Source: Adenophora triphylla var. japonica (lineage: Eukaryota; Streptophyta; Magnoliopsida; Asterales; Campanulaceae). Taken from it: DNA of 64,000 nt. The stretch spans positions 310,001 through 374,000 of the forward strand of contig JAFEMH010001473.1 of the NCBI GenBank assembly GCA_022495995.1, written 5' to 3'. Below, in pieces: positions 1 through 64,000 of the stretch; position 1 is the stretch's first letter; every line of letters begins with the position of its first letter. The translations under genes and the position numbers were made by a program. The notes beneath the pieces were generated by a model. The model was given only the letters and a program-made list of their open reading frames with translations, was not told where the DNA came from and did no database searches.

Positions 1-972
1 ACGATATCTATAAAGGCTATCATTGGCATGATCGGATTCATGATGGGAAGGATGATAAGTCAAGAAGGAATTTGTCCCTCGGAAGAGAGATGTTATGCTT
101 GGGCCCCTCGATGAGTGATAATGATGAAAGTGTATGGCCGTACCCCAATATGATTGGAATTATCATTATACTCAAGAATCGAGAAAGCATTGAACAATAA
201 CAAGTTGACAAGGACCATGACTTGTGTTCAAATATGACATCGTGAGACAAAGGGAGAAATGGAAGTACACCATTGGAAACGTGAACTCTTACGTTACATC
301 ATTTGGGTAGACCTAATGGCTTGCTAGAGTCCGCTTATGTCTTATGAGGTTCGATATGATCGAACTCATTGCCAACATGATGTAATCCTATTGGGTCACA
401 CACAACTAGAATGAATTGGTTAAACCGGAGGAAGAATGATTGAGAGGCTCGAGCGGCTACTTATGTCACGCGACATATCAAGCCAAAGGCTTGATATACC
501 GCGCGACATAATAGGCCAATACGCGTTTTTGACAACCTGTCTCTCCTAATTCGATTAGAAGAGGTATTTACACTATTGTAGTATAAATACAAGGGTTATC
601 GGACCTAAAAGCCTAGCCGAAATTTTAAAGCAAAATTCACAATCAAATTCTCCCAATATTCTTCAAGGTTTTAGATCTAGCAATCATCAAGAAGTTGTTC
701 TTGAATTCATTCAAAGGTGTGGATACCGAAAGAGGGTCTTCGCTCGTTCATCGATCAAGGCCTAGAGTTCAAGCAAGTTGAAGAACGAAGTTTGTGATTT
801 GATATCACATAATCAAATCGTTCGATAGCTCAAGACCGGAAAGCGTTTCAAGGTTGGTTTAATTCTATCTCATAGGTATTCAAATTAATTGTATAGAACG
901 GATCCTAGGGCTTCTTGGGTTTTATGTTTTTAATGCTTAATTCCGCTGCGCATGGACCCGTAAAACCCAACA
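1..972 (+). mobile_element. Right end of an LTR, probably Copia-type
   Basis: The right boundary ends in CCCAACA at 972, the usual terminus of LTRs that begin TGTTGGG, preceded by a TTCCGCTGCGC stretch often seen at the end of Copia LTRs. A TATA box (TATAAATAC, 582-590) faces right. Element A coding sequence resumes directly at 973, so this LTR interrupts A. The left end and any internal region lie outside the window. There is no convincing gene in 1-972. The Copia assignment is from memory of LTR termini and is not certain. Confidence 0.55.
462..590 (+). promoter_or_regulatory. LTR promoter with palindromes and TATA box
   Basis: TATGTCACGCGACATA (462-477) and an imperfect second copy ending GCGCGACATA (495-510) lie about 75-120 bp upstream of TATAAATAC at 582-590. 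The palindrome arms (ATGTC/GACAT) match those of element F although the LTRs are otherwise unrelated. Confidence 0.45.
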
Positions 973-3900
973 GAATTTGACAATAAGGACCGGATCCTTG
1001 GCATCGTCGGGATACCTGGAGAAAATGATGTTGACAAAGTCATCGTCGGTTATGTGATCAGAAGGGTTCTTTGTCGTGTCAACTAGTTGTTTCCACTCGC
1101 CGGATAACTGTCTGTACTGGACATTGAGTTTGACGATTTCCATGGTATTGGAGCCCTCATCTTAGGTGACCTCGTCAGAACTGGTGCCATCCTCGAAACT
1201 GAGCATGTGTATGTAAGGGTCCTCTTGCGGATCTTCCGCGTCTTCCACTCCGGAGAGTCCTGATTCATCGTCGTGTGATGGCTCAACCCAGATCAAAGGA
1301 CGTCTCATGCCCTGTCGCGAAGCTGGTGCTACTAGAAAGACCTCATGCCCTTCGTTTGAGAAAAGGGGTTCGGTGGGCAATTCTGCATGTAAGACATCCT
1401 AGACGATTGCCATACATTCATCATGAGTGTGCCAGTGCTTGTTGACCTTTATCGTGAAGATTTCTTTGCCTGGCGGGGCCAGAGAGATTGCTCGAAAGAT
1501 GCTGACAAATCTTTGATCGGAGATAGGGGGTTTGTGTGCCCGTATCATTGCGATGCTCAGGGTTTCTTTCTAGTCTGAATCCAAATTTCGGAAACGGCAG
1601 TTGAACTTGATGAACCTGACTGCTACGGGATCTTCCTGCTTGAGGACGTTGACATAGTTAGCACCTCCAGACTCTGAGGGATTCTGATGAGATTTGCCCC
1701 GATTGTCCTTTGGTCGGCATGCAGAGGTAGCCCCGGTGCCTGGCTGCGGGCACGCTTAATTGGCATTTCGGTTTCATTCCCTATGAGGAAACTGTCCCCT
1801 CTGATGACCTCGAGATCTCCTTGTCGATTTATGAACATGACATACTAATGGAGAGTGGAGGCGATGGCCTTCATGTGGTGTAGCCATGGGCATCCCAACA
1901 GAGCTGTAAATTCGGACAAAATGTCCATCACGTGGAACTTTGCTGGCACTATTTGGGTTTCGAATCAAAGCTCCAGAGTCACCGTCCCTAGAATGGGACG
2001 AGAAGTGCTGTCGTAGGCTTTGATAGTTCGGGCATATGGGATCATGTGGCCTTCATCAATGCATAAGGCTCGCATCATGCTGAGGGGAAGGACGTTGACT
2101 GCTGATCCATTATCTACCAATACCCCAGGGAGGGAGATAGTGTTGAGCCGGATAGTGATGTACAAAGCTTCATTGTGCCCCGAGGCCCCTTTTGGTAGGT
2201 ATTCATCACAGAAGGTGAGCATGCTGCCATACAGTCTGGAATTGTAGATCTGATCTCTTTCCAGAGAGGGAGAATCATCGAGCCATCCATTTCCTGTCTT
2301 TCTCTTGAGAGGCAAAGCTTTTGGTGGTGCCTCGGGATTGTGTCGAGGTAGCTTGTGGCGGTGGCCGCCCTTGGTCAGCACATTGATTGAGTGCGAGTGC
2401 CAAGTTGACTTTGACTTTCCTTTGCTGGCCCGTGCTCTGAAGTTGGGCAGGTTTAATCTTGGCTGATCCTGTGGGGGATTAGGCTTCTGGTTGGCAGTAA
2501 GGTTGCCAAGGTTTGAGGTATTCCGGTGTCCTGAAGCCTGAGCTTTGATGTCAGCAGGATGTTTCGGCTTTCCCACCCCTGTCTGCTCTGAAGCTGTGCT
2601 GCTTGAAGGGAGAGAGGACTTGCTGGAGTAGAGTACATAGTAATCGAACTTCCCGGATGGCTCTCCGAGTGTACCCACGCTGGTGTCTCCGGCTTCATAC
2701 CTTTCTTTCAATTTCTACTGAGAAGACTGTTTCTTCTGATTTCTGGGAGAATCAACCCTGATCATGTCCTGGAACTCGTACTCAAGGCATTCGGTGCAGT
2801 CACAAACATCGTACCAGATGTGGACGTCTGATGAAGACCTGGTTGGAAGAGGCGGAGAAACTGGCTCTGCGGCAATCTTCTTTGGCACCCACTCGATGGA
2901 GTTTATACTGTTCTTGTTCAGAAAGGGGTTTCTGACTGTATTAGGTCCACGAGGATGCTCCAACTTTCCCTCCTCTATCAGATTCTGGATCTCATACCGT
3001 AACCCCAGGCAGTTGTCAGTTGTGTGCCCGTGGTATTAGTGGAAGGCGCAGTATTTGCTTTTGTCGGCATTGACTACAGGATTCTTGGGTTTGTAGTTTT
3101 CAACGGGCTTGAGGAGGCCTTCTTTGATCAACCCTTCCAGCATCTTACTCAGAGGCATATCTAGCTTGTCGAAGCGTACGGAAGGCTTCTTCGTGGGGGA
3201 GTTGTTGCTTTGCTGGGCCGGGTTTCTATTGCTTGACTGTTGACCCTGATGGATGTAGTTGAAAGAAGTATCTTTCCCTTTGCCGGGGGCCGGTGCAGGA
3301 TTGAATGTAGCTGCTGATCTGTATCTGTACGGCTGTACTGTAGCCATCTTTTCCTCGAGATCCTTTTCGAATTGTGAGCCGGCATTGACCATGGCTCAGA
3401 GATCTGGAAAGAAGTGATGGCTGATGAGCGTTCTGATGGACGGCCTCAAGCAGGACTTGAAGATCCGCATTTGTTCGTCTTTGGAGAGTGGCTCAGTGAT
3501 TTCGGAGAGTTTCCAACTCCACCTCTTGTAGAATTCTCCAACGCTTTCATCTATTTTCTGCTCGGTGGTGATTAAGTCCTCACGACTTGTTTCCCACTCC
3601 AGGTTGGATCTGTACCGCTCTAGGAAGATATTGCTGATCTTATCCCAGGTATGGCGATCTGCAGGCTTGACACTTAGGAACCACCGTAACGCTGAACTCT
3701 TGAGAGTATGCTGGAAATGATCGGCATTTGCTGGAGAGTTGCTCCTTTTGCTCTCATGCCGAGAACATAGGTGTCAACATGCGTCTGTGGACATTCAGTT
3801 CCGTCGAATCGATCCATTTCTGGCATTCTGAACTTAGTAGGGAGAGGCGTGACCATTCCCGGATCTGTGGATCTGAGCGTTTCTTGCTTTGAGCCGCCTA

Positions 3901-4539
3901 TGCTGGCTTTCAGATCTTTCATTTGTTCGACCATCCAGGCAAAGGCTGGGTCCAGTGGTGGACTTTGAGGCTCGGTGTCGGGTGCTGCCATGTGAGAGGC
4001 AGTAATTGGAGGTGGGAGGCTTGATATATGTGGATATATGGGGGCCTTTTCGGGACTGTATTTGGGTTTGTCCCCGATGTTTTGAGGTTCGTGTATAGGC
4101 AATGGGTTAAACCCGGGAGGGTATTGAAGGATATTGATATCTGTTTGAGATGGTCCAGCGGTGCGCTGGTTGTACTGAGTGATGGGGTAGTACTGGCTTG
4201 TCCTCATATGATGGGGGTGCCTTGAGAGGTGGCAACATGAAGCCTTGGTCGGCTGTTTCCTTGGTTTGAAGGAATCCCGTAACTTGGCAGGGGAGGAACC
4301 TAGTTGAAGGCTTGAGGAGCTGATCGGGGAGGATCGTCATCCTCGATTTGGACGAAAGTACCGTCTGGTTGGGGGATAGCTGCTATACCTCGCTCATTCA
4401 GAAGCTGTACCACGAAATTCTGCTGATCTTCTTTCTGCCTTTTGTGAACCTCACAGGCCCGGATGGCTTCTTCCAATGTCATATCTGTTACCAGTGGCGG
4501 GGTTCCGTTCTCGTCACGATTTCTCGGTGAGCTTGACAT
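973..4539 (-). pseudogene. gag-protease polyprotein remnant of element A
   Basis: Decayed Gag-protease region read right to left. The conserved Gag start (MSSSPRNRDENG) is at 4539. The Gag core follows (FRMPEMDRFDGTECPQTH), then a zinc knuckle near 3060-3010 (CAFH-x-YHGHTTDNC) interrupted by a TAA at 3036. A Cys motif CDCTEC (about 2800) precedes the aspartic protease (VLVDNGSAVNVLP, about 2100-2125). Past the protease the frame is broken many times; at 1143-980 a conserved linker module is readable (LSGEWKQL...DDFVNIIFSRYP). At least one frameshift separates the first 170 codons from the Gag core. Not functional. The upstream frame is also open to 4716 and contains a conserved FPAASRKWFRI segment, so translation could begin earlier. 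Confidence 0.85.
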
Positions 4540-5836
4540 GTCGGAAAGTCTGGCTGAAGGAACTGAGGGAACCGAAGAACTGTCTGATGCGGCCGTAATC
4601 GCAATTCGCGAGGCGGCGGCCGGAATTCTGAACCACTTTCTGCTCGCTGCAGGGAACGAAAGGCAGGGTTTAGGTTTTGGAAAGGGTATTTGGCTCAGGG
4701 TTTCGGGCTTGTGCAATGTGCAGTTACCGATTAATGTTTACTTAAAATGCATTTTCTCAGAGTCCTAATTGGTTGGAAAAGATCGTGTCTTCTTTTTCGC
4801 AACTAACCTAGGGCTGGAATCAGTGGATCTCTTCACTACTTTTATAAGCCCCTCGTTTTTCACCTGTAAATTGTCTTCCCGGGATGGACAATCCCGAGCG
4901 AGGGTCCTATAAGGCAAGCGAGTTCCACTGACAAAGGAAAAAGTGAACTTAAGGCTAGCTGGTCATGTAAACTTTCAACGTATGTGACATGCGGGTCACA
5001 GTCGAAGTCAACGTCCTTAAGTTAAGGCAGAAATTGAGCTGAAATTTCGGCATGACCTCTCCTGACTCGGTTGCGCGAGGGGCCTTAGCTTTTGGCGTTG
5101 GCCAAGTTGTGGCTGGCATGGTGCATACGTTGAGGGTTTGATGACACAGTGTCACATTGAACCTTCGGGTATGTTTTTAGCGTGGCTCCACATCAAAGTC
5201 AAGGCTGAAAAGCTAAGACTTCGGGTCGGGAACGACCTTCGATCTGAACTTTTAAATTTGACTTGTGAGGGAGATCGGTGTAAAAGCATACACTTAGGTT
5301 TTATGACACGTACTAAGCCAAAAACCAACCGGGGTCTTGGACGAAGTGTGACACAAAGTGTGCATGGATTACACGGGCTAGGATGGGCTGTTAGGGAAGA
5401 CCCCGTGCGTGCTTGAAAGGTGTCTGGCAGAACAATCAAGCTGCAACTGAACGGTCATCCCGGGTTGAGGGTCGTAGTGTGCAGTGTACTGAGGCAGCAA
5501 GTGCGCGTAGCGTGCGGTGTACTAAGGCAGCATTGCAAGTTGTGTGCGGTCACTAAATTCTTTTTTCAGAGAAAAATAGAAATTTTAAGAATGCGTTTTA
5601 AAGAATTTATGCGCAGTTCGAAAATTAGCATGGAAATCAAGTATGAGCGAAAATGCATGAACATGTTATGATTTTGGATGAGATGAAAATGCAACATCTT
5701 TTTTTTCTTTTTGTTTCGAAAATAGTTTGATGTTTTGATCAACACACGCACACAAAAACGAGGAAGGGTAAACGAAAGTTTGACCCACAGAATGTTTTTA
5801 AAACAACGGTAGTTTTGAAAAACATTGTTCGAAATC
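4540..5836 (-). other. Leader (5' UTR) of element A with structured hairpin
   Basis: Non-coding leader between PBS and gag, homologous to the leaders of Y, X, F and E. It contains the conserved two-level hairpin at 4842-4911 (outer arms TATAGGACCCTCG / CGAGGGGCTTATA in element sense; inner stem closed by a TGTCC loop). It also has a short palindrome TGACACAGTGTCA near 5142-5154 and two to three copies of a 35-bp GC-rich repeat at 5464-5545. I see no gene here. Confidence 0.7.
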
Positions 5837-5853
5837 CACAGCGGAGTCGCCAA
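5837..5853 (-). other. Primer binding site of element A
   Basis: In element sense TTGGCGACTCCGCTGTG sits one base after the LTR end (TTTCA). The same site occurs in Y, X, E and F. Ogre-type elements are reported to prime with tRNA-Arg; the tRNA identity is inferred and not checked here. Confidence 0.7.
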
Positions 5854-6529
5854 CTGAAATTACCCGGATCGCGCTCGGAACGCGGCGAGCGGTTCTTTCG
5901 ATGGACTTCACTTGGGGAAGAGATTCGCCACGCGGTTTTGTATTATGAGCCGAAACGTTGAGAATGGCTGAGTTTGAAAAAGGGGGGTCGTTTTAATTGG
6001 TAGCCAAAACTCAAAAAAGGCTTTTGAAAATGGGACGTTTTGATTGATAGCCAAAACTTGACAAAAGGCTTTTTAGGACCAGAGATTGTTAGGTTCGGAG
6101 GTCACGTTACGTTTCGGGAAGAGTATATTGAGATCACCCGAAACGCCTCATATGACGAGTCTTTCTACATTTCTCGAAATTGTGTGTGTTGCATTTTTGA
6201 AAAGGAACTTGAATGACAACTTCAATCTTGGTTTTAATGACAAACATTGATTTTATGATAAAAACGAGTGTTTGAATGACAAACGTCGGTTTTGAGTTGC
6301 TTTAAAAAAGGAGTTCGAATGACGAACTTAAATATTTAGTTTGAATGTCAAACGTTGATTTTAATGAAAAGATCGTTTGAATGTCAAACGTCGGGTTTGG
6401 AGTCGAAAATGAGCGTTTGGATGCCAAACGTCGATTTTGCGTTGTTTCTGAAAAGGAGTTCGAATGACAAACTCCGGTTTTGAACCGGGCATTACATTGT
6501 GACCAATTTTATGAAAAGAGGTATTAAAT

Positions 6530-6830
6530 GATATGCGATCAACGAGTCGTTTTGTGACTCGGACTTTTATAAGTAAATACTATCACGAACCGAATGGCTC
6601 GGACTTGTAAATGACAGTATTTAAAGTGCGATATCAACGGAATCAAACGATCCGGACAGTAAAGATGCGATCGACGAGCCAAACGGCTCGGAGTTGTAAA
6701 GGTACATAAATTAAATGAAGATATCGACGGATCAAACGATCCGGATTTTGTAAATGACGATCACGAACCAAACGGTTCGGACGGTAAAAAAAGCGAATCG
6801 AAGGATCACACGATCCAGGCTGTAAATGAC
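6530..6830 (-). repeat. Ladder of covarying hairpins in the A LTR
   Basis: Five to six units spaced about 50-65 bp, each with a five- to seven-base stem around an AAAC-type loop. Examples are GAGCC-AAAC-GGCTC, GGATC-AAAC-GATCC, GAACC-AAAC-GGTTC and GGATC-ACAC-GATCC. Stem bases change on both sides while the loop stays nearly constant. Confidence 0.7.
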
Positions 6831-7257
6831 ATAAACGTACAAAACGGAACTGGAACGCCGTTTTAACCCGAAATTACTTCTCTTACGGGAGAGAAGATGA
6901 TTAAGGGGTAAAACGTATTGAGCCCCGTAGACGGCGTTACGTCTACATTTCGAAAGTTTCGACCGAAATGATAATAGCATTTGACGCGTAAATCGAGGTG
7001 AAACGAGTTTTTTAGCGAGAGAGAGTGTTACCTATGGCTAGGGGTTGACTCTTTGACTTGGTTTACGTATACGGGATACGGTTTGAGTGTTTGAAAGGGT
7101 GTTTCGAAGGTGTTTAGTTTGTGTTTGGTCGGAAAACAGGATTTTCACGCAAATCGAGACAAAACGGGGCTCGGGAGAGGGTAGAATAGCTTAGAATCGT
7201 GAGGTTTTTGGAGAGAGTGAATATTTTTCATCCTCCTTTCGAATTTGACAGCCCTTT

Positions 7258-7387
7258 TATTTATAGGGTGAATTTGTAAAACAGGCCGTCCAGCCAGTTC
7301 CTCATTTTGGGTGGTTTTTGGGCATTTTGGAAAATTGGAGAACTTGATGAGAATTCTGGTTTCTCCAGTAAAACAGGCCAGACGGCC
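7258..7387 (-). promoter_or_regulatory. LTR promoter of element A
   Basis: A minus-strand TATA box (CTATAAATAA, 7258-7266) is followed upstream by GGCCGTCCAGCC (7284-7295) and GGCCAGACGGCC (7376-7387). Each palindrome-like site is flanked by the same AAAACA / CAGTT context, so they are two copies of one site. Confidence 0.55.
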
Positions 7388-7791
7388 AGTTTCTCAATTT
7401 CAGGGGCATTTTGGTCTTTTCACCCTCGAATTTGATTGATGTTGATTTGGGGAGCTAGGCATGCGTGCCATGTGTCCCGATGACTCACCAGGACTAGGGT
7501 TTTTGTCCCGTTATTCCCGGTTTTGTCCGTTTTTTAAAATACTGTCCAGAAAATGTCCGAAACGCCCCCAAAAAGTCCTGAAAAGTGCGTTTTTCGAGGA
7601 AAGTTGTACTTTTACGTGTGATAACGTGTGTTGAGTACACTTTGATGTCGGGATGCACGGGGTAGTCCCGGGATGTCTCGTTGACTCGAGAGCAGGGAGC
7701 TTAACAGGTTTCGGTTAACCTGGAAAGGGCCAGTTAATGGATTCCGGTTAACTTCTAACGGATTTTGACGATCCGGATTTGGGTACTTACA

Positions 7792-9018
7792 GTTAATTTG
7801 CACTATTTAAATCAATTTTCAAGGGTCGAATCCACAGACACTCGTGTGGAACAATTATATTTTATTAGTGCAAAAGTAACCAAGGTTTTTTTTGATTGGT
7901 TGATTTATTAAACTAAGAAATCAAGAATTAAAAGCAAACAAAGATATCAATACGCAAGGGATTCATGAATTGGGAATTATAACAATTAACACTTTATGCT
8001 TTATTTCAAAGGGGATAAATGAATCAATCTCATTCAAGGGTTTGTTCACAAAATATTAGGGTTGGGACGTTTGTTGTGTGGATTTCAACCCTAATAATTT
8101 CTCTCTTTGTTAATATCTTTTGTGAGGTCAATAAGAACATTCAAGAAATTCCATTTAAATCATAAGAACATTAGAACATAGAACGTTTGACTTCTTGGTC
8201 TTTCATCAATTGAATCTAATAATCTCAACAATGGTCAATATATAAACTTTCCACGTGAGTGCAACAATTTATACCCAATTAAATTCAAATGCTAAAAGTA
8301 TCTTAACATAAAATTGAAACCTAAGAACAATCTTTAAGAATGTTGAGAAGAACAAGAATGAGAAAGAAAAAGAGATAGAAAGAATTAAAACCTTAGAATA
8401 AAAATCCAATTGTTAATCACCCAATGCACGAACCAAGTATTTAGTCACGAAGGGCCATAAAAACAAAAGAATAAAAACGTGAATAAAATCTTGATATCCT
8501 TGTGTTCAAAACTTGTTAAAATCTAACTAGGAAATATAAGGTAAAAAGAACATGATATAAAAACTAATCAAGGGTTGTTTATATAGTAGGAGAGAAAGGA
8601 TATATGTGCGGCCCAAGGAAACCTCCAAAATCCTTGTAGAATCCGGAATAAGGCATTCCCAACCCATCCACAATCTGCCTGACTCGTATAGAGAGCGGTC
8701 GCTCCCTCACTATGGGGGCGATAGCTCTCAGTCTCTGGAATTTTCGCGCGTTCGCTCTACTATTCAGCGCGTTTTGTCTACTTCTTCTGGAAAAAGGGCG
8801 CGCCCGCCCCCTTTTAGGGGTGCCGTCGCCCTCAGCTTCTTTTCAACTTTAATCCATCCTTTTCTATCCTTTTGCATTTCAACCCTTATACTTACAAAAC
8901 CACTAGAAAAGACATCAAATAACCTAAGTTCAAGCATAAAATAGGTCTAAAACATATCCTTTAGATGGGTGAAACCATATCCATCAATCTCCTTCTAGGA
9001 TCTCATTGGGGCTTCACA
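7792..9018 (-). mobile_element. Probable LTR fragment of another retrotransposon
   Basis: AT-rich 1.2-kb stretch without a credible gene. Read on the minus strand it begins TGTGAAGCCCCAATG at 9018, has a TATA-like TACTATATAAAC near 8577-8588, and towards 7830 carries CTGTGGATTCGACCC, a phrase typical of the ends of some plant gypsy LTRs. Upstream of the TATA is an inverted repeat (8691-8729) with 16-base arms, three mismatches and a 7-base loop. Family and boundaries are uncertain. Confidence 0.4.
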
Positions 9019-9031
9019 TAAAAATCGTAAC

Positions 9032-11431
9032 ATGCTATCCAAAGCCTTGGCCCAAGTCTTAGTGCCAAATGATTCTACTCCTGAAAACCTCACTCAAATG
9101 ATTAGCAACATCAAATTTGGCAATGTCATCTCCTTTACTGATTTAGACTTGCCACTATACGAGACAGATCTTCAAGAAGCCTTGTTAGTTACTGCCAAAG
9201 TACTTGGTCACAAAATGCCTCGAATCCTGATTGATAATGGCTCGACAATCAATCTTTTGCCAAGATCGACAACTTATTCAAGGGGAAGGACAAAAAGTCC
9301 CTCATAGCGATTCTCAGAAAATTCATAGACGTGTTCGCGTGGTCCTATAAAGATATGTCAGGCTAAATCCTTCAAACGTCGAGCACAAGATACCACTACA
9401 GCGAGTCAAGCGGAAACTCCGTCGAATTAAGCCAGAATGGTTAATGCAAGTTAAGGAAGAGATTATGAAACTTCTTATTGTTGGATTCATCAAAGTAATG
9501 AAATATCCCGAATGGTCGGAAAATACAGTCCAAGTGACCAAGGCAAACATAAATATAAAAGTTTGCGTGGAATTTAGGGATCTCAACAAAGCATCTCCAT
9601 AGTATGATTTTCCACTTCCTAATATAGACATGCTCGTTGACACAACAACAACTTACGATGTCCGCTCATATGTGGATGGATTTGCTGGATACAATCAAAT
9701 CCTCATGGCTGAAGAGAACCAACATAAAAGAATGTTTACCACACCTTAAGGGACGTTCTGTTATAAGGTCATGCCATTCGGACTATAAAAGGCCGGAGTC
9801 ACTTACCAGAAAGCGATAACTGTGCTATTCCATGACATGATCCATAAAGAGAGAATTATATGCGGATGATATGATAATCCATTCCAAAGGCTATGTTGGC
9901 CAACACATGATAGATCTCCGAAAATTCTTTGAGAGACTAAGACTTCACAAGATGAGACTGAATTTGACAAAATATGCATTCAGAGTTGTTAAAGGGAAAG
10001 TCCTTGGATATATGGTCATAGAGCGCATCATAGAAGCTGACCCCACTAAGATAAAAGCCATCATCGACATGCCTCCATCAAGAACTCGGAAACAAGTGAT
10101 GGGATTTATGGGATGATTACAATACATTAGTCGCTTTGTCAACCAATTCACGACAATGTGCGATCCCATCTTCAAGCTACTCAAGAAAAATGCCTCACAA
10201 GAATGGACATGAGAATGTCAAAGAGCCGTCGAGGAAGTTAAGAAATACTTAACCTTCCCACCTATATTGGTCCCTCCACACAAGGCCAAGCCACTGCTAC
10301 TATAATTGATAGTCAATGACAACGCATTAGGGGCTATGCTAGCTCAAGAACCAACTGAGTCATGCAAGGAAAATTCCATATTCTTTGTCAGTCAAAGGTT
10401 CCAGGGAAGCAAACTCAACTACTTTGCACTCGAAAAATTGTGCACAACGTCTTAAGCCATACTTGGAGTCTTACCTTGTTTGACTCATAGCAAGGATGGA
10501 CCCTATCAAATATATCTTTGAGAAGTCCAACATGTCCTTACGAGTTGCCAAATGGTACTTTATGATCGCGGGATATGATATCACTTACGTCAAACAGAAA
10601 TCCATCAGGGGGAGAGTATTCGCAGATCAGTTAACCGAATTTTCATGTGACGAAGCAAAGGGCAAAGACCCGTGATTCCCATATGAAGACATCATGCATA
10701 TAGAGAATGAAAGTACGTGGCAATTAATTTTTTTATGGCGCAACCAATAAGAAAGGCTATGGTATTGGCATGCTACTAGTAGATCCAACTTATGTATACA
10801 CTCCACTCACCATCCGCATTACTTTGGGGCTACAAACAATATCGCAGAATATGAAGCTTGCATAGCAGGGCTTGAAGCAACCTTAAAAAGAAATGTGACC
10901 GAACTTGAAGTATTTGGGGACTCACAATAATTCATCAACCAGACACTTAAAAAGTGGAAGATTCATCCCACACTACAGAAATACAATGCCCTTATCAAAG
11001 ACTTGGGGAAACAATTCAAAGAAGTCACTTTCCACTATCTCCCAAGAGATAAGAATCGCTTTGCAGATGCTCTAGCTATGCTAGCTTCCTTAGTAGAGAT
11101 CCATGAAGGAAAAATGGTTAAGCCATTTAAAGTAACTTAGCGAACAACTCCCGCTTACTGCTCAGTCATTGACCTACATGATTATAGCGACGATTGGTCT
11201 TTCAAATGTGCATCAATATACTCCGCTGATGACCAAGACAAGAAGCCATGGAATTATGACATCTCAAATTTTCGTTCGAATGGTACGCTCTCGCCCGAGA
11301 CTGAGAAGAAGGCTCAATTGGCTCTAAAAAATATTGGCTATATAATTTGTCATCATAGGGGATCGTCTTTACGAGAAACATTATAAGAACGACCTCATTT
11401 GTGCCGATGAAGAAAAATCACAAGAGGCTAT
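9032..11431 (+). pseudogene. Decayed protease-RT-RNase H of element Z
   Basis: Degenerate gypsy pol on the plus strand. The protease motif LIDNGSTINLLP is at about 9226-9262, and RT starts near 9325 (FIDVFAWSYKDM). The region of the RT active site (about 9855-9880) is damaged: the Y-V-D-D motif is interrupted. The thumb/connection segment (LRKFFERLRLHKMRLN, 9914-9962) and the RNase H part (KYEACIAGLEATLKRN, about 10845-10895) are recognisable, as is NRFADALAMLASL near 11054-11092. Numerous stops and frameshifts. The reading ends at 11431, where the LTR of Y begins just before the integrase zinc finger. More diverged than the pol of E, so probably an older copy or a sister family. Confidence 0.8.
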
Positions 11432-11790
11432 TGTAAGTACCCAAATTTGGATCGTTAAAATCCGTTAATTCACACTTTCCAAATTAACGAGACTTTCCAG
11501 GACTGTCCCGATCATTCAAAATTAAAGTGTATTAAAAATACGTTCGAATACGTGAAAAATATCACTTTTCCAAAAATACGCGATTTCCTAGAATTTTCGG
11601 GACTTTTCGGGACTTGTTTTCGACATTTATTCGGGCAATTATTTAACAAAACAGTTAAAATATGACCAAAAGACCAAAATGCCCTTACTTAGTGGCTAAT
11701 TATGCCACGTGTCACAAATGCACAAACCCAAGGGTCAAACCAATCACATCAAAAATCAAAAAGACCAAAATACCCTCAGGCTCCAAGACT

Positions 11791-11833
11791 GGTCGGCTGA
11801 CCTGTTTTTCCCCTTGAAATTGCCTATAAATAG
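11791..11833 (+). promoter_or_regulatory. LTR promoter of element Y
   Basis: GGTCGGCTGACC (arms GGTC/GACC) ends 21 bp upstream of CTATAAATAG. Flanking ACT and TGTTTT match the two palindromes in the A LTR. Confidence 0.55.
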
Positions 11834-12319
11834 CAGCCTCCCCTTTCACTTTAAACCGCAACATTTCTTACCCCAAACTCCCTTCAACACTCCCCAGCCA
11901 TTTTCAGCCCCCAAAACCCTCCCGAAATGTCGTTGAAATGACGGAAATTCGAGTGCAAACGAGAGTTAACTAGAGGAGGTTCTGCCTACGTGAGAGTAGA
12001 ATTTCTCTCCTCTTTAAACACCGTAAAGCAACCCACTCGAGGTGAATCCCTCATTTCCTATACAAACACATACCCTAGGAAGATAGAGCCAAAACCAAAC
12101 ATTGGTAGACTCTCCTTCTGAATCTAAAATTTCATCTCTTTTTTATGTCTTTTCGCTATTTCTGTTCCTATCAAACTCTTCAAAATGTAGACACTACGTT
12201 GTCTCCAAGTCAAGAAATGACCCTCTCTCTATTACTCTTCTCTTTCGAAAAGAGTAATTTAGAGTTAAAATGTGAGATCTTGACTCATCATTTATCACTT
12301 TATCTTATTACGTCATTTA

Positions 12320-12605
12320 CCGTCCGAATCGTTTGATTCATTGATTGTCATTTTTACCATCCGAATCATTTGATTCGTTGATTGTCATTTCTACCGTCCG
12401 AATCGTTTGATTCATTGATATTGTCATTTAAATAACGCTTTTTACCGTCTGAATTGTTTGATTCGTCGATCGCATCTTTTATCGTCTGAATCGTTCAATT
12501 CGTTGATATCGTCATTTCAATATCCTTATTTACCATCCAAACCGTTTGGTTTGTTGATCGCATTTACTTTAACATCCGAGTCAAGAAATTGACTTGTCGA
12601 TCGTC
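12320..12605 (+). repeat. Ladder of covarying hairpins in the Y LTR
   Basis: About seven units of 37-60 bp, each containing a short hairpin followed by a GATxGTCATTT-like tail. Examples are GAATC-GTTT-GATTC (twice), GAATT-GTTT-GATTC, GAATC-GTTC-AATTC and AAACC-GTTT-GGTTT, then a longer AGTCAA/TTGACT stem. This is the same array as in the A LTR, in opposite orientation. Confidence 0.7.
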
Positions 12606-13024
12606 ATTTCATTACTGTCGATTACTTTAAATGTCTTTTCTTTACTGTCATTTTATAAAAAAAAGGTTAATGTTATAATGCCCGATTCATATCAAAATAC
12701 CCCTCATTTCAAATCCCGCCATTCAAACTCATTTCCAAGTAATACACAATCACACACACATGCACAATTTTCGAGAAAGGTAGAAAGACTCGTCAATACG
12801 AGGCGTTTTGGGTGAGCATCATTAATCTCTTCCCGAGGCGTAACGTGACCTCCAAACCTAACAATCTCTGTAAAAAAAAGCCTTTTCAAAGTTTTGGCTC
12901 ATAATAAAAATGTCGTGGCCACTCTCCTTTTTTCCGTGAAATTCATCTGTGTCCTGCTTCTCGCGATTTCAAAACAAATCCGCGGATGCGCTCCAGGGCC
13001 ACTTTCGGATTCGGGTAATTTCAG

Positions 13025-13043
13025 TTGGCGACCCCGCTTGGGA
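13025..13043 (+). other. Primer binding site of element Y
   Basis: TTGGCGACCCCGCTTGGGA one base after the LTR end; two to three changes from the consensus TTGGCGACTCCGCTGGGGA. Confidence 0.65.
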
Positions 13044-14355
13044 ATATTAACATGTTTTTCAAAACTGCTCTCGTTTTTAAAAACATTTTTGTGGGTCAAA
13101 CTTTCGTTTACCCTTTCTCGTTTTTGTGCGTGTGTGTTTTCTTACCATGGAGTGTTACTCATTTTTTCTTTCAAAAAAGAAATTTTAAACAGCTTCGGTT
13201 TTCAAAACATTGGACTGTTTTTTTAAAAAAGTGTTGTTTTTCACTCTTTTTAAATCATAACATGTTCGTGCATATTTGTTCATAAACTGGTTTTCATGCA
13301 ATATTTTGAACTGCTCATAATTTCTTTAAAACACATTTTTGAAAATCTCTGTTTTACTGAGAAAAAGAATTTAGTGACCGCACACTACTCGCACTGTTAG
13401 CATGTACACTTGCACACTACAACCCTTAACCTGGGGTGACCGTTCAGCTGCAACTTGAAGTCCTTCCTACACCTCTCTCGTGCGCATGGGGTCATCCCAA
13501 ACAGCCCATTCTCGCCCGTGTAACCATGCACTCTTTGTGTCACACTTCGTCCAAAACCTTGGTTGGTTTTTTGGCTTAGTTCGTGTCATAAAGCCTAAGT
13601 GTATATTCTTACACCAATCTTCCTCACAAGTCAAAACTTAAAAGTCGAGATCAAAGGTCGTTTCTTGACCCAGAGTCTTATCTTTTGGCTTTGACTTTGA
13701 CGCTGAACCGTGTTAAAATTATACCCGAAGGTTCAATGTGATGCAGTGTCATCAAACCTTTAACGTATGAACTATATCGGTCACAACTTGGCCAATACCA
13801 AGAGCTAAGGCCCCTCGCGAAAGCGATTCAAAGAGAGGTCATGCCGAAATTTTGGCACGATTTCCGCCTTAACTCGAGGATGTTGACTTTGACCGTGACA
13901 TGCATGGCATATGCGTCGAAAGTTTGCATGACCAGCTAGCCCTTAAGTTCACTTTTCCTTTTGTCGGTGGAATCCGCTTGCCCTATAGGACCCTCTCGGG
14001 ATTGTCCATCCCGGGAAGGAAATTTAAAGGTGAAAAACGAGGGGTCTGTAGACGTAGTATCGGGATCCATTGATTTAGGACCTATAGTAGTTGCGAAAAA
14101 TAAGAGCAATCTTTTCCAACCAGTTAGGATTATGAGAAAACGTGTTTTAAGTAAACTTAAGCAGTAACTGCACGTTGCACGAGCCTAAAAGCCTTAAGCC
14201 AAATACCCTTTCCGAAATCTAAGCCCTACCTCTCGTTCCCCGCAGCGAACAAAGAGTGGTTCAGAATCCTGGGTCGCCGTCTCTTCAGCATTACCGTTAT
14301 GGAATCGTTAGATAGTTCCTCAGTTTCCTCAGTTCCTATGGTCAGATCTTCCGGA
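13044..14355 (+). other. Leader of element Y
   Basis: Non-coding 1.3 kb homologous to the leaders of A and X. A GGGTCAAACTTTCG block lies just after the PBS. The conserved hairpin at 13984-14051 has inner stem CTCGGGAT/ATCCCGGG around TGTCC. It is followed by the conserved AGTTGCGAAAAATAAGAGCA block shortly before gag. No gene. Confidence 0.65.
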
Positions 14356-17223
14356 ATGTCGGATTCGCCAAGAAACCGTGATAGGAATGGAACCCCGCCA
14401 CCAACGAACGACATGACGTTGGAAGATGCAATCTTGGCCTACGAGGTCCACAAGAAACAGAAAGAAGATTAGCAGAACTTCGTGATACAGCTCCTGAATG
14501 AGCAAGGTATAACAACTATTCCCTGGTAAGATGGTACCTTCGATTTAATCGAGGATGACGATCCTCCCCGATCAGCTCCCCAAACCTTCAACCAAGTTCC
14601 TCCGCCTTCGAACTACGGAAATCCTTCGATCCAAGGAAATAGCCGACAAAGGCTTCATGTTGCCACTTCCCAAGGCACCCCTGTCAACATGGCTAATCCG
14701 GTTCAACTCGTTACCCATATACGAGCCTCGGAATTATGGGATAAAATCCCAATTTAACCCAGAAAAGGCCTCCACATGTCCAAATATCTCAAGTCTGCCA
14801 CCTTCAATTACTGCCTCTTTGATCGCAGCACCAGGCACCGAGCCTCAAAGCCTGCCATTGGATCCAACCCTGGCCTGGATTGTCGAGCAAATGAAGGAAA
14901 TGAAAGCCAGTATGGGAAAGTCTAAGAAATAAATGCTCAAGTCTGCCGATCAGGGAAAGGTCACACCCCTCCCCACCAAGTTCAGAATGCCTGAGATGGA
15001 TAGGTTTGACGGAACGGAATGCCCTCAGACCCACATCGACACTTACGTCCTCAGCATGAGGGAAAAAGGAGCCACTCTCCAATAAATGGCCGACCATTTT
15101 CATCATACGCTTAAGAGTGCAGCACTAAGATGGTTCCTAAGAGTTAAACACGAAGACCACCACACTTGGGACCAGATCAACGACATCTTCCTTGAGCGAT
15201 ACCGCTCCAATCTGGAGTGGGAAATAAGTCATGAAGACCTAATCACCACCGAGCAAAAGACAGATGAAAGTGTTGGGGAATTCTACAAAAGATGGAGTTG
15301 GAAGCTTTCTGAAGTTATGGAACCTCTTTCCAAGGATGAACATATGAGAATCTTCAAGTCCTATTTAAGGCCATCCGTAAGAACGTTAATCAGCTACCAC
15401 TTCTACCCTGATCTTCGTGCCATGGTCAACACAGGGTCCAAATGAGAGAAGGGTCTCAAATCACAACTAGAAGTTGTAAACCCAGACCCATCTTATCAAT
15501 ACTGGGCCGACGCATCCAACCCAACAAATGCTCCTGCGATCAACTCCCCTCCCCCGAAAAAAGAAGATGAGGATGAGGTAACACAGATATATGATCTTGC
15601 TTATTATGTAAAAACAATAACATTCGCTGATGTAAATCGTCAGTGCATGGGGTTCAACACAATGAGGCATCACCCATCACTAGTTCAACAGAAAGCAATG
15701 GGCAAAATGCTACTCTCCATCTTGAAGACTTTCAGACTAAGGAAGAGCTGATCAAAGCTTGGGAGGCCGCCAGACTTCAACACCACCAGCATGCTCCTCC
15801 TTCACCGTCTTTAGAAAATTCAATGGATCATGTTCTTCCTCACCACTTGCTTCATCTAGCGGACACCCAAACCTCAACAATTCTTCAGGCTCAGTTGGGT
15901 CAGCATCCTTTCTGTCCCACCCAATATGCTCAGAGTTCATCGAGTTTCGCCCCCATGACTTTTTCGGCCCATTACTTCGAACATCCTTCATCAGCTCCAG
16001 CTGCTTCATGGCCTCAAATCCCTCGATTTCAACAGTACCCACCAATTTATGCTCCGTTCCCTCAAAACCAGTTTGTCCAACCTCCACTCGAATACGACAG
16101 CGGATTATTAAAGGAACACCTAACTGTCTCAAGTTTCTCACCCTCGTTTATCCCTATTGGATCTGATCAATTTACCATTCGATCCCATCAACCCCCTATT
16201 ATGGTTCCCTCTGTTAGTGGACCTTTGGTTACGGGTTCCAGTAGTTCAAAAGTTTCTATTGACTCGCATGTGGTTATGCTGGCAGAACAGAAGACAAACG
16301 AAACTATGGGAGAACTTTACAAGGAACAGAGTCGAAAGCTTTCCGAAATCATGAAGTCACTGCCTGAGGATGAAAAAATGAGAATCTTCAAGTCATGTTT
16401 GAAGCCATCAGTAAGAGCATAAACCAGCCATCACTTTTATCCTGATATCCGTGCCATGGTCAACGCGGGTTCCCAATTCGAGAAAGACTTGAATGAAAAG
16501 CCGGCCACGAGTCCAGCCCCTTCTTATCACTATAGGGCAGCCCCGCCCAATCCAATATCTACCAAAAACCAAGGGAGGGAGGTTACTGGAGCAGTCCATT
16601 ATATCCAGAATAGGGCACTACAAAGAAACGGTGGTCCCCCGAGACAACGACATCACTATGATAATTTTGGGATGCCCTTGAGCGAGGTATTCGATCGTAT
16701 AGTCAAGAAAGGTCTCCTCGAACCTATGGAAAATTACCGGGCCAAATTCCCCAATGCCAACTACCAAGCATTGTGCTTTCACAAATACCACGGTCATGCA
16801 ACCGACAACTGCACAGTTTTGAGGAAAGCAATTCAAGGATTGACTGAAGAAGGAAAGTTGGAGCGCCCCCGCGGCCCCAATACAGACAGAAATCTGTTCC
16901 CGAGGAACAATAACGTGAACATGGGGGCATTTGGTAAAAATCACGTGCATGGAGAATTACGCACGAACAATGGGAACATAGGCCAAGAAAATAATGACTC
17001 TTCCAGGAAGCAATCTTTCCTTCCTTTTGACAAGCTAGACATGTCTCTAAGAAAAATGTTAGAGGGAATGATCAAAGAAGGTTTGCTCAAACCTGTGGAG
17101 AATTACAAGCCAAGAAATCCCCCAGCCAACATTGACGTGAACAAGTATTTCGCCTTCCACCAGCATCATGGGCACATGACTGATATAGTTGCTTCGGTCT
17201 GCGATATGAAATTCAGAAGTTAA
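14356..17223 (+). pseudogene. gag of element Y with internal duplication
   Basis: Gag region with conserved start MSDSPRNRDRNGTPP at 14356 and several stops. The core is recognisable twice. First at 15086-15445 (HHTLKSAALRWFLRVKH, then GEFYKRWSWKLSEVMEPLSKDE, ending at a TGA). Then, after a Pro/Gln/Ser-rich insert at 15643-16250, a second partial core at 16285-16500 (GELYKEQSRKLSEIMKSLPEDE ... FYPDIRAMVNAGSQFEKDL). The zinc-knuckle block is also doubled: CFHKYHGHATDNC (about 16776-16815) and a degenerate copy FAFHQHHGHMTDI (about 17150-17190) that has lost its cysteines. The insert begins with EELIKAWEAARLQ, similar to the Gag N-terminus (EEAIRACEVHKRQ), so it may derive from the gag of a sister element. 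No pol follows. Confidence 0.8.
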
Positions 17224-19967
17224 TAGAAGACGAAAAGCTTAAGCGTCCTGGCAGTTCAGCAACAAAGAGTAGCTAGATTAGGGGCTACCTATCCTCAAGA
17301 TTTGTCAACTGTCTTTTAGTCAACCTTCGTAGGTTCTAGTACTTTCCTCGTTCAATCAAGTCATCCTCGAACATTGTAGTTAATCTTAATTTTCTATAAA
17401 AAAGTCTTTTTCTTTTCTTTCTAGGCTTGAGACATTATTTGAACACCTACATTACATCTAATGAAATGGTTGTATTCTATATGATCACTTGCATTGCTCA
17501 ATAAATAATCTCTGGAAATAATTAATTTTCTGATTGATCGGTGTGAGAAAGTCAACTAATGTTCTCCCTATACACCTTCTTTACCTCACTAAGGCCTTCA
17601 TCTAGCCATACACTTTCCAAATCATGTCCCCACCATCACCTTGACCAAGTCAACGTTGGCGGCAACATCATGGAACAACAATAGGTCACTCAACATTAAA
17701 TAATTGACCTCATGTCGACAACAATCTAGGGACTTGCCTTAGACCTCATATACATCAAGCAAGTTCAAGCAGGGGCTTCAAAAAAAAAATGAAGCCAAGG
17801 ACCCAGCACCGCCAACCAGAAGCTTAACAGACGGGAGAATTTAAAGCTCGAAGAATGGAAGTGGTCAAAACCAAGGGAGCAGTTTAAGCAAAGGCAAAAG
17901 TATATCACAAGTCCTTAATCTATATTCAAATTCTTTCTCTTCTTGTAAAAGCAACGATCAAGAAGCAATTGAATCATTGAAGTAGCCGTCAAAATGACTT
18001 GTCAAGGAATCATCTCAAGGCCCGTGCCTCATCATCCAACCTTTCGATTTGAGCCTTTTCACCAAAGGGACCATAAATATTCATACCATTTCCCAAAGCC
18101 AAACACAGTTCAAGCCAGAACTACGGCGACCTGAGCTCCTTACACTGAGGGGAACGTAGGCAACCAGAAATGGTCCGATCATAAACACATACAAATCTCA
18201 TAAACCCGGTCTCATCAATGACCTCCCCTATAAGTAGACCTTTTTTTCACAACCTAGCCAACTTTGATCCTCGACATCGGTTGACTTTCTTCTCATGATT
18301 AATCAAGACGTTTGTTCATATCAAGATTAGTGGTTGAGTAACCCAAACATTAACAAAGCATTTTAAGCAATCTTGTGATCATTGTGAATAAAACAAATTT
18401 TCGGATGTCTCGACAAGTCTTCTCTTTCTACAAAAATAGGAAAAATAGAGCTAAACACTAATTTTCTGTCAGCAAGGGCTTCCATATACTCTTTCAAACC
18501 TCTCTATGCTCATACTCTCTCAAAAGAGTCAAACCCAAAGCGAGTTTTTGGTGCCTACATTAAACTAGGCATTCACATAAAATTGGGATTCGTTCCCACT
18601 TTTCTAAAAGTATGCCCCTGCATGTATATTCCTAAAAATCTTTTCTTTTAAATTTTCTTCTGGTTGACTGATTGACTAAAGAAATTAAGGTTGGTGCCTT
18701 AGCAATTCAGCGAGAATTAGGTATGTACCAGATCCTCCAAAATGGGGCTTTATTCATGCGGATTGAGTCTCTCTTCTTATTAGGGGTCCACTACAAGTTC
18801 CCTACTTTACCGCAAAATGCTTCTACATAAATTGGGGCTGCATCAGATTCATTTCAGGACCTCCACAGAAGACCAGCGCTTCCTCCAAAACGGGGCTTCA
18901 CCAAGTCATTTCTTAGGACTAGGGCTTTGCCACGCGAAGAGAGTTTTTTTTTTTAAATCTTGAGGGTCTACTCTGAGTTCTGATTTCTGGGGCTTGTCAA
19001 AAGTATTTTTCGACGTTAATGTTTTAATTAGAATTGGGGTTCAATTACAACTCTCCATCTAAAGTTGGAATTCAAATCCATGAGATGCCTTTTATCCTTC
19101 AGAATGGGGGCTTAACAGACAACCTTGGATGCGCAAGCAAATTACAGACCGTGGTCTCTCCAAATCATTTCTTCAGAATGGGGGGGCTTAACAGACAACC
19201 TTGGATGCACGAGCAAATTACAGACCGTGGTCTCTCCAAATCATTTCTTCAGATGGGGGCTTTATGAAGTCACAATCATTCCAAACGAAGGGGTTCTCCC
19301 ACCTCGGTGGATTATTTTGATTCTAGGGTTTATCAGATGCAATTTCGAAGGTCAAAATTTGAAAGCAAGACCTTGACCGATATCCGAAGTTTAAGTCCAA
19401 GTTTAAACTCATGACACCCCTTGGCAGCCGTAGCAACAAAAGCAGTTTTTCCACATCGAGCGATATCGTCCGACCTGATCAAACAGCCACCAAAATACAT
19501 TTGAATACATTCCCAGCACGTTTCCGTACACGCAATCCCTCTCACAATGCATCCCCACAAAAAGCCAACCCAGGGCTCATGTAGCATGCTCAAAGCACAA
19601 ATAATAATATTTTTAAATGGATTATAAACCAAAATAGGAAATATTTCACCAAAATCTAGGCCCGTGCCTGCCCAAAAGCAAATGAAAAACATTGCTCTAA
19701 GAGGTTTCATACTTGAAATGGAACGATTTGTTTGTCTTTCTCTTGTCGCGCTAACATATGCGAGGCCACCTTCAAAATCTGTCCAAATCGCATCTTTTCA
19801 TACATACATGCATCATCATGAGTATTATACGCATACTTGTTTGTCCCTCCACTAACAAATGCAGCGATTCAAGACTAATCTTTCTGCTGCTACCCGAAGC
19901 CATTCCTTAGTGTAGGCGATCTCCGACAAAAGGCAAACTCAAGAAAGAATTCGATGAAAGGCGCCAC
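17224..19967 (+). other. 3' non-coding region of element Y
   Basis: No credible gene. At 18119-18160 is the hairpin that follows integrase in X, E and F (arms CTACG/CGTAG), here only about 0.9 kb after gag, marking the pol deletion. From about 18700 a loose repeat built around GGGGCTT recurs, and 19108-19262 contains a direct tandem duplication of about 80 bp. No plant-mobile-domain or DUF7745-like gene is visible. Confidence 0.55.
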
Positions 19968-21429
19968 TGTAAGTACTTCCGAACACACGGGAAACACCGC
20001 AGACTCACAAACGCAGTCTCGAAGACCCGTGACATTCAAAAACACTCTAAAACCCCCAACCAAACCAAGGGAGGGACCTTTCTGGGCCAAAAAGGGACAA
20101 AAGGACCTTCTGGGATTTTTTCAGAAATTGGAAGAGCATAGGTGGTCCGTACGGACCTCTTTGCTTCAATGATTACTGAATCCCCTTAAAGTCCAAGTTA
20201 TTCCCTCAAATCCCGGAATGCATCATTACTGAAATGCATGGTTGGTCCGTACGGACCTTATTGCATGACATATTGGTCCGTACGGACCTTCTTGTCACCA
20301 GACACCATAATTGCTGAATCTTCTTAAAGTCCACTTATTCCCTCAAATCGAGAAAAACCAAAATCTCAGATTACCTAGAAGGTCCGTACGGACCTTCTTG
20401 CACAAAATCTGGCACTATAAATAGAGGGATCCCCCTCCATCATTTCACACACCTCCCTCTTCTCTCCTCTCCCCCCAGCCTTCTGGTATCCCTCTAAGTC
20501 CTCTTGAGGCACTCCCGGCCCCTTTCGGATCCTTCCGAGGCCTTCCGAGCCCCCTTGCGGTGCTCCGAAGCCTCTCCGAGCGCTCCCGCGATGCTCCCGC
20601 GCTGCCCCGAGGCACTCTTGAGGTACTCTGAGGCCCCTCGTGGTACTCCGAGGCCTTTCCTGGTCTTTCCCAAGGCGTCCCGGCTCTTTTCGAGTCAAAC
20701 CAACAACTCGAACCCATGCCGAACCTCTGCCCGAACGATCCCTGCGATCCCAACGAACGCCGAACCTCTGCCCGAACGATCCCTGCGATCCCAACGCACG
20801 CCGAACCTCTGTCCGAGTGATCCCTGCGATTCCTACGCACGCCGAAACTCTGTCCGCAGACAACCGGCTCATCCCGAAGCAATCCCGGTCCGTCCCGGAA
20901 CAATATTCCATCCTCAAACACTATTCCCCCGCGGAAGACAGACACGAACCAACATTGGTAAGGCTTCCTTCCTACACTATTTCAATACATTTCAATAAAG
21001 CAGTGTACAATGTAGACATCTGACACAGCATGCATTTTTAAAAGCACATACACACACACAACAGATAAAGAATATTAGGGGTACCGAAAGACTCGTTTTT
21101 ACGAGGCGACTCGGGTGAGCTCAAAGATTCTAATATTCTCTTCCCGAGGAGTCATCTGACCTCCGAACTCAAAAATCTCATCACACAACAAAAAACAGTT
21201 TATTTTTAAACTGATGCCCTTTTTCAATGTTTTGGGCTTAATAAAAATGGCATGGCGACTCTACAAGCAAAAAACACAGCGAGACATTCTCCAACACCGC
21301 AAAAGCGGAACGAGCCAGATGCCGGGGCGCGAACGCGCTGCCTATCGGATCCGGGCGACTTCCCGAACTGCGAGCGAAATGCGAGATGCCGGGGGACCCC
21401 GCGCGCGAGCCGGATCTCGAGTAATTTCA
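19968..21429 (+). repeat. 5' LTR of element X
   Basis: Starts TGTAAGTACTTCC, ends ATTTCA; 1.46 kb. U3 has four perfect GGTCCGTACGGACC palindromes and a TATA box. Downstream, at 20718-20860, is a 41-bp tandem repeat of about three and a half units (GCCGAACCTCTGC...). The long open frames on both strands in this GC-rich part are repeat artefacts. Confidence 0.85.
20144..20424 (+). promoter_or_regulatory. LTR promoter of X with four identical palindromes
   Basis: GGTCCGTACGGACC occurs at 20144-20157, 20244-20257, 20275-20288 and 20381-20394. All four are followed by a T-rich tail of the type TTNTTGCA. The last ends 20 bp upstream of CTATAAATAG (20415-20424). Confidence 0.75.
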
Positions 21430-21430
21430 G

Positions 21431-21449
21431 TTGGCGACTCTGCTGGGGA
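21431..21449 (+). other. Primer binding site of element X
   Basis: TTGGCGACTCTGCTGGGGA one base after the LTR end; one change from the consensus. Confidence 0.7.
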
Positions 21450-22771
21450 GATTTTGTTTTAAAAACTTTTAAACAAAACAAAATTTTTTTAAAACAATGA
21501 TGAGGGTCAAACTTTCATTCTACCCCTTCTCTTTAACTATTGTGTGTGTGTGCATGTGCTTTACGTTTTTATTTTACAAAAAAAAAAATACAAAAAAATG
21601 CATCAATATACATCTGTGTACATACATTTAAAATTCTTCAAAAACTTTTGTTCTACTCAGAAAAAGAATTTTAGAGACCGCACACTACTCGCATTGCTGC
21701 CTCGGTACACCGCACGTTACTCGCACTGCTGCCTCGGTTACACCGCACGCTACGCGCACTGCTGCCTCGGATACACTGCACACTGCAAACCTTAACCCGG
21801 GGTGGTCTTAGTTGCAGTTTGTTTGGCCTTCCTACGCCTCTCGGACGTGCATGAGATCATCCTAAACATCCCGTCCTAGCCATACGTCAACCCTGCACGT
21901 TTGAGTCTTGAGTCACACTCTGTCCAGACCCGGTTGGTTTTTACCCAGTCCGTGTCATACAAGCCTGGTTACATATCCCATGCCGGCCATTTTCTGAGTC
22001 GAAGCTCGGAACTCAAGATCCCTTGCGTAAGCAAAGCGATGAAAGGTCATGCTAAAATCTTGACCTGATCTTGATTTTCCGAAGCTACACCCAGACGATG
22101 TTCTGTCCCGGATATACATCCATGCCCACATGACACCATGTCATCAAGCCTTTAATACGTCAGCCATGACGATATGACCCATGCCAATGCCTAACGTCAC
22201 AGATCCCTTGCGCAAGCAAGGTAAAGAGAGGTCATGCCGAACTCTTGACCTGATCTTGACTCAATGGCTGGCTCGGTTCACTATTCACATGGCTAACGCA
22301 TTAAAATGAACATGACAGGCTCGATCCATAGGTTCGGTTTTTTATTTTAGGCCGGTGGAAACCGCTTGCCCTATAGGACCCTCGTCCGGGGCTGTCCACC
22401 CTGGGATGTCGAAATACGGGTGCAAAACGAGGGGCTTATAGCCGCACATATGGTCTCCTCAGACCCAGGAACTAGCATAGTTGCGAAAAAGAAGAGCAAT
22501 CTTTTCCAACCTACCTAGGACTCTGAGAAAACACGTTTTAAGTAAATTAAAACAACGAAAAACAAAAAAAATAAAAGAAGCGAAAACCGCATGTCACGTG
22601 AGCTTTTCCCCTTTTACCCCGAACGGACTTCCCGTGTCTAAACCTTTCCCATCACCCCCTCCAGCGAACCGAGAGTGGTTGAGAATACCCGGGAGCCGCC
22701 TTTTCAGTATCGAGGTCACAAGGTCCAACAGCCCTTCCAGTTCAACGGTCCGCACTGTCCGCTACTCCCCC
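21450..22771 (+). other. Leader of element X
   Basis: Non-coding 1.3 kb. At 21686-21785 are three copies of a roughly 35-bp GC-rich repeat (CGCACTGCTGCCTCGG). The conserved structured hairpin is at 22372-22440, with outer arms TATAGGACCCTCG and CGAGGGGCTTATA. The conserved GTTGCGAAAAAGAAGAGCA block follows. No gene. Confidence 0.65.
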
Positions 22772-25330
22772 ATGACGGGATCAACAGATAACAGTGAGGG
22801 AAACAGAACCCCCCCACTAAGGAACCTTCAGACAATGGAGGAGGTGCTGCGAGCCTTCAAAACTATCAAGAAGCGCCAAGAAGAGTAGCAAGCCTGGATC
22901 GTAGACACCCTGCGTCTTCGAGGAACCGTTGCAGTTCCCCAACCCGATGGAACCTTCGTTCTCATTGAAGACAAAGAAATACTGGCTCCCCCGGTTTCTC
23001 AAAGCTATCAGCAGGTCCCGCCCCCGCCAAGCTACGAGATCCCAGAAATGCAAAGCAGCTCTCGCTTAAAGCTCCACTCAGGCGTCAGTCAAGCAGCTCC
23101 GACATGCCCACCTCAGCACAGTCAGCTTCCCGGCTCTGCACACCAAGCTCAGTATCAACAACACACATACGTGCCTGCTCTGCCAGATCCCAATGCATCT
23201 AGGTATCCCCCAGGATTCAATCCTCTGCCTCTATACGAGCCTCGCTGCCATAACCAAAAATCCCCATGCTTAGCCGGGACAAGCATTCCAAGCGGATATC
23301 CCGACATCTCAAGTCTGCCACCCGCTAGTCTGCCACTTAGGGCTAATGAAATATTTCCCCAATTCCCAAACACAACCCTTAGTGGACCTGGCAATCACGC
23401 CCTTAACTTCAACACTCCAGGGTATGGGTTGGTATATACTCAACTACCTCCCCAAGACTCTCGAATGGCGATCCCATCAGCCAATCCACCTCCATCTTCG
23501 GTTTCCATCCCCGAAAATGACAACCCGCCTCAACCTGCCGATCCCCACATGGCTTGGCTGATCGAGCAAATGAAGGACATGCAAGGCAAGCTAGCCAGTT
23601 CTCAGAAGGACTCCCTCCTGCCCACTAATCCAAACAAGGTGGTCCCACTTCCTCCGAAATTCAGGATGCCAAAAATGGAAAAGTTTGACAAAACATAATG
23701 CCCAAAAACCCACATTGACACCTATGTCTTGGGAATGAGAGCCAAAGGGGCAACCCCTCAACAGATGGCGGATCACTTTCAGCATTCTCTCAAATCCACA
23801 GCGCTAAGGTGGTTCTTCAATGTAAAGGCAGAAAACCGCTCCACATGGGACCAAATCAGCGAGATCTTCCTGGAGAAGTACCGTGCCAATCTCGAGTGGG
23901 AGACAAACCGCCACGATCTGCAAGCCACTGAACAAAAAGATGACGAACCAGTAGGTGAGTTCTATAAAAGATGGAATTGGAAGCTTAGCGAGATAATGGA
24001 TCCGCTTTCCAAATAAGAGCAAATGGACATCTTCCATTCCTGTCTCAAACCATCTCTGAGGACCTTGATCAGCCATCACTTCTATCCAGACCTCCGTGCT
24101 ATGGTCAACGCCGGAACTATGTTTGAGAAGACTCTGAGCCTTCAGAAGACAACAGCAACCCCTGCTTCATCTTACCGCTATCGGACAAACCTGTCAGCTT
24201 CAGCACATGTCCCGAACAAAGGAAAAGAAGCAGCCGGGATGGTACACTACATCCAGAACGGAGCTCAAGTAAACCGTGATCAAGCAGCTCCAAGGAACAA
24301 CAATCCCCCTCGCTTCCCACTGTTCCAGCATTTCGACAACCTCGAAACGCCTCTGGGCCAAGTATTTGAAGCATTGGTAAAGCGAAATCTCCTCAAGCCT
24401 CTCGAGAATTTCCAGCCAAAGACTCCCAAGCCCAACATGGATATGAGCAAGCACTGCACCTTCCACAACTACCCCGGCCACACCACCGACAATTGCTTCG
24501 TGCTAAAGCAGGTGATCTAGGGGCTAATCGAAGAAGGAAAGTTGGAACGCCCTCGTGGCCCCAATACCATCGGAAATCCATTCCCCCGAAACGACAGGGT
24601 GAACTTGATAGCCTTCGACGAAACTCCAAGCGAGAAAAGGCCCTGCAATTTCTGAAACTGTCAGCATGCTATCCCGCTATGCTGGGAACGTGAAACCAGA
24701 GTCAAACGGTCTCGTGACCGGGAATCCAGACAAGAACGCCCAAGGTCAACTGTCTCCCTACGATCTTTGCCCCGACCAAGGCACACCAATGGATGGATCG
24801 AACGCTCACCCGAGGAGACTGAGTCAAATGGCAGCACGGGAAGCGGTCTAGCCTTCTTAGATGATGACTTGCCGATATGTGAAATCAAACACAATGAGGC
24901 ATTCCTCATCCTCATCAAAATAGAGATGTTCTTCCTCCCGAATGTCTTGATTGATAACGGCTCCGTAGTCAACATCATCGCCCTGAGCACATTGAAACGA
25001 CTCCGTATCGACCGTTCCCTGATAAGGCCTTCGCCCCGGATAATCCGAGCCTACGACTCCACTCCACGACCAATCGTAGGAGTCATCAATCTGAGGATCC
25101 AATTCGATGCACAACTGGAGTCGGTAGAGTTCCAAGTCGTGGAAATCAAACCAACCTTCTCTGCCCTACTGGGACGACCGTGGATACATCGGATGAAGGT
25201 AGTGTCATCTACTCTTCACCAATGCATGAAATTCATCAACGCCAAGGGAATACTCGAGGTAATCCGCGGCAGCAGCACAATGACAAGCGCTGGCCAGCAA
25301 GCTACGACCCGAAAGAAGGTCTCGACATGA
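22772..25330 (+). pseudogene. gag-protease polyprotein of element X
   Basis: One continuous reading frame broken only by point nonsense changes: TAG 22886, TAA 23696, TAA 24014, TAG 24518 and TGA near 24653. The start MTGSTDNSEGNRTPP aligns with the Gag starts of A and Y. Gag core: KFRMPKMEKFD, then ADHFQHSLKSTALRWFF (23767-23818) and GEFYKRWNWKLSEIMDPL. The zinc knuckle CTFHNYPGHTTDNC is at about 24456-24497. The protease (VLIDNGSVVNIIALST, 24945-24995; ALLGRPWIHRM, about 25164-25196) follows in the same frame, so Gag and protease form one polyprotein. The frame ends at 25330 and the linker continues in another frame. Most stops fit single transitions from CAG, CAA or TGG codons. Confidence 0.88.
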
Positions 25331-26100
25331 CCGAATACTCTTCTCCAGATGAGTCTCCAATCCTGTCCCGCTATGAAGTGGATCCCTACATCCACGCTCT
25401 AAGCCGCGACGAGCTAGAAATCGAAGAGCTCATGGGTCAAGACGACAACTCCGACATATGCGACTGTGAAGAATGCTTAAGAGAGGATCAAGAGATGGAT
25501 GCCCAGATGGAGATTGACCAAGGAGTAGACCCCTACTTCGCCGAAAACCCTCTTGAAAATTGGCTCATCACCGACCCACTGGTACAGGACAACCCTCTGG
25601 CCGACACTCTCGGATCTCACGGGGACAACCATCACAGCATAGTCCAATTCAACATCCCGGTGTCTGACTTAGATGAACAGTGGCACAACCTCCTCCAAAG
25701 CCTAATCAGGGAGGGAGAGATAGCACGCCCCCTCGAGTCAGACATTGTAAATGTCGTCCAAGCAAAGATCCCAGATAAAGAGGCAGATTCTATGAAAATG
25801 ATCAACATCAGCAAGAATCAACTCCGAATCAGCGAATGCTTCGCCCTCCTGGAAGTAGCCCTCAATAACTTCTACTGTCCAGGACCCCCAAAATCTGGTA
25901 ACAACACCAATGGAGGGACATCATCAGAAGAGCAACCAAAAACCTCCGCAATCTGGTTTGAAATCGAACCACATGCAAGCTATCCTCCGGGATCCGTGCC
26001 AACTGAAGATTGGCCACCAAAGCCATTGCCACTCCCTCTAGAGCTACAGCCTGCCAAGAGTAATGAAGCCTGGTCCAATCCCTCATCGCCTATAGTCTAG
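25200..26100 (+). pseudogene. Protease-to-RT linker of element X
   Basis: Open frame continuing the polyprotein after a frameshift near 25330. It contains an acidic stretch, a Cys cluster CDCEEC (about 25460-25480) and a module also present in A, F and E: VQFNIPVSDLDEQWHNLL ... ESDIVNVVQAKIP ... SECFALLEVAL. It ends at TAG 26098. In E the RT follows such a linker; here only a short remnant follows (NRAQAAEKVL, about 26370). The function of the module is unknown. Confidence 0.65.
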
Positions 26101-26340
26101 CTTCGAGTCGTGTTGTCTGTGAATTCATGTCTTTCGAGTCATCTGATGGCTCTACGCCGGAAGATCGTGAGTCCATGATCAACAATGTACAGTCTTTGCG
26201 CTTTCAATAAAAGGTCCGACCTTTCTAGAATATCCTTTCTTTGCATCTTTAACAAGTGATGAGCTAACTAATCAAAACAGTTAATTACAACTCATCCACA
26301 CAAAGAAGTAAACACATTAATTGAATAAATGCATCAAGCA

Positions 26341-27732
26341 AACATTTAAGCATGTTGTCAAACGAGAGAAAAACCGGGCCCAAGCTGCCGAGAAGGTTTT
26401 AATCACAGCGATTTGCGAGATTGCTGAAGAGCAAAAGAGACGCAAGTTCGAAGCCATTTTCATCACAATCAGATCTTCCAATACCTCAAAAACGGGGAAA
26501 CTGCCTTCATGAATGAGGAAGGTCAACGCATGGAAGGAGTCAAAGCCAAGAGCATCATGGCCCTAAAATGCCTCGCCTCTCACTTTGTCATCCTCGGGGA
26601 CATGCTATACAAGAAACGCTACCAAGGACCATTCCTACGCTGCATCAGCCAGGAAGAAGCAAACGAGCTCATGAACGAAGTCCACAATGGGGCTTGCGGT
26701 CCCCACATGAACGCCAGGGCCCTAATGCAAATCATTCTTCGAATGGGCTACTACTGGATCTCCATGGAGGCAGACTGCATTCACTTTGTCCGAAGCTGCG
26801 ACAAGTGCCAACGGTTCTCCAACCTCAATCATCTACCTCCTCACGATCTCTACTGCATGACTACGCCCTGGCCCTTCGCCACTTGGGGAATTGACGTCAT
26901 TGGGAAAATCACTCCGCTAGGTAGCAACGGTCACAAGTTCATCTTGGTAGCCATCGACTATTTCACCAAATGGGTCGAAGCCAAGACTTACAAGGTGCTC
27001 ACCTCCAGGAAAGTGACACATTTCCTCAGGGAAAACATCATCTGCTGATACGGCATCCCGAATGAAGTCATATCAGAAAATGGCTCCCACTTCGAGGGAG
27101 AATGCGACAGACTGCTGGCCGAATTCAAGATCACACGCCACAAGTCTTCTCCCTACCGGCCACAAACGAACGGCGCCGTAGAAGCAGCAAACAAAACCCT
27201 CGAACGGATCATCCGAAAAATGACCACCCGAGGACGAGATTGGCACGAGAAGCTGCACCTTGCACTTTGGGGCTACCGAACATCAGTCAGAACAGCCACG
27301 GGAGAAACCCCATTTGCCCTGACGTACAGGATGGAAGCAGTCCTTCCCATTGAATTGGAAATTCCCTCACTCCGAGTGCTGTTGGAAAATGAAATCAACG
27401 AAGTCGAATGGCTCCGAGGCCGGCATGACGAATTGACTCTACTAGACGAGCGACGACTAAAGGCCATGGAATACGTCCGAGCCTACCAAAGCAGGATGGC
27501 TAGAGCTTTTGACAAGAAAGTCAAGTCCAGAGACATCAGGGAAGGCGATCTGGTACTCAAAGAAAAGCCTCCCACTCGAACCAACCCACTGGGAAAATGG
27601 GAACCAACATGGATCGGCCCCTTCGTGGTTCAAAAGATCTTTTCCAGAGGTGCCATGAAGCTGACAGACCTAGACGGCAATACCTTTATGAATCTAGTCA
27701 ACGGAAGCAAACTTCGCAGATACTTCGCCTAA
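26341..27732 (+). pseudogene. Integrase of element X after RT-RNase H deletion
   Basis: NRAQAAEKVL (about 26371-26400), which lies upstream of RT in E, is followed within about 70 bp by QIFQYLKNGETAF, which lies downstream of RNase H in E. About 2 kb of RT-RNase H is therefore gone. The integrase from about 26509 has an HHCC finger (VHNGACGPHMNARAL ... CDKCQRF). The core has the first Asp (WGIDVIG), but the second catalytic Asp is replaced by Glu (ISENGSHF, where E and F have ISDNGSHF). The Glu of NGAVEAANKTLERII is kept. A TGA at 27046-27048 interrupts the core. The C-terminal part (GDLVLKEKPP...GKWEPTWIGPFVV) ends at 27732. Not functional as it stands. Confidence 0.88.
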
Positions 27733-28503
27733 AGAAGAACAACTGTGCATCTCTTGGCACTCCATGTAGTGTCGAACTACGCAGACCTAAGCCCTCTAGT
27801 CCGGGGGAACGTAGGCAACCTTAATTGGTCCGGTCTAAAAACACACAAAAAAGTCAAAAGTTTGAATGTCAACCAAGACCTCCATCAAACTACACACTTT
27901 CCGAGAGCATACCCCCAAAATCACCTTGACCAAGTCAAGCGACGGCGGCAACATCAAAAGGTATTCGAAGGTCACTCAGCACCAAACGACTGACCCATGT
28001 CTGCTTCCAAGCCAGGGGCTTGTCTTCGCCCTCACCCGCTTAAAAAAAAAAAAAGAGCTCGAGCAAGGGCTCTCAAAAAAAAAAAAGAAGCTCAAGCAGA
28101 AACTGCGAAAATGAGGTCAAGAGCCCGATGCCAACAAACAAGAGGCAAGGAAGCTAAGGAAAAGACCGTCAAAACGACTTGTCAGGGGATGATCCAACCT
28201 CCCATCCAAACACAAAGCCCGAGCAAAAGGGATTGCCGTCAAGGCCCAGGCTGCTTCAGTCCGCAAATGCAACATAAAAATCCAAAGATGGACGCCGCCA
28301 AGGTTCACAAAAGAAACAAAAAGCAAAAAAGAGATCTTGCGTCTCGACAAAGCTTTAAAAGTAAATCACAAATCACTAACGATTACAACATTTCTTGATG
28401 AGTTCAAGCACGGTCTACTCTCAAGTTCACAACATGCTAAAAGACAGCTTAATACATTTAATAAATAATGTGTTTGCAATGCAATGAATGGATACCTAGG
28501 AGG
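27733..28503 (+). other. Spacer between integrase and the antisense gene pair of X
   Basis: Contains the conserved hairpin at 27774-27816 (arms CTACG/CGTAG around CCC...GGGGG) 40 bp after the integrase stop. Purine-rich, weakly repetitive sequence follows. It lies between two converging genes, so it probably carries poly(A) signals for both strands. No gene. Confidence 0.55.
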
Positions 28504-28970
28504 TCATTCCGCGCCATCTGCGCTTGTCCCCTCGCCATTCTTCCCTCGTCCCCGGCGAGTCTTCTTTCGCTCCACGCGAGCCATCTCTGCGTCTCTCAGT
28601 CCAAGATTAGGGGTCCTCCCCGTAGAGTCAAACAATCCAGCAGCTCTCAGGGCTTCATTCGTCCGTGCTTCGGCTCGGATCTCCTCCCTGCGAGTCTTCA
28701 AAAGAGGACCTCTCTCCGTCAGTCGGTCAACTCTGGTCTCGTAGTCAAACAAAGTGTCTCCCGTCACATCCTGAGGGTCAGACCAGGCTTCGGCACTCCT
28801 AAGGCAATAGCTACTATGGCAATCCAGCCCCAGAATCGCTCCACGCCTGCTCCCCAAAGCCGCTTGGGACTGCCCAACACGCTGCTCAGACCAAGCCAGG
28901 TACTGGGTAGTCAATATGACACTCTCCCGACGTCTAAGGAGCACCACAAGAGGGAAAGCGGAATACTTTC
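28504..28970 (-). pseudogene. C-terminal part of the antisense DUF7745-like gene of X
   Basis: Continuation of the gene that starts at 62130, separated from it by the insertion of E. The frame matches across the single copy of the 5-bp duplication. It encodes RRRESVILTTQYLAWSEQR, then charged sequence (REEIRAEARTNEALRAAGL) and a basic tail (RKKTRRGRGKNGEG). The corresponding part of E reads SRKSTILTTVYLDWYERE ... KRKNTRRGRGKGKK, so the basic tail is conserved and could act in nuclear localisation or nucleic-acid binding (inference). A TGA falls in frame at the insertion point. Confidence 0.8.
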
Positions 28971-30773
28971 TGTGAATGTGTGCCCAAATTGTGGAATTCA
29001 CGCGAGTTTGAAGACATCCGGTTTAATTTGAAAAAACGGAGTTGCCACGCCATTTTGATTTCCTCAAAACTTTGAAAAAAAGGATTTTATGGGTTCGGAG
29101 GTTAAGTTACCCCTTGGGAAGAATGGATCGTCGTTCACCCAAGGTGCCTTGCCATAGCAAGTCTCCCTAGATTCCGTTTATTTTGCTTACTTGCGTGCTT
29201 TCTTGTGTGCATGTGTTTGAATGAAAGGGGAGGGAATGTCCCAAGTTGTCTTCCGGACGTACAAACCATTTATTGGTTGTCGCTCGAGATTTCTTGGATT
29301 TTATGTATTCGGGATTTTGATCCCGTCCTCACCTTGGACTTGTGATCATCGCATTTTGACCTCGGGACTTGCGTGATCGAGAGAAGGACTCTCTTTTATA
29401 GCCCAAAAATGAGGTTCTTTAGGAAGGAATGTCCTTAGCCCATCAATCCTACACCTTAAGACGATCGAGCTTATATGAATGCTTCATGCTCGTCTTAAGT
29501 GATAATTGGAGATATAGGGTTCAAGGTTGTCCCTTTCTAAAGAGATTATGGAACCTTTAATGGAAGAAACGATGTAAAGATAGGATCTTTACACCGGTCC
29601 GTTCCAAGGTTGCTAATGGGGACATGGGGGAATGCATGTAAAAATGACATTTTTAGTGAAAAGATGACATTTTTTTGGGTTGCAAAGGATGCTTTTTTTG
29701 GTTTGCAAAGGATGCATTTTTATGTAAAGACATGATTTTTATGCAAAGGATGCATTTTGATGTAAAGAAGTGATCTTTATGCAAAGGATGCATTTTTATG
29801 AGGAAATTGGCATTTAATATGCAAAGGATGCATAAAGATTGTATTTTGAAAAGCAAAGGATGCATTTTTATGATGAAGGAATGACCTTTAATGCAAAGGA
29901 TGCATGAAAATGGATTTTAGGTGCAAAGGATGCACCTTTTATATAAAGACATGATTTTTATATGCAAATGATGCATTTTGGATATAAAGATTGCATTTTT
30001 ATGAGCAAATGATGCATAAAGATGGTATTTTTATTGTAAAAGGGGGGTTTTAGGTGCAAAGGATGCACCTTTGAGTATAAAGATTACATTTTTAATGACA
30101 AATGATGCCTAATTTATGGAAAGGGGAGAAGGGGGTATAATAAAGATATGATCTTTAATGAAAACTACCAAGTCCCAAGCAAAGATAATAACAATATATG
30201 AATGCAATGAGCAATCTAATTCACATAGAGCAATTAAAATGCAAGGCAAGGGAGTGAGAGGTTACCAATGGTGGCCTCTTCTTCTTTGGGTTGAGCTAGG
30301 TGGAAGGACCAACTTTGGGATCTTCAAGGAGGAGGGAGGTGGCTTCTTGGCTTGCTTCTTCAACCTTCTTGGATTTCCAGCAGTATTTGAGTGTATTGGG
30401 ACTGAATATAGAGTGTATTGTGTGTGTTTTTCGTCTTTTTAAAATGGGTAGAGGAGGGCTCTATTTATAGGCAGTCTGGATAAGACCAATGAAGCCGTGC
30501 GGCCAGAGATCCTTGGCTAATGCAGCCGTGCGGCATTATCCCTTGTGACTCAGCATGTTTCTAGAATCATGCAAGGTGGCAATTCTAGAACCTTTTCCAA
30601 ATTAAGAAAAATGTGTTTCTTAATTGGTAAGCATTCCCTTCAGCCCTTAGATGATTTGGAACTGTTCCGGAATTGTTCCGGAACTCTAGGAAAGTCCGGG
30701 GAGTTACCGGGAAATTTACCGGAATTGCCGGGGAAATTAACCGGAAGGCATGAGCCAGATTTGGGTACTTACA
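28971..30773 (-). repeat. 3' LTR of element E
   Basis: Identical in length to the 5' LTR. The R/U5-like part (about 29650-30110) contains some fourteen imperfect copies of GCAAAGGATGCAT with variable spacers. The TATA box is at 30461-30470 (minus). No gene; a 94-codon open frame present in both LTRs is not conserved in sister elements. Confidence 0.95.
30461..30534 (-). promoter_or_regulatory. LTR promoter of E with two palindromes
   Basis: TATA box CTATAAATAG (30461-30470, minus). GCCGTGCGGC at 30494-30503 and 30525-30534, 24 and 55 bp upstream in element sense. In the 5' LTR the sites are at 60798-60807 (one C-to-T change) and 60829-60838, with TATA at 60765-60774. Confidence 0.7.
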
Positions 30774-32246
30774 GAAGCCCCTCGGCAATGTCACTTGCAG
30801 GGCGAGTGGGGTTGTCGATAGAAAAGGATCCAATCTGGCGAATGCCGAGACGGATCGGGTGACCAAAGTGGTCAAGTGGCTGAACCTCTGGAAGGCTACC
30901 TACGTATCCCGAGTGGGAATCAAGCCAGGCCGTAGTTCTGAAGAGATCCTCTGAGGAATAGAGAAGAGAAAACTGGTCTCTTGATGGGGAAATAGCAGAG
31001 AAAATGACCTAGGAGGTCAAGCAATTGATCCTACTGGGGATATGCTAGAAGTGCCCAATGTGGTCGGATGTCAAGACCTTTATGAGGGGCTATTTCATCA
31101 CTGAGGAGCGACGAAGGGATAAGGTGACCAATGTGGTCGAATGGCTGGACCTTTTATAAAAGGCTACCTACGTATCTCGGAGGAATCAAGCCTTGATCGT
31201 AGTTCAAGCATCACTAGATAGGTTAGGAACGATGTCTAGGATCCTTGAAGGTTTTGACAATTAATGGAGGTTGTCACCTGATTGACAATTAATGGAGGTT
31301 GTCACCTGAGGAAACTAGAGCTTACGTCACTATCGAGGAGATAGCTTAAGTCTGAAGAACTTGAGCGTACTTCACTATCGGTGATAGAGGTAGCTAAAGT
31401 TCGGAGAACTTGAGCGTACTTCACTATTCGTGATAGAGGTAGCTTAAGTTTGAAGAACTTGAGCGTACTTCACTATCTGTGATAGAGGTAGCTTAAGTTT
31501 GAAGAACTTAAGCATACTTCACTATCGGTGATAGAGGTAGCTTAAGTTTGAAGAACATGAGCATACTTCACTATCGATGATAGAGGTAGCTTAAGTTTGA
31601 AGAACTTGAGCATACTTCACTATCGGTGATAGAGGTAGCTTAAGTTTAGAGAACTTGAGCATACTTCACTATCTGTGATAGAGGTAGCTTAAGTTTGGAG
31701 AACTTGAGCATACTTCACTATCGGTGATAGAGGTAGCTTAAGCTTGAAGAACTTGAGCATACTTCACTATCGGTGATAGAGGTAGCTTAAGCTTGAAGAA
31801 CTTGAGCATACTTCACTATCGGTGATAGAGGTAGCTTAAGTTTAGAGAACTTGAGCGTACTTCACTATCTGTGATAGAGGTAGCTTAAGTTTGGAGAACT
31901 TGAGCATACTTCACTATCGGTGATAGAGGTAGCTTAAGCTTGAAGAACTTGAGCATACTTCACTATCGGTGATAGAGGTAGCTTAAGCTTGAAGAACTTG
32001 AGCATACTTCACTATCGGTGATAGAGGTAGCTTAAGTTTAGAGTTCTGACAATTCGGAGGTTGTCACCTAGCGTCATTCCGTTATAACGGAAGTAACGGA
32101 GGTGACTGGGGAAGAAAGCTTATTTGCTTAAGAGGTAAGGGATATCTTTTGAAAACAACGTTATCTTGGTTAAAAGATAACGAGAATTACATGCCCAATT
32201 GGAAAGTCCAGGGGTAAAAAGGTAATTTCTGCTCAGAGCGAAAGAG
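30774..32246 (-). other. 3' untranslated region of E with PPT and direct repeats
   Basis: Immediately next to the 3' LTR (element sense) is GCCGAGGGGCTTC, the candidate polypurine tract. It contains pyrimidines, and the same phrase occurs at the equivalent place in F. Two copies of a structured block (arms CTACG/CGTAG) are at 30897-30938 and 31164-31205, each preceded by GGTGACCAA-type sequence. Then come the 49-bp array (31356-32041) and 200 bp without visible content. No gene. Confidence 0.6.
31356..32041. repeat. 49-bp tandem repeat, 14 units
   Basis: Fourteen units of exactly 49 bp plus a degenerate leading unit. Each can fold: outer arms ACTTGAGC/GCTTAAGT (one G-T pair), inner CTATC-GGT-GATAG. 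Units 6-9 and 10-13 show the same order of variants, so a block of four units (196 bp) was duplicated. Tandem repeats in the 3' UTR of Ogre/Tat elements are known as a source of satellites. Confidence 0.95.
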
Positions 32247-32317
32247 GCCGCCCGGCATGAGATGGGGGCAAAAGAAGCCATACGGCTAGAAGTCTGATTT
32301 TTCCATATTATTTAAAA
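32247..32317 (+). promoter_or_regulatory. Promoter of the antisense PMD gene of E
   Basis: GCCGCCCGGC (32247-32256) and GCCATACGGC (32277-32286), variants of the E LTR palindrome with the same 30-bp spacing, then a TATA-like TATTATTTAAAA (32306-32317). The ATG at 32430 follows 113 bp later. Confidence 0.6.
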
Positions 32318-32429
32318 CAGATTTGAACTGGCATTGGGCATTATTGCCGCCCATTCACTGCCGAGGAAGAGAGAGGAGGGAGAGAAATTTCGAAATTCCT
32401 TCAATTCCCTTTGCCTTTACTGATTTGGA

Positions 32430-35041
32430 ATGGATCTGGAGGGGAACCCAGTGCCGAGGCAAGCTAGTAGGAACATCTCCGCGGCCGCGAGAAGGAGGAG
32501 GAAGGAGCTTGTTCGGACGGAGAGGAAGTATGACTTCCATACGCCTCCATCGGAGCTCTATCCGGGGAGAAGGGAGCATAAATCAACAAACCCTCGATCG
32601 GTTGGGGTAAGCGTTCTTAGTTTGCTCAATTCCGTCGATTTTGATTGAATTTTGATTGATTTAGGGCTCGACCCGAGTTTTAGGAATTTTTCAAATTTTC
32701 CTAGGATTTTTGGATGATTTTGAAATCTTGATGATTAACCTATGAGGCTAAAAAGATGAAAGAATATGCATGTGCAATTTATTTGACAAATAATGAGAAT
32801 GACCCATCTTTTTCGAAAATAAAGTAAGAGAAATAATTGTCTAAAATGTGACGGAGTCCTCGCATGTGCTAGAACTAGGTCAATTTTTGATTATGGATGA
32901 GAAAACGGGATTTTGGATGATGAAAAGGATTCATGCATGCCATTTTTTGAGAAAAAATTTAATGCTTATATGCAGATAATTTTTGAAATTTGTGATTTTG
33001 TGCTTAGGAAAGCAATGTGCTTGACATGATGTGTTTCAAGTGATGAAAGACACGTTTTCGATGCAAATGATGCTTGAAAAAAAATTTATGAATGCTTTTC
33101 TTTTGAAAATATGTGCACTCTTCGAATATATGCATGCTTTTTTGAAAAAGACTGACACATTTATTTTTGGCTGTGCTTGTCTACAGGAGAACAAGTCTAG
33201 AGGGCCTTCGGAGATTGCAGTCAGGCTATGGGAGAGGATGCCTGATTTTGAGAAGAATGGGGCGAACCCTAAGCAGCTGGTGAGGGCTACCGGCTTGGAT
33301 TTGTTCATTGAGGCTATCGGCAGAGGTATTCACATTACCTCTAAGAGCAAGGGATTGGTCCAGGCCCTATCTGAGTTTTGGTGGGACACCACCCACAACT
33401 TTCATCTTAGCTGGGGGGAGCTGACGGTGACTCCGGCCGATTTCACTGCTATCACAGGCTTACAGTTCACCGGGAGGCCTGTGACTTGGAGGGACCATAT
33501 CACTGCCGAGGAGTTTAGAGCTTTGGTTGGGTTTGAGCTGATTCCCAAGGGGCTTAGAATGGAGACGAGGAACGTCGAGGTGGCAGTCCAGAACTGCATA
33601 TGGGACTTTGCCGCTAGTGAGGTGACTGCCCACTAGCTTGCTAGAGATTTTATGTGGTTGATGCTGTCAGTCACCATCTTTACCAATTCTGGGACTCTGG
33701 CTATGACTTGCCTCCTCGACTCTCTAGAGGATGTTGATGGGATTGGGACGGTCTCGTGGGGCGAGGCCGGATTGGCGGAGCTCTACTTTTCTTTGGATAT
33801 GTACAGCCGTAACAAGGCTGCCTCCATGGATTGCTTCTCCTTTGCCCTCGAGGTAGCATCACTTTCTTTTCTCTTTTACTTTCTGTCTTTGAGACTTTTA
33901 TGAGAGAAAAATGACCCTTTTGATGTTTTGAACATGCAGGTCTGGTTTTGTGAGGTGACCAGGTTCATTCCGTGGAACCAACAGAGCGATGTCACCATCT
34001 TTCCCGCTATGATCCGCTGGAGGGGAGATGCGAGAGATAAGTTCACTAGGAAGACCCGGATCACCTTTGACTACAAGATGGTGAGGCCAATTATCAACAA
34101 GGATGGGCACGATGGAGTGGACTTCTACCCGTGGGGCAGGTATCCGGAGATTTTGCTAGGAGAGGCCGTGGAGGCAACGAGGCAGAGGAGGTGGTTGACT
34201 GGGCTGACATGTAATGTCATTTATCTGGGGGACCGATTTTCCAGGCAGCATGGCCATGTCCCTCCATTGGACGCCATTACTCCTCAGGATCCTCCAGCAC
34301 GGATGCTACAGTCCAGGGATTGGCAGGCGGATGAGATAGAGAGGTATCAGGCAGGCGTGGCCGCCGAGGAGTACTTTGACATGGATACCCCATATGCTGT
34401 GTTTGTGGAGCAGCGACTGAGGACGCCACAGAAGCTAGTGAAGCTGGCGGTCACTCAGGGATATGGGGAGGATGAGCCTTCTGATTCGCCGATCCCTCCT
34501 GCGCACCTTTCATATGTGGTCCACGGAGTACCGAGGAGGTTGAGGATACCTGTCCCCGATGCTAGGGAGCCCCAGTATACCTTGCCGCCAGACAGCACAG
34601 TAAGTACACTTTAGGGTCTTTTCCCTCTTTCAGATTTCTTTGCTTTTTGCAATTCTGAGATTTTCTGAGATTTTCTTCTCTTTTTCTCAGGTTCCAGCTC
34701 GCACTTACGACAGGTTGGTCAGGCAGAATAGGGGCTGGAAGGATATGTGCCGGTCCCTTCTGAGGAAGCTGGCCTGCACTTCAAAGGCGGCAGTGGACGT
34801 ACAGGAGCCCGGGCGCAAGAGAAGGCATGTCGGGGGCACAGCGTCTACCTCATCGGCTTTGGAGTACTCTTCCAGTGCCATGCCTCTAGGGCGAGGACCC
34901 AATGCTGACATCTTGGAGCAGCTGGCTGAGTATGAGCACGACAATGTCCACCTTTCTGATGTGAGCGACACGGAGGACTTGATGAGGGAGGCTAGCGTTT
35001 ATGAGCTGAGCAGCGACGAAGAAGAAGGATCGGAGGCCTAG
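32430..35041 (+). pseudogene. Antisense plant-mobile-domain gene of E, four exons
   Basis: Exons 32430-32606, 33187-33852, 33940-34599 and 34691-35041 are all multiples of three with GT-AG introns (580, 87 and 91 bp), giving about 617 codons. Exon 1 is basic (ARRRRKELVRTERKY). Exon 2 carries the PMD signature (FWWDTTHNFHLSWGELTVTP, then FTAITGLQFTGRPVTW). Exon 3 begins VWFCEVTRFIPW and contains YLGDRFSRQHG. Exon 4 ends in an acidic tail (YELSSDEEEGSEA). The family includes MAIN/MAIL1, host proteins needed for transposon silencing and meristem maintenance; copies in retrotransposons are known, function unclear. One TAG at 33634-33636, probably from CAG, breaks exon 2; otherwise the frame is open. 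It has its own promoter upstream and reads opposite to pol. Confidence 0.85.
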
Positions 35042-35394
35042 GAGGTCTCTAGAGTTGACTTAGGAAGGAAAATAAACAATGGACAAGTTTTATGCAAACT
35101 TTGTTTATTTTTTGCTTTATTTGGGCGCCGATGGGGCGAAAACAATGTAATACTATTTTATTTGCTTTTTCTATTTATGCTTTATTAATTTGCATATTAC
35201 TTGAGCCTCGGGGCGGTTTTTTTGCTTGGAATTGGGGCTGAAACTGGGCCAAAATGATATATAATGATGTATAAATGCTTGGATGGTCTTTGAACATGTT
35301 TTTGCACAGGTTTTGGTTGGAAAAGTGGGGTGAAAACTCCCTTTGGGCAGTAACTTGGTTGCTACAGATTTGTCACTTACATCAGGTAAATGAG

Positions 35395-35474
35395 GCCGTG
35401 CGGTCTGGACCTGAGGGCAAATGAGGCCGTGCGGCTTACAGTCTTGTCTGGACTGGTTATTTTCAGAATAAAAC
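35395..35474 (+). promoter_or_regulatory. Promoter of the antisense DUF7745-like gene of E
   Basis: GCCGTGCGGT (35395-35404) and GCCGTGCGGC (35426-35435), both preceded by AAATGAG as in the LTR copies (AATGAA), followed by a weak TATA-like AATAAAAC (35467). The ATG is at 35574. Confidence 0.6.
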
Positions 35475-35573
35475 CAAGGCTTGGCCATTTCATTTCATTT
35501 TCAACTTAGACTTGTCCCAACTGTTCCCAGAGCACATATTGGACCTAAAGACACCACCTTTGATCATTTTGCG

Positions 35574-37076
35574 ATGGAGAAGCCCGTTAGATTGCAAAGG
35601 GGGAAGAGAGACCGCTTTCTATCTGATCTTCAGTTTTGGGTGAGATACAACTTTCAATCTCACAAGGGGTTGCTTGATTCTACCTTCAAGATCAAGTCTT
35701 TATGGCATTTGAGGGATCTCCCGCCCGATTGGGACCTTTTGAGAGCAGCAGTAAAGTTTTGGGACGTCCGGAGACACGTTTACTGCTTTTGTTACAATGA
35801 GATTGTCCCAACGCATGAAGACTTTCGAGCCTTGATTGGGGGTCCAAAAATTGAGGCTATATCGATTCCGCTGATTGAAGACGTGCCGGTGGAGGCAAAA
35901 CTTGCATCTTTTCTGCAGATTTCTCTGGGAGAGGCTGAGGAGATGATGATAGCCCCGGATAGGATTGACCTTCCTGATATCCCGGGCAGGTTTGGGTCTC
36001 CGGCTATGGCTGCGACCACGGTGGCTATGGATGCCTTTATCCTCTGCGTATTTTCTTCTCTGTTCACCGCTGAGTCCGTGGGGATCTGTCATGGTGGTCT
36101 CTTGGACATGGTCAGAGATTGCAGGGCTGGGAAGGACATTGTCCCACTGGTTTTGGGTGAGACCCTCCATAGCATTGACAGGATGGCTAGGGGAGACCAT
36201 TTCATGAGGTCTGGGTGCCCAGTTGTACTGACTTTGTGGCTGTAGGAGAGGCTTGGGGCTTTGCCAGGGGCTTTGCCAACTCAGTGCCCTTGGGTGATTT
36301 CTCGGAGAGGTGCACCTCGACAGCAGGACCAGGGTAGCTCGGAGCTGATGATGGCTAGGTTATCCACTTCGGACATCCGCTGGTGGGTACCTCATTGGAG
36401 GTTGCAGACCAGGAGGATATTTCAGGAGTCCTACGTAGTGAGGGTTCCAGGGTTTTGCTGGTCGTCCTTCTATATACCCTGCTTGGTATCCAGGCAGTTC
36501 GGGGCCGTACAGGAGCCATTGGGCGATTGGGAGGACATCCGTACCATGGAGGTTGTGCCATTTGATATGAGGGATCCAGCCAGCTTTTCATTCTTCTCGA
36601 GGGCTTGGACTTATGCTGCTTTTCCACCCAGGGCTATCTTCAGGAGCAGGAAGAGTACCATCTTGACCACTGTCTACTTGGATTGGTATGAGAGGGAGAT
36701 GGGAGCGACTCAGGTCACATTGGGGGAGAGACATTAGGCTTTATTGGGAGCTGACTGCGACTCGAGTAGGACTCTGAGGGAGACTGAGGCTAAGGCGAGT
36801 TGCCATAACCAGTCGGGTGACCTGATCAGAGATATGGAGGCTCGATACAAGAGATTGTTCGAGGTCGCTCCTTTGACTGAGGCTCAGAGAGAAGAAGTGC
36901 GGACTCGTGCTCGGGTAGAGAGGGCACTTATTGACACGGGTTTGATAGAGGCTCCAGTGAGGATACCTGAGATCGGAATGAGGGAGACCAACATTATAGA
37001 GAAAAAGAGAAAGAACACTCGACGGGGTCGAGGTAAAGGGAAGAAGACCAAAGAAGACTCAGCGAATGACGACTGA
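35574..37076 (+). pseudogene. Antisense DUF7745-like gene of E
   Basis: A single frame of about 500 codons from ATG 35574 to TGA 37074-37076, broken by TAG at 36243 and 36735. No intron is needed. The N-terminal part (LWHLRDLPPDWDLLRAAVKF, then HVYCFCYNEIVPTHEDFRALIGG) matches what I remember of the plant DUF7745 family, a relative of the mobile domain common in retrotransposons. The middle has DIRWWVPHWRLQTRRIFQE and WSSFYIPCLVSRQFG. The C-terminus is helical and charged and ends in a basic RKNTRRGRGKGKK stretch. The gene lies downstream of the PMD gene on the same strand, 0.5 kb apart, and converges on integrase. Function unknown; nuclear location is an inference from the tail. Confidence 0.8.
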
Positions 37077-37703
37077 CAGATCTTTTCTTAGGATTCCCTT
37101 ATTGCCATTTTGCAAACACAGTAGTTTTATTAGGCATTTTATTGTATTTTAGGTCTTTGTAGCAGGTTAGCAGAGTCAAGAGTAGACCGTGCTTGAACTC
37201 ATCAAGGAGTTTTTAACTTGTAATGAACAAGAAATATTATCTTAGAAATTAATCAAGACACATTTTATGAAAACTCAAATGTCTTATTGATTTGCTCAGG
37301 ACCCGTTTTATGAAAACTTAAATATCCTTTATTATTGTTTAGGACGCATTTCATGGAAACTTAATCGCCCTTTTTATTATTTAGTTAGCCCGAACCATAA
37401 ATGGCTGCCTACGTTCCCCTCTTACAAGAAAGACTAAGGGGCTCAGGTCTTCGTAGTTCATTCTGGTGAACTCTTTTATATTTTTTTTTATGTGTAGCCC
37501 TGTTTTTTGCCTAGACCACCCTTTTTGGGTTTTCAGCCTAGCTGGGCATTATCTTTTTGCACTAAGATTTTTTTTTATGTGCAACCCTGTTTTTTGCCTA
37601 GACCGCCCTTTTTGGGTTTTCAACCTAGCTGGGCATTACTCTTTTTGCACTAATATTTTTTTTTTATATTTTTTTTTATTATTATATATATATTTTTTTT
37701 ATT
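37077..37703. other. Convergent spacer of E with conserved hairpin
   Basis: Between the stop of the antisense gene and the stop of integrase. It holds the block at 37406-37458 (CCTACG...CCCC / GGGG...CGTAG), present at the same place in X, Y and F. A twice-repeated phrase (TTGCCTAGACC...GGGTTTTCA, about 37490-37560 and 37580-37640) and an AT-rich T-tract to 37700 follow. Probable 3' ends of both transcripts. No gene. Confidence 0.55.
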
Positions 37704-37705
37704 TC

Positions 37706-38481
37706 TTAGACATAGTACCTTCGGAGCTTATCACCGTTGACTGGGTGGACAAAGGGATTGCCGTCCAGGTCTGCAAGTTTCATGGCTCCTCCCGATAGTA
37801 TCTTCTGCACCACATACGGGCCGATCCAAACGGGTTCCCATTTTCCCAGGGGTTGTCTCTCGGTAGGGGGCTTTACTTTCAGCACTAAGTCACCCTCTTT
37901 GATGTCTCGGGCCTTGACCTTTTTGTCAAATGCTCTGGCCATTCGCCTCTGATAGGCTCGGGTATGCTCCATGGCTTTAAGCCTTCTTTCGTCAAGCAGG
38001 GCCAACTCATCATGCCGGCTACGCAACCATACTACTTCGTTGACACTGTTTTCCAGGAGGACCCTTAATGACGGGATTTCCAACTCTACTGGTAACACTG
38101 CTTCCATCCCATAAGTTAGGGCAAAAGGGGTTTCTCCTGTGGCTGTTCTGACAGACGTTTTGTAGCCCCAGAGTGCCAGGTGCAGCTTTTCGGGCCAATC
38201 ACGACCACGGGTGGCCATTTTCCAGATGATCCGTTCGAGCGTCTTATTAGCAGCTTCTACGGCTCCATTAGTCTGAGGTCTATACGGGGACGACTTGTGG
38301 CGAGTGATCCTGAATTCTGACAGCAATCTACCGCAGTCCCCTTCAAAGTGTGACCCATTATCAGAAATGATCTCATTGGGCACCCCATATCTACACATTA
38401 TGTTTTCTTTGATAAACTGGGCCACCTTCTTGGAAGTGAGGACCTTGTAGGACTTGGCCTCTACCCACTTGGTGAAGTAGT
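37706..38481 (-). pseudogene. Integrase of E, C-terminal part
   Basis: Continuation of the pol frame that breaks off at 53851, beyond the insertion of F. It runs from just after VAVDY through TKWVEAKSYKVL and AQFIKENIMCRYG. The second catalytic Asp is present (ISDNGSHFEG), as is the Glu (NGAVEAANKTLERII). The C-terminal domain (GDLVLKVKPPTERQPLGKWE, PYVVQKILSGGAMKLADLDG) ends at 37706. There is no stop in this part, so the integrase was intact before F arrived. Confidence 0.92.
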
Positions 38482-40214
38482 TGAATGAACGCTCGCCCGA
38501 AAAAAGAGAGAAAGAAAAAATAAATGAAGGTATTTTTTTAATTCTTTCTCTTCCCTTTGTCTTTTTTTGTTTTATTTTGCTTTTGAAGCGGAAAAGGGAG
38601 TTCTCGGTTTGTTTTGGGAGTCACCACGCCGTTTTTAGAGGAAAATATTGAAAAACCTAATTTTAAGAGATTTTGAGTTCGGGAGTCTGGTTACGTGTTG
38701 GGAAGAACTAGAGAGTTCACCCAACACGCCCCTTTTGGGACTTTCAATCAACATTTGGACAAATATGGACATTCAAAATGTGTGTGCGATGTGTGTAAAC
38801 AAGTAAAGTGTGCAAGCCTTAGATTTCATTAATGGCATGGAACTGAATACAACTTGCGAGCCATGATAGGGGGCCGCACCCTTTTTACACGTGATATCTT
38901 TTATTACAAGGCAGAGGTTTTGAGACAGATTGTCCCTTACAGAGGTAAAGCTACTCGAGAAATGAAAAGACATTATTTTGCTCATTTAGGACACTATTTA
39001 GTGGTCTAGAACTAGTTTAGGGTTGATGGGAGTGGACAAAGTCACGATAGGCTTTGTCGACACGGATGTCACATGACATAGAGTCTTTTGAAGTCTTCTA
39101 TGTCATATGGTGATCCTCTTCCGTCAAGTAGGTTGCGTCCAAACTGAGTTTAGGCACCCAAATAGTGGCTTATGAGCCAGAAGATGCTTAGGTAGGCTTT
39201 GAGTCACGAAGGGATAGGCCTAGCAGATTCTGAAGTCCAAGAATGGCTTTGCAGCCTTCTGGGAGTCCCATGTCGTATGACACAGGGTCTCCATGGAGAC
39301 TTATGTCGCACGACATGGGGAGCCTGTTTCAGTGCCCTTCAGTCTGTTTGGTTCCTCCTTTGTTCCCCAAGCAAACCAAGCATATTTAGCTACTGTAAGC
39401 AGTAATATGACAATAATATATGAGTATAATGGGAGGGTCACATGGCTTTAGTGGCCAAAGTGTGATAAATCACATGATTTTGGCCACTTTGAAGTAGCCA
39501 TCACCTCCTAACTCCATGCAAATACGTAAAGATTGAATCTTTATTGATCCTAAGATGACCAAATGTCCAGATCTGAGGTGGGGAGAAGTGAATATTGAAG
39601 ATTCACTTCTCCACCACCTTTGTCATGCAAAATCCCAATTTCTACATGGTAAGAGAGCAAGTATGCATGCAAGGTATATTTAAAGACTTTATTTAAAGGG
39701 AGAGAGAGGTTTAGTGTCTACCTATTGTAGTCCACAAAATATAATTACCAATAGTATGGTGTCTACCCCTTCAATCACCACCAAAGGAAGCTTCTTGGAG
39801 TCTTGACCTTGAAGTGTGTGTGTGTGAGGACGGAGGTGAGTGTGTGTGTGTATGAGAGAGGGAGAGACTCTATTTGGCAAGAGTTTCCCCTATTTTACTG
39901 ATATTACTCTCAGAATTTGACCCTCACTTTGGCTCTCTTCCTTGCCTCCTCAAAATGATCAGCCATGCCTTCTATTTATAGGCATCCTGATGGGGCTTCT
40001 TATGTCGCACGACATAGGAAGTTAAACCTCCTTAGTGTCCCTTGTCGGATGACAGCGTACATCTTTTGGCCATAATGGGCCGAGTGGCTGGCAGGCCCAA
40101 TGGATTGGTGGGCTGCTGGGATTTTTGGACTCTAATTGCTTCTTAGCAATTTGTGTAAGCCCAAATTTAATTAAATTGAATCCAAAAATTGAGTTCGGAT
40201 CGGGGGTACACACA
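38482..40214 (-). repeat. 3' LTR of element F
   Basis: Begins (minus) TGTGTGTACCC and ends CATTCA. The U3 half has several ATGTC...GACAT palindromes (39270, 39303, 40002 and degenerate ones near 39066 and 40042) and GT microsatellite runs near 39810-39860. No gene. Confidence 0.95.
39972..40055 (-). promoter_or_regulatory. LTR promoter of F with palindromes
   Basis: TATA box CTATAAATAG (39972-39981, minus), then ATGTCGCACGACAT at 40002-40015, 21 bp upstream, and a degenerate TTGTCGGATGACAG at 40042-40055. Same arrangement in the 5' LTR (TATA 53604-53613, palindrome 53634-53647). Confidence 0.7.
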
Positions 40215-40943
40215 GAGCCCCTCGGCGACATCGCTTCCACGGGAAGCAGGGTCAAAAAAATGAGAATCCCGAGCCGGACACGAACGGCGGGGAAAGAGGT
40301 GACCAAGATGGTCAAGTGGCCGGACCTCTTATGAAGAGGATTCCTACGCATCCCGTGGGGGAATCAAGCCAAGTCGTAGTTCAGACAAAGATGGGGTGCC
40401 CAATGAAAGGCTACGGGTTTTGTACCCGAAAGTGACTGTTCCAAGGGGAGTCACCCCGAAGATGTGCATTTGCACTGGAGTTTGACTGTTCTTAAGGGGA
40501 GTCATCCTAAAGATTGACTGTTTCGATGGGGAGTCACCCGAGGATTTGACTTTTTTTTTTCTTTGGGAGTCACCCGCTGGAAATGTTGACTTTCTTCTTT
40601 GGGAGTCACCCGCTGGTTGGACTGTTTTTAATGGGGAGTCACCCCGGGGATTTGACTGTTTTGATGGGGAGTCACCCCGAGGATTTGACTTTTTCTTTGG
40701 GAGTCACCCGCTGGAAATGTTGACTTTTTTCTTTGGGAGTCACCCGCTAATTTGACTGTGGAAATCTGTGCGGTCTTTCCGGACCGAGTAGTTTAAGGCC
40801 GTGCCGGGCCATTATGTTGTGTTAACCGAGAGAGGTGGGTACTTGAACCCAATTATAACGATGGATTTTAATGTCAGGTAGCCAAGATAGGCTGACAAAG
40901 TTGATCAGGGGCAAAAGGGGAAAATCACCCTTCTGGGACATGG
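40215..40943 (-). other. 3' untranslated region of F with PPT and short repeats
   Basis: The PPT candidate GCCGAGGGGCTC touches the LTR. One copy of the structured block with arms CTACG/CGTAG is at 40342-40382. From 40428 to 40760 are nine units of 31-50 bp built on TGACTGTTT...GGGGAGTCACCCC, each able to form a GGGG-AGTCA-CCCC hairpin. No gene. Confidence 0.65.
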
Positions 40944-40990
40944 ATGTCGTACGACATGGGGAGGTTCCCAGGCAGTTTTAATTAAAACCG
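40944..40990 (+). promoter_or_regulatory. Promoter of the antisense PMD gene of F
   Basis: A perfect ATGTCGTACGACAT palindrome (40944-40957), preceded by CTTCTGGGA as is one LTR copy (39256-39264), then TTTTAATTAAAAC (about 40976-40988) as a possible TATA. ATG at 41107. Confidence 0.6.
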
Positions 40991-41106
40991 CAGGTCGTAA
41001 GACAGGTCTTAAAAGACCATCCATTGCCGCCGAGAACAGAGAGAAAGAAAGAGAGAAAATTTTGAAAATTCTCCCTCCGATTTTGATTTAGATCAAGACA
41101 TTGAAA

Positions 41107-43462
41107 ATGCCTCCGCGGGCCGAATCGAGAAGGAACGTGCAACAAGTATTGTCCGAGAGACGGAAGCTTGTGGATCGGAACAAGCGGAAGAAATTCCCCG
41201 AGGGACATGGGCTCTACCCGGGTCTTGATTTTCACACTTCTACGTTGGAGCAGAAGGGGGTAAGTATTGAAAGATTAACCCTTTTCGAAATTTGATTTCT
41301 AGGGTTAGGGATTGAAATTGGGGGAAATCGCACCCAAATAGGAATTGCATGCTTGGCATGGGATGAATGTGTTTTGAAAAGATTTTTCCTTTTCTGTTTC
41401 TTTTTATTTTGAAAGAATTTAGTGATGATGAATGCATGCACATATTGTTATGAGTATGATTTTTGATACTGTCTTTGTGCTTACCTGGACCTTGCGGACC
41501 AAGGGGTCTCCCGAGGCTATTGCGACCATTTGGGGTCTTCTTAGGGCTCTTCGATTTACTGGACAGTCCTAAGGGACTGGTCTTTGCTGCTGGTCTTGGA
41601 CCGTTCTTCACAGCTGTCGGAGCTTTTGGGGACACGGCCAGGAGTGTCGAGCTAGTGCGTGCCTTCAGACAGTTCTGGTGGGACTCTACCCACACATTTC
41701 ATCTTTCCTGGGGTGAGGCGACCATCACTCCGTATGATTTTACGGCTATTACTGGTCTGCAGTTTACAGACAGGCCGATCTTTACTGAGGATCCTGGCGT
41801 ATTAAGCCCAGACGCCATCAGAGCCTTGACCGGCATGACTTTTCGCCTTAAGGGCAATGGGGTCCCGTTGGCGGACCTGCATTCTGCTTTGACGGATCAG
41901 TGTCGTCTGTTCTCTGAGGGTGTTGTCGTGGTTACTGCTGAGCAGCTAGCTAGAGCCTTTGTCTGGGCTGGGTTGTCTGACACCCTGTTTTGCAATGCCT
42001 CTACGACGACATTGACTCTTCTGTTGGAGCCTCTTAGAGATTGGGACCAGGTGTCCACTTTTTCATGGGGAGAGGCTGGTTTGGCCCAGGTATACAGGGG
42101 CCTGGACGAGGTGAGCAGAGGTAGCGTGACCTCTTTGGATTTTTACCAGACTGTGCTGGAGGTATGTCCTTTGCTTTTTTCGCACATTGACTGTTGCACT
42201 TGACTTCTCTGTCTTCATTTCATACTATTGCTGCACACTGAGAGTCTCTTGTCTCTGATTTCAGGTGTGGGCCTATGAGGTGTTCGACTGTTACGCCTGG
42301 ACTGTGCCCGAGAGGATTGCGGCAGATCTGTTCCCTGCCATTCGCCGTTGGACTTTTGGAGCGAGAGAGAGCCAGAAGGTGGACGGGGTGAAGCCCCGTA
42401 AGACGGCTTGCTATCACGACATTATGATTGCTCTGAGGGATACTCCTGTCGGGTTGAAACACTTCCCTTGGCACGGCCGTTATGGTGAGGACTTGATTGG
42501 TGCTGCTGCCCTGGTGACCAGGACGAGGAGGCTGTTAGTTGGCCTGGAGGGCGATGCCCTGTACTTGGGGGAGAGAGTGAGCAGGCAGCATGGTTCTGGT
42601 GCGGCTGCTCGTGTTCCTCGCGATCCTCCTCCGGGGATATGGCACATTCGAGCCCTGCCTGATTTGGAGCGGCTGCGGACCGGCATTGATGCCGCTGAGT
42701 TTTATGAGGAGGGTGGTTACGCCTATTTTGTTTTCACCCGGTTGGTGACTCTTCAGGTCATGGCTGCTAGGAGGGCAGCGGGGATGCAGGCACCGGCGCC
42801 TCCCCGATTCTTTGAGTATGAGGTAGGGCGTGTCGTCGTTCCTCTTTCGACATGTCCGAGACTCATCCGCATCTGCGGCTACCCCGAGGGACCACCTCTG
42901 TGAGTAATTTCCCTTCTTTTTATGATTCATTCCATCTTTTAACTGCCTTACTGTTTATATCAACTGCTTTTGACTACTTTCTCTGCTTTCTTTGAACAGG
43001 TTCCAGTCAAGACGTTCAGGACGGTGGCGAAGGCACTCACCGGTGCTGTGAAGATGTTGCGCCAGTTTCAGAGTAGCGCGGAGCATTGGAAGGGGAGGTG
43101 TAGCTCTCAACCTGGTGACGTTGTGCCTCCGAAGAAGAGGCCCAGGCTAGCTTTGGCTCCTTCTGGTTCTCAGGTGGGTGGATCGAGTCGACAGCCCCAG
43201 CCTGATGTTGATGATGGCGAGGAGGATCCTTATCAGCCCCCTTTTACTACCGTACCTGAGTGGCAGGGATATTATGCTGAGCCCCAGCCTTGGACGCATT
43301 ATGAGAGCGATGACTCTGACGGTGAGATCCATGAGGTGCCGGAGGGTGGCGATGATGGCCGGGGAGCGAGTGGCTCGAGGAGGAGGTGGGACAAGGTCTT
43401 GAGGATGACAGCGGTTCTGAGGAGGAGGACGGTTCTGATGACAACTCCGAGTCGGAGTGATC
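41107..43462 (+). pseudogene. Antisense plant-mobile-domain gene of F
   Basis: Same exon plan as in E: exon 1 41107-41259 (basic, ESRRNVQQVLSERRKLVDRNKRKK), exon 2 about 41486-42161, exon 3 42265-42899, exon 4 43000-43462. The signature THTFHLSWGEATITPYDF and ITGLQFTDRPIF is in exon 2; YLGERVSRQHG is in exon 3. The tail is acidic (YESDDSDGE, then DDNSESE in a shifted frame). Introns 2 and 3 are GT-AG (103 and 100 bp). The acceptor of intron 1 appears changed from AG to TG at 41484-41485. Exons 2 and 3 and the end of exon 4 carry frameshifts. It is the same family as the gene of E but clearly diverged from it. Non-functional as written. Confidence 0.8.
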
Positions 43463-43889
43463 ACGGCGGTCCCCTTCTGCCATGCTTTGACTCTTTTTAG
43501 GGAGAGAGGAAATGCATGTGCTATTTTTGTTCTTTTGGATTGTAAAACAATGTTTTTTATTACTTTTGTACTTTGACAATTGCAATATTTGTTTATTTAT
43601 GCATTTGCGAGCTTATATGCATGAGTTCGTCCCAAGAAAGGCACGGGATGGTGGCTTTTGGTGTGATCGGGTGTTTTTTGCGATTTTTGTATGTTTTGGG
43701 CGACATTTATGTGTCTGTGGGTGTGTCGAATGTTCCGAATCCTCTCCCGTGGGCTTTATGAGCGAGGGGAAGTGTTTGGGTATGTTTTTATGGTGTTTTG
43801 GACAGGTTTGGGTGGTTGTTTGAGCAAGCGTTGGGTCGCTTTGGGATTCTTTGCCGCAGCTGCATTCTTTGATGCCGATGTAGCTCTCT
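43463..43889 (+). other. Spacer between the PMD and DUF7745-like genes of F
   Basis: End of the PMD gene to the next promoter. T-rich near 43505-43600, then ordinary sequence. No gene recognised; probably 3' UTR and terminator of the PMD transcript. Confidence 0.4.
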
Positions 43890-43994
43890 ATGTCGTCCGA
43901 CACGGGGCTTCTTGGGACCTTTATGTCGCACGACATAGAGAGTACGTGGGACGGAGTTTCTTGGTCGGCAAGTTTCAAAGCACATTATAAAAGG
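43890..43994 (+). promoter_or_regulatory. Promoter of the antisense DUF7745-like gene of F
   Basis: ATGTCGTCCGACAC (43890-43903) and ATGTCGCACGACAT (43923-43936), with GGGGCTTCTT between them as also found beside the LTR palindrome. Then a clear TATA box ATTATAAAAGG (43984-43994), 99 bp before the ATG at 44093. Confidence 0.72.
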
Positions 43995-44092
43995 CGGATT
44001 TGGGAACAAGTTCATTCCAAAGAAACCTACATCAGGCGTCGAGTTTGTCTTCCACCTCAAAATTAGCCCCAAGATTTGATCATTGGTCCAAA

Positions 44093-45659
44093 ATGGAACA
44101 TTATGACGACAGGTCTAAGACCAAAGAGCGTCAATTTCATTCCGATCTCATAGATCTGACCCGCCGTCATCGCAGCAACAACAGGAGGATCATTGACCAA
44201 CGATATGGGTTGAAATGCATCTGGGCATTGAAGGAGTGGGCGGTAGATTGGAACCTTCTTTGGGCCGCATCCAGATACTGGGACCGGGAGAGGCATGTCT
44301 TTACCCTCTCGTATAACGATCTCACTCCCACGATTGAGGAGTTCCGTGCACTGATTGGGGGAGCTGAGCTTAGAGATCCTGTCTTCCCGCGAGATTCGCG
44401 ACCTTTGACTGAGCAATTGGCTGACTTCTTGGGTTTTCGTGCGGAAGCGGTGGACCCGATCTGATTCTTGACCTGTCCTTTGTTGACCTGACCCAGATAG
44501 CCCGATTGGCTGTGTCATGCCCAGAGCAGTTTGACTTATCTACAGCCATGGACATCTTTATGATGATTATGATCTCCCTATACTACTTTTGTGAGTATGA
44601 TGGGGTATGCTCCGGCTTGCTGCTGGGAGTTGTTAGGCAGATGCGGGGCTCTCGAGGTATCACACTGACTGATGTTTGACCCGGGCAGGGAGAGAGAGAC
44701 ATAGTTCCCATTCTGCTGGCAGAGACCTATCACGGGATGGACCGACTGGCTGGAGGGTCGGTGCACATGGGGACGGCGGCCCAGTCTTTTGTCATTGTGG
44801 CTCTTTGAGCGGTTGAGGCTTATTTCCCCGTTACTGTTGGGCGAGCTGCGGCACCTTGGGTTACGCAAAGATAGGCGAGTGACTCCCGAGGCTTCACGGG
44901 AAGGCCGGCGAGACGACGGCCGGGTATACTACCACCGATATCCGATCTTGGGTTCCGGATGGAGGCTCGAGATTATGAGCGGTAGGCGGGATGGTTACGC
45001 TATAGTGAGGCCGCTGGGATTGCATTTCTCATCGTTCGGTATCCCCTTGCTTGTTCGTAGGCGGTATGGATACCCACAAAGAGCCGTTGATGGGTTCAGG
45101 GAGCAGATGGCTCGGGATACCGCCCTTCTTGACATGGTGATGCACGGACCCTTAGGTTCTTTGCCGTGGCCTTTTCGGGAAGCGGCTTTTCCCACTCATA
45201 CAACGATACGGAAGACTCGGGGATCACATATCTATCCACCTTGTATTTGATCCGGTATGGGAAGCGAGATGGGACCGATCCGGCCACACCATTGAAGTGT
45301 ATTGCCGAGGGATCCGCGGAGGAGACCCAACTAGCCGGGAGCTACGCGATGTTGAAGCACAGGCTGACCCAGACAATGTGATCGACGACTCGACGGCGGA
45401 TTTTGAGAGACTCGTGGAGAGGAGAGCCAAGATGAGGGATGACCCTGAAGTTATGGCCATGAGGGCAGTTCTGAGAGATGAAAGGGCTACCCAGGCGATA
45501 TTGAGAGATGCCGGATTGATTGACTCGCCGACTCGTATTATTCCCGAGCCGGGATGACGGGAGACAAGATTGTTTGGTATGGCTAAGCCAAAGACCTCCC
45601 GGGGACCAAGGAAAAGGAAGCAGAAGAATGCTAGCTCGGGAGTGGGAACGAGCGACTAG
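44093..45659 (+). pseudogene. Antisense DUF7745-like gene of F
   Basis: Starts MEHYDDRSKTKERQ at 44093. The N-terminal signature is present (ERHVFTLSYNDLTPTIEEFRALIGG). A TGA at 44462 and several frameshifts break the middle; recognisable pieces resume at 44789-45250 (RRRYGYPQRAVDGFREQ) and 45297-45557 (RDVEAQADPDNVIDDS...LRDERATQAILRDAGLIDSPTR). The latter matches the C-terminal helix of E (RARVERALIDTGLIEAPVR). A basic ending (RKRKQKN) precedes TAG 45657. Only the N-terminal signature and the C-terminal helix are well conserved between E and F; the centre differs. Confidence 0.72.
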
Positions 45660-46225
45660 GATTAGGCGACCAGTCATTGTATCCCTTGTTGCCAACACAG
45701 ACAATTTAGATGCTCTTCTTAAAAGATATTATTTTAGCTAATGTTAATGAGTCGAGAGTAGACCGTGCTTGAACTCATCAATGAATGTATTAATGTGATG
45801 AAAGTTGAAATTACTTCAAAACATAATCAAGACACATTTTGGTGATCACAAATACAACTGTTTGACAGGATTTGGTGATTTTTATGTTTTTTAGACCGAA
45901 CCGCGAACGGCTGCCTACGTTCCCCTTTTACAGATTGGACTGAGGGGCTCAGGTCTCCGTAGTTCGACCCAATTACCTTTGTGTTTAAGAAAGGGATAGA
46001 TAGAAGGGGGACAAATGGTGCAACCCTGTTTTTTACCTAGACCGCCCATTTTTAGGGTTTTCAGCCTAGTTGGGTATATTCTTTAGCACCTAGCGCGCCC
46101 TTTGTTTTGCACGGACTGCCTTTTGAGAGGTTTTCAGTCTCGTCTGGGTACATTATTTTCGCGCTTTTTGTTGTTGTTTTTTTTTCTTTATCTTTTCTTC
46201 TTCTTTTTTTTTAGAGGGGGAGACT
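45660..46225. other. Convergent spacer of F with conserved hairpin
   Basis: Block at 45914-45964 (CTACG / CGTAG arms, CCCC / GGGG inside), then the CTAGACCGCCC...GGGTTTTCA phrase also seen in E, then T-rich sequence. Probable 3' ends of integrase and antisense transcripts. No gene. Confidence 0.5.
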
Positions 46226-47560
46226 CGATTCAGATGTAATAACGGCGTAATTTGTCGCCATTCACCGGATGCATGAAGGGGTTTCCATCCAAATCCGTCA
46301 ACTTCATTGCTCCACCGGAGAAGATTTCTTTCACCAGATACGGGCCTACCTGTGGTGCCCACTTGCCCGGAAGGGAGGCGGATTCGGTGGCTTTTCTTTT
46401 AGGACCAAATCACCCACTTTAATGTCGCGGGGATGTACCTTCTTATCAAAGGCCCTAGCCATGCGTTTCTGATAAGCTCGGATGTGCTCCATTGCTTTAA
46501 GCCTCCGCTCGTCCAGGAGAGCTAGCTCGTCGTTTCGACTCTGAAGCCATTCTATCTCGTTGACCTCATTTTCAAGCAGGACCCGTAGAGAGGGTATTTC
46601 CAACTCGATGGGCAAAACGACCTCCATCCCATAGGTTAAAGCGAACGGAGTTTCACCGTGGCTGTTCTTGCGAGGTGCGGTAGCCCCATAGTGCTAAGTG
46701 AAGCTTCTCGGGCCAGTCCCGGTTCCTTTCGGCCATCTTTCGGATGATTCTTTCCAGGTTTTTGTTTGCCGCTTCGACAGCGCCATTGGTTTGAGGGCGG
46801 TAAGGGGAGGACTCGTGTCGCTTGATTCTGAATTCCGCGAGCAGTTCGTCGGTATGTTCCTCGAAGTGTGACCCATTGTCTGAGATGATCTCGTTAGGAA
46901 CTCCGTATCGGCACAGAATGTTTTCTTTTATGAAGCGGGCTACCTTTTTGGAGTTCAGGACCTTGTAGGATGCTGCTTCGACCCACTTGGTGAAGTAGTC
47001 TACGGCGACCAACACAAATTCGTGTCCGTTGCTACCGGCCGGAGTTATTTTTCCAATGACGTCGATTCCCCAAGTTGCAAATGACCAAGGAGTGCTCATT
47101 CAGTAGAGATCATGGGGAGGCATATGGTTGAGATTGGAGAACCGCTGACATTTATCGCAGGTCCGCACAAACTGAATGCAGTCAGTTTCCATGGAGATCC
47201 AATAATAGCCCATCCTGAGTATGCTGAACATCAGTGCTCGGGCGTTCATATGTGGTCCGCATGCGCCACCATGGACTTCTTCCATGACTTTTCTGGCCTT
47301 AGATTTGCTGATGCAGAGTAGAAGTGGCCCTCGATGCCTTTTCTTCCGTAGGTCGTCCCCCAGAATAACGTACTGTGCAGACAACCTTTTAACGCTTGCA
47401 AGCTTTTTGCGTGGAGGCCTTCTTTTAGCCTACCATCCTCTTTTGTGGGAAATGAGGCTTCGCCATGCTTAAGGTACTGAAAGATTTGACTGTACCATGG
47501 GTCATCGACCTTTTCTAGCTCAACCTGGCAACAGTAGGCGGGGTTCTCGCGCCTCCCGAC
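46226..47560 (-). pseudogene. Integrase of F
   Basis: From RRENPAYCCQVE (about 47555, the sequence that follows RNase H in E) through the HHCC finger (VHGGACGPHMNARAL, CDKCQRF) and a core with all three catalytic residues (WGIDVIG, ISDNGSHFEE, NGAVEAANKNLERII). A frameshift near 46660 breaks the frame before the C-terminal part (ELEIPSLRVLLENEVNE, VGDLVLKEKPP). A second frameshift near 46360 precedes the end (GDKLRRYYI) at about 46226. There is also a frameshift between the finger and the preceding tail near 47385. The active-site residues are kept, in contrast to X. Confidence 0.87.
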
Positions 47561-48560
47561 CCTGAACGGATTTGTTGATTTTCCTTCTGGAAGTTTATCT
47601 TGGTAGCAATGGGGGGATGCAGATCGACGAGGACTTCTCGTTTTTCTCCGGTGAGGCGGCTGCCAGTTTGTGTCCCTTTGGGTTTTTTCGTAGTTCCCAA
47701 ATTCACCGTGGTTAATACTTCATCGGCAGCTTGGGCCCGATTGTCGTCTTGGTCAAAAACCTGCTTTATATTATCGTTTAAAAAGTTTTCATCTAAATGG
47801 TCTGTGTCTTCTTCAAATGAATCATTGTTAACCACTTTTAAGTCATTAAGATTTGTCTTAGTTAACTTATCATTTGTTAAGGTGGCAATTATGGGATACG
47901 CAGAAAGGTCAACCATTTCATTTAATGCAAAAGGGAAGACAGAGTTAAAGACACGGCGATGATCATCGGCCGTGAGAGTACTAGACCTATCTAGAGACTC
48001 GAACTCGATAACAAAAGACTCTGAGGACTGGCTCAGGATTACAGGGACTGACTTAGACATATCAGGACGAGGGGTCAGGCCGAGCTTCTTCATTAATCTT
48101 TTCCCGTCGGAAATCAAATAACGGTGCTTCTGCCAGTGGATCAGCCCCGGTGATTTTTGAAAAATCTGCTCCTTCTAACAAGGCTGCGACATCTTCGTCC
48201 ATATCAAGTTCGGTGGTAACATTGTCTCCACGAATAACAATCAATTCTCCGTTTTGGACAAACTTGACACACTGATGCAAGGTTGAGGCGATCCCATTAA
48301 TCTGGTGCAACCACGGTCTTCCTAGCAGGGCGTTAAAGGCTGCTGGGATATCAAGGACCCGGAATTCCACGGGCATCATCTTCTTACCGAACCATAGATC
48401 TAAAGTAGCGATCCCGAGTGTTGAACGAGACGTTGAGTCGTATGCTTTAATCGCGAGGGAGGAAGGTTTCAAATCTTTGGGCTTGATTCCGAGTAGGCCC
48501 ATGATCCTTGCTGGAAGGATATTCATCCCAGACCCGTTGTCAATTAAAACTCGCGAAGCT
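47561..48560 (-). pseudogene. Protease of F and post-protease segment
   Basis: Aspartic protease with VLIDNGSGMNILP (about 48525-48560), AYDSTSRSTLGIATLDL and ALLGRPWLHQINGIASTLHQC, to about 48220. A frameshift near 48110 leads into an acidic segment that contains NRAQAADEVLTTVNLGTTKKP (about 47690-47745), which lies just before RT in E. About 110 bp later the sequence jumps to the post-RNase H tail at 47560, so RT-RNase H (about 1.8 kb in E) is missing. Confidence 0.82.
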
Positions 48561-48852
48561 ATTTGTCCATTTAGTGGATTGTGATGAAGAGGGGCTTGTT
48601 ATGGTCGGCCCAATTGGGGGAGGTCAAGGTCTGAAGGTTATCGAGCGGCGAGGGCTACTACTTCCGTGAGCCCAGTGATCCTTCTTTTTCATTTTCATCA
48701 TCATGCAGTAATCCTGGACTCTTCTCATAATGCTCGGTGCTTGAGATGATTGTAGCACTCTGTGTTGAGGTAATATCGAACATTGTGCCGGCATCCAAAG
48801 CCTCCCTTAGGGCTGAGATGCACTCGGGGAAAGTGACTTCCCAGTTGGTAAT

Positions 48853-50522
48853 TCAGACCAGGATCGTTTTTTCACCATCGGGTGGGCTTGACTTGACAAT
48901 GGTTACTTTTTCGTCTGGGAGGACGGGATTCAGTTTCCCTTCTTTTAACAACTCTTCAACCATCTGTTTGGATTGGACTCCTGAAAATCCTTTTCCCAAA
49001 GCACGATAGGTGGTATTGAATTCTATGACATCCACATACTCAGACCCGGCAAAATCCATTGCTCTCATGTCTTCGGTCATATAGTCGTCTTCCGAGACTT
49101 CTCTCATTTCCTGACTGTCGATTTCCATCTCATCGTACACCATTTTCCTCTCGCTTTTGCAGGTTGGGCAACCGCAAGTGAAAGATTGGCAATGTCCGTT
49201 TCTTTGGCCTGACGTCGGAGCTCGGGACACCTGGGTCCAAGTGAGGAGCACTCGAGATCCATTTCTGGGTATTGGGGCAACCAGGAAGGCATCGTGTGGG
49301 TCCATAGGTATGAATGCAACGGGAGTGGCTTCTAAATCCATAACCCTTTTGAGAGATTCCAGGCATTCATTGTGCTCGAGAGGTTTGGCAGTGACCCTTA
49401 CAGCTGTGATGCCGTCCGATGCAGGGGAAGAAGAAAGTGATATGACGACGTTTACGAATTCGTCGTTTGTTGAAGGCTGAAAACCTGCTTTTTCAGCTAG
49501 CATAATAATGAACTGTTTCCATTCACCGGTTAGTTCTCCGTAAGGAACATTGTATTCCAATATCTCAGACTCATACTCGTCTCTAGATGGGTCAGGTTGT
49601 TCATCGCCCTCTGGGGTGCTCGGACACTGGCCATAGTGGCATCTCGAGAAATACTCCTCATAGGGGTCGGTTTCTATTGACATTTGATCTATATCTTCTG
49701 GTGATCCTGCGTCATCACTGTCTGACAACCAACCATTATGCCCTGAATCCATATGGTCGCTCACGGTGTCACCTTCTTGAGCGATTAAGGCTCGAGATTT
49801 CGACTGACTCTTCACTTTCGTTGTCATCATTGTTAATGCCGTCGTCGGGATTGTCATCCCATACCCCTCGAATTTCGGCTAAGAGAGAATGCCGATCGTA
49901 TCTGGTAGGGGAGGGTGGGCATGTGCAGCCGCAGAAATTGTTATAATAGTCCAAAGCTGGGAGGGGTAGTTCTGACTTGGCTTCTCCTCCCATGAGCGTG
50001 GGGGAGAGTGAGAGGGGGAGGTATGTACTTGACTCCGGGCAGAATATAGAAACAATCTTCCTTCTCTGATTCTTCATCCTTACTATCTTCAGGGTCGTAT
50101 CTGGTCCATCCGAGAGCCAGTTTACAGAGATGTATCGACTCAAGGTGGGCTTCGGCCTCTCTACTAATGAGTCTCAACACAGATGCCCGTCTGAAGCTCT
50201 CTTGCTCGATCCTTTTTGATTGTTCTAGCCATCTTGTGTAAATGACTTTCTCGTGATTTGATCTGAACAGCCCCAGTTCCGTAGTATCGGCTTCCTTTTT
50301 TCCTGAGAAATACCAATCTTCGTATTCTTGCAAGAAACGGCTAAAATGAGACCAGGGGGATTGGTTTGTTCACCGCTTTCGTAGCCGAGAGGGAATCCAA
50401 ATCTGACATTCTGCCCCGTGTTCTGACTTTGATCCGACCCTGTACCCGGACTGATATTCTGATTCTGAGCTAGATCTGCGTTCGGACCCAAACTTGCCGA
50501 ACCCTGCGAATCTGCCATTTCT
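48853..50522 (-). pseudogene. N-terminal frame and linker modules of F
   Basis: No Gag core and no zinc knuckle are found. A frame from MADSQGSASLGPNADL (50522) leads, with frameshifts, into an unfamiliar segment (QEYEDWYFSGKKEAD, EQSKRIEQESFRRASV) at 50333-49941. Then comes a Cys-rich acidic part, and from 49857 a 334-codon open frame with two copies of the linker module. The first is EYNVPYGELTGEWKQF ... DEFVNVVISL, the second begins VIEFNTTYRALGKGF. A DAFLVAPIPRNGSRVLLTW segment and a CGCPTC motif lie between. I do not recognise the 50333-49941 domain; it occupies the place of Gag and could be a replacement for it. Confidence 0.6.
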
Positions 50523-52097
50523 GGGACTGCTGAATTCTGGCGGAGAGGGCGGATTAACCGACCACCCGGAATTCGACCCAACACTTGCTCGTGAAAGGGG
50601 GAGAGAACGGTTTTAGGTGGGGGAGAGGATAGGCTGAGGACGGACCCATGCTTATGCTTTTTCTTTTTGTATTTTTATATTTTTGTATTATTTACAAAAA
50701 TGATTTTATTAATCCTAGGAATGGTTGGAAAAGGGGGAAATACCTTCTTTTCGCATTCTACTCTATTCTGGATTAGTGGGTCCCATCACTACATCTATAG
50801 ACCCTGTATTTCACTGTATTGCACCTCGGGACGGACAATCCCGGCAGAGGTCCTATAGAGCACGTGGAACCCACCAACCGAAAGGGGAGAACGAGCCTAT
50901 GGACATACAAGTCAAAACGGTTCAAATTCGGGGTTTTCAAAACCAAGTCCGAGTCAACGTCTAAACTCGGGAGGAGAAAGAGTCGGAAAGTACGTTTGAA
51001 TGTACGATACCTCAATTTGCAGGTAAGATCCTGGCAAAATTGGGCGTGACTTTTCCTCTTTTCGAGTTGAAAATCTGGCATAACCTTTATTGCTTTGTGG
51101 CGAAATTCCGCATAATCCTTCGCCAGTATGTATCAAGAATTCGACATGGTCTCACATTTGGCGCATGTCAAAAATGTGTTATGATTCCTTGCGGAGTCAA
51201 ATCGTGAGATCGACACGTGCTTATGTTGAGATATGTCAAAGTCTTGACGTTTACTTACATTAGGCTATGTCGTAATTTCGACACTAAGAGGGGAAGGTAT
51301 ACCGAGACTTTTGGAGACGGGATACGACTCGGACTTTGTGAGGAAATTTTGAAAACCGAGTTTTGAATGACGTTTTGAAAAGTATTCGCCAAAAACCAAC
51401 CAGTCACGGTGTAAGGTGTGTCACGGACAAGTGTTGGCTGACTCACTGGCTAGGAGGACTTTAGGCGCTCAAACGTCAGCGAAACACGTCGCTTTCCGCG
51501 ATGCCGTCCGTACACTCCCGGGTTGTAACTCTATGTGCAGGTAGAGTGCGAGTAGTGTGAAGGTATTTTCTAAGAAAATATTTTTGTTTTTTATAAAAGA
51601 TTTTTTTTTTGTATTTTTTTTTATGCAGTATGCAAAGAGAAAAAACAAAGGAATGAGTCAAAGCATGACAAAAAGGGTCTGCCCCAAATGTCATAGTTTT
51701 ACCAGTAGCTGTAGTCCTGTATCTTTTCTGCCCTATTCTATTTTGACGGAACAAGAAAGTAGCAAAAAAGGAAAAGAGCCCCGGCTCTCTATAGTATCAC
51801 ATACCAAAGCATGATAGAGCATATAAGCATGAAATCAAGGCAAAGCACACAACATGACACAGATGCACACACAAGAAGAATGAAAAATTTGTCCAAGTTG
51901 ATTTGGAGAAAGTTAGACTCTCTTTAAGAAAAACCTTTCTTCTTTTAGAAAATAGAAGAATGATACTGGTACGTGGGATTGTTAGACCACCATTTATCCC
52001 AAGCCCCGGGTTAGGGAGCGATACAGGAAGGTTAGTGGTTTCCACCTATATACCAAGTATCGTCTTCATTTTTTAGAACAAAAAGTTTTTCAACATG
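50523..52097 (-). other. Leader of element F
   Basis: Non-coding 1.6 kb with the conserved hairpin at 50795-50858 and a 104-bp block at 51966-52069 that is nearly identical in E. No gene. Confidence 0.6.
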
Positions 52098-52115
52098 TCC
52101 CCAGCGGAGTCGCCA
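52098..52115 (-). other. Primer binding site of element F
   Basis: In element sense TGGCGACTCCGCTGGGGA, the consensus version, one base after the LTR. Confidence 0.72.
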
Positions 52116-52116
52116 C

Positions 52117-53845
52117 TGAATGAACGCTCGCCCGAAAAAAGAGAGAAAGAAAAAATAAATGAAGGTTTTTTTTGAATTCTTTCTCTTCCCTTTGTCTTTT
52201 TTTGTTTTATTTTGATTTTGAAGCGGAAAAGAGAGTTCTCGGTTTGTTTTGGGAGTCGCCACGCCATTTTTAGAGGAAAACATTGAAAAACCTAATTTTA
52301 AGAGATTTTGAGTCAGGAGTGCAGTTACGTGTTGGGAAGAACTAGAGAGTTCACCCAACACGCCCCTTTCGGGACTTTCAATCAACATTTGGACAAATAT
52401 GGACATTCAAAATGTGTGTGCGATGTGTGTAAACAAGTAAAGTGTGCAAGCCTTAGATTTCATTAATGGCATGGAACTGAATACAACTTGCGAGCCATGA
52501 TAGGGGGCCGCACCCTTTTTACACGTGATATCTTTTATCACAAGGCAGAGGTTTTGAGATAGATTGTCCCTTACAGAGGTAAAGCTACTCGAGAAATGAA
52601 AAGACATTATTTTGCTCATTTAGGACACTATTTAGTGGTCTAGAACCCAGTTTGGGGTTGATGGGAGTGGACAAAGTCACGATAGGCTTTGTCGACACGG
52701 ATGTCACATGACATAGAGTCTTTTGAAGTCTTCTATGTCATATGGTGATCCTCTTCCGTCAAGTAGGTTGCGCCCAAACTGAGTTTAGGCACCCAAATAG
52801 TGGCTTATGAGCCAGAAGATGCTTAGGTAGGCTTTGAGTCACGAAGGGATAGGCCTAGTAGATTCTGAAGTCCAAGAATGGCTTTGCAGCCTTCTGGGAG
52901 TCCCATGTCGTATGACACAGGGTCTCCATGGAGACTTATGTCGCACGACATGGGGAGCTGTTTCGGTGCCCTTGATCTGTTTGGTTCCTCCTTTGTTCCC
53001 CAAGCAAACCAAGCATATTTAGCTACCGTAGCGGTAATATGACAATAATATATGAGTATAATGGGAGGGTCACATGGCTTTAGTGGCCAAAGTGTGATAA
53101 ATCACATGATTTTGGCCACTTTGAAGTAGCCATCACCTCCTAACTCCATGCAAATACGTAAAGATTGAATCTTTATTGATCCTAAGATGACCAAATGTCC
53201 AGATCTGAGGTGGGGAGAAGTGAATATTGAAGATTCACTTCTCCACCACCTTTGTCATGCAAAATCCCAATTTCTACATGGTAAGAGAGCAAGTATGCAT
53301 GCAAGGTATATTTAAAGACTTTATTTAAAGGGAGAGAGAGGTTTAGTGTCTACCTATTGTAGTCCACGAAATAGAATCACCAATAGTATGGTGTCTACCC
53401 CTTCAATCACCACCAAAGGAAGCTTCTTGGAGTCTTGACCTTGAAGTATGTGTGTGTGAGGAGGGAGGTGAGTGTGTGTGTGTGAGAGAGAGGGAGAGAC
53501 TCTATTTGGCAAGAGTTTCCCCTATTTTACTGATATTACTCTCAGAATTTGACTCTCACTTTGGCTCTCTTCCTTGCCTCCTCAAAATGATCAGCCATGC
53601 CTTCTATTTATAGGCATCCTGATGGGGCTTCTTATGTCGCACGACATAGGCAGTTAAACCGCCTTAGTGTCCCTTGTCGGACGACAGCGTACAACTTTTG
53701 GCCATAATGGGCCGAGTGGCTGGCAGGCCCAATGGATTGGTGGGCTGCTGGGATTTTTGGACTCTAATTGCTTCTTAGCAATTTGTGTAAGCCCAAATTT
53801 AATTAAATTGAATCCAAAACTTGAGTTCGGATCGGGGTACTCACA
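52117..53845 (-). repeat. 5' LTR of element F
   Basis: Pairs with 38482-40214. Begins (minus) TGTGAGTACCC at 53845 and ends CATTCA at 52117. TATA at 53604-53613 with ATGTCGCACGACAT 20 bp upstream. No gene. Confidence 0.95.
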
Positions 53846-53850
53846 GTAGT

Positions 53851-56260
53851 CGACTGCCACTAGCACGAATTCATGCCCATTGCTTCCTGCCGGGGCTATC
53901 TTCCCTATCACGTCAATACCCCAAGTTGCAAACGGCCAGGGAGTCGTCATGCAGTACAGGTCATGAGGCGGGAGATGGTTGAGGTTGGCAAACCGTTGGC
54001 ATTTGTCGCACGCTCGGACATGCTGAACACAGTCTGTCTCCATGGAAATCCAGTAGTAACCCATTCTGAGGATCACTTGCATTAGGGCTCTAGCATTCAT
54101 ATGAGGACCGCAGGGACCATTGTGGACTTCAGTCATCAACTCTTTGGCCCTTTCTTGAGTGACGCATAAGAGGAGTGGTCCTTGATACCGCTTCTTGTAC
54201 AAGTTGCCTCCTAGAATGACATAATGGGAGGCCAACCTTTTCAGGGCTTGCAAGCTCTTGGCTTTGACACCTTCTTTTGGTCTACCTTCTTCATCATTGA
54301 AAGCTGTCTCTCCATCTTTGAGGAACTGGTAAATTTGATTGTACCACGGTTCCTTGATAGGCTCGGGTCCCAGGTCTACTTCACAACAGAAAGCTGGGGC
54401 CTCTCTTCTACCCACTTTGAAGGGTTTTATAGCTTTTCCCTCGGGGATCTCTACCAGTGAGGCTAAAGTAGCAAGGGCATCTCTGAATCTGTTCTTTTCT
54501 CTTGGCAAGTAGTGGAAAGTCACTTCTCTGAACTGTCCAGTCAACTCCTCCATATGGGCATGATACCGCTGAAGATTAGGGTCTACAGTCTTCCATTTAT
54601 TGGAGACCTGGTTGATGATCAGGGCTGAGTCTCCATAAACTTCGAGCTCCTTGACATTCCTTTCTAGGGCAGCCTCCAAACCAGCGATGCAAGCTTCGTA
54701 CTTGACGACATTGTTCGTGGCAGGGAAGTTCAGCTTGAGGGCTATGGGTGTATGCTCATCTTTCGAATCGACCAGTAGCATCCCTACGCCATTTCCTCTT
54801 TTGTTAGCAGCTCCATCAAAGAAAAGCTGCCATCGGTTTTCAGGCTCGACTGCGAAGATCCCTTCATCTGGGAATTGGGGTTCAGGCCCACGGTCCTCAT
54901 TACTGGGGAAGTTTGCCAGATGGTCTGACAATGCTTGACCCTTGATGGCCTTTCTGGTCACGTAGCTGATGTCGTACTCTGCTAAGAAGAAGGACCACTT
55001 TGCTAGACGCATCGAGAGGGAAGGCTTATCGAAGATGTACTTGATGGGGTCCATTTTTGAGACCAAATTCACAGGGTGGGCTTGCATATAATGCTTCAAC
55101 TTGCCGACTACCCAGACCAGTCCTGCACAGGTCTTTTCACATGCGGAGTAATTGAGCTCACTTCCCTGCAGCTTCCGGCTGACAAAGTAAATGGCATTCT
55201 CTACCCGAGAGTCCTTTTTCTCCTGAGCAAGCATAGCCCCAACTGCCGTATCAGTGACAGTGAGATAGAGCAGAAGAGGTTTCTGTCTATGTGGGGGGCA
55301 TAGTACTGGAGGATGTACTAAGTATGCTTTGATCTGGTCAAAGGCATCCTGGCATTCCTCGGTCCACTCTGTATCTACATTCTTCTTCATGAGCTTGAAG
55401 ATGGGCTCGCACATAGTGGTCAACTGGTTGACGAAACGGCTGATGTACTGCAGTTTACCCATAAAGCTCTTGACTTCTGTCTGAGTTTGAGGTGGCCTCA
55501 TGTCCATAATGGCTTTGATCTTTCGGGGGTCGACTTCGATACCTCGCTCCGTGACCATATACCCAAGCACTTTTCCCCTTGTCACTCCGAAGGTGCATTT
55601 GGCAGGGTTTAGTCTCATGGAATGTTGTCTCAGCCTCTCAAAGAACTTTCGCAGGTCAACAAAGTGCTGTTCGTCCTCGCCTTTGGAGTGGATTATCATG
55701 TCGTCTACGTAGACCTCAATCTCCTTGTGGATCATGTCATGGAAAAGCGCGGTCGCTGCCCTTTGATAAGTAGCCCCGGCGTTCTTGAGCCCAAATGGCA
55801 TTACTGTATAGCAGTAAGTTCCCCACGGCGTGGTGAAGGCTATCTTTTCTTGGTCTTCTTCGGCCATCTTGATCTGGTTGTAGCCTGCAAAGCCATCAAC
55901 GAAGGATTTGACTTCGTAGTTGGCGGTGGAGTCCACCAGGATGTCTATGTTTGGCAAGGGGTAGTTGTCTTTGGGGCTGGCCTTGTTCAGATCCCGGAAA
56001 TCTACACAGCAGCGCACCTTCCCATTGGCCTTGGTGAAGGTCACAATATTGGATAACCATGTCGGATATTCGATGACTCTGATGAATCCTACCCGCAGTA
56101 GCTTCTCAATTTCTTCTTTGACCTGTAGAGACCACTCTGGCTTGATTTTCCTCAATTTACGCTTTGCTGGCTTAGCATCGGTGCTAGAGGGATTCTGTGC
56201 TCCACTATTGAACCTGTCTAGCCCCGGCATATCCTTGTACGACCACGCAAAGACGTCCAT
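53851..56260 (-). pseudogene. RT-RNase H-integrase N-terminus of E
   Basis: About 800 codons uninterrupted. RT: FAWSYKDMPGLD at the start, CVDFRDLNKASPKDNYPLP (residues 85-103), MPFGLKNAGATYQ, the active site YVDDM at 184-188. A connection/RNase H-like segment (AIYFVSRKLQGSELNYSACE, about 356-375) follows. A second RNase H, as in Tat-lineage elements, has FFDGAANKRG (480-489), YEACIAGLEAAL, YGDSALI and NRFRDALATLA. The integrase finger (HNGPCGPH ... CDKCQRF, 713-756) and the first catalytic Asp (WGIDVIG, 780-786) follow. At residue 805 the frame runs into the LTR of F; the rest is at 38481-37706. This is the only intact RT in the window. The domain order matches known Ogre/Tat pol. Confidence 0.95.
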
Positions 56261-57536
56261 GTATTCTCGACCAGATTAACCCGATCTGTCCCGTTCAACC
56301 CCCGGAAGAAGTTTCCGATCTGTGTCTCTTTAGGTTCCTTGACGGTACCCAAGTTCACACTTGTCAAAACCTCCTCGGCGGCTTGGGCCCGGTTTTCCTC
56401 TTTTACGTAACCACCTTAAAGATTTCTTTAATGTATTGTTCATTTAGTGTGTTTGCATCTTGTTCAAATGATTCATTATTAACTGTTGTTAAGTTTTGAG
56501 TTAATTTATCATTTGTTAAGTTGGCAATAAGGGGATAATCAGAAAGATCTGTCATTTCATTCAAAGCAAGAGGAAAGATGACATCGATTACATATTGATA
56601 ATCCTCAGGCGTGAGGCCTTCAGATGACTCAGAGGACTGGAATTCAAAGATTCCTGACTCAACTGACTTTGGACCCTACTGACTCTGGACCCTACACTAC
56701 TTATTGACTTGAGGGTGTTTGACAAGGGTTGGACCGGGATCTCACTCCTTCCTGCTGTTGCCCTGGGGAGTAGCAGTCTTGCCAGCGCTCTTCAGAAAGT
56801 TGGAGACTTCAAATTGATCAAAAACTTGCAGGAAATCATTGACAGGCCGGTACCGTGGAAAGATGGTGAGGGGAGCTAGAGTAGCTTGATGCAATCTCTC
56901 GGCGAGCTCGTCCGTGACAACTGGGCTCATTGACTGAAGAGTCTGGCTCATCTTATCAATGCACTGCTGATAACTCATTTTCTCTTTTCTGATCTTGGAC
57001 ACTACGACCTTATCAGTATAGCCAACAGGATAGTTGGCCTGGATAATGCTGATGAAGTCTTCTTCAGAAGGGATCTTAATTCTTCCTTGACTGGCTACGT
57101 ATTCAATGGGCTTTCTGTATTCTGCTTCTAAATCTGCTAACTTCTCATTGAATTTTACGATGGCCACAAATTCAGCACTTTCTGCTTCAAGAGGGTCACC
57201 GACCATAGGGGTATCAGGCTGGACTGTGCTTTGAATGATGGGCTCCTTGGCGGGCTGTTTGGCATAACTGACGTAGTAATCAAACTTGCCGGAAGGCTCC
57301 CCTAGAGTTCCGACGCTCTTGTCCCCGGCTTCATACCTTTCCTTTAATTTCTGCTGCGTGGACTTCCTCTTCTTCTTCTTTCTTGAAGGAGCGTCTTCAT
57401 TAATCCATTCTTGATACTCGTATTCCAGACAATCCTCACAGTCGCATACATCATACCAGATATGGGGCTTGGGTTAAACTGGGATGGCCTCTCCGACTAC
57501 TTGGTCATTACCATTGTTGACTACCACGTTGGCCAT
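56261..57536 (-). pseudogene. Short N-terminal frame and linker of E, no Gag or protease
   Basis: Candidate start MANVVVNNGNDQVVGEAIPV at 57536, then a stop and PHIWYDVCDCEDCLEYEYQ (about 57470-57415), which in A lies after Gag. The KFDYYVSYAKQ segment and one linker module follow (57206-56742: VAIVKFNEKLADLEAEYRKP ... EEDFISIIQANYPVGY). Decayed sequence to 56280 contains NRAQAAEEVLTSVNLGTVKEP. No Gag core, zinc knuckle or DNGS protease motif is present, so about 2.5 kb of the usual polyprotein is missing. Confidence 0.75.
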
Positions 57537-59253
57537 TTTGACACTGGAAAACTGAGACTCGAAGATTTTGACGGGTTACTTGAGATCTTTGTGCCGATAA
57601 ACTGCTGTACCAGTGTTCTCACCCAATTCTTTCTCACTGCGGGAAGGGATAGGAGAGGTTTAGACTCGGGGTAGGTGTTTGGGCTGAAGGCTCAAGCAAT
57701 ATGTAAATTAGGAATCTTACTGTTTACTTTAAACAGTGTCTTTTATTAATTTCTATTTGATTGGGAAAGGGGAATTGCCCTTCTTTTTCGCAACTACTCT
57801 AGATCCTGGATCAGTGGGTTCCGTCACTACGTCTATAAGCCCCTCGTATTCCACATGTATTTCGACCTCCCAGGGTGGACAACCCCGGGCGAGGGTCCTA
57901 TAGGGCACGCGGATCCCACCGACCGAGAGAGAAGAACGCTCCTAATGGGTCTAGCGGTCATAGGAACTTTTAACGCACGAGCGATGCGAATTATAGCCAA
58001 GGCAATACCGGGAAAGTCTCGTCTTTCAGCCTTGATAGAATTTTGGCAGAATTTCACTTGCGCGATTGACGTTTCGACTTTTCGGTAATGCCCGAGAAGA
58101 TAATAGGCATGGGTCGGGCAGTAAAAGTCGGATGACACAGTGTCACATTTAACTTCATTGCATACGCCGTGCGTGAGTCAAAATCGAAGTCAATGCCGGG
58201 TCAAGATCTTGCCAATTTTTCCTTGTCGGAATTTTGGCAGAGCTTCGCTTGAGCGAAAGACCTTTGGACTTTTCTTGGAAAAGACTCGGTCTCGACTCTT
58301 ACGCATTCCGTGTAGGTCAAGGTCAAAGTCAATGTCGGAGTCAAGGTTCTACCAATTTTTTCCTTGTCGGAATTTTGGCAGAGTTTCGCTTGTGCGAAGG
58401 ACCTTGACTTCCATTATGGACTAAGGCTTGACCTTTACAGGGATATGCAACTGGTCTATATGACACAGACTAGACCAAAAACCAACCAAAAGTCACGGTT
58501 TTTTGAAACGTGTGACACGGACTGTGCATTGGTCGACACTGGCTGCCACGGGGAGTTTGGGGTGATTCTGTGCGCACCCGGGAGCATCGTAAGGCTGTCC
58601 GTGACTGCATCTGAACAACCACCCCGGGTTTAAAGGGACGTGCGTGCAAAGTGTACAGGATATATAAGGTGCGCGTAGTGTGCGGTCTCCTAAAAATGTT
58701 CCTTTTTGAGTTAAAACAGAGATTTTCATAAATGTGTTTTAAAGGAATGATTTTTGGGACGGAAATGCAACGATTAAGCACATAAATTTTAAGGAGCCCC
58801 GGTCGGTCTTGGGCCGAATAGCCCCAAGCTGCTAGGACTGCCAGATTAACCATAATTTTTCCTAGTGGAATTGCCACTGAGGCCGTCCGGTCAGAATCCA
58901 AGGAGGATTACGACTGCATGGATCAATTTTCCAGGTTCCACTCCTTTGCTATTTTTTTCGGGTTGTTTCCCGTTCAAAGTATGCACAGATCCCAAGATGC
59001 AAATGATGCAATGCAAGGCAAAGAAAGCAAGCAAAATAAACGGAATCCGCGATGGGAGTCTAACCCGCTCAAAGGGAAAAGCTTTCTTTTACTTTTTTTT
59101 TTTCGAAAAGTGATACCGGTACGTGGGATTGTTAAACCACCGTTTATCCCAAGCCCCGGGTTAGGGAGCGATACAGGAAGGTTAAGTGGTTTCCACCTAT
59201 ATACCAAGTATCGTTTATTTTTTAAAAAATGAAAGCTTTTCTCCTTTGGGATG
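57537..59253 (-). other. Leader of element E
   Basis: 1.7 kb, non-coding. Conserved hairpin 57834-57902. Two to three tandem copies of a roughly 130-bp unit (GGAATTTTGGCAGA...CTTGCGCGA) at about 58015-58410, a TGACACAGTGTCA palindrome (58133-58145), and the block shared with F at 59108-59216. No gene. Confidence 0.6.
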
Positions 59254-59272
59254 TCCCCAGCGGAGTCGCCAA
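59254..59272 (-). other. Primer binding site of element E
   Basis: In element sense TTGGCGACTCCGCTGGGGA, two bases after the LTR end. Confidence 0.72.
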
Positions 59273-59274
59273 AC

Positions 59275-61077
59275 TGTGAATGTGTGCCCAAATTGTGGAA
59301 TTCACGCGAGTTTGAAGACATCCGGTTTAATTTGAAAAAACGGAGTCGCCACGCCATTTTGATTTCCTCAAAACTTTGAAAAAAAGGATTTTATGGGTTC
59401 AGAGGTTAAGTTACCCCTTGGGAAGAACGGATCGTCGTTCACCCAAGGTGCCTTGCCGTAGCAAGTCTCCCTAGATTCCGTTTATTTTGCTTGCTTGCGT
59501 TCTTTCTTGTGTGCATGTGTTTGAATGAAAGGGGAGGGAATGTCTCAAGTTGTCTTCCGGACGTACAAACCATTTATTGGTTGTCGCTCGGGATTTCTTG
59601 GATTTTATGTATTCGGGATTTTGATCCCGTCCTCACCTTGGACTTGTGATCATCGCATTTTGACCTCGGGACTTGCGTGATCGAGAGAAGGACTCTCTTT
59701 TATAGCCCAAAAATGAGGTTCCTTAGGAAGAAATGTCCTTAGCCCATCAATCCTACACCTTAAGACGATCGAGCTTATATGAATGCTTCATGCTCGTCTT
59801 AAGTGATAATTGGAGATATAGGGTTCAAGGTTGTCTCTTTCTAAAGAGATTATTGAACCTTTAATGGAAGAAACGATGTAAAGATAGGATCTTTACACCG
59901 GTCCGTTCCAAGGTTGCTAATGGGGACATGGGGGAATGCATGTAAAAATGACATTTTTAGTGAAAAGATGACATTTTTTTGGGTTGCAAAGGATGCTTTT
60001 TTTGGTTTGCAAAGGATGCATTTTTATGTAAAGACATGATTTTTATGCAAAGGATGCATTTTGATGTAAAGAAGTGATCTTTATGCAAAGGATGCATTTT
60101 TATGAGGAAATTGGCATTTAATATGCAAAGGATTCATAAAGATTGTATTTTGAAAAGCAAAGGATGCATTTTTATGATGAAGGAATGACCTTTAATGCAA
60201 AGGATGCATGAAAATGGATTTTAGGTGCAAAGGATGTACCTTTTTTATAAAGACATGATTTTTATATGCAAATGATGCATTTTGGATATAAAGATTGCAT
60301 TTTTATGAGCAAATGATGCATAAAGATGGTATTTTTATTGTAAAAGGGGGGTTTTAGGTGCAAAGGATGCACCTTTGAGTATAAAGATTACATTTTTAAT
60401 GACAAATGATGCCTAATTTATGCAAAGGGGAGAAGGGGGTATAATAAAGATATGATCTTTAATGAAAACTACCAAGTCCCAAGCAAAGATAATAACAATA
60501 TATGAATGCAATGAGCAATCTAATTCACATAGAGCAATTAAAATGCAAGGCAAGGGAGTGAGAGGTTACCAATGGTGGCCTCTTCTTCTTTGGGTTGAGC
60601 TAGGTGGAAGGACCAACTTTGGGATCTTCAAGGAGGAGGGAGGTGGCTTCTTGGCTTGCTTCTTCAACCTTCTTGGATTTCCAGCAGTATTTGAGTGTAT
60701 TGGGACTGAATATAGAGTGTATTGTGTGTGTTTTTCGTCTTTTTAAAATGGGTAGAGGAGGGCTCTATTTATAGGCAGTCTGGATAAGACCAATGAAGTC
60801 GTGCGGCCAGAGATCCTTGGCTAATGCAGCCGTGCGGCATTATCCCTTGTGACTCAGGATGTTTCTAGAATCATGCAAGGTGGCAATTCTAGAACCTTTT
60901 CCAAATTAAGAAAAACGTGTTTCTTAATTGGTAAGCATTCCCTTCAGCCCTTAGATGATTTGGAACTGTTCCGGAATTGTTCTGGAACACTAGGAATGTC
61001 CGGGGAGTTACCGGGAAATTTACCGGAATTGCCGGGGAAATTAACCTGAAGGCATGAGCCAGATTTGGGTACTTACA
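59275..61077 (-). repeat. 5' LTR of element E
   Basis: Pairs with 28971-30773, same length, 23 differences by eye. TATA 60765-60774 (minus); palindromes 60798-60807 and 60829-60838. No gene. Confidence 0.95.
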
Positions 61078-61082
61078 CTTTC

Positions 61083-62130
61083 ATACCCTCAGAAAATACA
61101 AAAGAGCACCTGGAGCTGCCATACAAAGAGGAGCTACCTCTGTAGTAGCAAGGTCATCCTAGCCCAACAAAGGCTCCTGCTTCATCCCAAACTGCCGGGA
61201 AACAAGCGACGGAAAATAGAAGGAGGACCAAGACAAACCTGGAACTTTGACAACATAGGAGCCTTCCTGAAAGGCCCTCCTAGTCTCAATCCCCCAGTGC
61301 GGAACCCACCAACGGATCTGATGCGTACCAAGCCGTGCCATCCATCTCTCCCAGGCGGACTGATCCATATCTAACAAAAGAGGTCGCCGAGCAAACGACC
61401 ACGGTCTAAACAACGTCGAAGCCTCGGGCATGGCTTGAAGTCTCTCCCTCAGCCACAAGGTGAGCAAAGCGGGGCTTCCCCTTCTCATGAACCGATTCCC
61501 AGTCGCCAGACGGTCAATACCATGAAGAGTCTCCCCCAGCACCAACGGGACAATATCCTCTCCAGCTCTGTAGTGCCCAACCACATCTAGCAAAGCGCCA
61601 TCGCAAACCCCAAGGGAGCTAACCATGAAAAGCGTTGCTATCACGCACAAGGCAAAAGTATCCCACGAGACATCACTCTCATCATTAATCATAAACCGCT
61701 CCGGCAGCGCAGAAATGTCAATATGACCCGAATCAAGGATCATGCCCTGCACTTCTCCCAATGAAGTCCGAAGAAAGCCTGCAAGCTTCACGCTCACGGC
61801 AGCACCGCAAATCAAAGGAAGCGAGTTGGCCTCCACCTCCCGTCCTCCAATCAAAGCCCGAAAATCCTCAAACGTGGGCACCATCTCATTGTAGGAGAAG
61901 CAATACACATGCCTCCTAACATCCCAGAACTTTGCGGCAGCCCGCAACAATTCCCAATTAGGAACCAACTCCTTAAGGGACCAAACCGAGCAAAGTCGAA
62001 ACCTTACCTCAAAAGCCCGCCTCTGATGCCTCATACGGTGTCGTATCCACATTTTTAGCCGCTCAAGGAAGTGTGCTTGCCGCTCCTGCGAAAGCCTTGG
62101 CAAAATTCTTGGAACGGACGAAGAATCCAT
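61083..62130 (-). pseudogene. N-terminal part of the antisense DUF7745-like gene of X
   Basis: Starts MDSSSVPRILPRLSQERQ at 62130 and runs 324 codons to a TAG at 61159-61161, which in E is a Trp codon (GDWED). The frame then continues to the insertion of E at 61083, and the C-terminal part resumes at 28970. Signature: LKELVPNWELLRAAAKFWDVRRHVYCF and NEMVPTFEDFRALIGG; the centre has IRWWVPHWGIETRRAFQEG. Similarity to the copy in E is strong along the whole length. It lies downstream of the PMD gene on the same strand. Insertion of E abolished whatever function was left. Confidence 0.85.
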
Positions 62131-62621
62131 GGCAAAAATGGAGGTTCCTAGAGAAAATGGGGAAGAAAGCTCGAAAATGGCTGAAAATGGGGAGTGGGGA
62201 AAGTCCAGACATCCGGAAAGCCTTTATCCCTTCCCAAAAGCAAAGGTGATCCTTACGGACCTCTTTGCACCCCAAGTTGGTCCGTACGGACCTTGTTGCA
62301 TCCTGGGCCCATTTTCCCAGCAAACAGTACAACAACCACTATTCCCCGCAGGACCTTGCTCCAAACTGCCCAAACCCTGGCCAAAGCCATTTCCGGCAAG
62401 CATACACTACCCACAGACGCACTCCCAGCTCTCGTGGCATGCAAAAATAATAAAATAGCAACAATTCCTAGGACAACTCTCGGGAATCACGAAATACGGC
62501 ATTACATCTTAAAATAAAATATTTTGCAGTGCAAATGCGAATGGTTTATTACAGGTACATATAATGCCTGTTGCTAAACAAAAAAAAAAGAGGATATGAA
62601 AAGAGGGAAAGCAAATGAGCC
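62131..62621 (-). promoter_or_regulatory. Promoter region of the antisense DUF7745-like gene of X
   Basis: Perfect GGTCCGTACGGACC at 62279-62292 and GATCCTTACGGACC at 62248-62261, each followed by the T-rich/TTGCA tail seen in the LTR copies. A TATA-like GGATAAAGG (62222-62230, minus) lies about 92 bp before the ATG at 62130. The rest, up to 62621, holds the 3' end of the PMD transcript and shows nothing else. Confidence 0.62.
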
Positions 62622-64000
62622 CTAATCTGACTCCTCATCATCATCACTAACATCCTCAAGCGAAAATTCGGGCACCCCGGCAAACTCGCCAGTCACACCC
62701 TCATCATCAGAATACTGAACCCCCTCCTGGGGTAGGTACTCAAGATACTCGGAAGGGTAAAACCCGGCAAAAGGATCAAAGTAGGCAGGCTCTGACAAGC
62801 TCTCTCCCTGTGCCTCCTGCGAATGCATGAACTGGTGAAAGACCGGTGGCCTCTGGACTCCCGAAGATGTCCCAGCATCCATACTATGCCGCCCCCGCGA
62901 AGGTCCCTCCTGCTGTGGCTCTAGCTCGGCTCTCGGTGGGGGAAAGTCCACAGAATTCCTCGAAGGCATCGGCTCGTACGCCGACACACGCCGCGAAGAC
63001 CGGCAAGACATCTTCCCCGCCATCTTCTTCACGAAGGACCGCATCGCCACGTAACGGCGGGTCAGCGTATCATAGGCCCTCCCAGAGACCTGCACAAACA
63101 AACAGCCAAAGGAATGCTCAGCTAAAGAGATACATGCATACTCAACAAAAGAGAAAAATACAGAAAAGATGCCAAGACGGAAAAGAGTAAGCACACTCAC
63201 CGACGCATTCGGGTCAACCCGATAAGCAGCAGGAGCCAGCTCAGGCATGGGTATCGACACCCTACGCCTAGATGAGTCGCCCCGTATATATGTTAAATCC
63301 GGCCCAGGCACCGGAACCTCTAGGGGACCTGGCGGGCCAGCCTCCCTCTCCCTCGCCAACACCTGTGGCGTCCTCAACTTCCTCCTCACGAAGGACCCAT
63401 ACTCCTCTCCAAACAAAACAAACTCATCGGCACTCACGCTGCCCATATACCTCTCAAACTCCAGCACATCCATATCTCGGGAATCCATCATCCCAAAAGG
63501 AGGGTCCCTCGGAGCCAAGGGGAGCATACCCGGGCCATACTGCCAGAAGACCCTCTCTCCCAAGTACATGACGTCACAGGTCAGGCCCCGCAGCATCTTA
63601 CTCTGCGCTGTCACCACGGGACCGCCCTCGAACTCGTCAGCTCCATACCGAGCCCAGGGGTACAGAGCAAACTCCGCCGGGCTATCTCTCCCCAGATACT
63701 CCTGCACCTCCCCGTAGGCAATGGTGAGCTTCCCCCTACTGGTCCTCCTCCTCCTCGCCGGACGGGCCCAGCCCAACATAGCAGGATAGGCCGCTATGGC
63801 CTCAACATCTCGGTCCCACGGGAAGCACCAGAAGACCTCATAGAACCACACCTGCGACAAAAGCAGAAAAGGCTCAGTGCAAAAGAAAACGGAGAAATGA
63901 CAGGTTGCTAATCAAAAAACAGCAATAAACTCATACCTCCAAAGCAAAGTCAAAGTAGCCCAAAGAATTAGCCATGCCGCGGCTAAACCGGTCCAAAGAG
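62622..64000 (-). CDS. Antisense plant-mobile-domain gene of X, partial
   Basis: Three exons are visible: from beyond the window to 63937, then 63851-63201 (217 codons) and 63089-62622 (156 codons with stop). Introns 63852-63936 (85 bp) and 63090-63200 (111 bp) are GT-AG and sit at the same phase-0 positions as in E and F. The middle exon starts VWFYEVFWCFPWDRD and has YLGERVFWQYG, comparable to VWFCEVTRFIPW and YLGDRFSRQHG in E. The last exon has basic then acidic sequence and ends FSLEDVSDDDEESD. No stop or frameshift is seen in 375 codons, although gag-pol of the same element is full of them. The 111-bp intron is itself open in frame, so retained-intron transcripts would still be translatable. 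The mobile-domain signature exon lies outside the window. Confidence 0.82.

Follow-up and report, generated by a model that had tools for sequence, protein, structure and literature searches.

Why should retrotransposons that lie nested in one another each repeat a short palindrome of their own, in the LTR and again in front of the genes that they carry in antisense? The question is raised by a 64-kb stretch of plant DNA, here called the window, in which elements X, E and F carry antisense genes for a PMD-family protein and a DUF7745-like protein. A preliminary description of the window had listed the palindromes, and every site is found where it was placed, including the 10-bp sites of E; the statement that the palindromes differ by element around a common CGNNCG core also agrees with the X, E and F sites that we checked in the window. 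The relevant features, with the palindromes named as candidate operators, are the following.

20144, 20244, 20275 and 20381 (span 20144..20394): X LTR operators, GGTCCGTACGGACC; the last is centred 28.5 bp from TATAAATA, + strand
28510-28965, - strand: C-terminal part of the X DUF7745-like gene, separated by the E insertion
28970..30773, - strand: E 3′ LTR, 98.7% identical to 59274-61077; the E element is on the - strand
30494..30534: E LTR operator pair, GCCGTGCGGC twice, 31 bp apart; centre 29.5 bp from TATAAATA, - strand
31240..32176: 49-bp tandem array between the E LTR and the PMD promoter, common to a further element, K
32247..32286: E PMD-promoter operators, degenerate, GCCGCCCGGC and GCCATACGGC, 30 bp apart; TATTTAAA lies 27.5 bp downstream
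32430..35038, + strand: E antisense PMD gene, with either several exons or disrupted frames; start chosen by eye as the first ATG past the operators; PF10536 at 41.3 bits on 33025-33633 (cut-off 34.9), remainder from homology with X, F and K
35395..35435: E DUF7745-promoter operator pair, 31 bp apart
35472..37073, + strand: E antisense DUF7745-like gene, in-frame stops in the window copy, 54% identical to X; PF24924 at 23.8 bits on 35472-36242, slightly below the cut-off of 26
38482..40215, - strand: F 3′ LTR, 97.6% identical to 52117-53846; F is nested in E
39270..39316: inner pair of F LTR operators, spaced 33 bp apart and located downstream of the LTR TATA box
40002..40015: F LTR operator, ATGTCGCACGACAT; centre 28.5 bp from TATAAATA
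40944..40957: F PMD-promoter operator, ATGTCGTACGACAT
41107..43497, + strand: F antisense PMD gene; start chosen by eye as the ATG past the operator; PF10536 at 65.9 bits on 41460-42200, later exons by homology
43890..43936: F DUF7745-promoter operator pair, 33 bp apart
43991..45738, + strand: F antisense DUF7745-like gene, frame broken in the window copy; PF24924 at 24.2 bits on 43991-44461, slightly below the cut-off of 26
52117..53846, - strand: F 5′ LTR, operators at 52905, 52938 and 53634
53657..56275, - strand: E pol ORF, reverse transcriptase and two RNase H domains
59274..61077, - strand: E 5′ LTR; one of its operators, at 60798, reads GTCGTGCGGC
61162..62223, - strand: X antisense DUF7745-like gene, N-terminal part; PF24924 at 33.1 bits, above the cut-off of 26
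62248..62292: X DUF7745-promoter operator pair, GATCCTTACGGACC and GGTCCGTACGGACC, 31 bp apart
62625..63911, - strand: X antisense PMD gene, later exons, by homology to E and F PMD exons; no Pfam match of their own

The palindromes are far more frequent than in shuffled controls, contrary to a doubt raised with the preliminary description that they might be as common in shuffled sequence. The window has 128 CGNNCG cores, of which 11 are the centre of a perfect 14-bp palindrome, a count that takes in the F 5′ LTR copies at 52938 and 53634. All 11 fall within the LTRs or the antisense promoters of X and F; in 200 dinucleotide shuffles the mean was 0.39 and the highest count 2. The same regions emerge when no palindrome is assumed. 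When U3 was compared with the interior of its own element, 14 of the 17 shared 11-mers in X and 8 of 11 in F lay in the DUF7745 promoter. In the case of E, this search returned nothing at the operator, where only 10 bp are shared, and the operator accounts for one of the ten interior 10-mers that match U3. Between U3s and the antisense promoters of other elements, the common words at k=9 were one for X-E, three for E-X and one for E-F, and there were none at k=10. The LTR and DUF7745-promoter palindromes of the three window elements agree at 26/28, 19/20 and 26/28 positions, whereas the spacers between the paired sites agree at 10/17, 9/21 and 10/19 (Fisher p 0.009, 0.0003 and 0.002). Palindromes that match while their spacers diverge argue against a simple recent duplication.

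How are the sites arranged with respect to the promoters? In the LTRs, the distance from the TATA box back to the centre of the closest upstream palindrome is 28.5 bp in X, 29.5 bp in E and 28.5 bp in F, and K also falls within 28.5-29.5 bp, so that the geometry is constant in four elements despite their differing sequences. The earlier view that the palindromes lie just upstream of the LTR TATA box holds for E, for F at 40002 and for X at 20381 alone; the other three X sites are further upstream, and the F sites at 39270 and 39303 are inside the LTR, around 660-710 bp downstream of the TATA box. The antisense promoters are less regular. The operators before the E PMD gene are indeed degenerate, as had been described, the F PMD promoter has a box at 28.5-29.5 bp that ties with one at 57.5 bp, the F DUF7745 promoter has a TATA-like TATAAAAG 56.5 bp downstream of the operator, and the E DUF7745 promoter has a weak box only. 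Paired sites are 30-34 bp apart in X, E, F and K, approximately three turns of DNA. Their flanks keep a constant orientation relative to the element, not relative to the direction of transcription. The PMD promoter of X lies beyond the window, and we took as its equivalent a copy with a perfect operator pair (L006), which was assigned by position, 5′ UTR and start and gave no tblastn match to the probes.

Other copies retain the sites, which answers the concern that the pairing of LTR and antisense promoters might be missing from them. Across the 2.48-Gb genome of the source plant, the exact F palindrome occurs 7574+7611 times, compared with 20+22 when the palindrome is scrambled around the same core and 1+1 when the pattern is reversed, and the X palindrome with its flank, at up to two mismatches, occurs 22540+22890 times against 0+0. 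The X DUF7745-promoter pair is also present in copies L004 and L008, both with a DUF7745 gene. Among the E copies, the site is kept in 30 of 30 DUF7745 promoters and the 31-bp pair in 29 of 30, a retention that is partly plain descent because these copies are 93-96% identical to that of the window. Among the F matches listed, sets of LTR, PMD and third sites recognised by their spacing recur at K, C6 and C8, with PMD-to-third-site distances of 2970, 2974 and 2926 bp respectively, compared with 2979 bp in the window F. The F-type site is also found in K and is not exclusive to F. As side observations, G, an LTR of no assigned class at the window's left end, has a degenerate F-like pair with 33-bp spacing, and degenerate E-like sites are present in the A LTR.

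The pattern of LTR and antisense promoters extends to a fourth family, H, whose own palindrome, TCTCGNNCGAGA, is found at the LTR, PMD and DUF7745 promoters. Here the pairs are 19-20 bp apart, approximately two turns, and the LTR sites are about 155 bp from the TATA box, not 28 bp. The site is retained with at most one mismatch in 28 of 30 copies and the 19-bp pair in 22 of 30. Of five H stretches read, four carry TCTCGNNCGAGA-type sites at the LTR and PMD promoter, the PMD site being degenerate in L043; unlike these, L040 has neither. Within families, conservation of the palindromes did not significantly exceed that of the flanks (E p=0.31, H p=0.20), nor did that of the CpG positions alone (p=0.08 for E and for H). 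Another element, L074, has a PMD gene without a palindromic CGNNCG operator and was not counted as a further family.

The most instructive case is K, a mosaic element known from a single locus read in detail. Its distal U3, the region that follows and the 49-bp array are E-type, its operators, three of them in the LTR, are F-type, and its PMD gene is nearest to that of F (43% identity vs 31-33%); a search of 4.3 kb gave no match to DUF7745. Among the matches listed, the 85-bp triple of the K LTR recurs at other places. In K, the putative operator type thus follows the PMD gene rather than the LTR backbone. The operator difference from E to K includes a mirrored half-site change (GCCG..CGGC to GTCG..CGAC), and a mirrored change in both half-sites is what would be expected of recognition by a dimer. 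The proposal that sites and gene products may co-evolve gains from this combination of F-type operators and F-like PMD on an E-type backbone, but resemblance of motifs is no simple guide to resemblance of proteins: a rule equating the two distances was discarded, as the half-sites of F and H differ by around one position and their DUF7745 proteins are only 32% identical.

Taken together, the palindromes are probably operators for a dimer of the PMD-family protein predicted from the antisense genes of the same family, ATGTCGYACGACAT being the predicted target in F. PMD is favoured over DUF7745 as the candidate binder because K retains the system with a PMD gene and without a detected DUF7745 gene. 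In this model, a dimer would bind each dyad and two dimers might act together on paired sites. Binding beside TFIID would have two consequences: i) more LTR transcription, and so more gag-pol RNA, and ii) more transcription of the antisense genes. The resulting positive feedback may also hold the CpG-bearing sites open against silencing, and with distinct operators, families in one genome would not switch each other on. Of all the steps, the sign is the least secure, activation being preferred to repression. More tentatively, Tat-type plant retrotransposons may carry lambda-like private circuits, in which an antisense PMD repressor or activator works on a family-specific dyad and families, or mosaics like K, change their control identity through joint exchange of operator and PMD gene.

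Could the host provide the binding proteins instead? A different host transcription factor might be recruited by each family, with the LTR and antisense promoters sharing a site for expression in the same tissue. Sites just upstream of TATA boxes do resemble ordinary enhancers, and the sites of the G and A LTRs indicate that site types are not confined to one element. Nevertheless, four families have four palindromes of one CG-NN-CG architecture, each at the LTR and antisense genes (in X, at the PMD promoter through its presumed equivalent), and a host factor does not predict that operator type goes with the PMD gene in K, so that we regard this explanation as unlikely. It is more improbable still that the palindromes are passengers without function, brought from the LTR to the antisense promoters by template switching or gene conversion. 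Such copying would account for the fact that sites in LTR and antisense promoters share one strand orientation, seen in 66 of 67 pairs of F sites within 6 kb among the matches listed (pairs that are not independent), for the one orientation kept by the window flanks and for a run of about 25 bp common to the K LTR and its third site. It does not account for palindromes that match while spacers and flanks have diverged, for a position relative to the LTR TATA box that is kept despite sequence change, for the mirrored E-to-K change, or for the second PMD-promoter sites of two H copies, which are altered in sequence yet still palindromic. As the mutational route copying is quite plausible, but not as the reason for retention.

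The preferred reading, a PMD-family dimer on its own operators, could also run with the opposite sign, the antisense protein being a repressor that limits copy number and its own level. The same sites stand before LTR transcription and before the regulator genes, as in negative autoregulation, and positional evidence is compatible with either sign. Sites upstream of the TATA box, rather than over it or over the start, and the stacking of four sites in the X LTR and three in the K LTR would suit activation better, and we hold repression to be the less plausible sign, with a low probability.

What are the proteins? The E pol ORF, the one in which this was seen, has the dual RNase H (RT_RNaseH and RVT_3) of Tat-lineage Ty3/gypsy elements, and E, F and X have the ORFs between pol and the 3′ LTR that also mark this lineage, here PMD and DUF7745 antisense to pol. 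TRP28 (PF04195), the mark of the Retand lineage, is absent from the antisense ORFs of the window scanned against Pfam. No DNA-binding domain was recognised in the PMD or DUF7745 protein. The X DUF7745 protein had no homologue at E 1e-3 among 3227 candidates, viral contigs contained no relatives of E pol or of the PMD/DUF7745 alignment, prokaryote genome contigs contained none of that alignment, and a PDB sequence search returned nothing meaningful. An AlphaFold2 model of X DUF7745 from a five-row alignment was uninformative (pLDDT 37).

The matched operators provide a candidate target for the products of antisense ORFs. If this is true, it explains separate control of closely related elements within one genome, gives a molecular activity to PMD, which the host silencing factors MAIN and MAIL1 contain as well, and provides a large number of naturally occurring operator-regulator pairs from which the evolution of DNA specificity could be read. 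If private circuits exist as well, PMD would be a modular, fast-evolving, palindrome-reading domain, with many operator-regulator pairs in one genome.

We found no report of palindromes common to LTR and antisense promoters in full-text searches of a literature that contains few subscription journals. VANDALs are MULE DNA transposons of Arabidopsis, and the Tas protein of foamy viruses is encoded in sense orientation. The VANC proteins of VANDALs, offered earlier as a precedent, resemble the present case in logic only: an element-encoded, sequence-specific system whose short motifs lie in the non-coding DNA of the element, are specific to each family and diverge together with the protein between families (PMC5735166, PMC10398659); short family-specific motifs in non-coding DNA are found here too. 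VANC motifs are tandem repeats, and the word palindrome is absent from PMC5735166. VANC carries DUF1985 and DUF287, neither of which was found in a Pfam scan of five antisense ORFs to E=10, at which HMMER filters drop most very weak matches; for VANC, binding and demethylation have been shown, while in our case binding is a prediction from sequence. A regulatory role has been suggested for antisense ORFs of plant LTR retrotransposons, with no target site named in the available texts (PMC7264820, PMC11963269). Those of the Retand lineage also lie between pol and the 3′ LTR, often with tandem arrays, and their author proposes a DNA-binding regulatory role; they have TRP28 in place of PMD/DUF7745, and the accessible part of PMC11963269 mentions no operator shared by LTR and antisense genes. 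MAIN and MAIL1 belong to the same PMD domain family and are needed for the activation of genes, fractions of which have a 'DOWN' promoter motif, and for TE silencing (PMC7156037). They are host genes that act with PP7L and silence TEs, and direct DNA binding is not described in the available text of that study. A further parallel is foamy virus Tas/Bel-1, a retroelement-encoded, DNA-binding transactivator that acts on the LTR and on an internal promoter of regulatory genes upstream of the 3′ LTR (PMC4929722). The sites common to the LTR and internal antisense promoters would be candidate targets of one such protein here; unlike the Tas system, our elements have two antisense genes, each with its own promoter, and their sites are palindromes that differ by family.

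Coming from a genome whose genes indicate a flowering plant, the window contains nested LTR retrotransposons, F lying inside E and E inside X:

28970-30773 and 59274-61077, minus strand: LTRs of E (98.7% identity), inserted in X
38482-40215 and 52117-53846, minus strand: LTRs of F (97.6% identity), inserted in E
Plus strand: X, host element of the E insertion

The E pol carries RT and two RNase H domains, as in the Tat lineage. Each of X, E and F has two genes antisense to pol, PMD and DUF7745-like. PF10536 was above cut-off for the PMD genes of E and F; that of X, with its later exons alone within the window, was assigned by homology. PF24924 was above cut-off for the X DUF7745-like gene, which the E insertion splits (C-terminal part at 28510-28965), and slightly under it for those of E and F. 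Because PMD and DUF7745 proteins can be aligned over a conserved block with 11 invariant columns in five sequences, they look related to each other.

The preliminary description had matched family-specific palindromes with a CGNNCG core, here called operators, between each LTR promoter and the antisense promoters of the same element, and every site coordinate was correct on re-check. The 64 kb contain 128 CGNNCG cores, of which 11 extend to perfect 14-mers, every one a site of X or F within an LTR or an antisense promoter; over 200 shuffles the average was 0.39 and the highest count 2, so the palindromes do exceed shuffled sequence. The remaining 15 palindromic dinucleotide cores gave 0 to 7 perfect 14-mers each in the window. 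When each U3 was compared by k-mers with its own interior, without assuming palindromy, the main interior match was the DUF7745 promoter in X (14 of 17 shared 11-mers) and F (8 of 11). E shared no word at its operator at k=11, just its 10-mer, and at k=10 the operator was one of ten interior matches to U3. Between elements, no U3 of X, E or F had a 10-mer in common with another's antisense promoters.

In the LTRs the operators keep a similar distance to the TATA box: the centre of the TATA-proximal palindrome precedes TATAAATA by 28.5 bp in X and F and by 29.5 bp in E. TATA-like boxes are found at 26.5 bp in the X DUF7745 promoter, at 27.5 bp in the E PMD promoter and at 28.5-29.5 bp in the F PMD promoter, there tied with another at 57.5; the exceptions are the DUF7745 promoters of F (56.5 bp) and E (a weak best box at 36.5 bp). 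Paired sites are spaced by 31 bp in X, 30-31 bp in E and 33 bp in F. Between LTR and DUF7745-promoter pairs, palindrome columns match at 26/28, 19/20 and 26/28 positions (X, E and F, respectively), spacers at 10/17, 9/21 and 10/19, and 40-bp flanks at 34/80, 30/80 and 25/80. Flanks are asymmetric: read on the antisense strand, GCAANRA precedes most X sites and AAWG precedes E sites, in a single orientation relative to the element and hence in opposite ones relative to transcription.

Do other copies retain the sites? Across the genome (2.48 Gb, 8432 contigs) the pairs or sites of X, E and F recur, as the preliminary description would have it, though for E in part by descent. Of the eight X loci first returned, five had LTR arrays of two to four sites, the proximal one accompanied by a TATA; a 31-bp pair lacking TATA was present in the other three (L004, L006, L008). 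The pairs of L004 and L008 adjoin DUF7745 genes. L006 matched neither the X DUF7745 nor the X PMD probe; we take it to be the X PMD promoter, which falls outside the window, on account of its perfect pair, a 5′ UTR rich in GA as in the PMD genes of E and F, and an ATG that starts a basic N-terminus. E DUF7745-gene loci, window copy included, kept a site in 30/30 cases and the 31-bp pair in 29/30; these copies are 93-96% identical, and retention is therefore partly plain descent. The exact F palindrome occurs 7574+7611 times genome-wide (its TAC form is self-complementary, hence counted on both strands), against 1+1 for a reversed control and 20+22 for a scrambled palindrome with the F core. 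Among the matches listed, covering 92 distinct places, 66 of 67 F-site pairs no more than 6 kb apart share a strand, and LTR, PMD and third-site sets, assigned by spacing, recur at three places, with PMD-to-third-site distances of 2970 (C1, the element K), 2974 (C6) and 2926 bp (C8) compared with 2979 in the window.

A fourth family, H, came from searching the genome with the Pfam DUF7745 model (15523 candidates, 118 of them with a scored match). In the 30 loci returned of these 118, TCTCGNNCGAGA lies upstream of the gene with at most one mismatch in 28 and at most two in all 30, paired 19 bp apart in 22. LTR and PMD sites were read in 6.6-kb stretches upstream of five loci (L039-L043). LTR sites stand about 155 bp upstream of TATAAATA in four, exact in L041 and L043 and with one mismatch in L039 and L042; PMD-promoter sites, upstream of a TATAAA-type box in the same number of stretches, are exact in L041 and L042, have one mismatch in L039 and are degenerate in L043. 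The L040 stretch had neither. Where counted, spacing is 19-20 bp at the LTR (L041), PMD (L041, L042) and DUF7745 promoters. The second PMD-promoter sites, ATACCGCGCGGTAT (L041) and GATATCCCGTGCGGGATATC (L042), are changed in sequence and still palindromic, as a requirement for dyad symmetry would predict. A further H palindrome is found 3′ of the DUF7745 gene towards pol at L010 3201, and likewise in L012, L021, L025 and L031.

One of the F-type sets proved to be a mosaic:

C1:919850-934037: K, element with an F-type set of sites

In K, the single locus that was read closely, the TATA-distant U3 is E-like (83% over 168 bp), and so are the region after U3 (92% over 206 bp) and a 49-bp tandem array (about 73%). 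This array lies between 3′ LTR and PMD promoter in both E (window 31240-32176) and K (L080 128-1706). The 46 bp with TATA and proximal operator resemble F (87%). The K LTR has three F-type operators spaced by 85 bp, with 28.5 bp between the TATA and the nearest of them, and others lie at its PMD promoter and third site; this 85-bp triple recurs at further places among the matches listed. When the U3s of E and K are aligned, the distal K operator lines up with an E operator, from which it differs in part by substitutions mirrored between half-sites (GCCG..CGGC to GTCG..CGAC). The K PMD protein is 43% identical to that of F over 199 aa, 33% to E and 31% to X, and its N-terminal exon, over 67 aa, 67% to F versus 56% to E. 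An E-like U3 and array thus coexist with F-type operators and an F-closest PMD, which argues that operator type is tied to the PMD gene rather than to the LTR backbone. DUF7745 gave no match in L078 and L079 (4.3 kb in total; the 381-bp L077 and 927451-928299 lay outside the search), so the system exists there without a detected DUF7745.

Several observations weigh against the circuit proposed below. The idea that sites and proteins may co-evolve is borne out in part: K, with F-type operators beside an F-closest PMD, is in favour, and F and H, with similar operators and distant DUF7745 proteins, are against. Within families, conservation of the sites was not above background, and no DNA-binding fold was recognised in either protein. 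Site types are also spread more widely than one element each, since degenerate forms occur in two further LTRs. G, an LTR of no assigned class at the left edge (window 1-967, TATA near 580), has an F-like pair with 33-bp spacing (window 462-477 and 495-510) within a 23-bp imperfect inverted repeat, and matches the K third-site promoter at 78% over 58 aligned positions. A, an older element on the minus strand, has E-like sites GGCCGTCCAGCC (7284) and GGCCAGACGGCC (7376) upstream of its LTR TATA, both within AAAACAGGCC...GCCAGTT. The single strand orientation of the sites suggests that they spread by copying, which would be a route of change and not the cause of their retention. The LTRs of A and of another element, B, also carry, 3′ of the TATA, arrays of 16-bp palindromes, CGAATCGTTTGATTCG and variants (window 12316-12550, 6639-6780), with a unit of about 37 bp in B. 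In L074 (G000:C1837, reverse strand 2115-2360), about five near-palindromes of GTCGGCATTGGCAATGCCG type, without CGNNCG cores, precede the start of the PMD gene of another element.

The operators are a matter of observation, and we infer a circuit in which an antisense-encoded PMD-family protein would bind each palindrome as a dimer beside the TATA box, two dimers occupying paired sites. Binding would raise transcription of the gag-pol RNA and of the antisense genes, and perhaps also keep the CpG-bearing sites free of silencing. K argues for PMD as the binder; DUF7745 might act as its partner or as another regulator, or might itself do the binding. Antisense ORFs have already been suspected of regulating their own elements (PMC7264820; PMC11963269). 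In the literature searched, we found no description of operators common to LTR and antisense promoters, nor, in full text, the term DUF7745. In the host, the PMD proteins MAIN and MAIL1 are required for activating genes, fractions of which have a promoter motif (PMC7156037). A precedent for the proposed circuit is foamy virus Tas, a protein that binds at an internal promoter as well as at the LTR (PMC4929722). Another precedent is VANC, whose family-specific motifs evolve together with the protein (PMC5735166).
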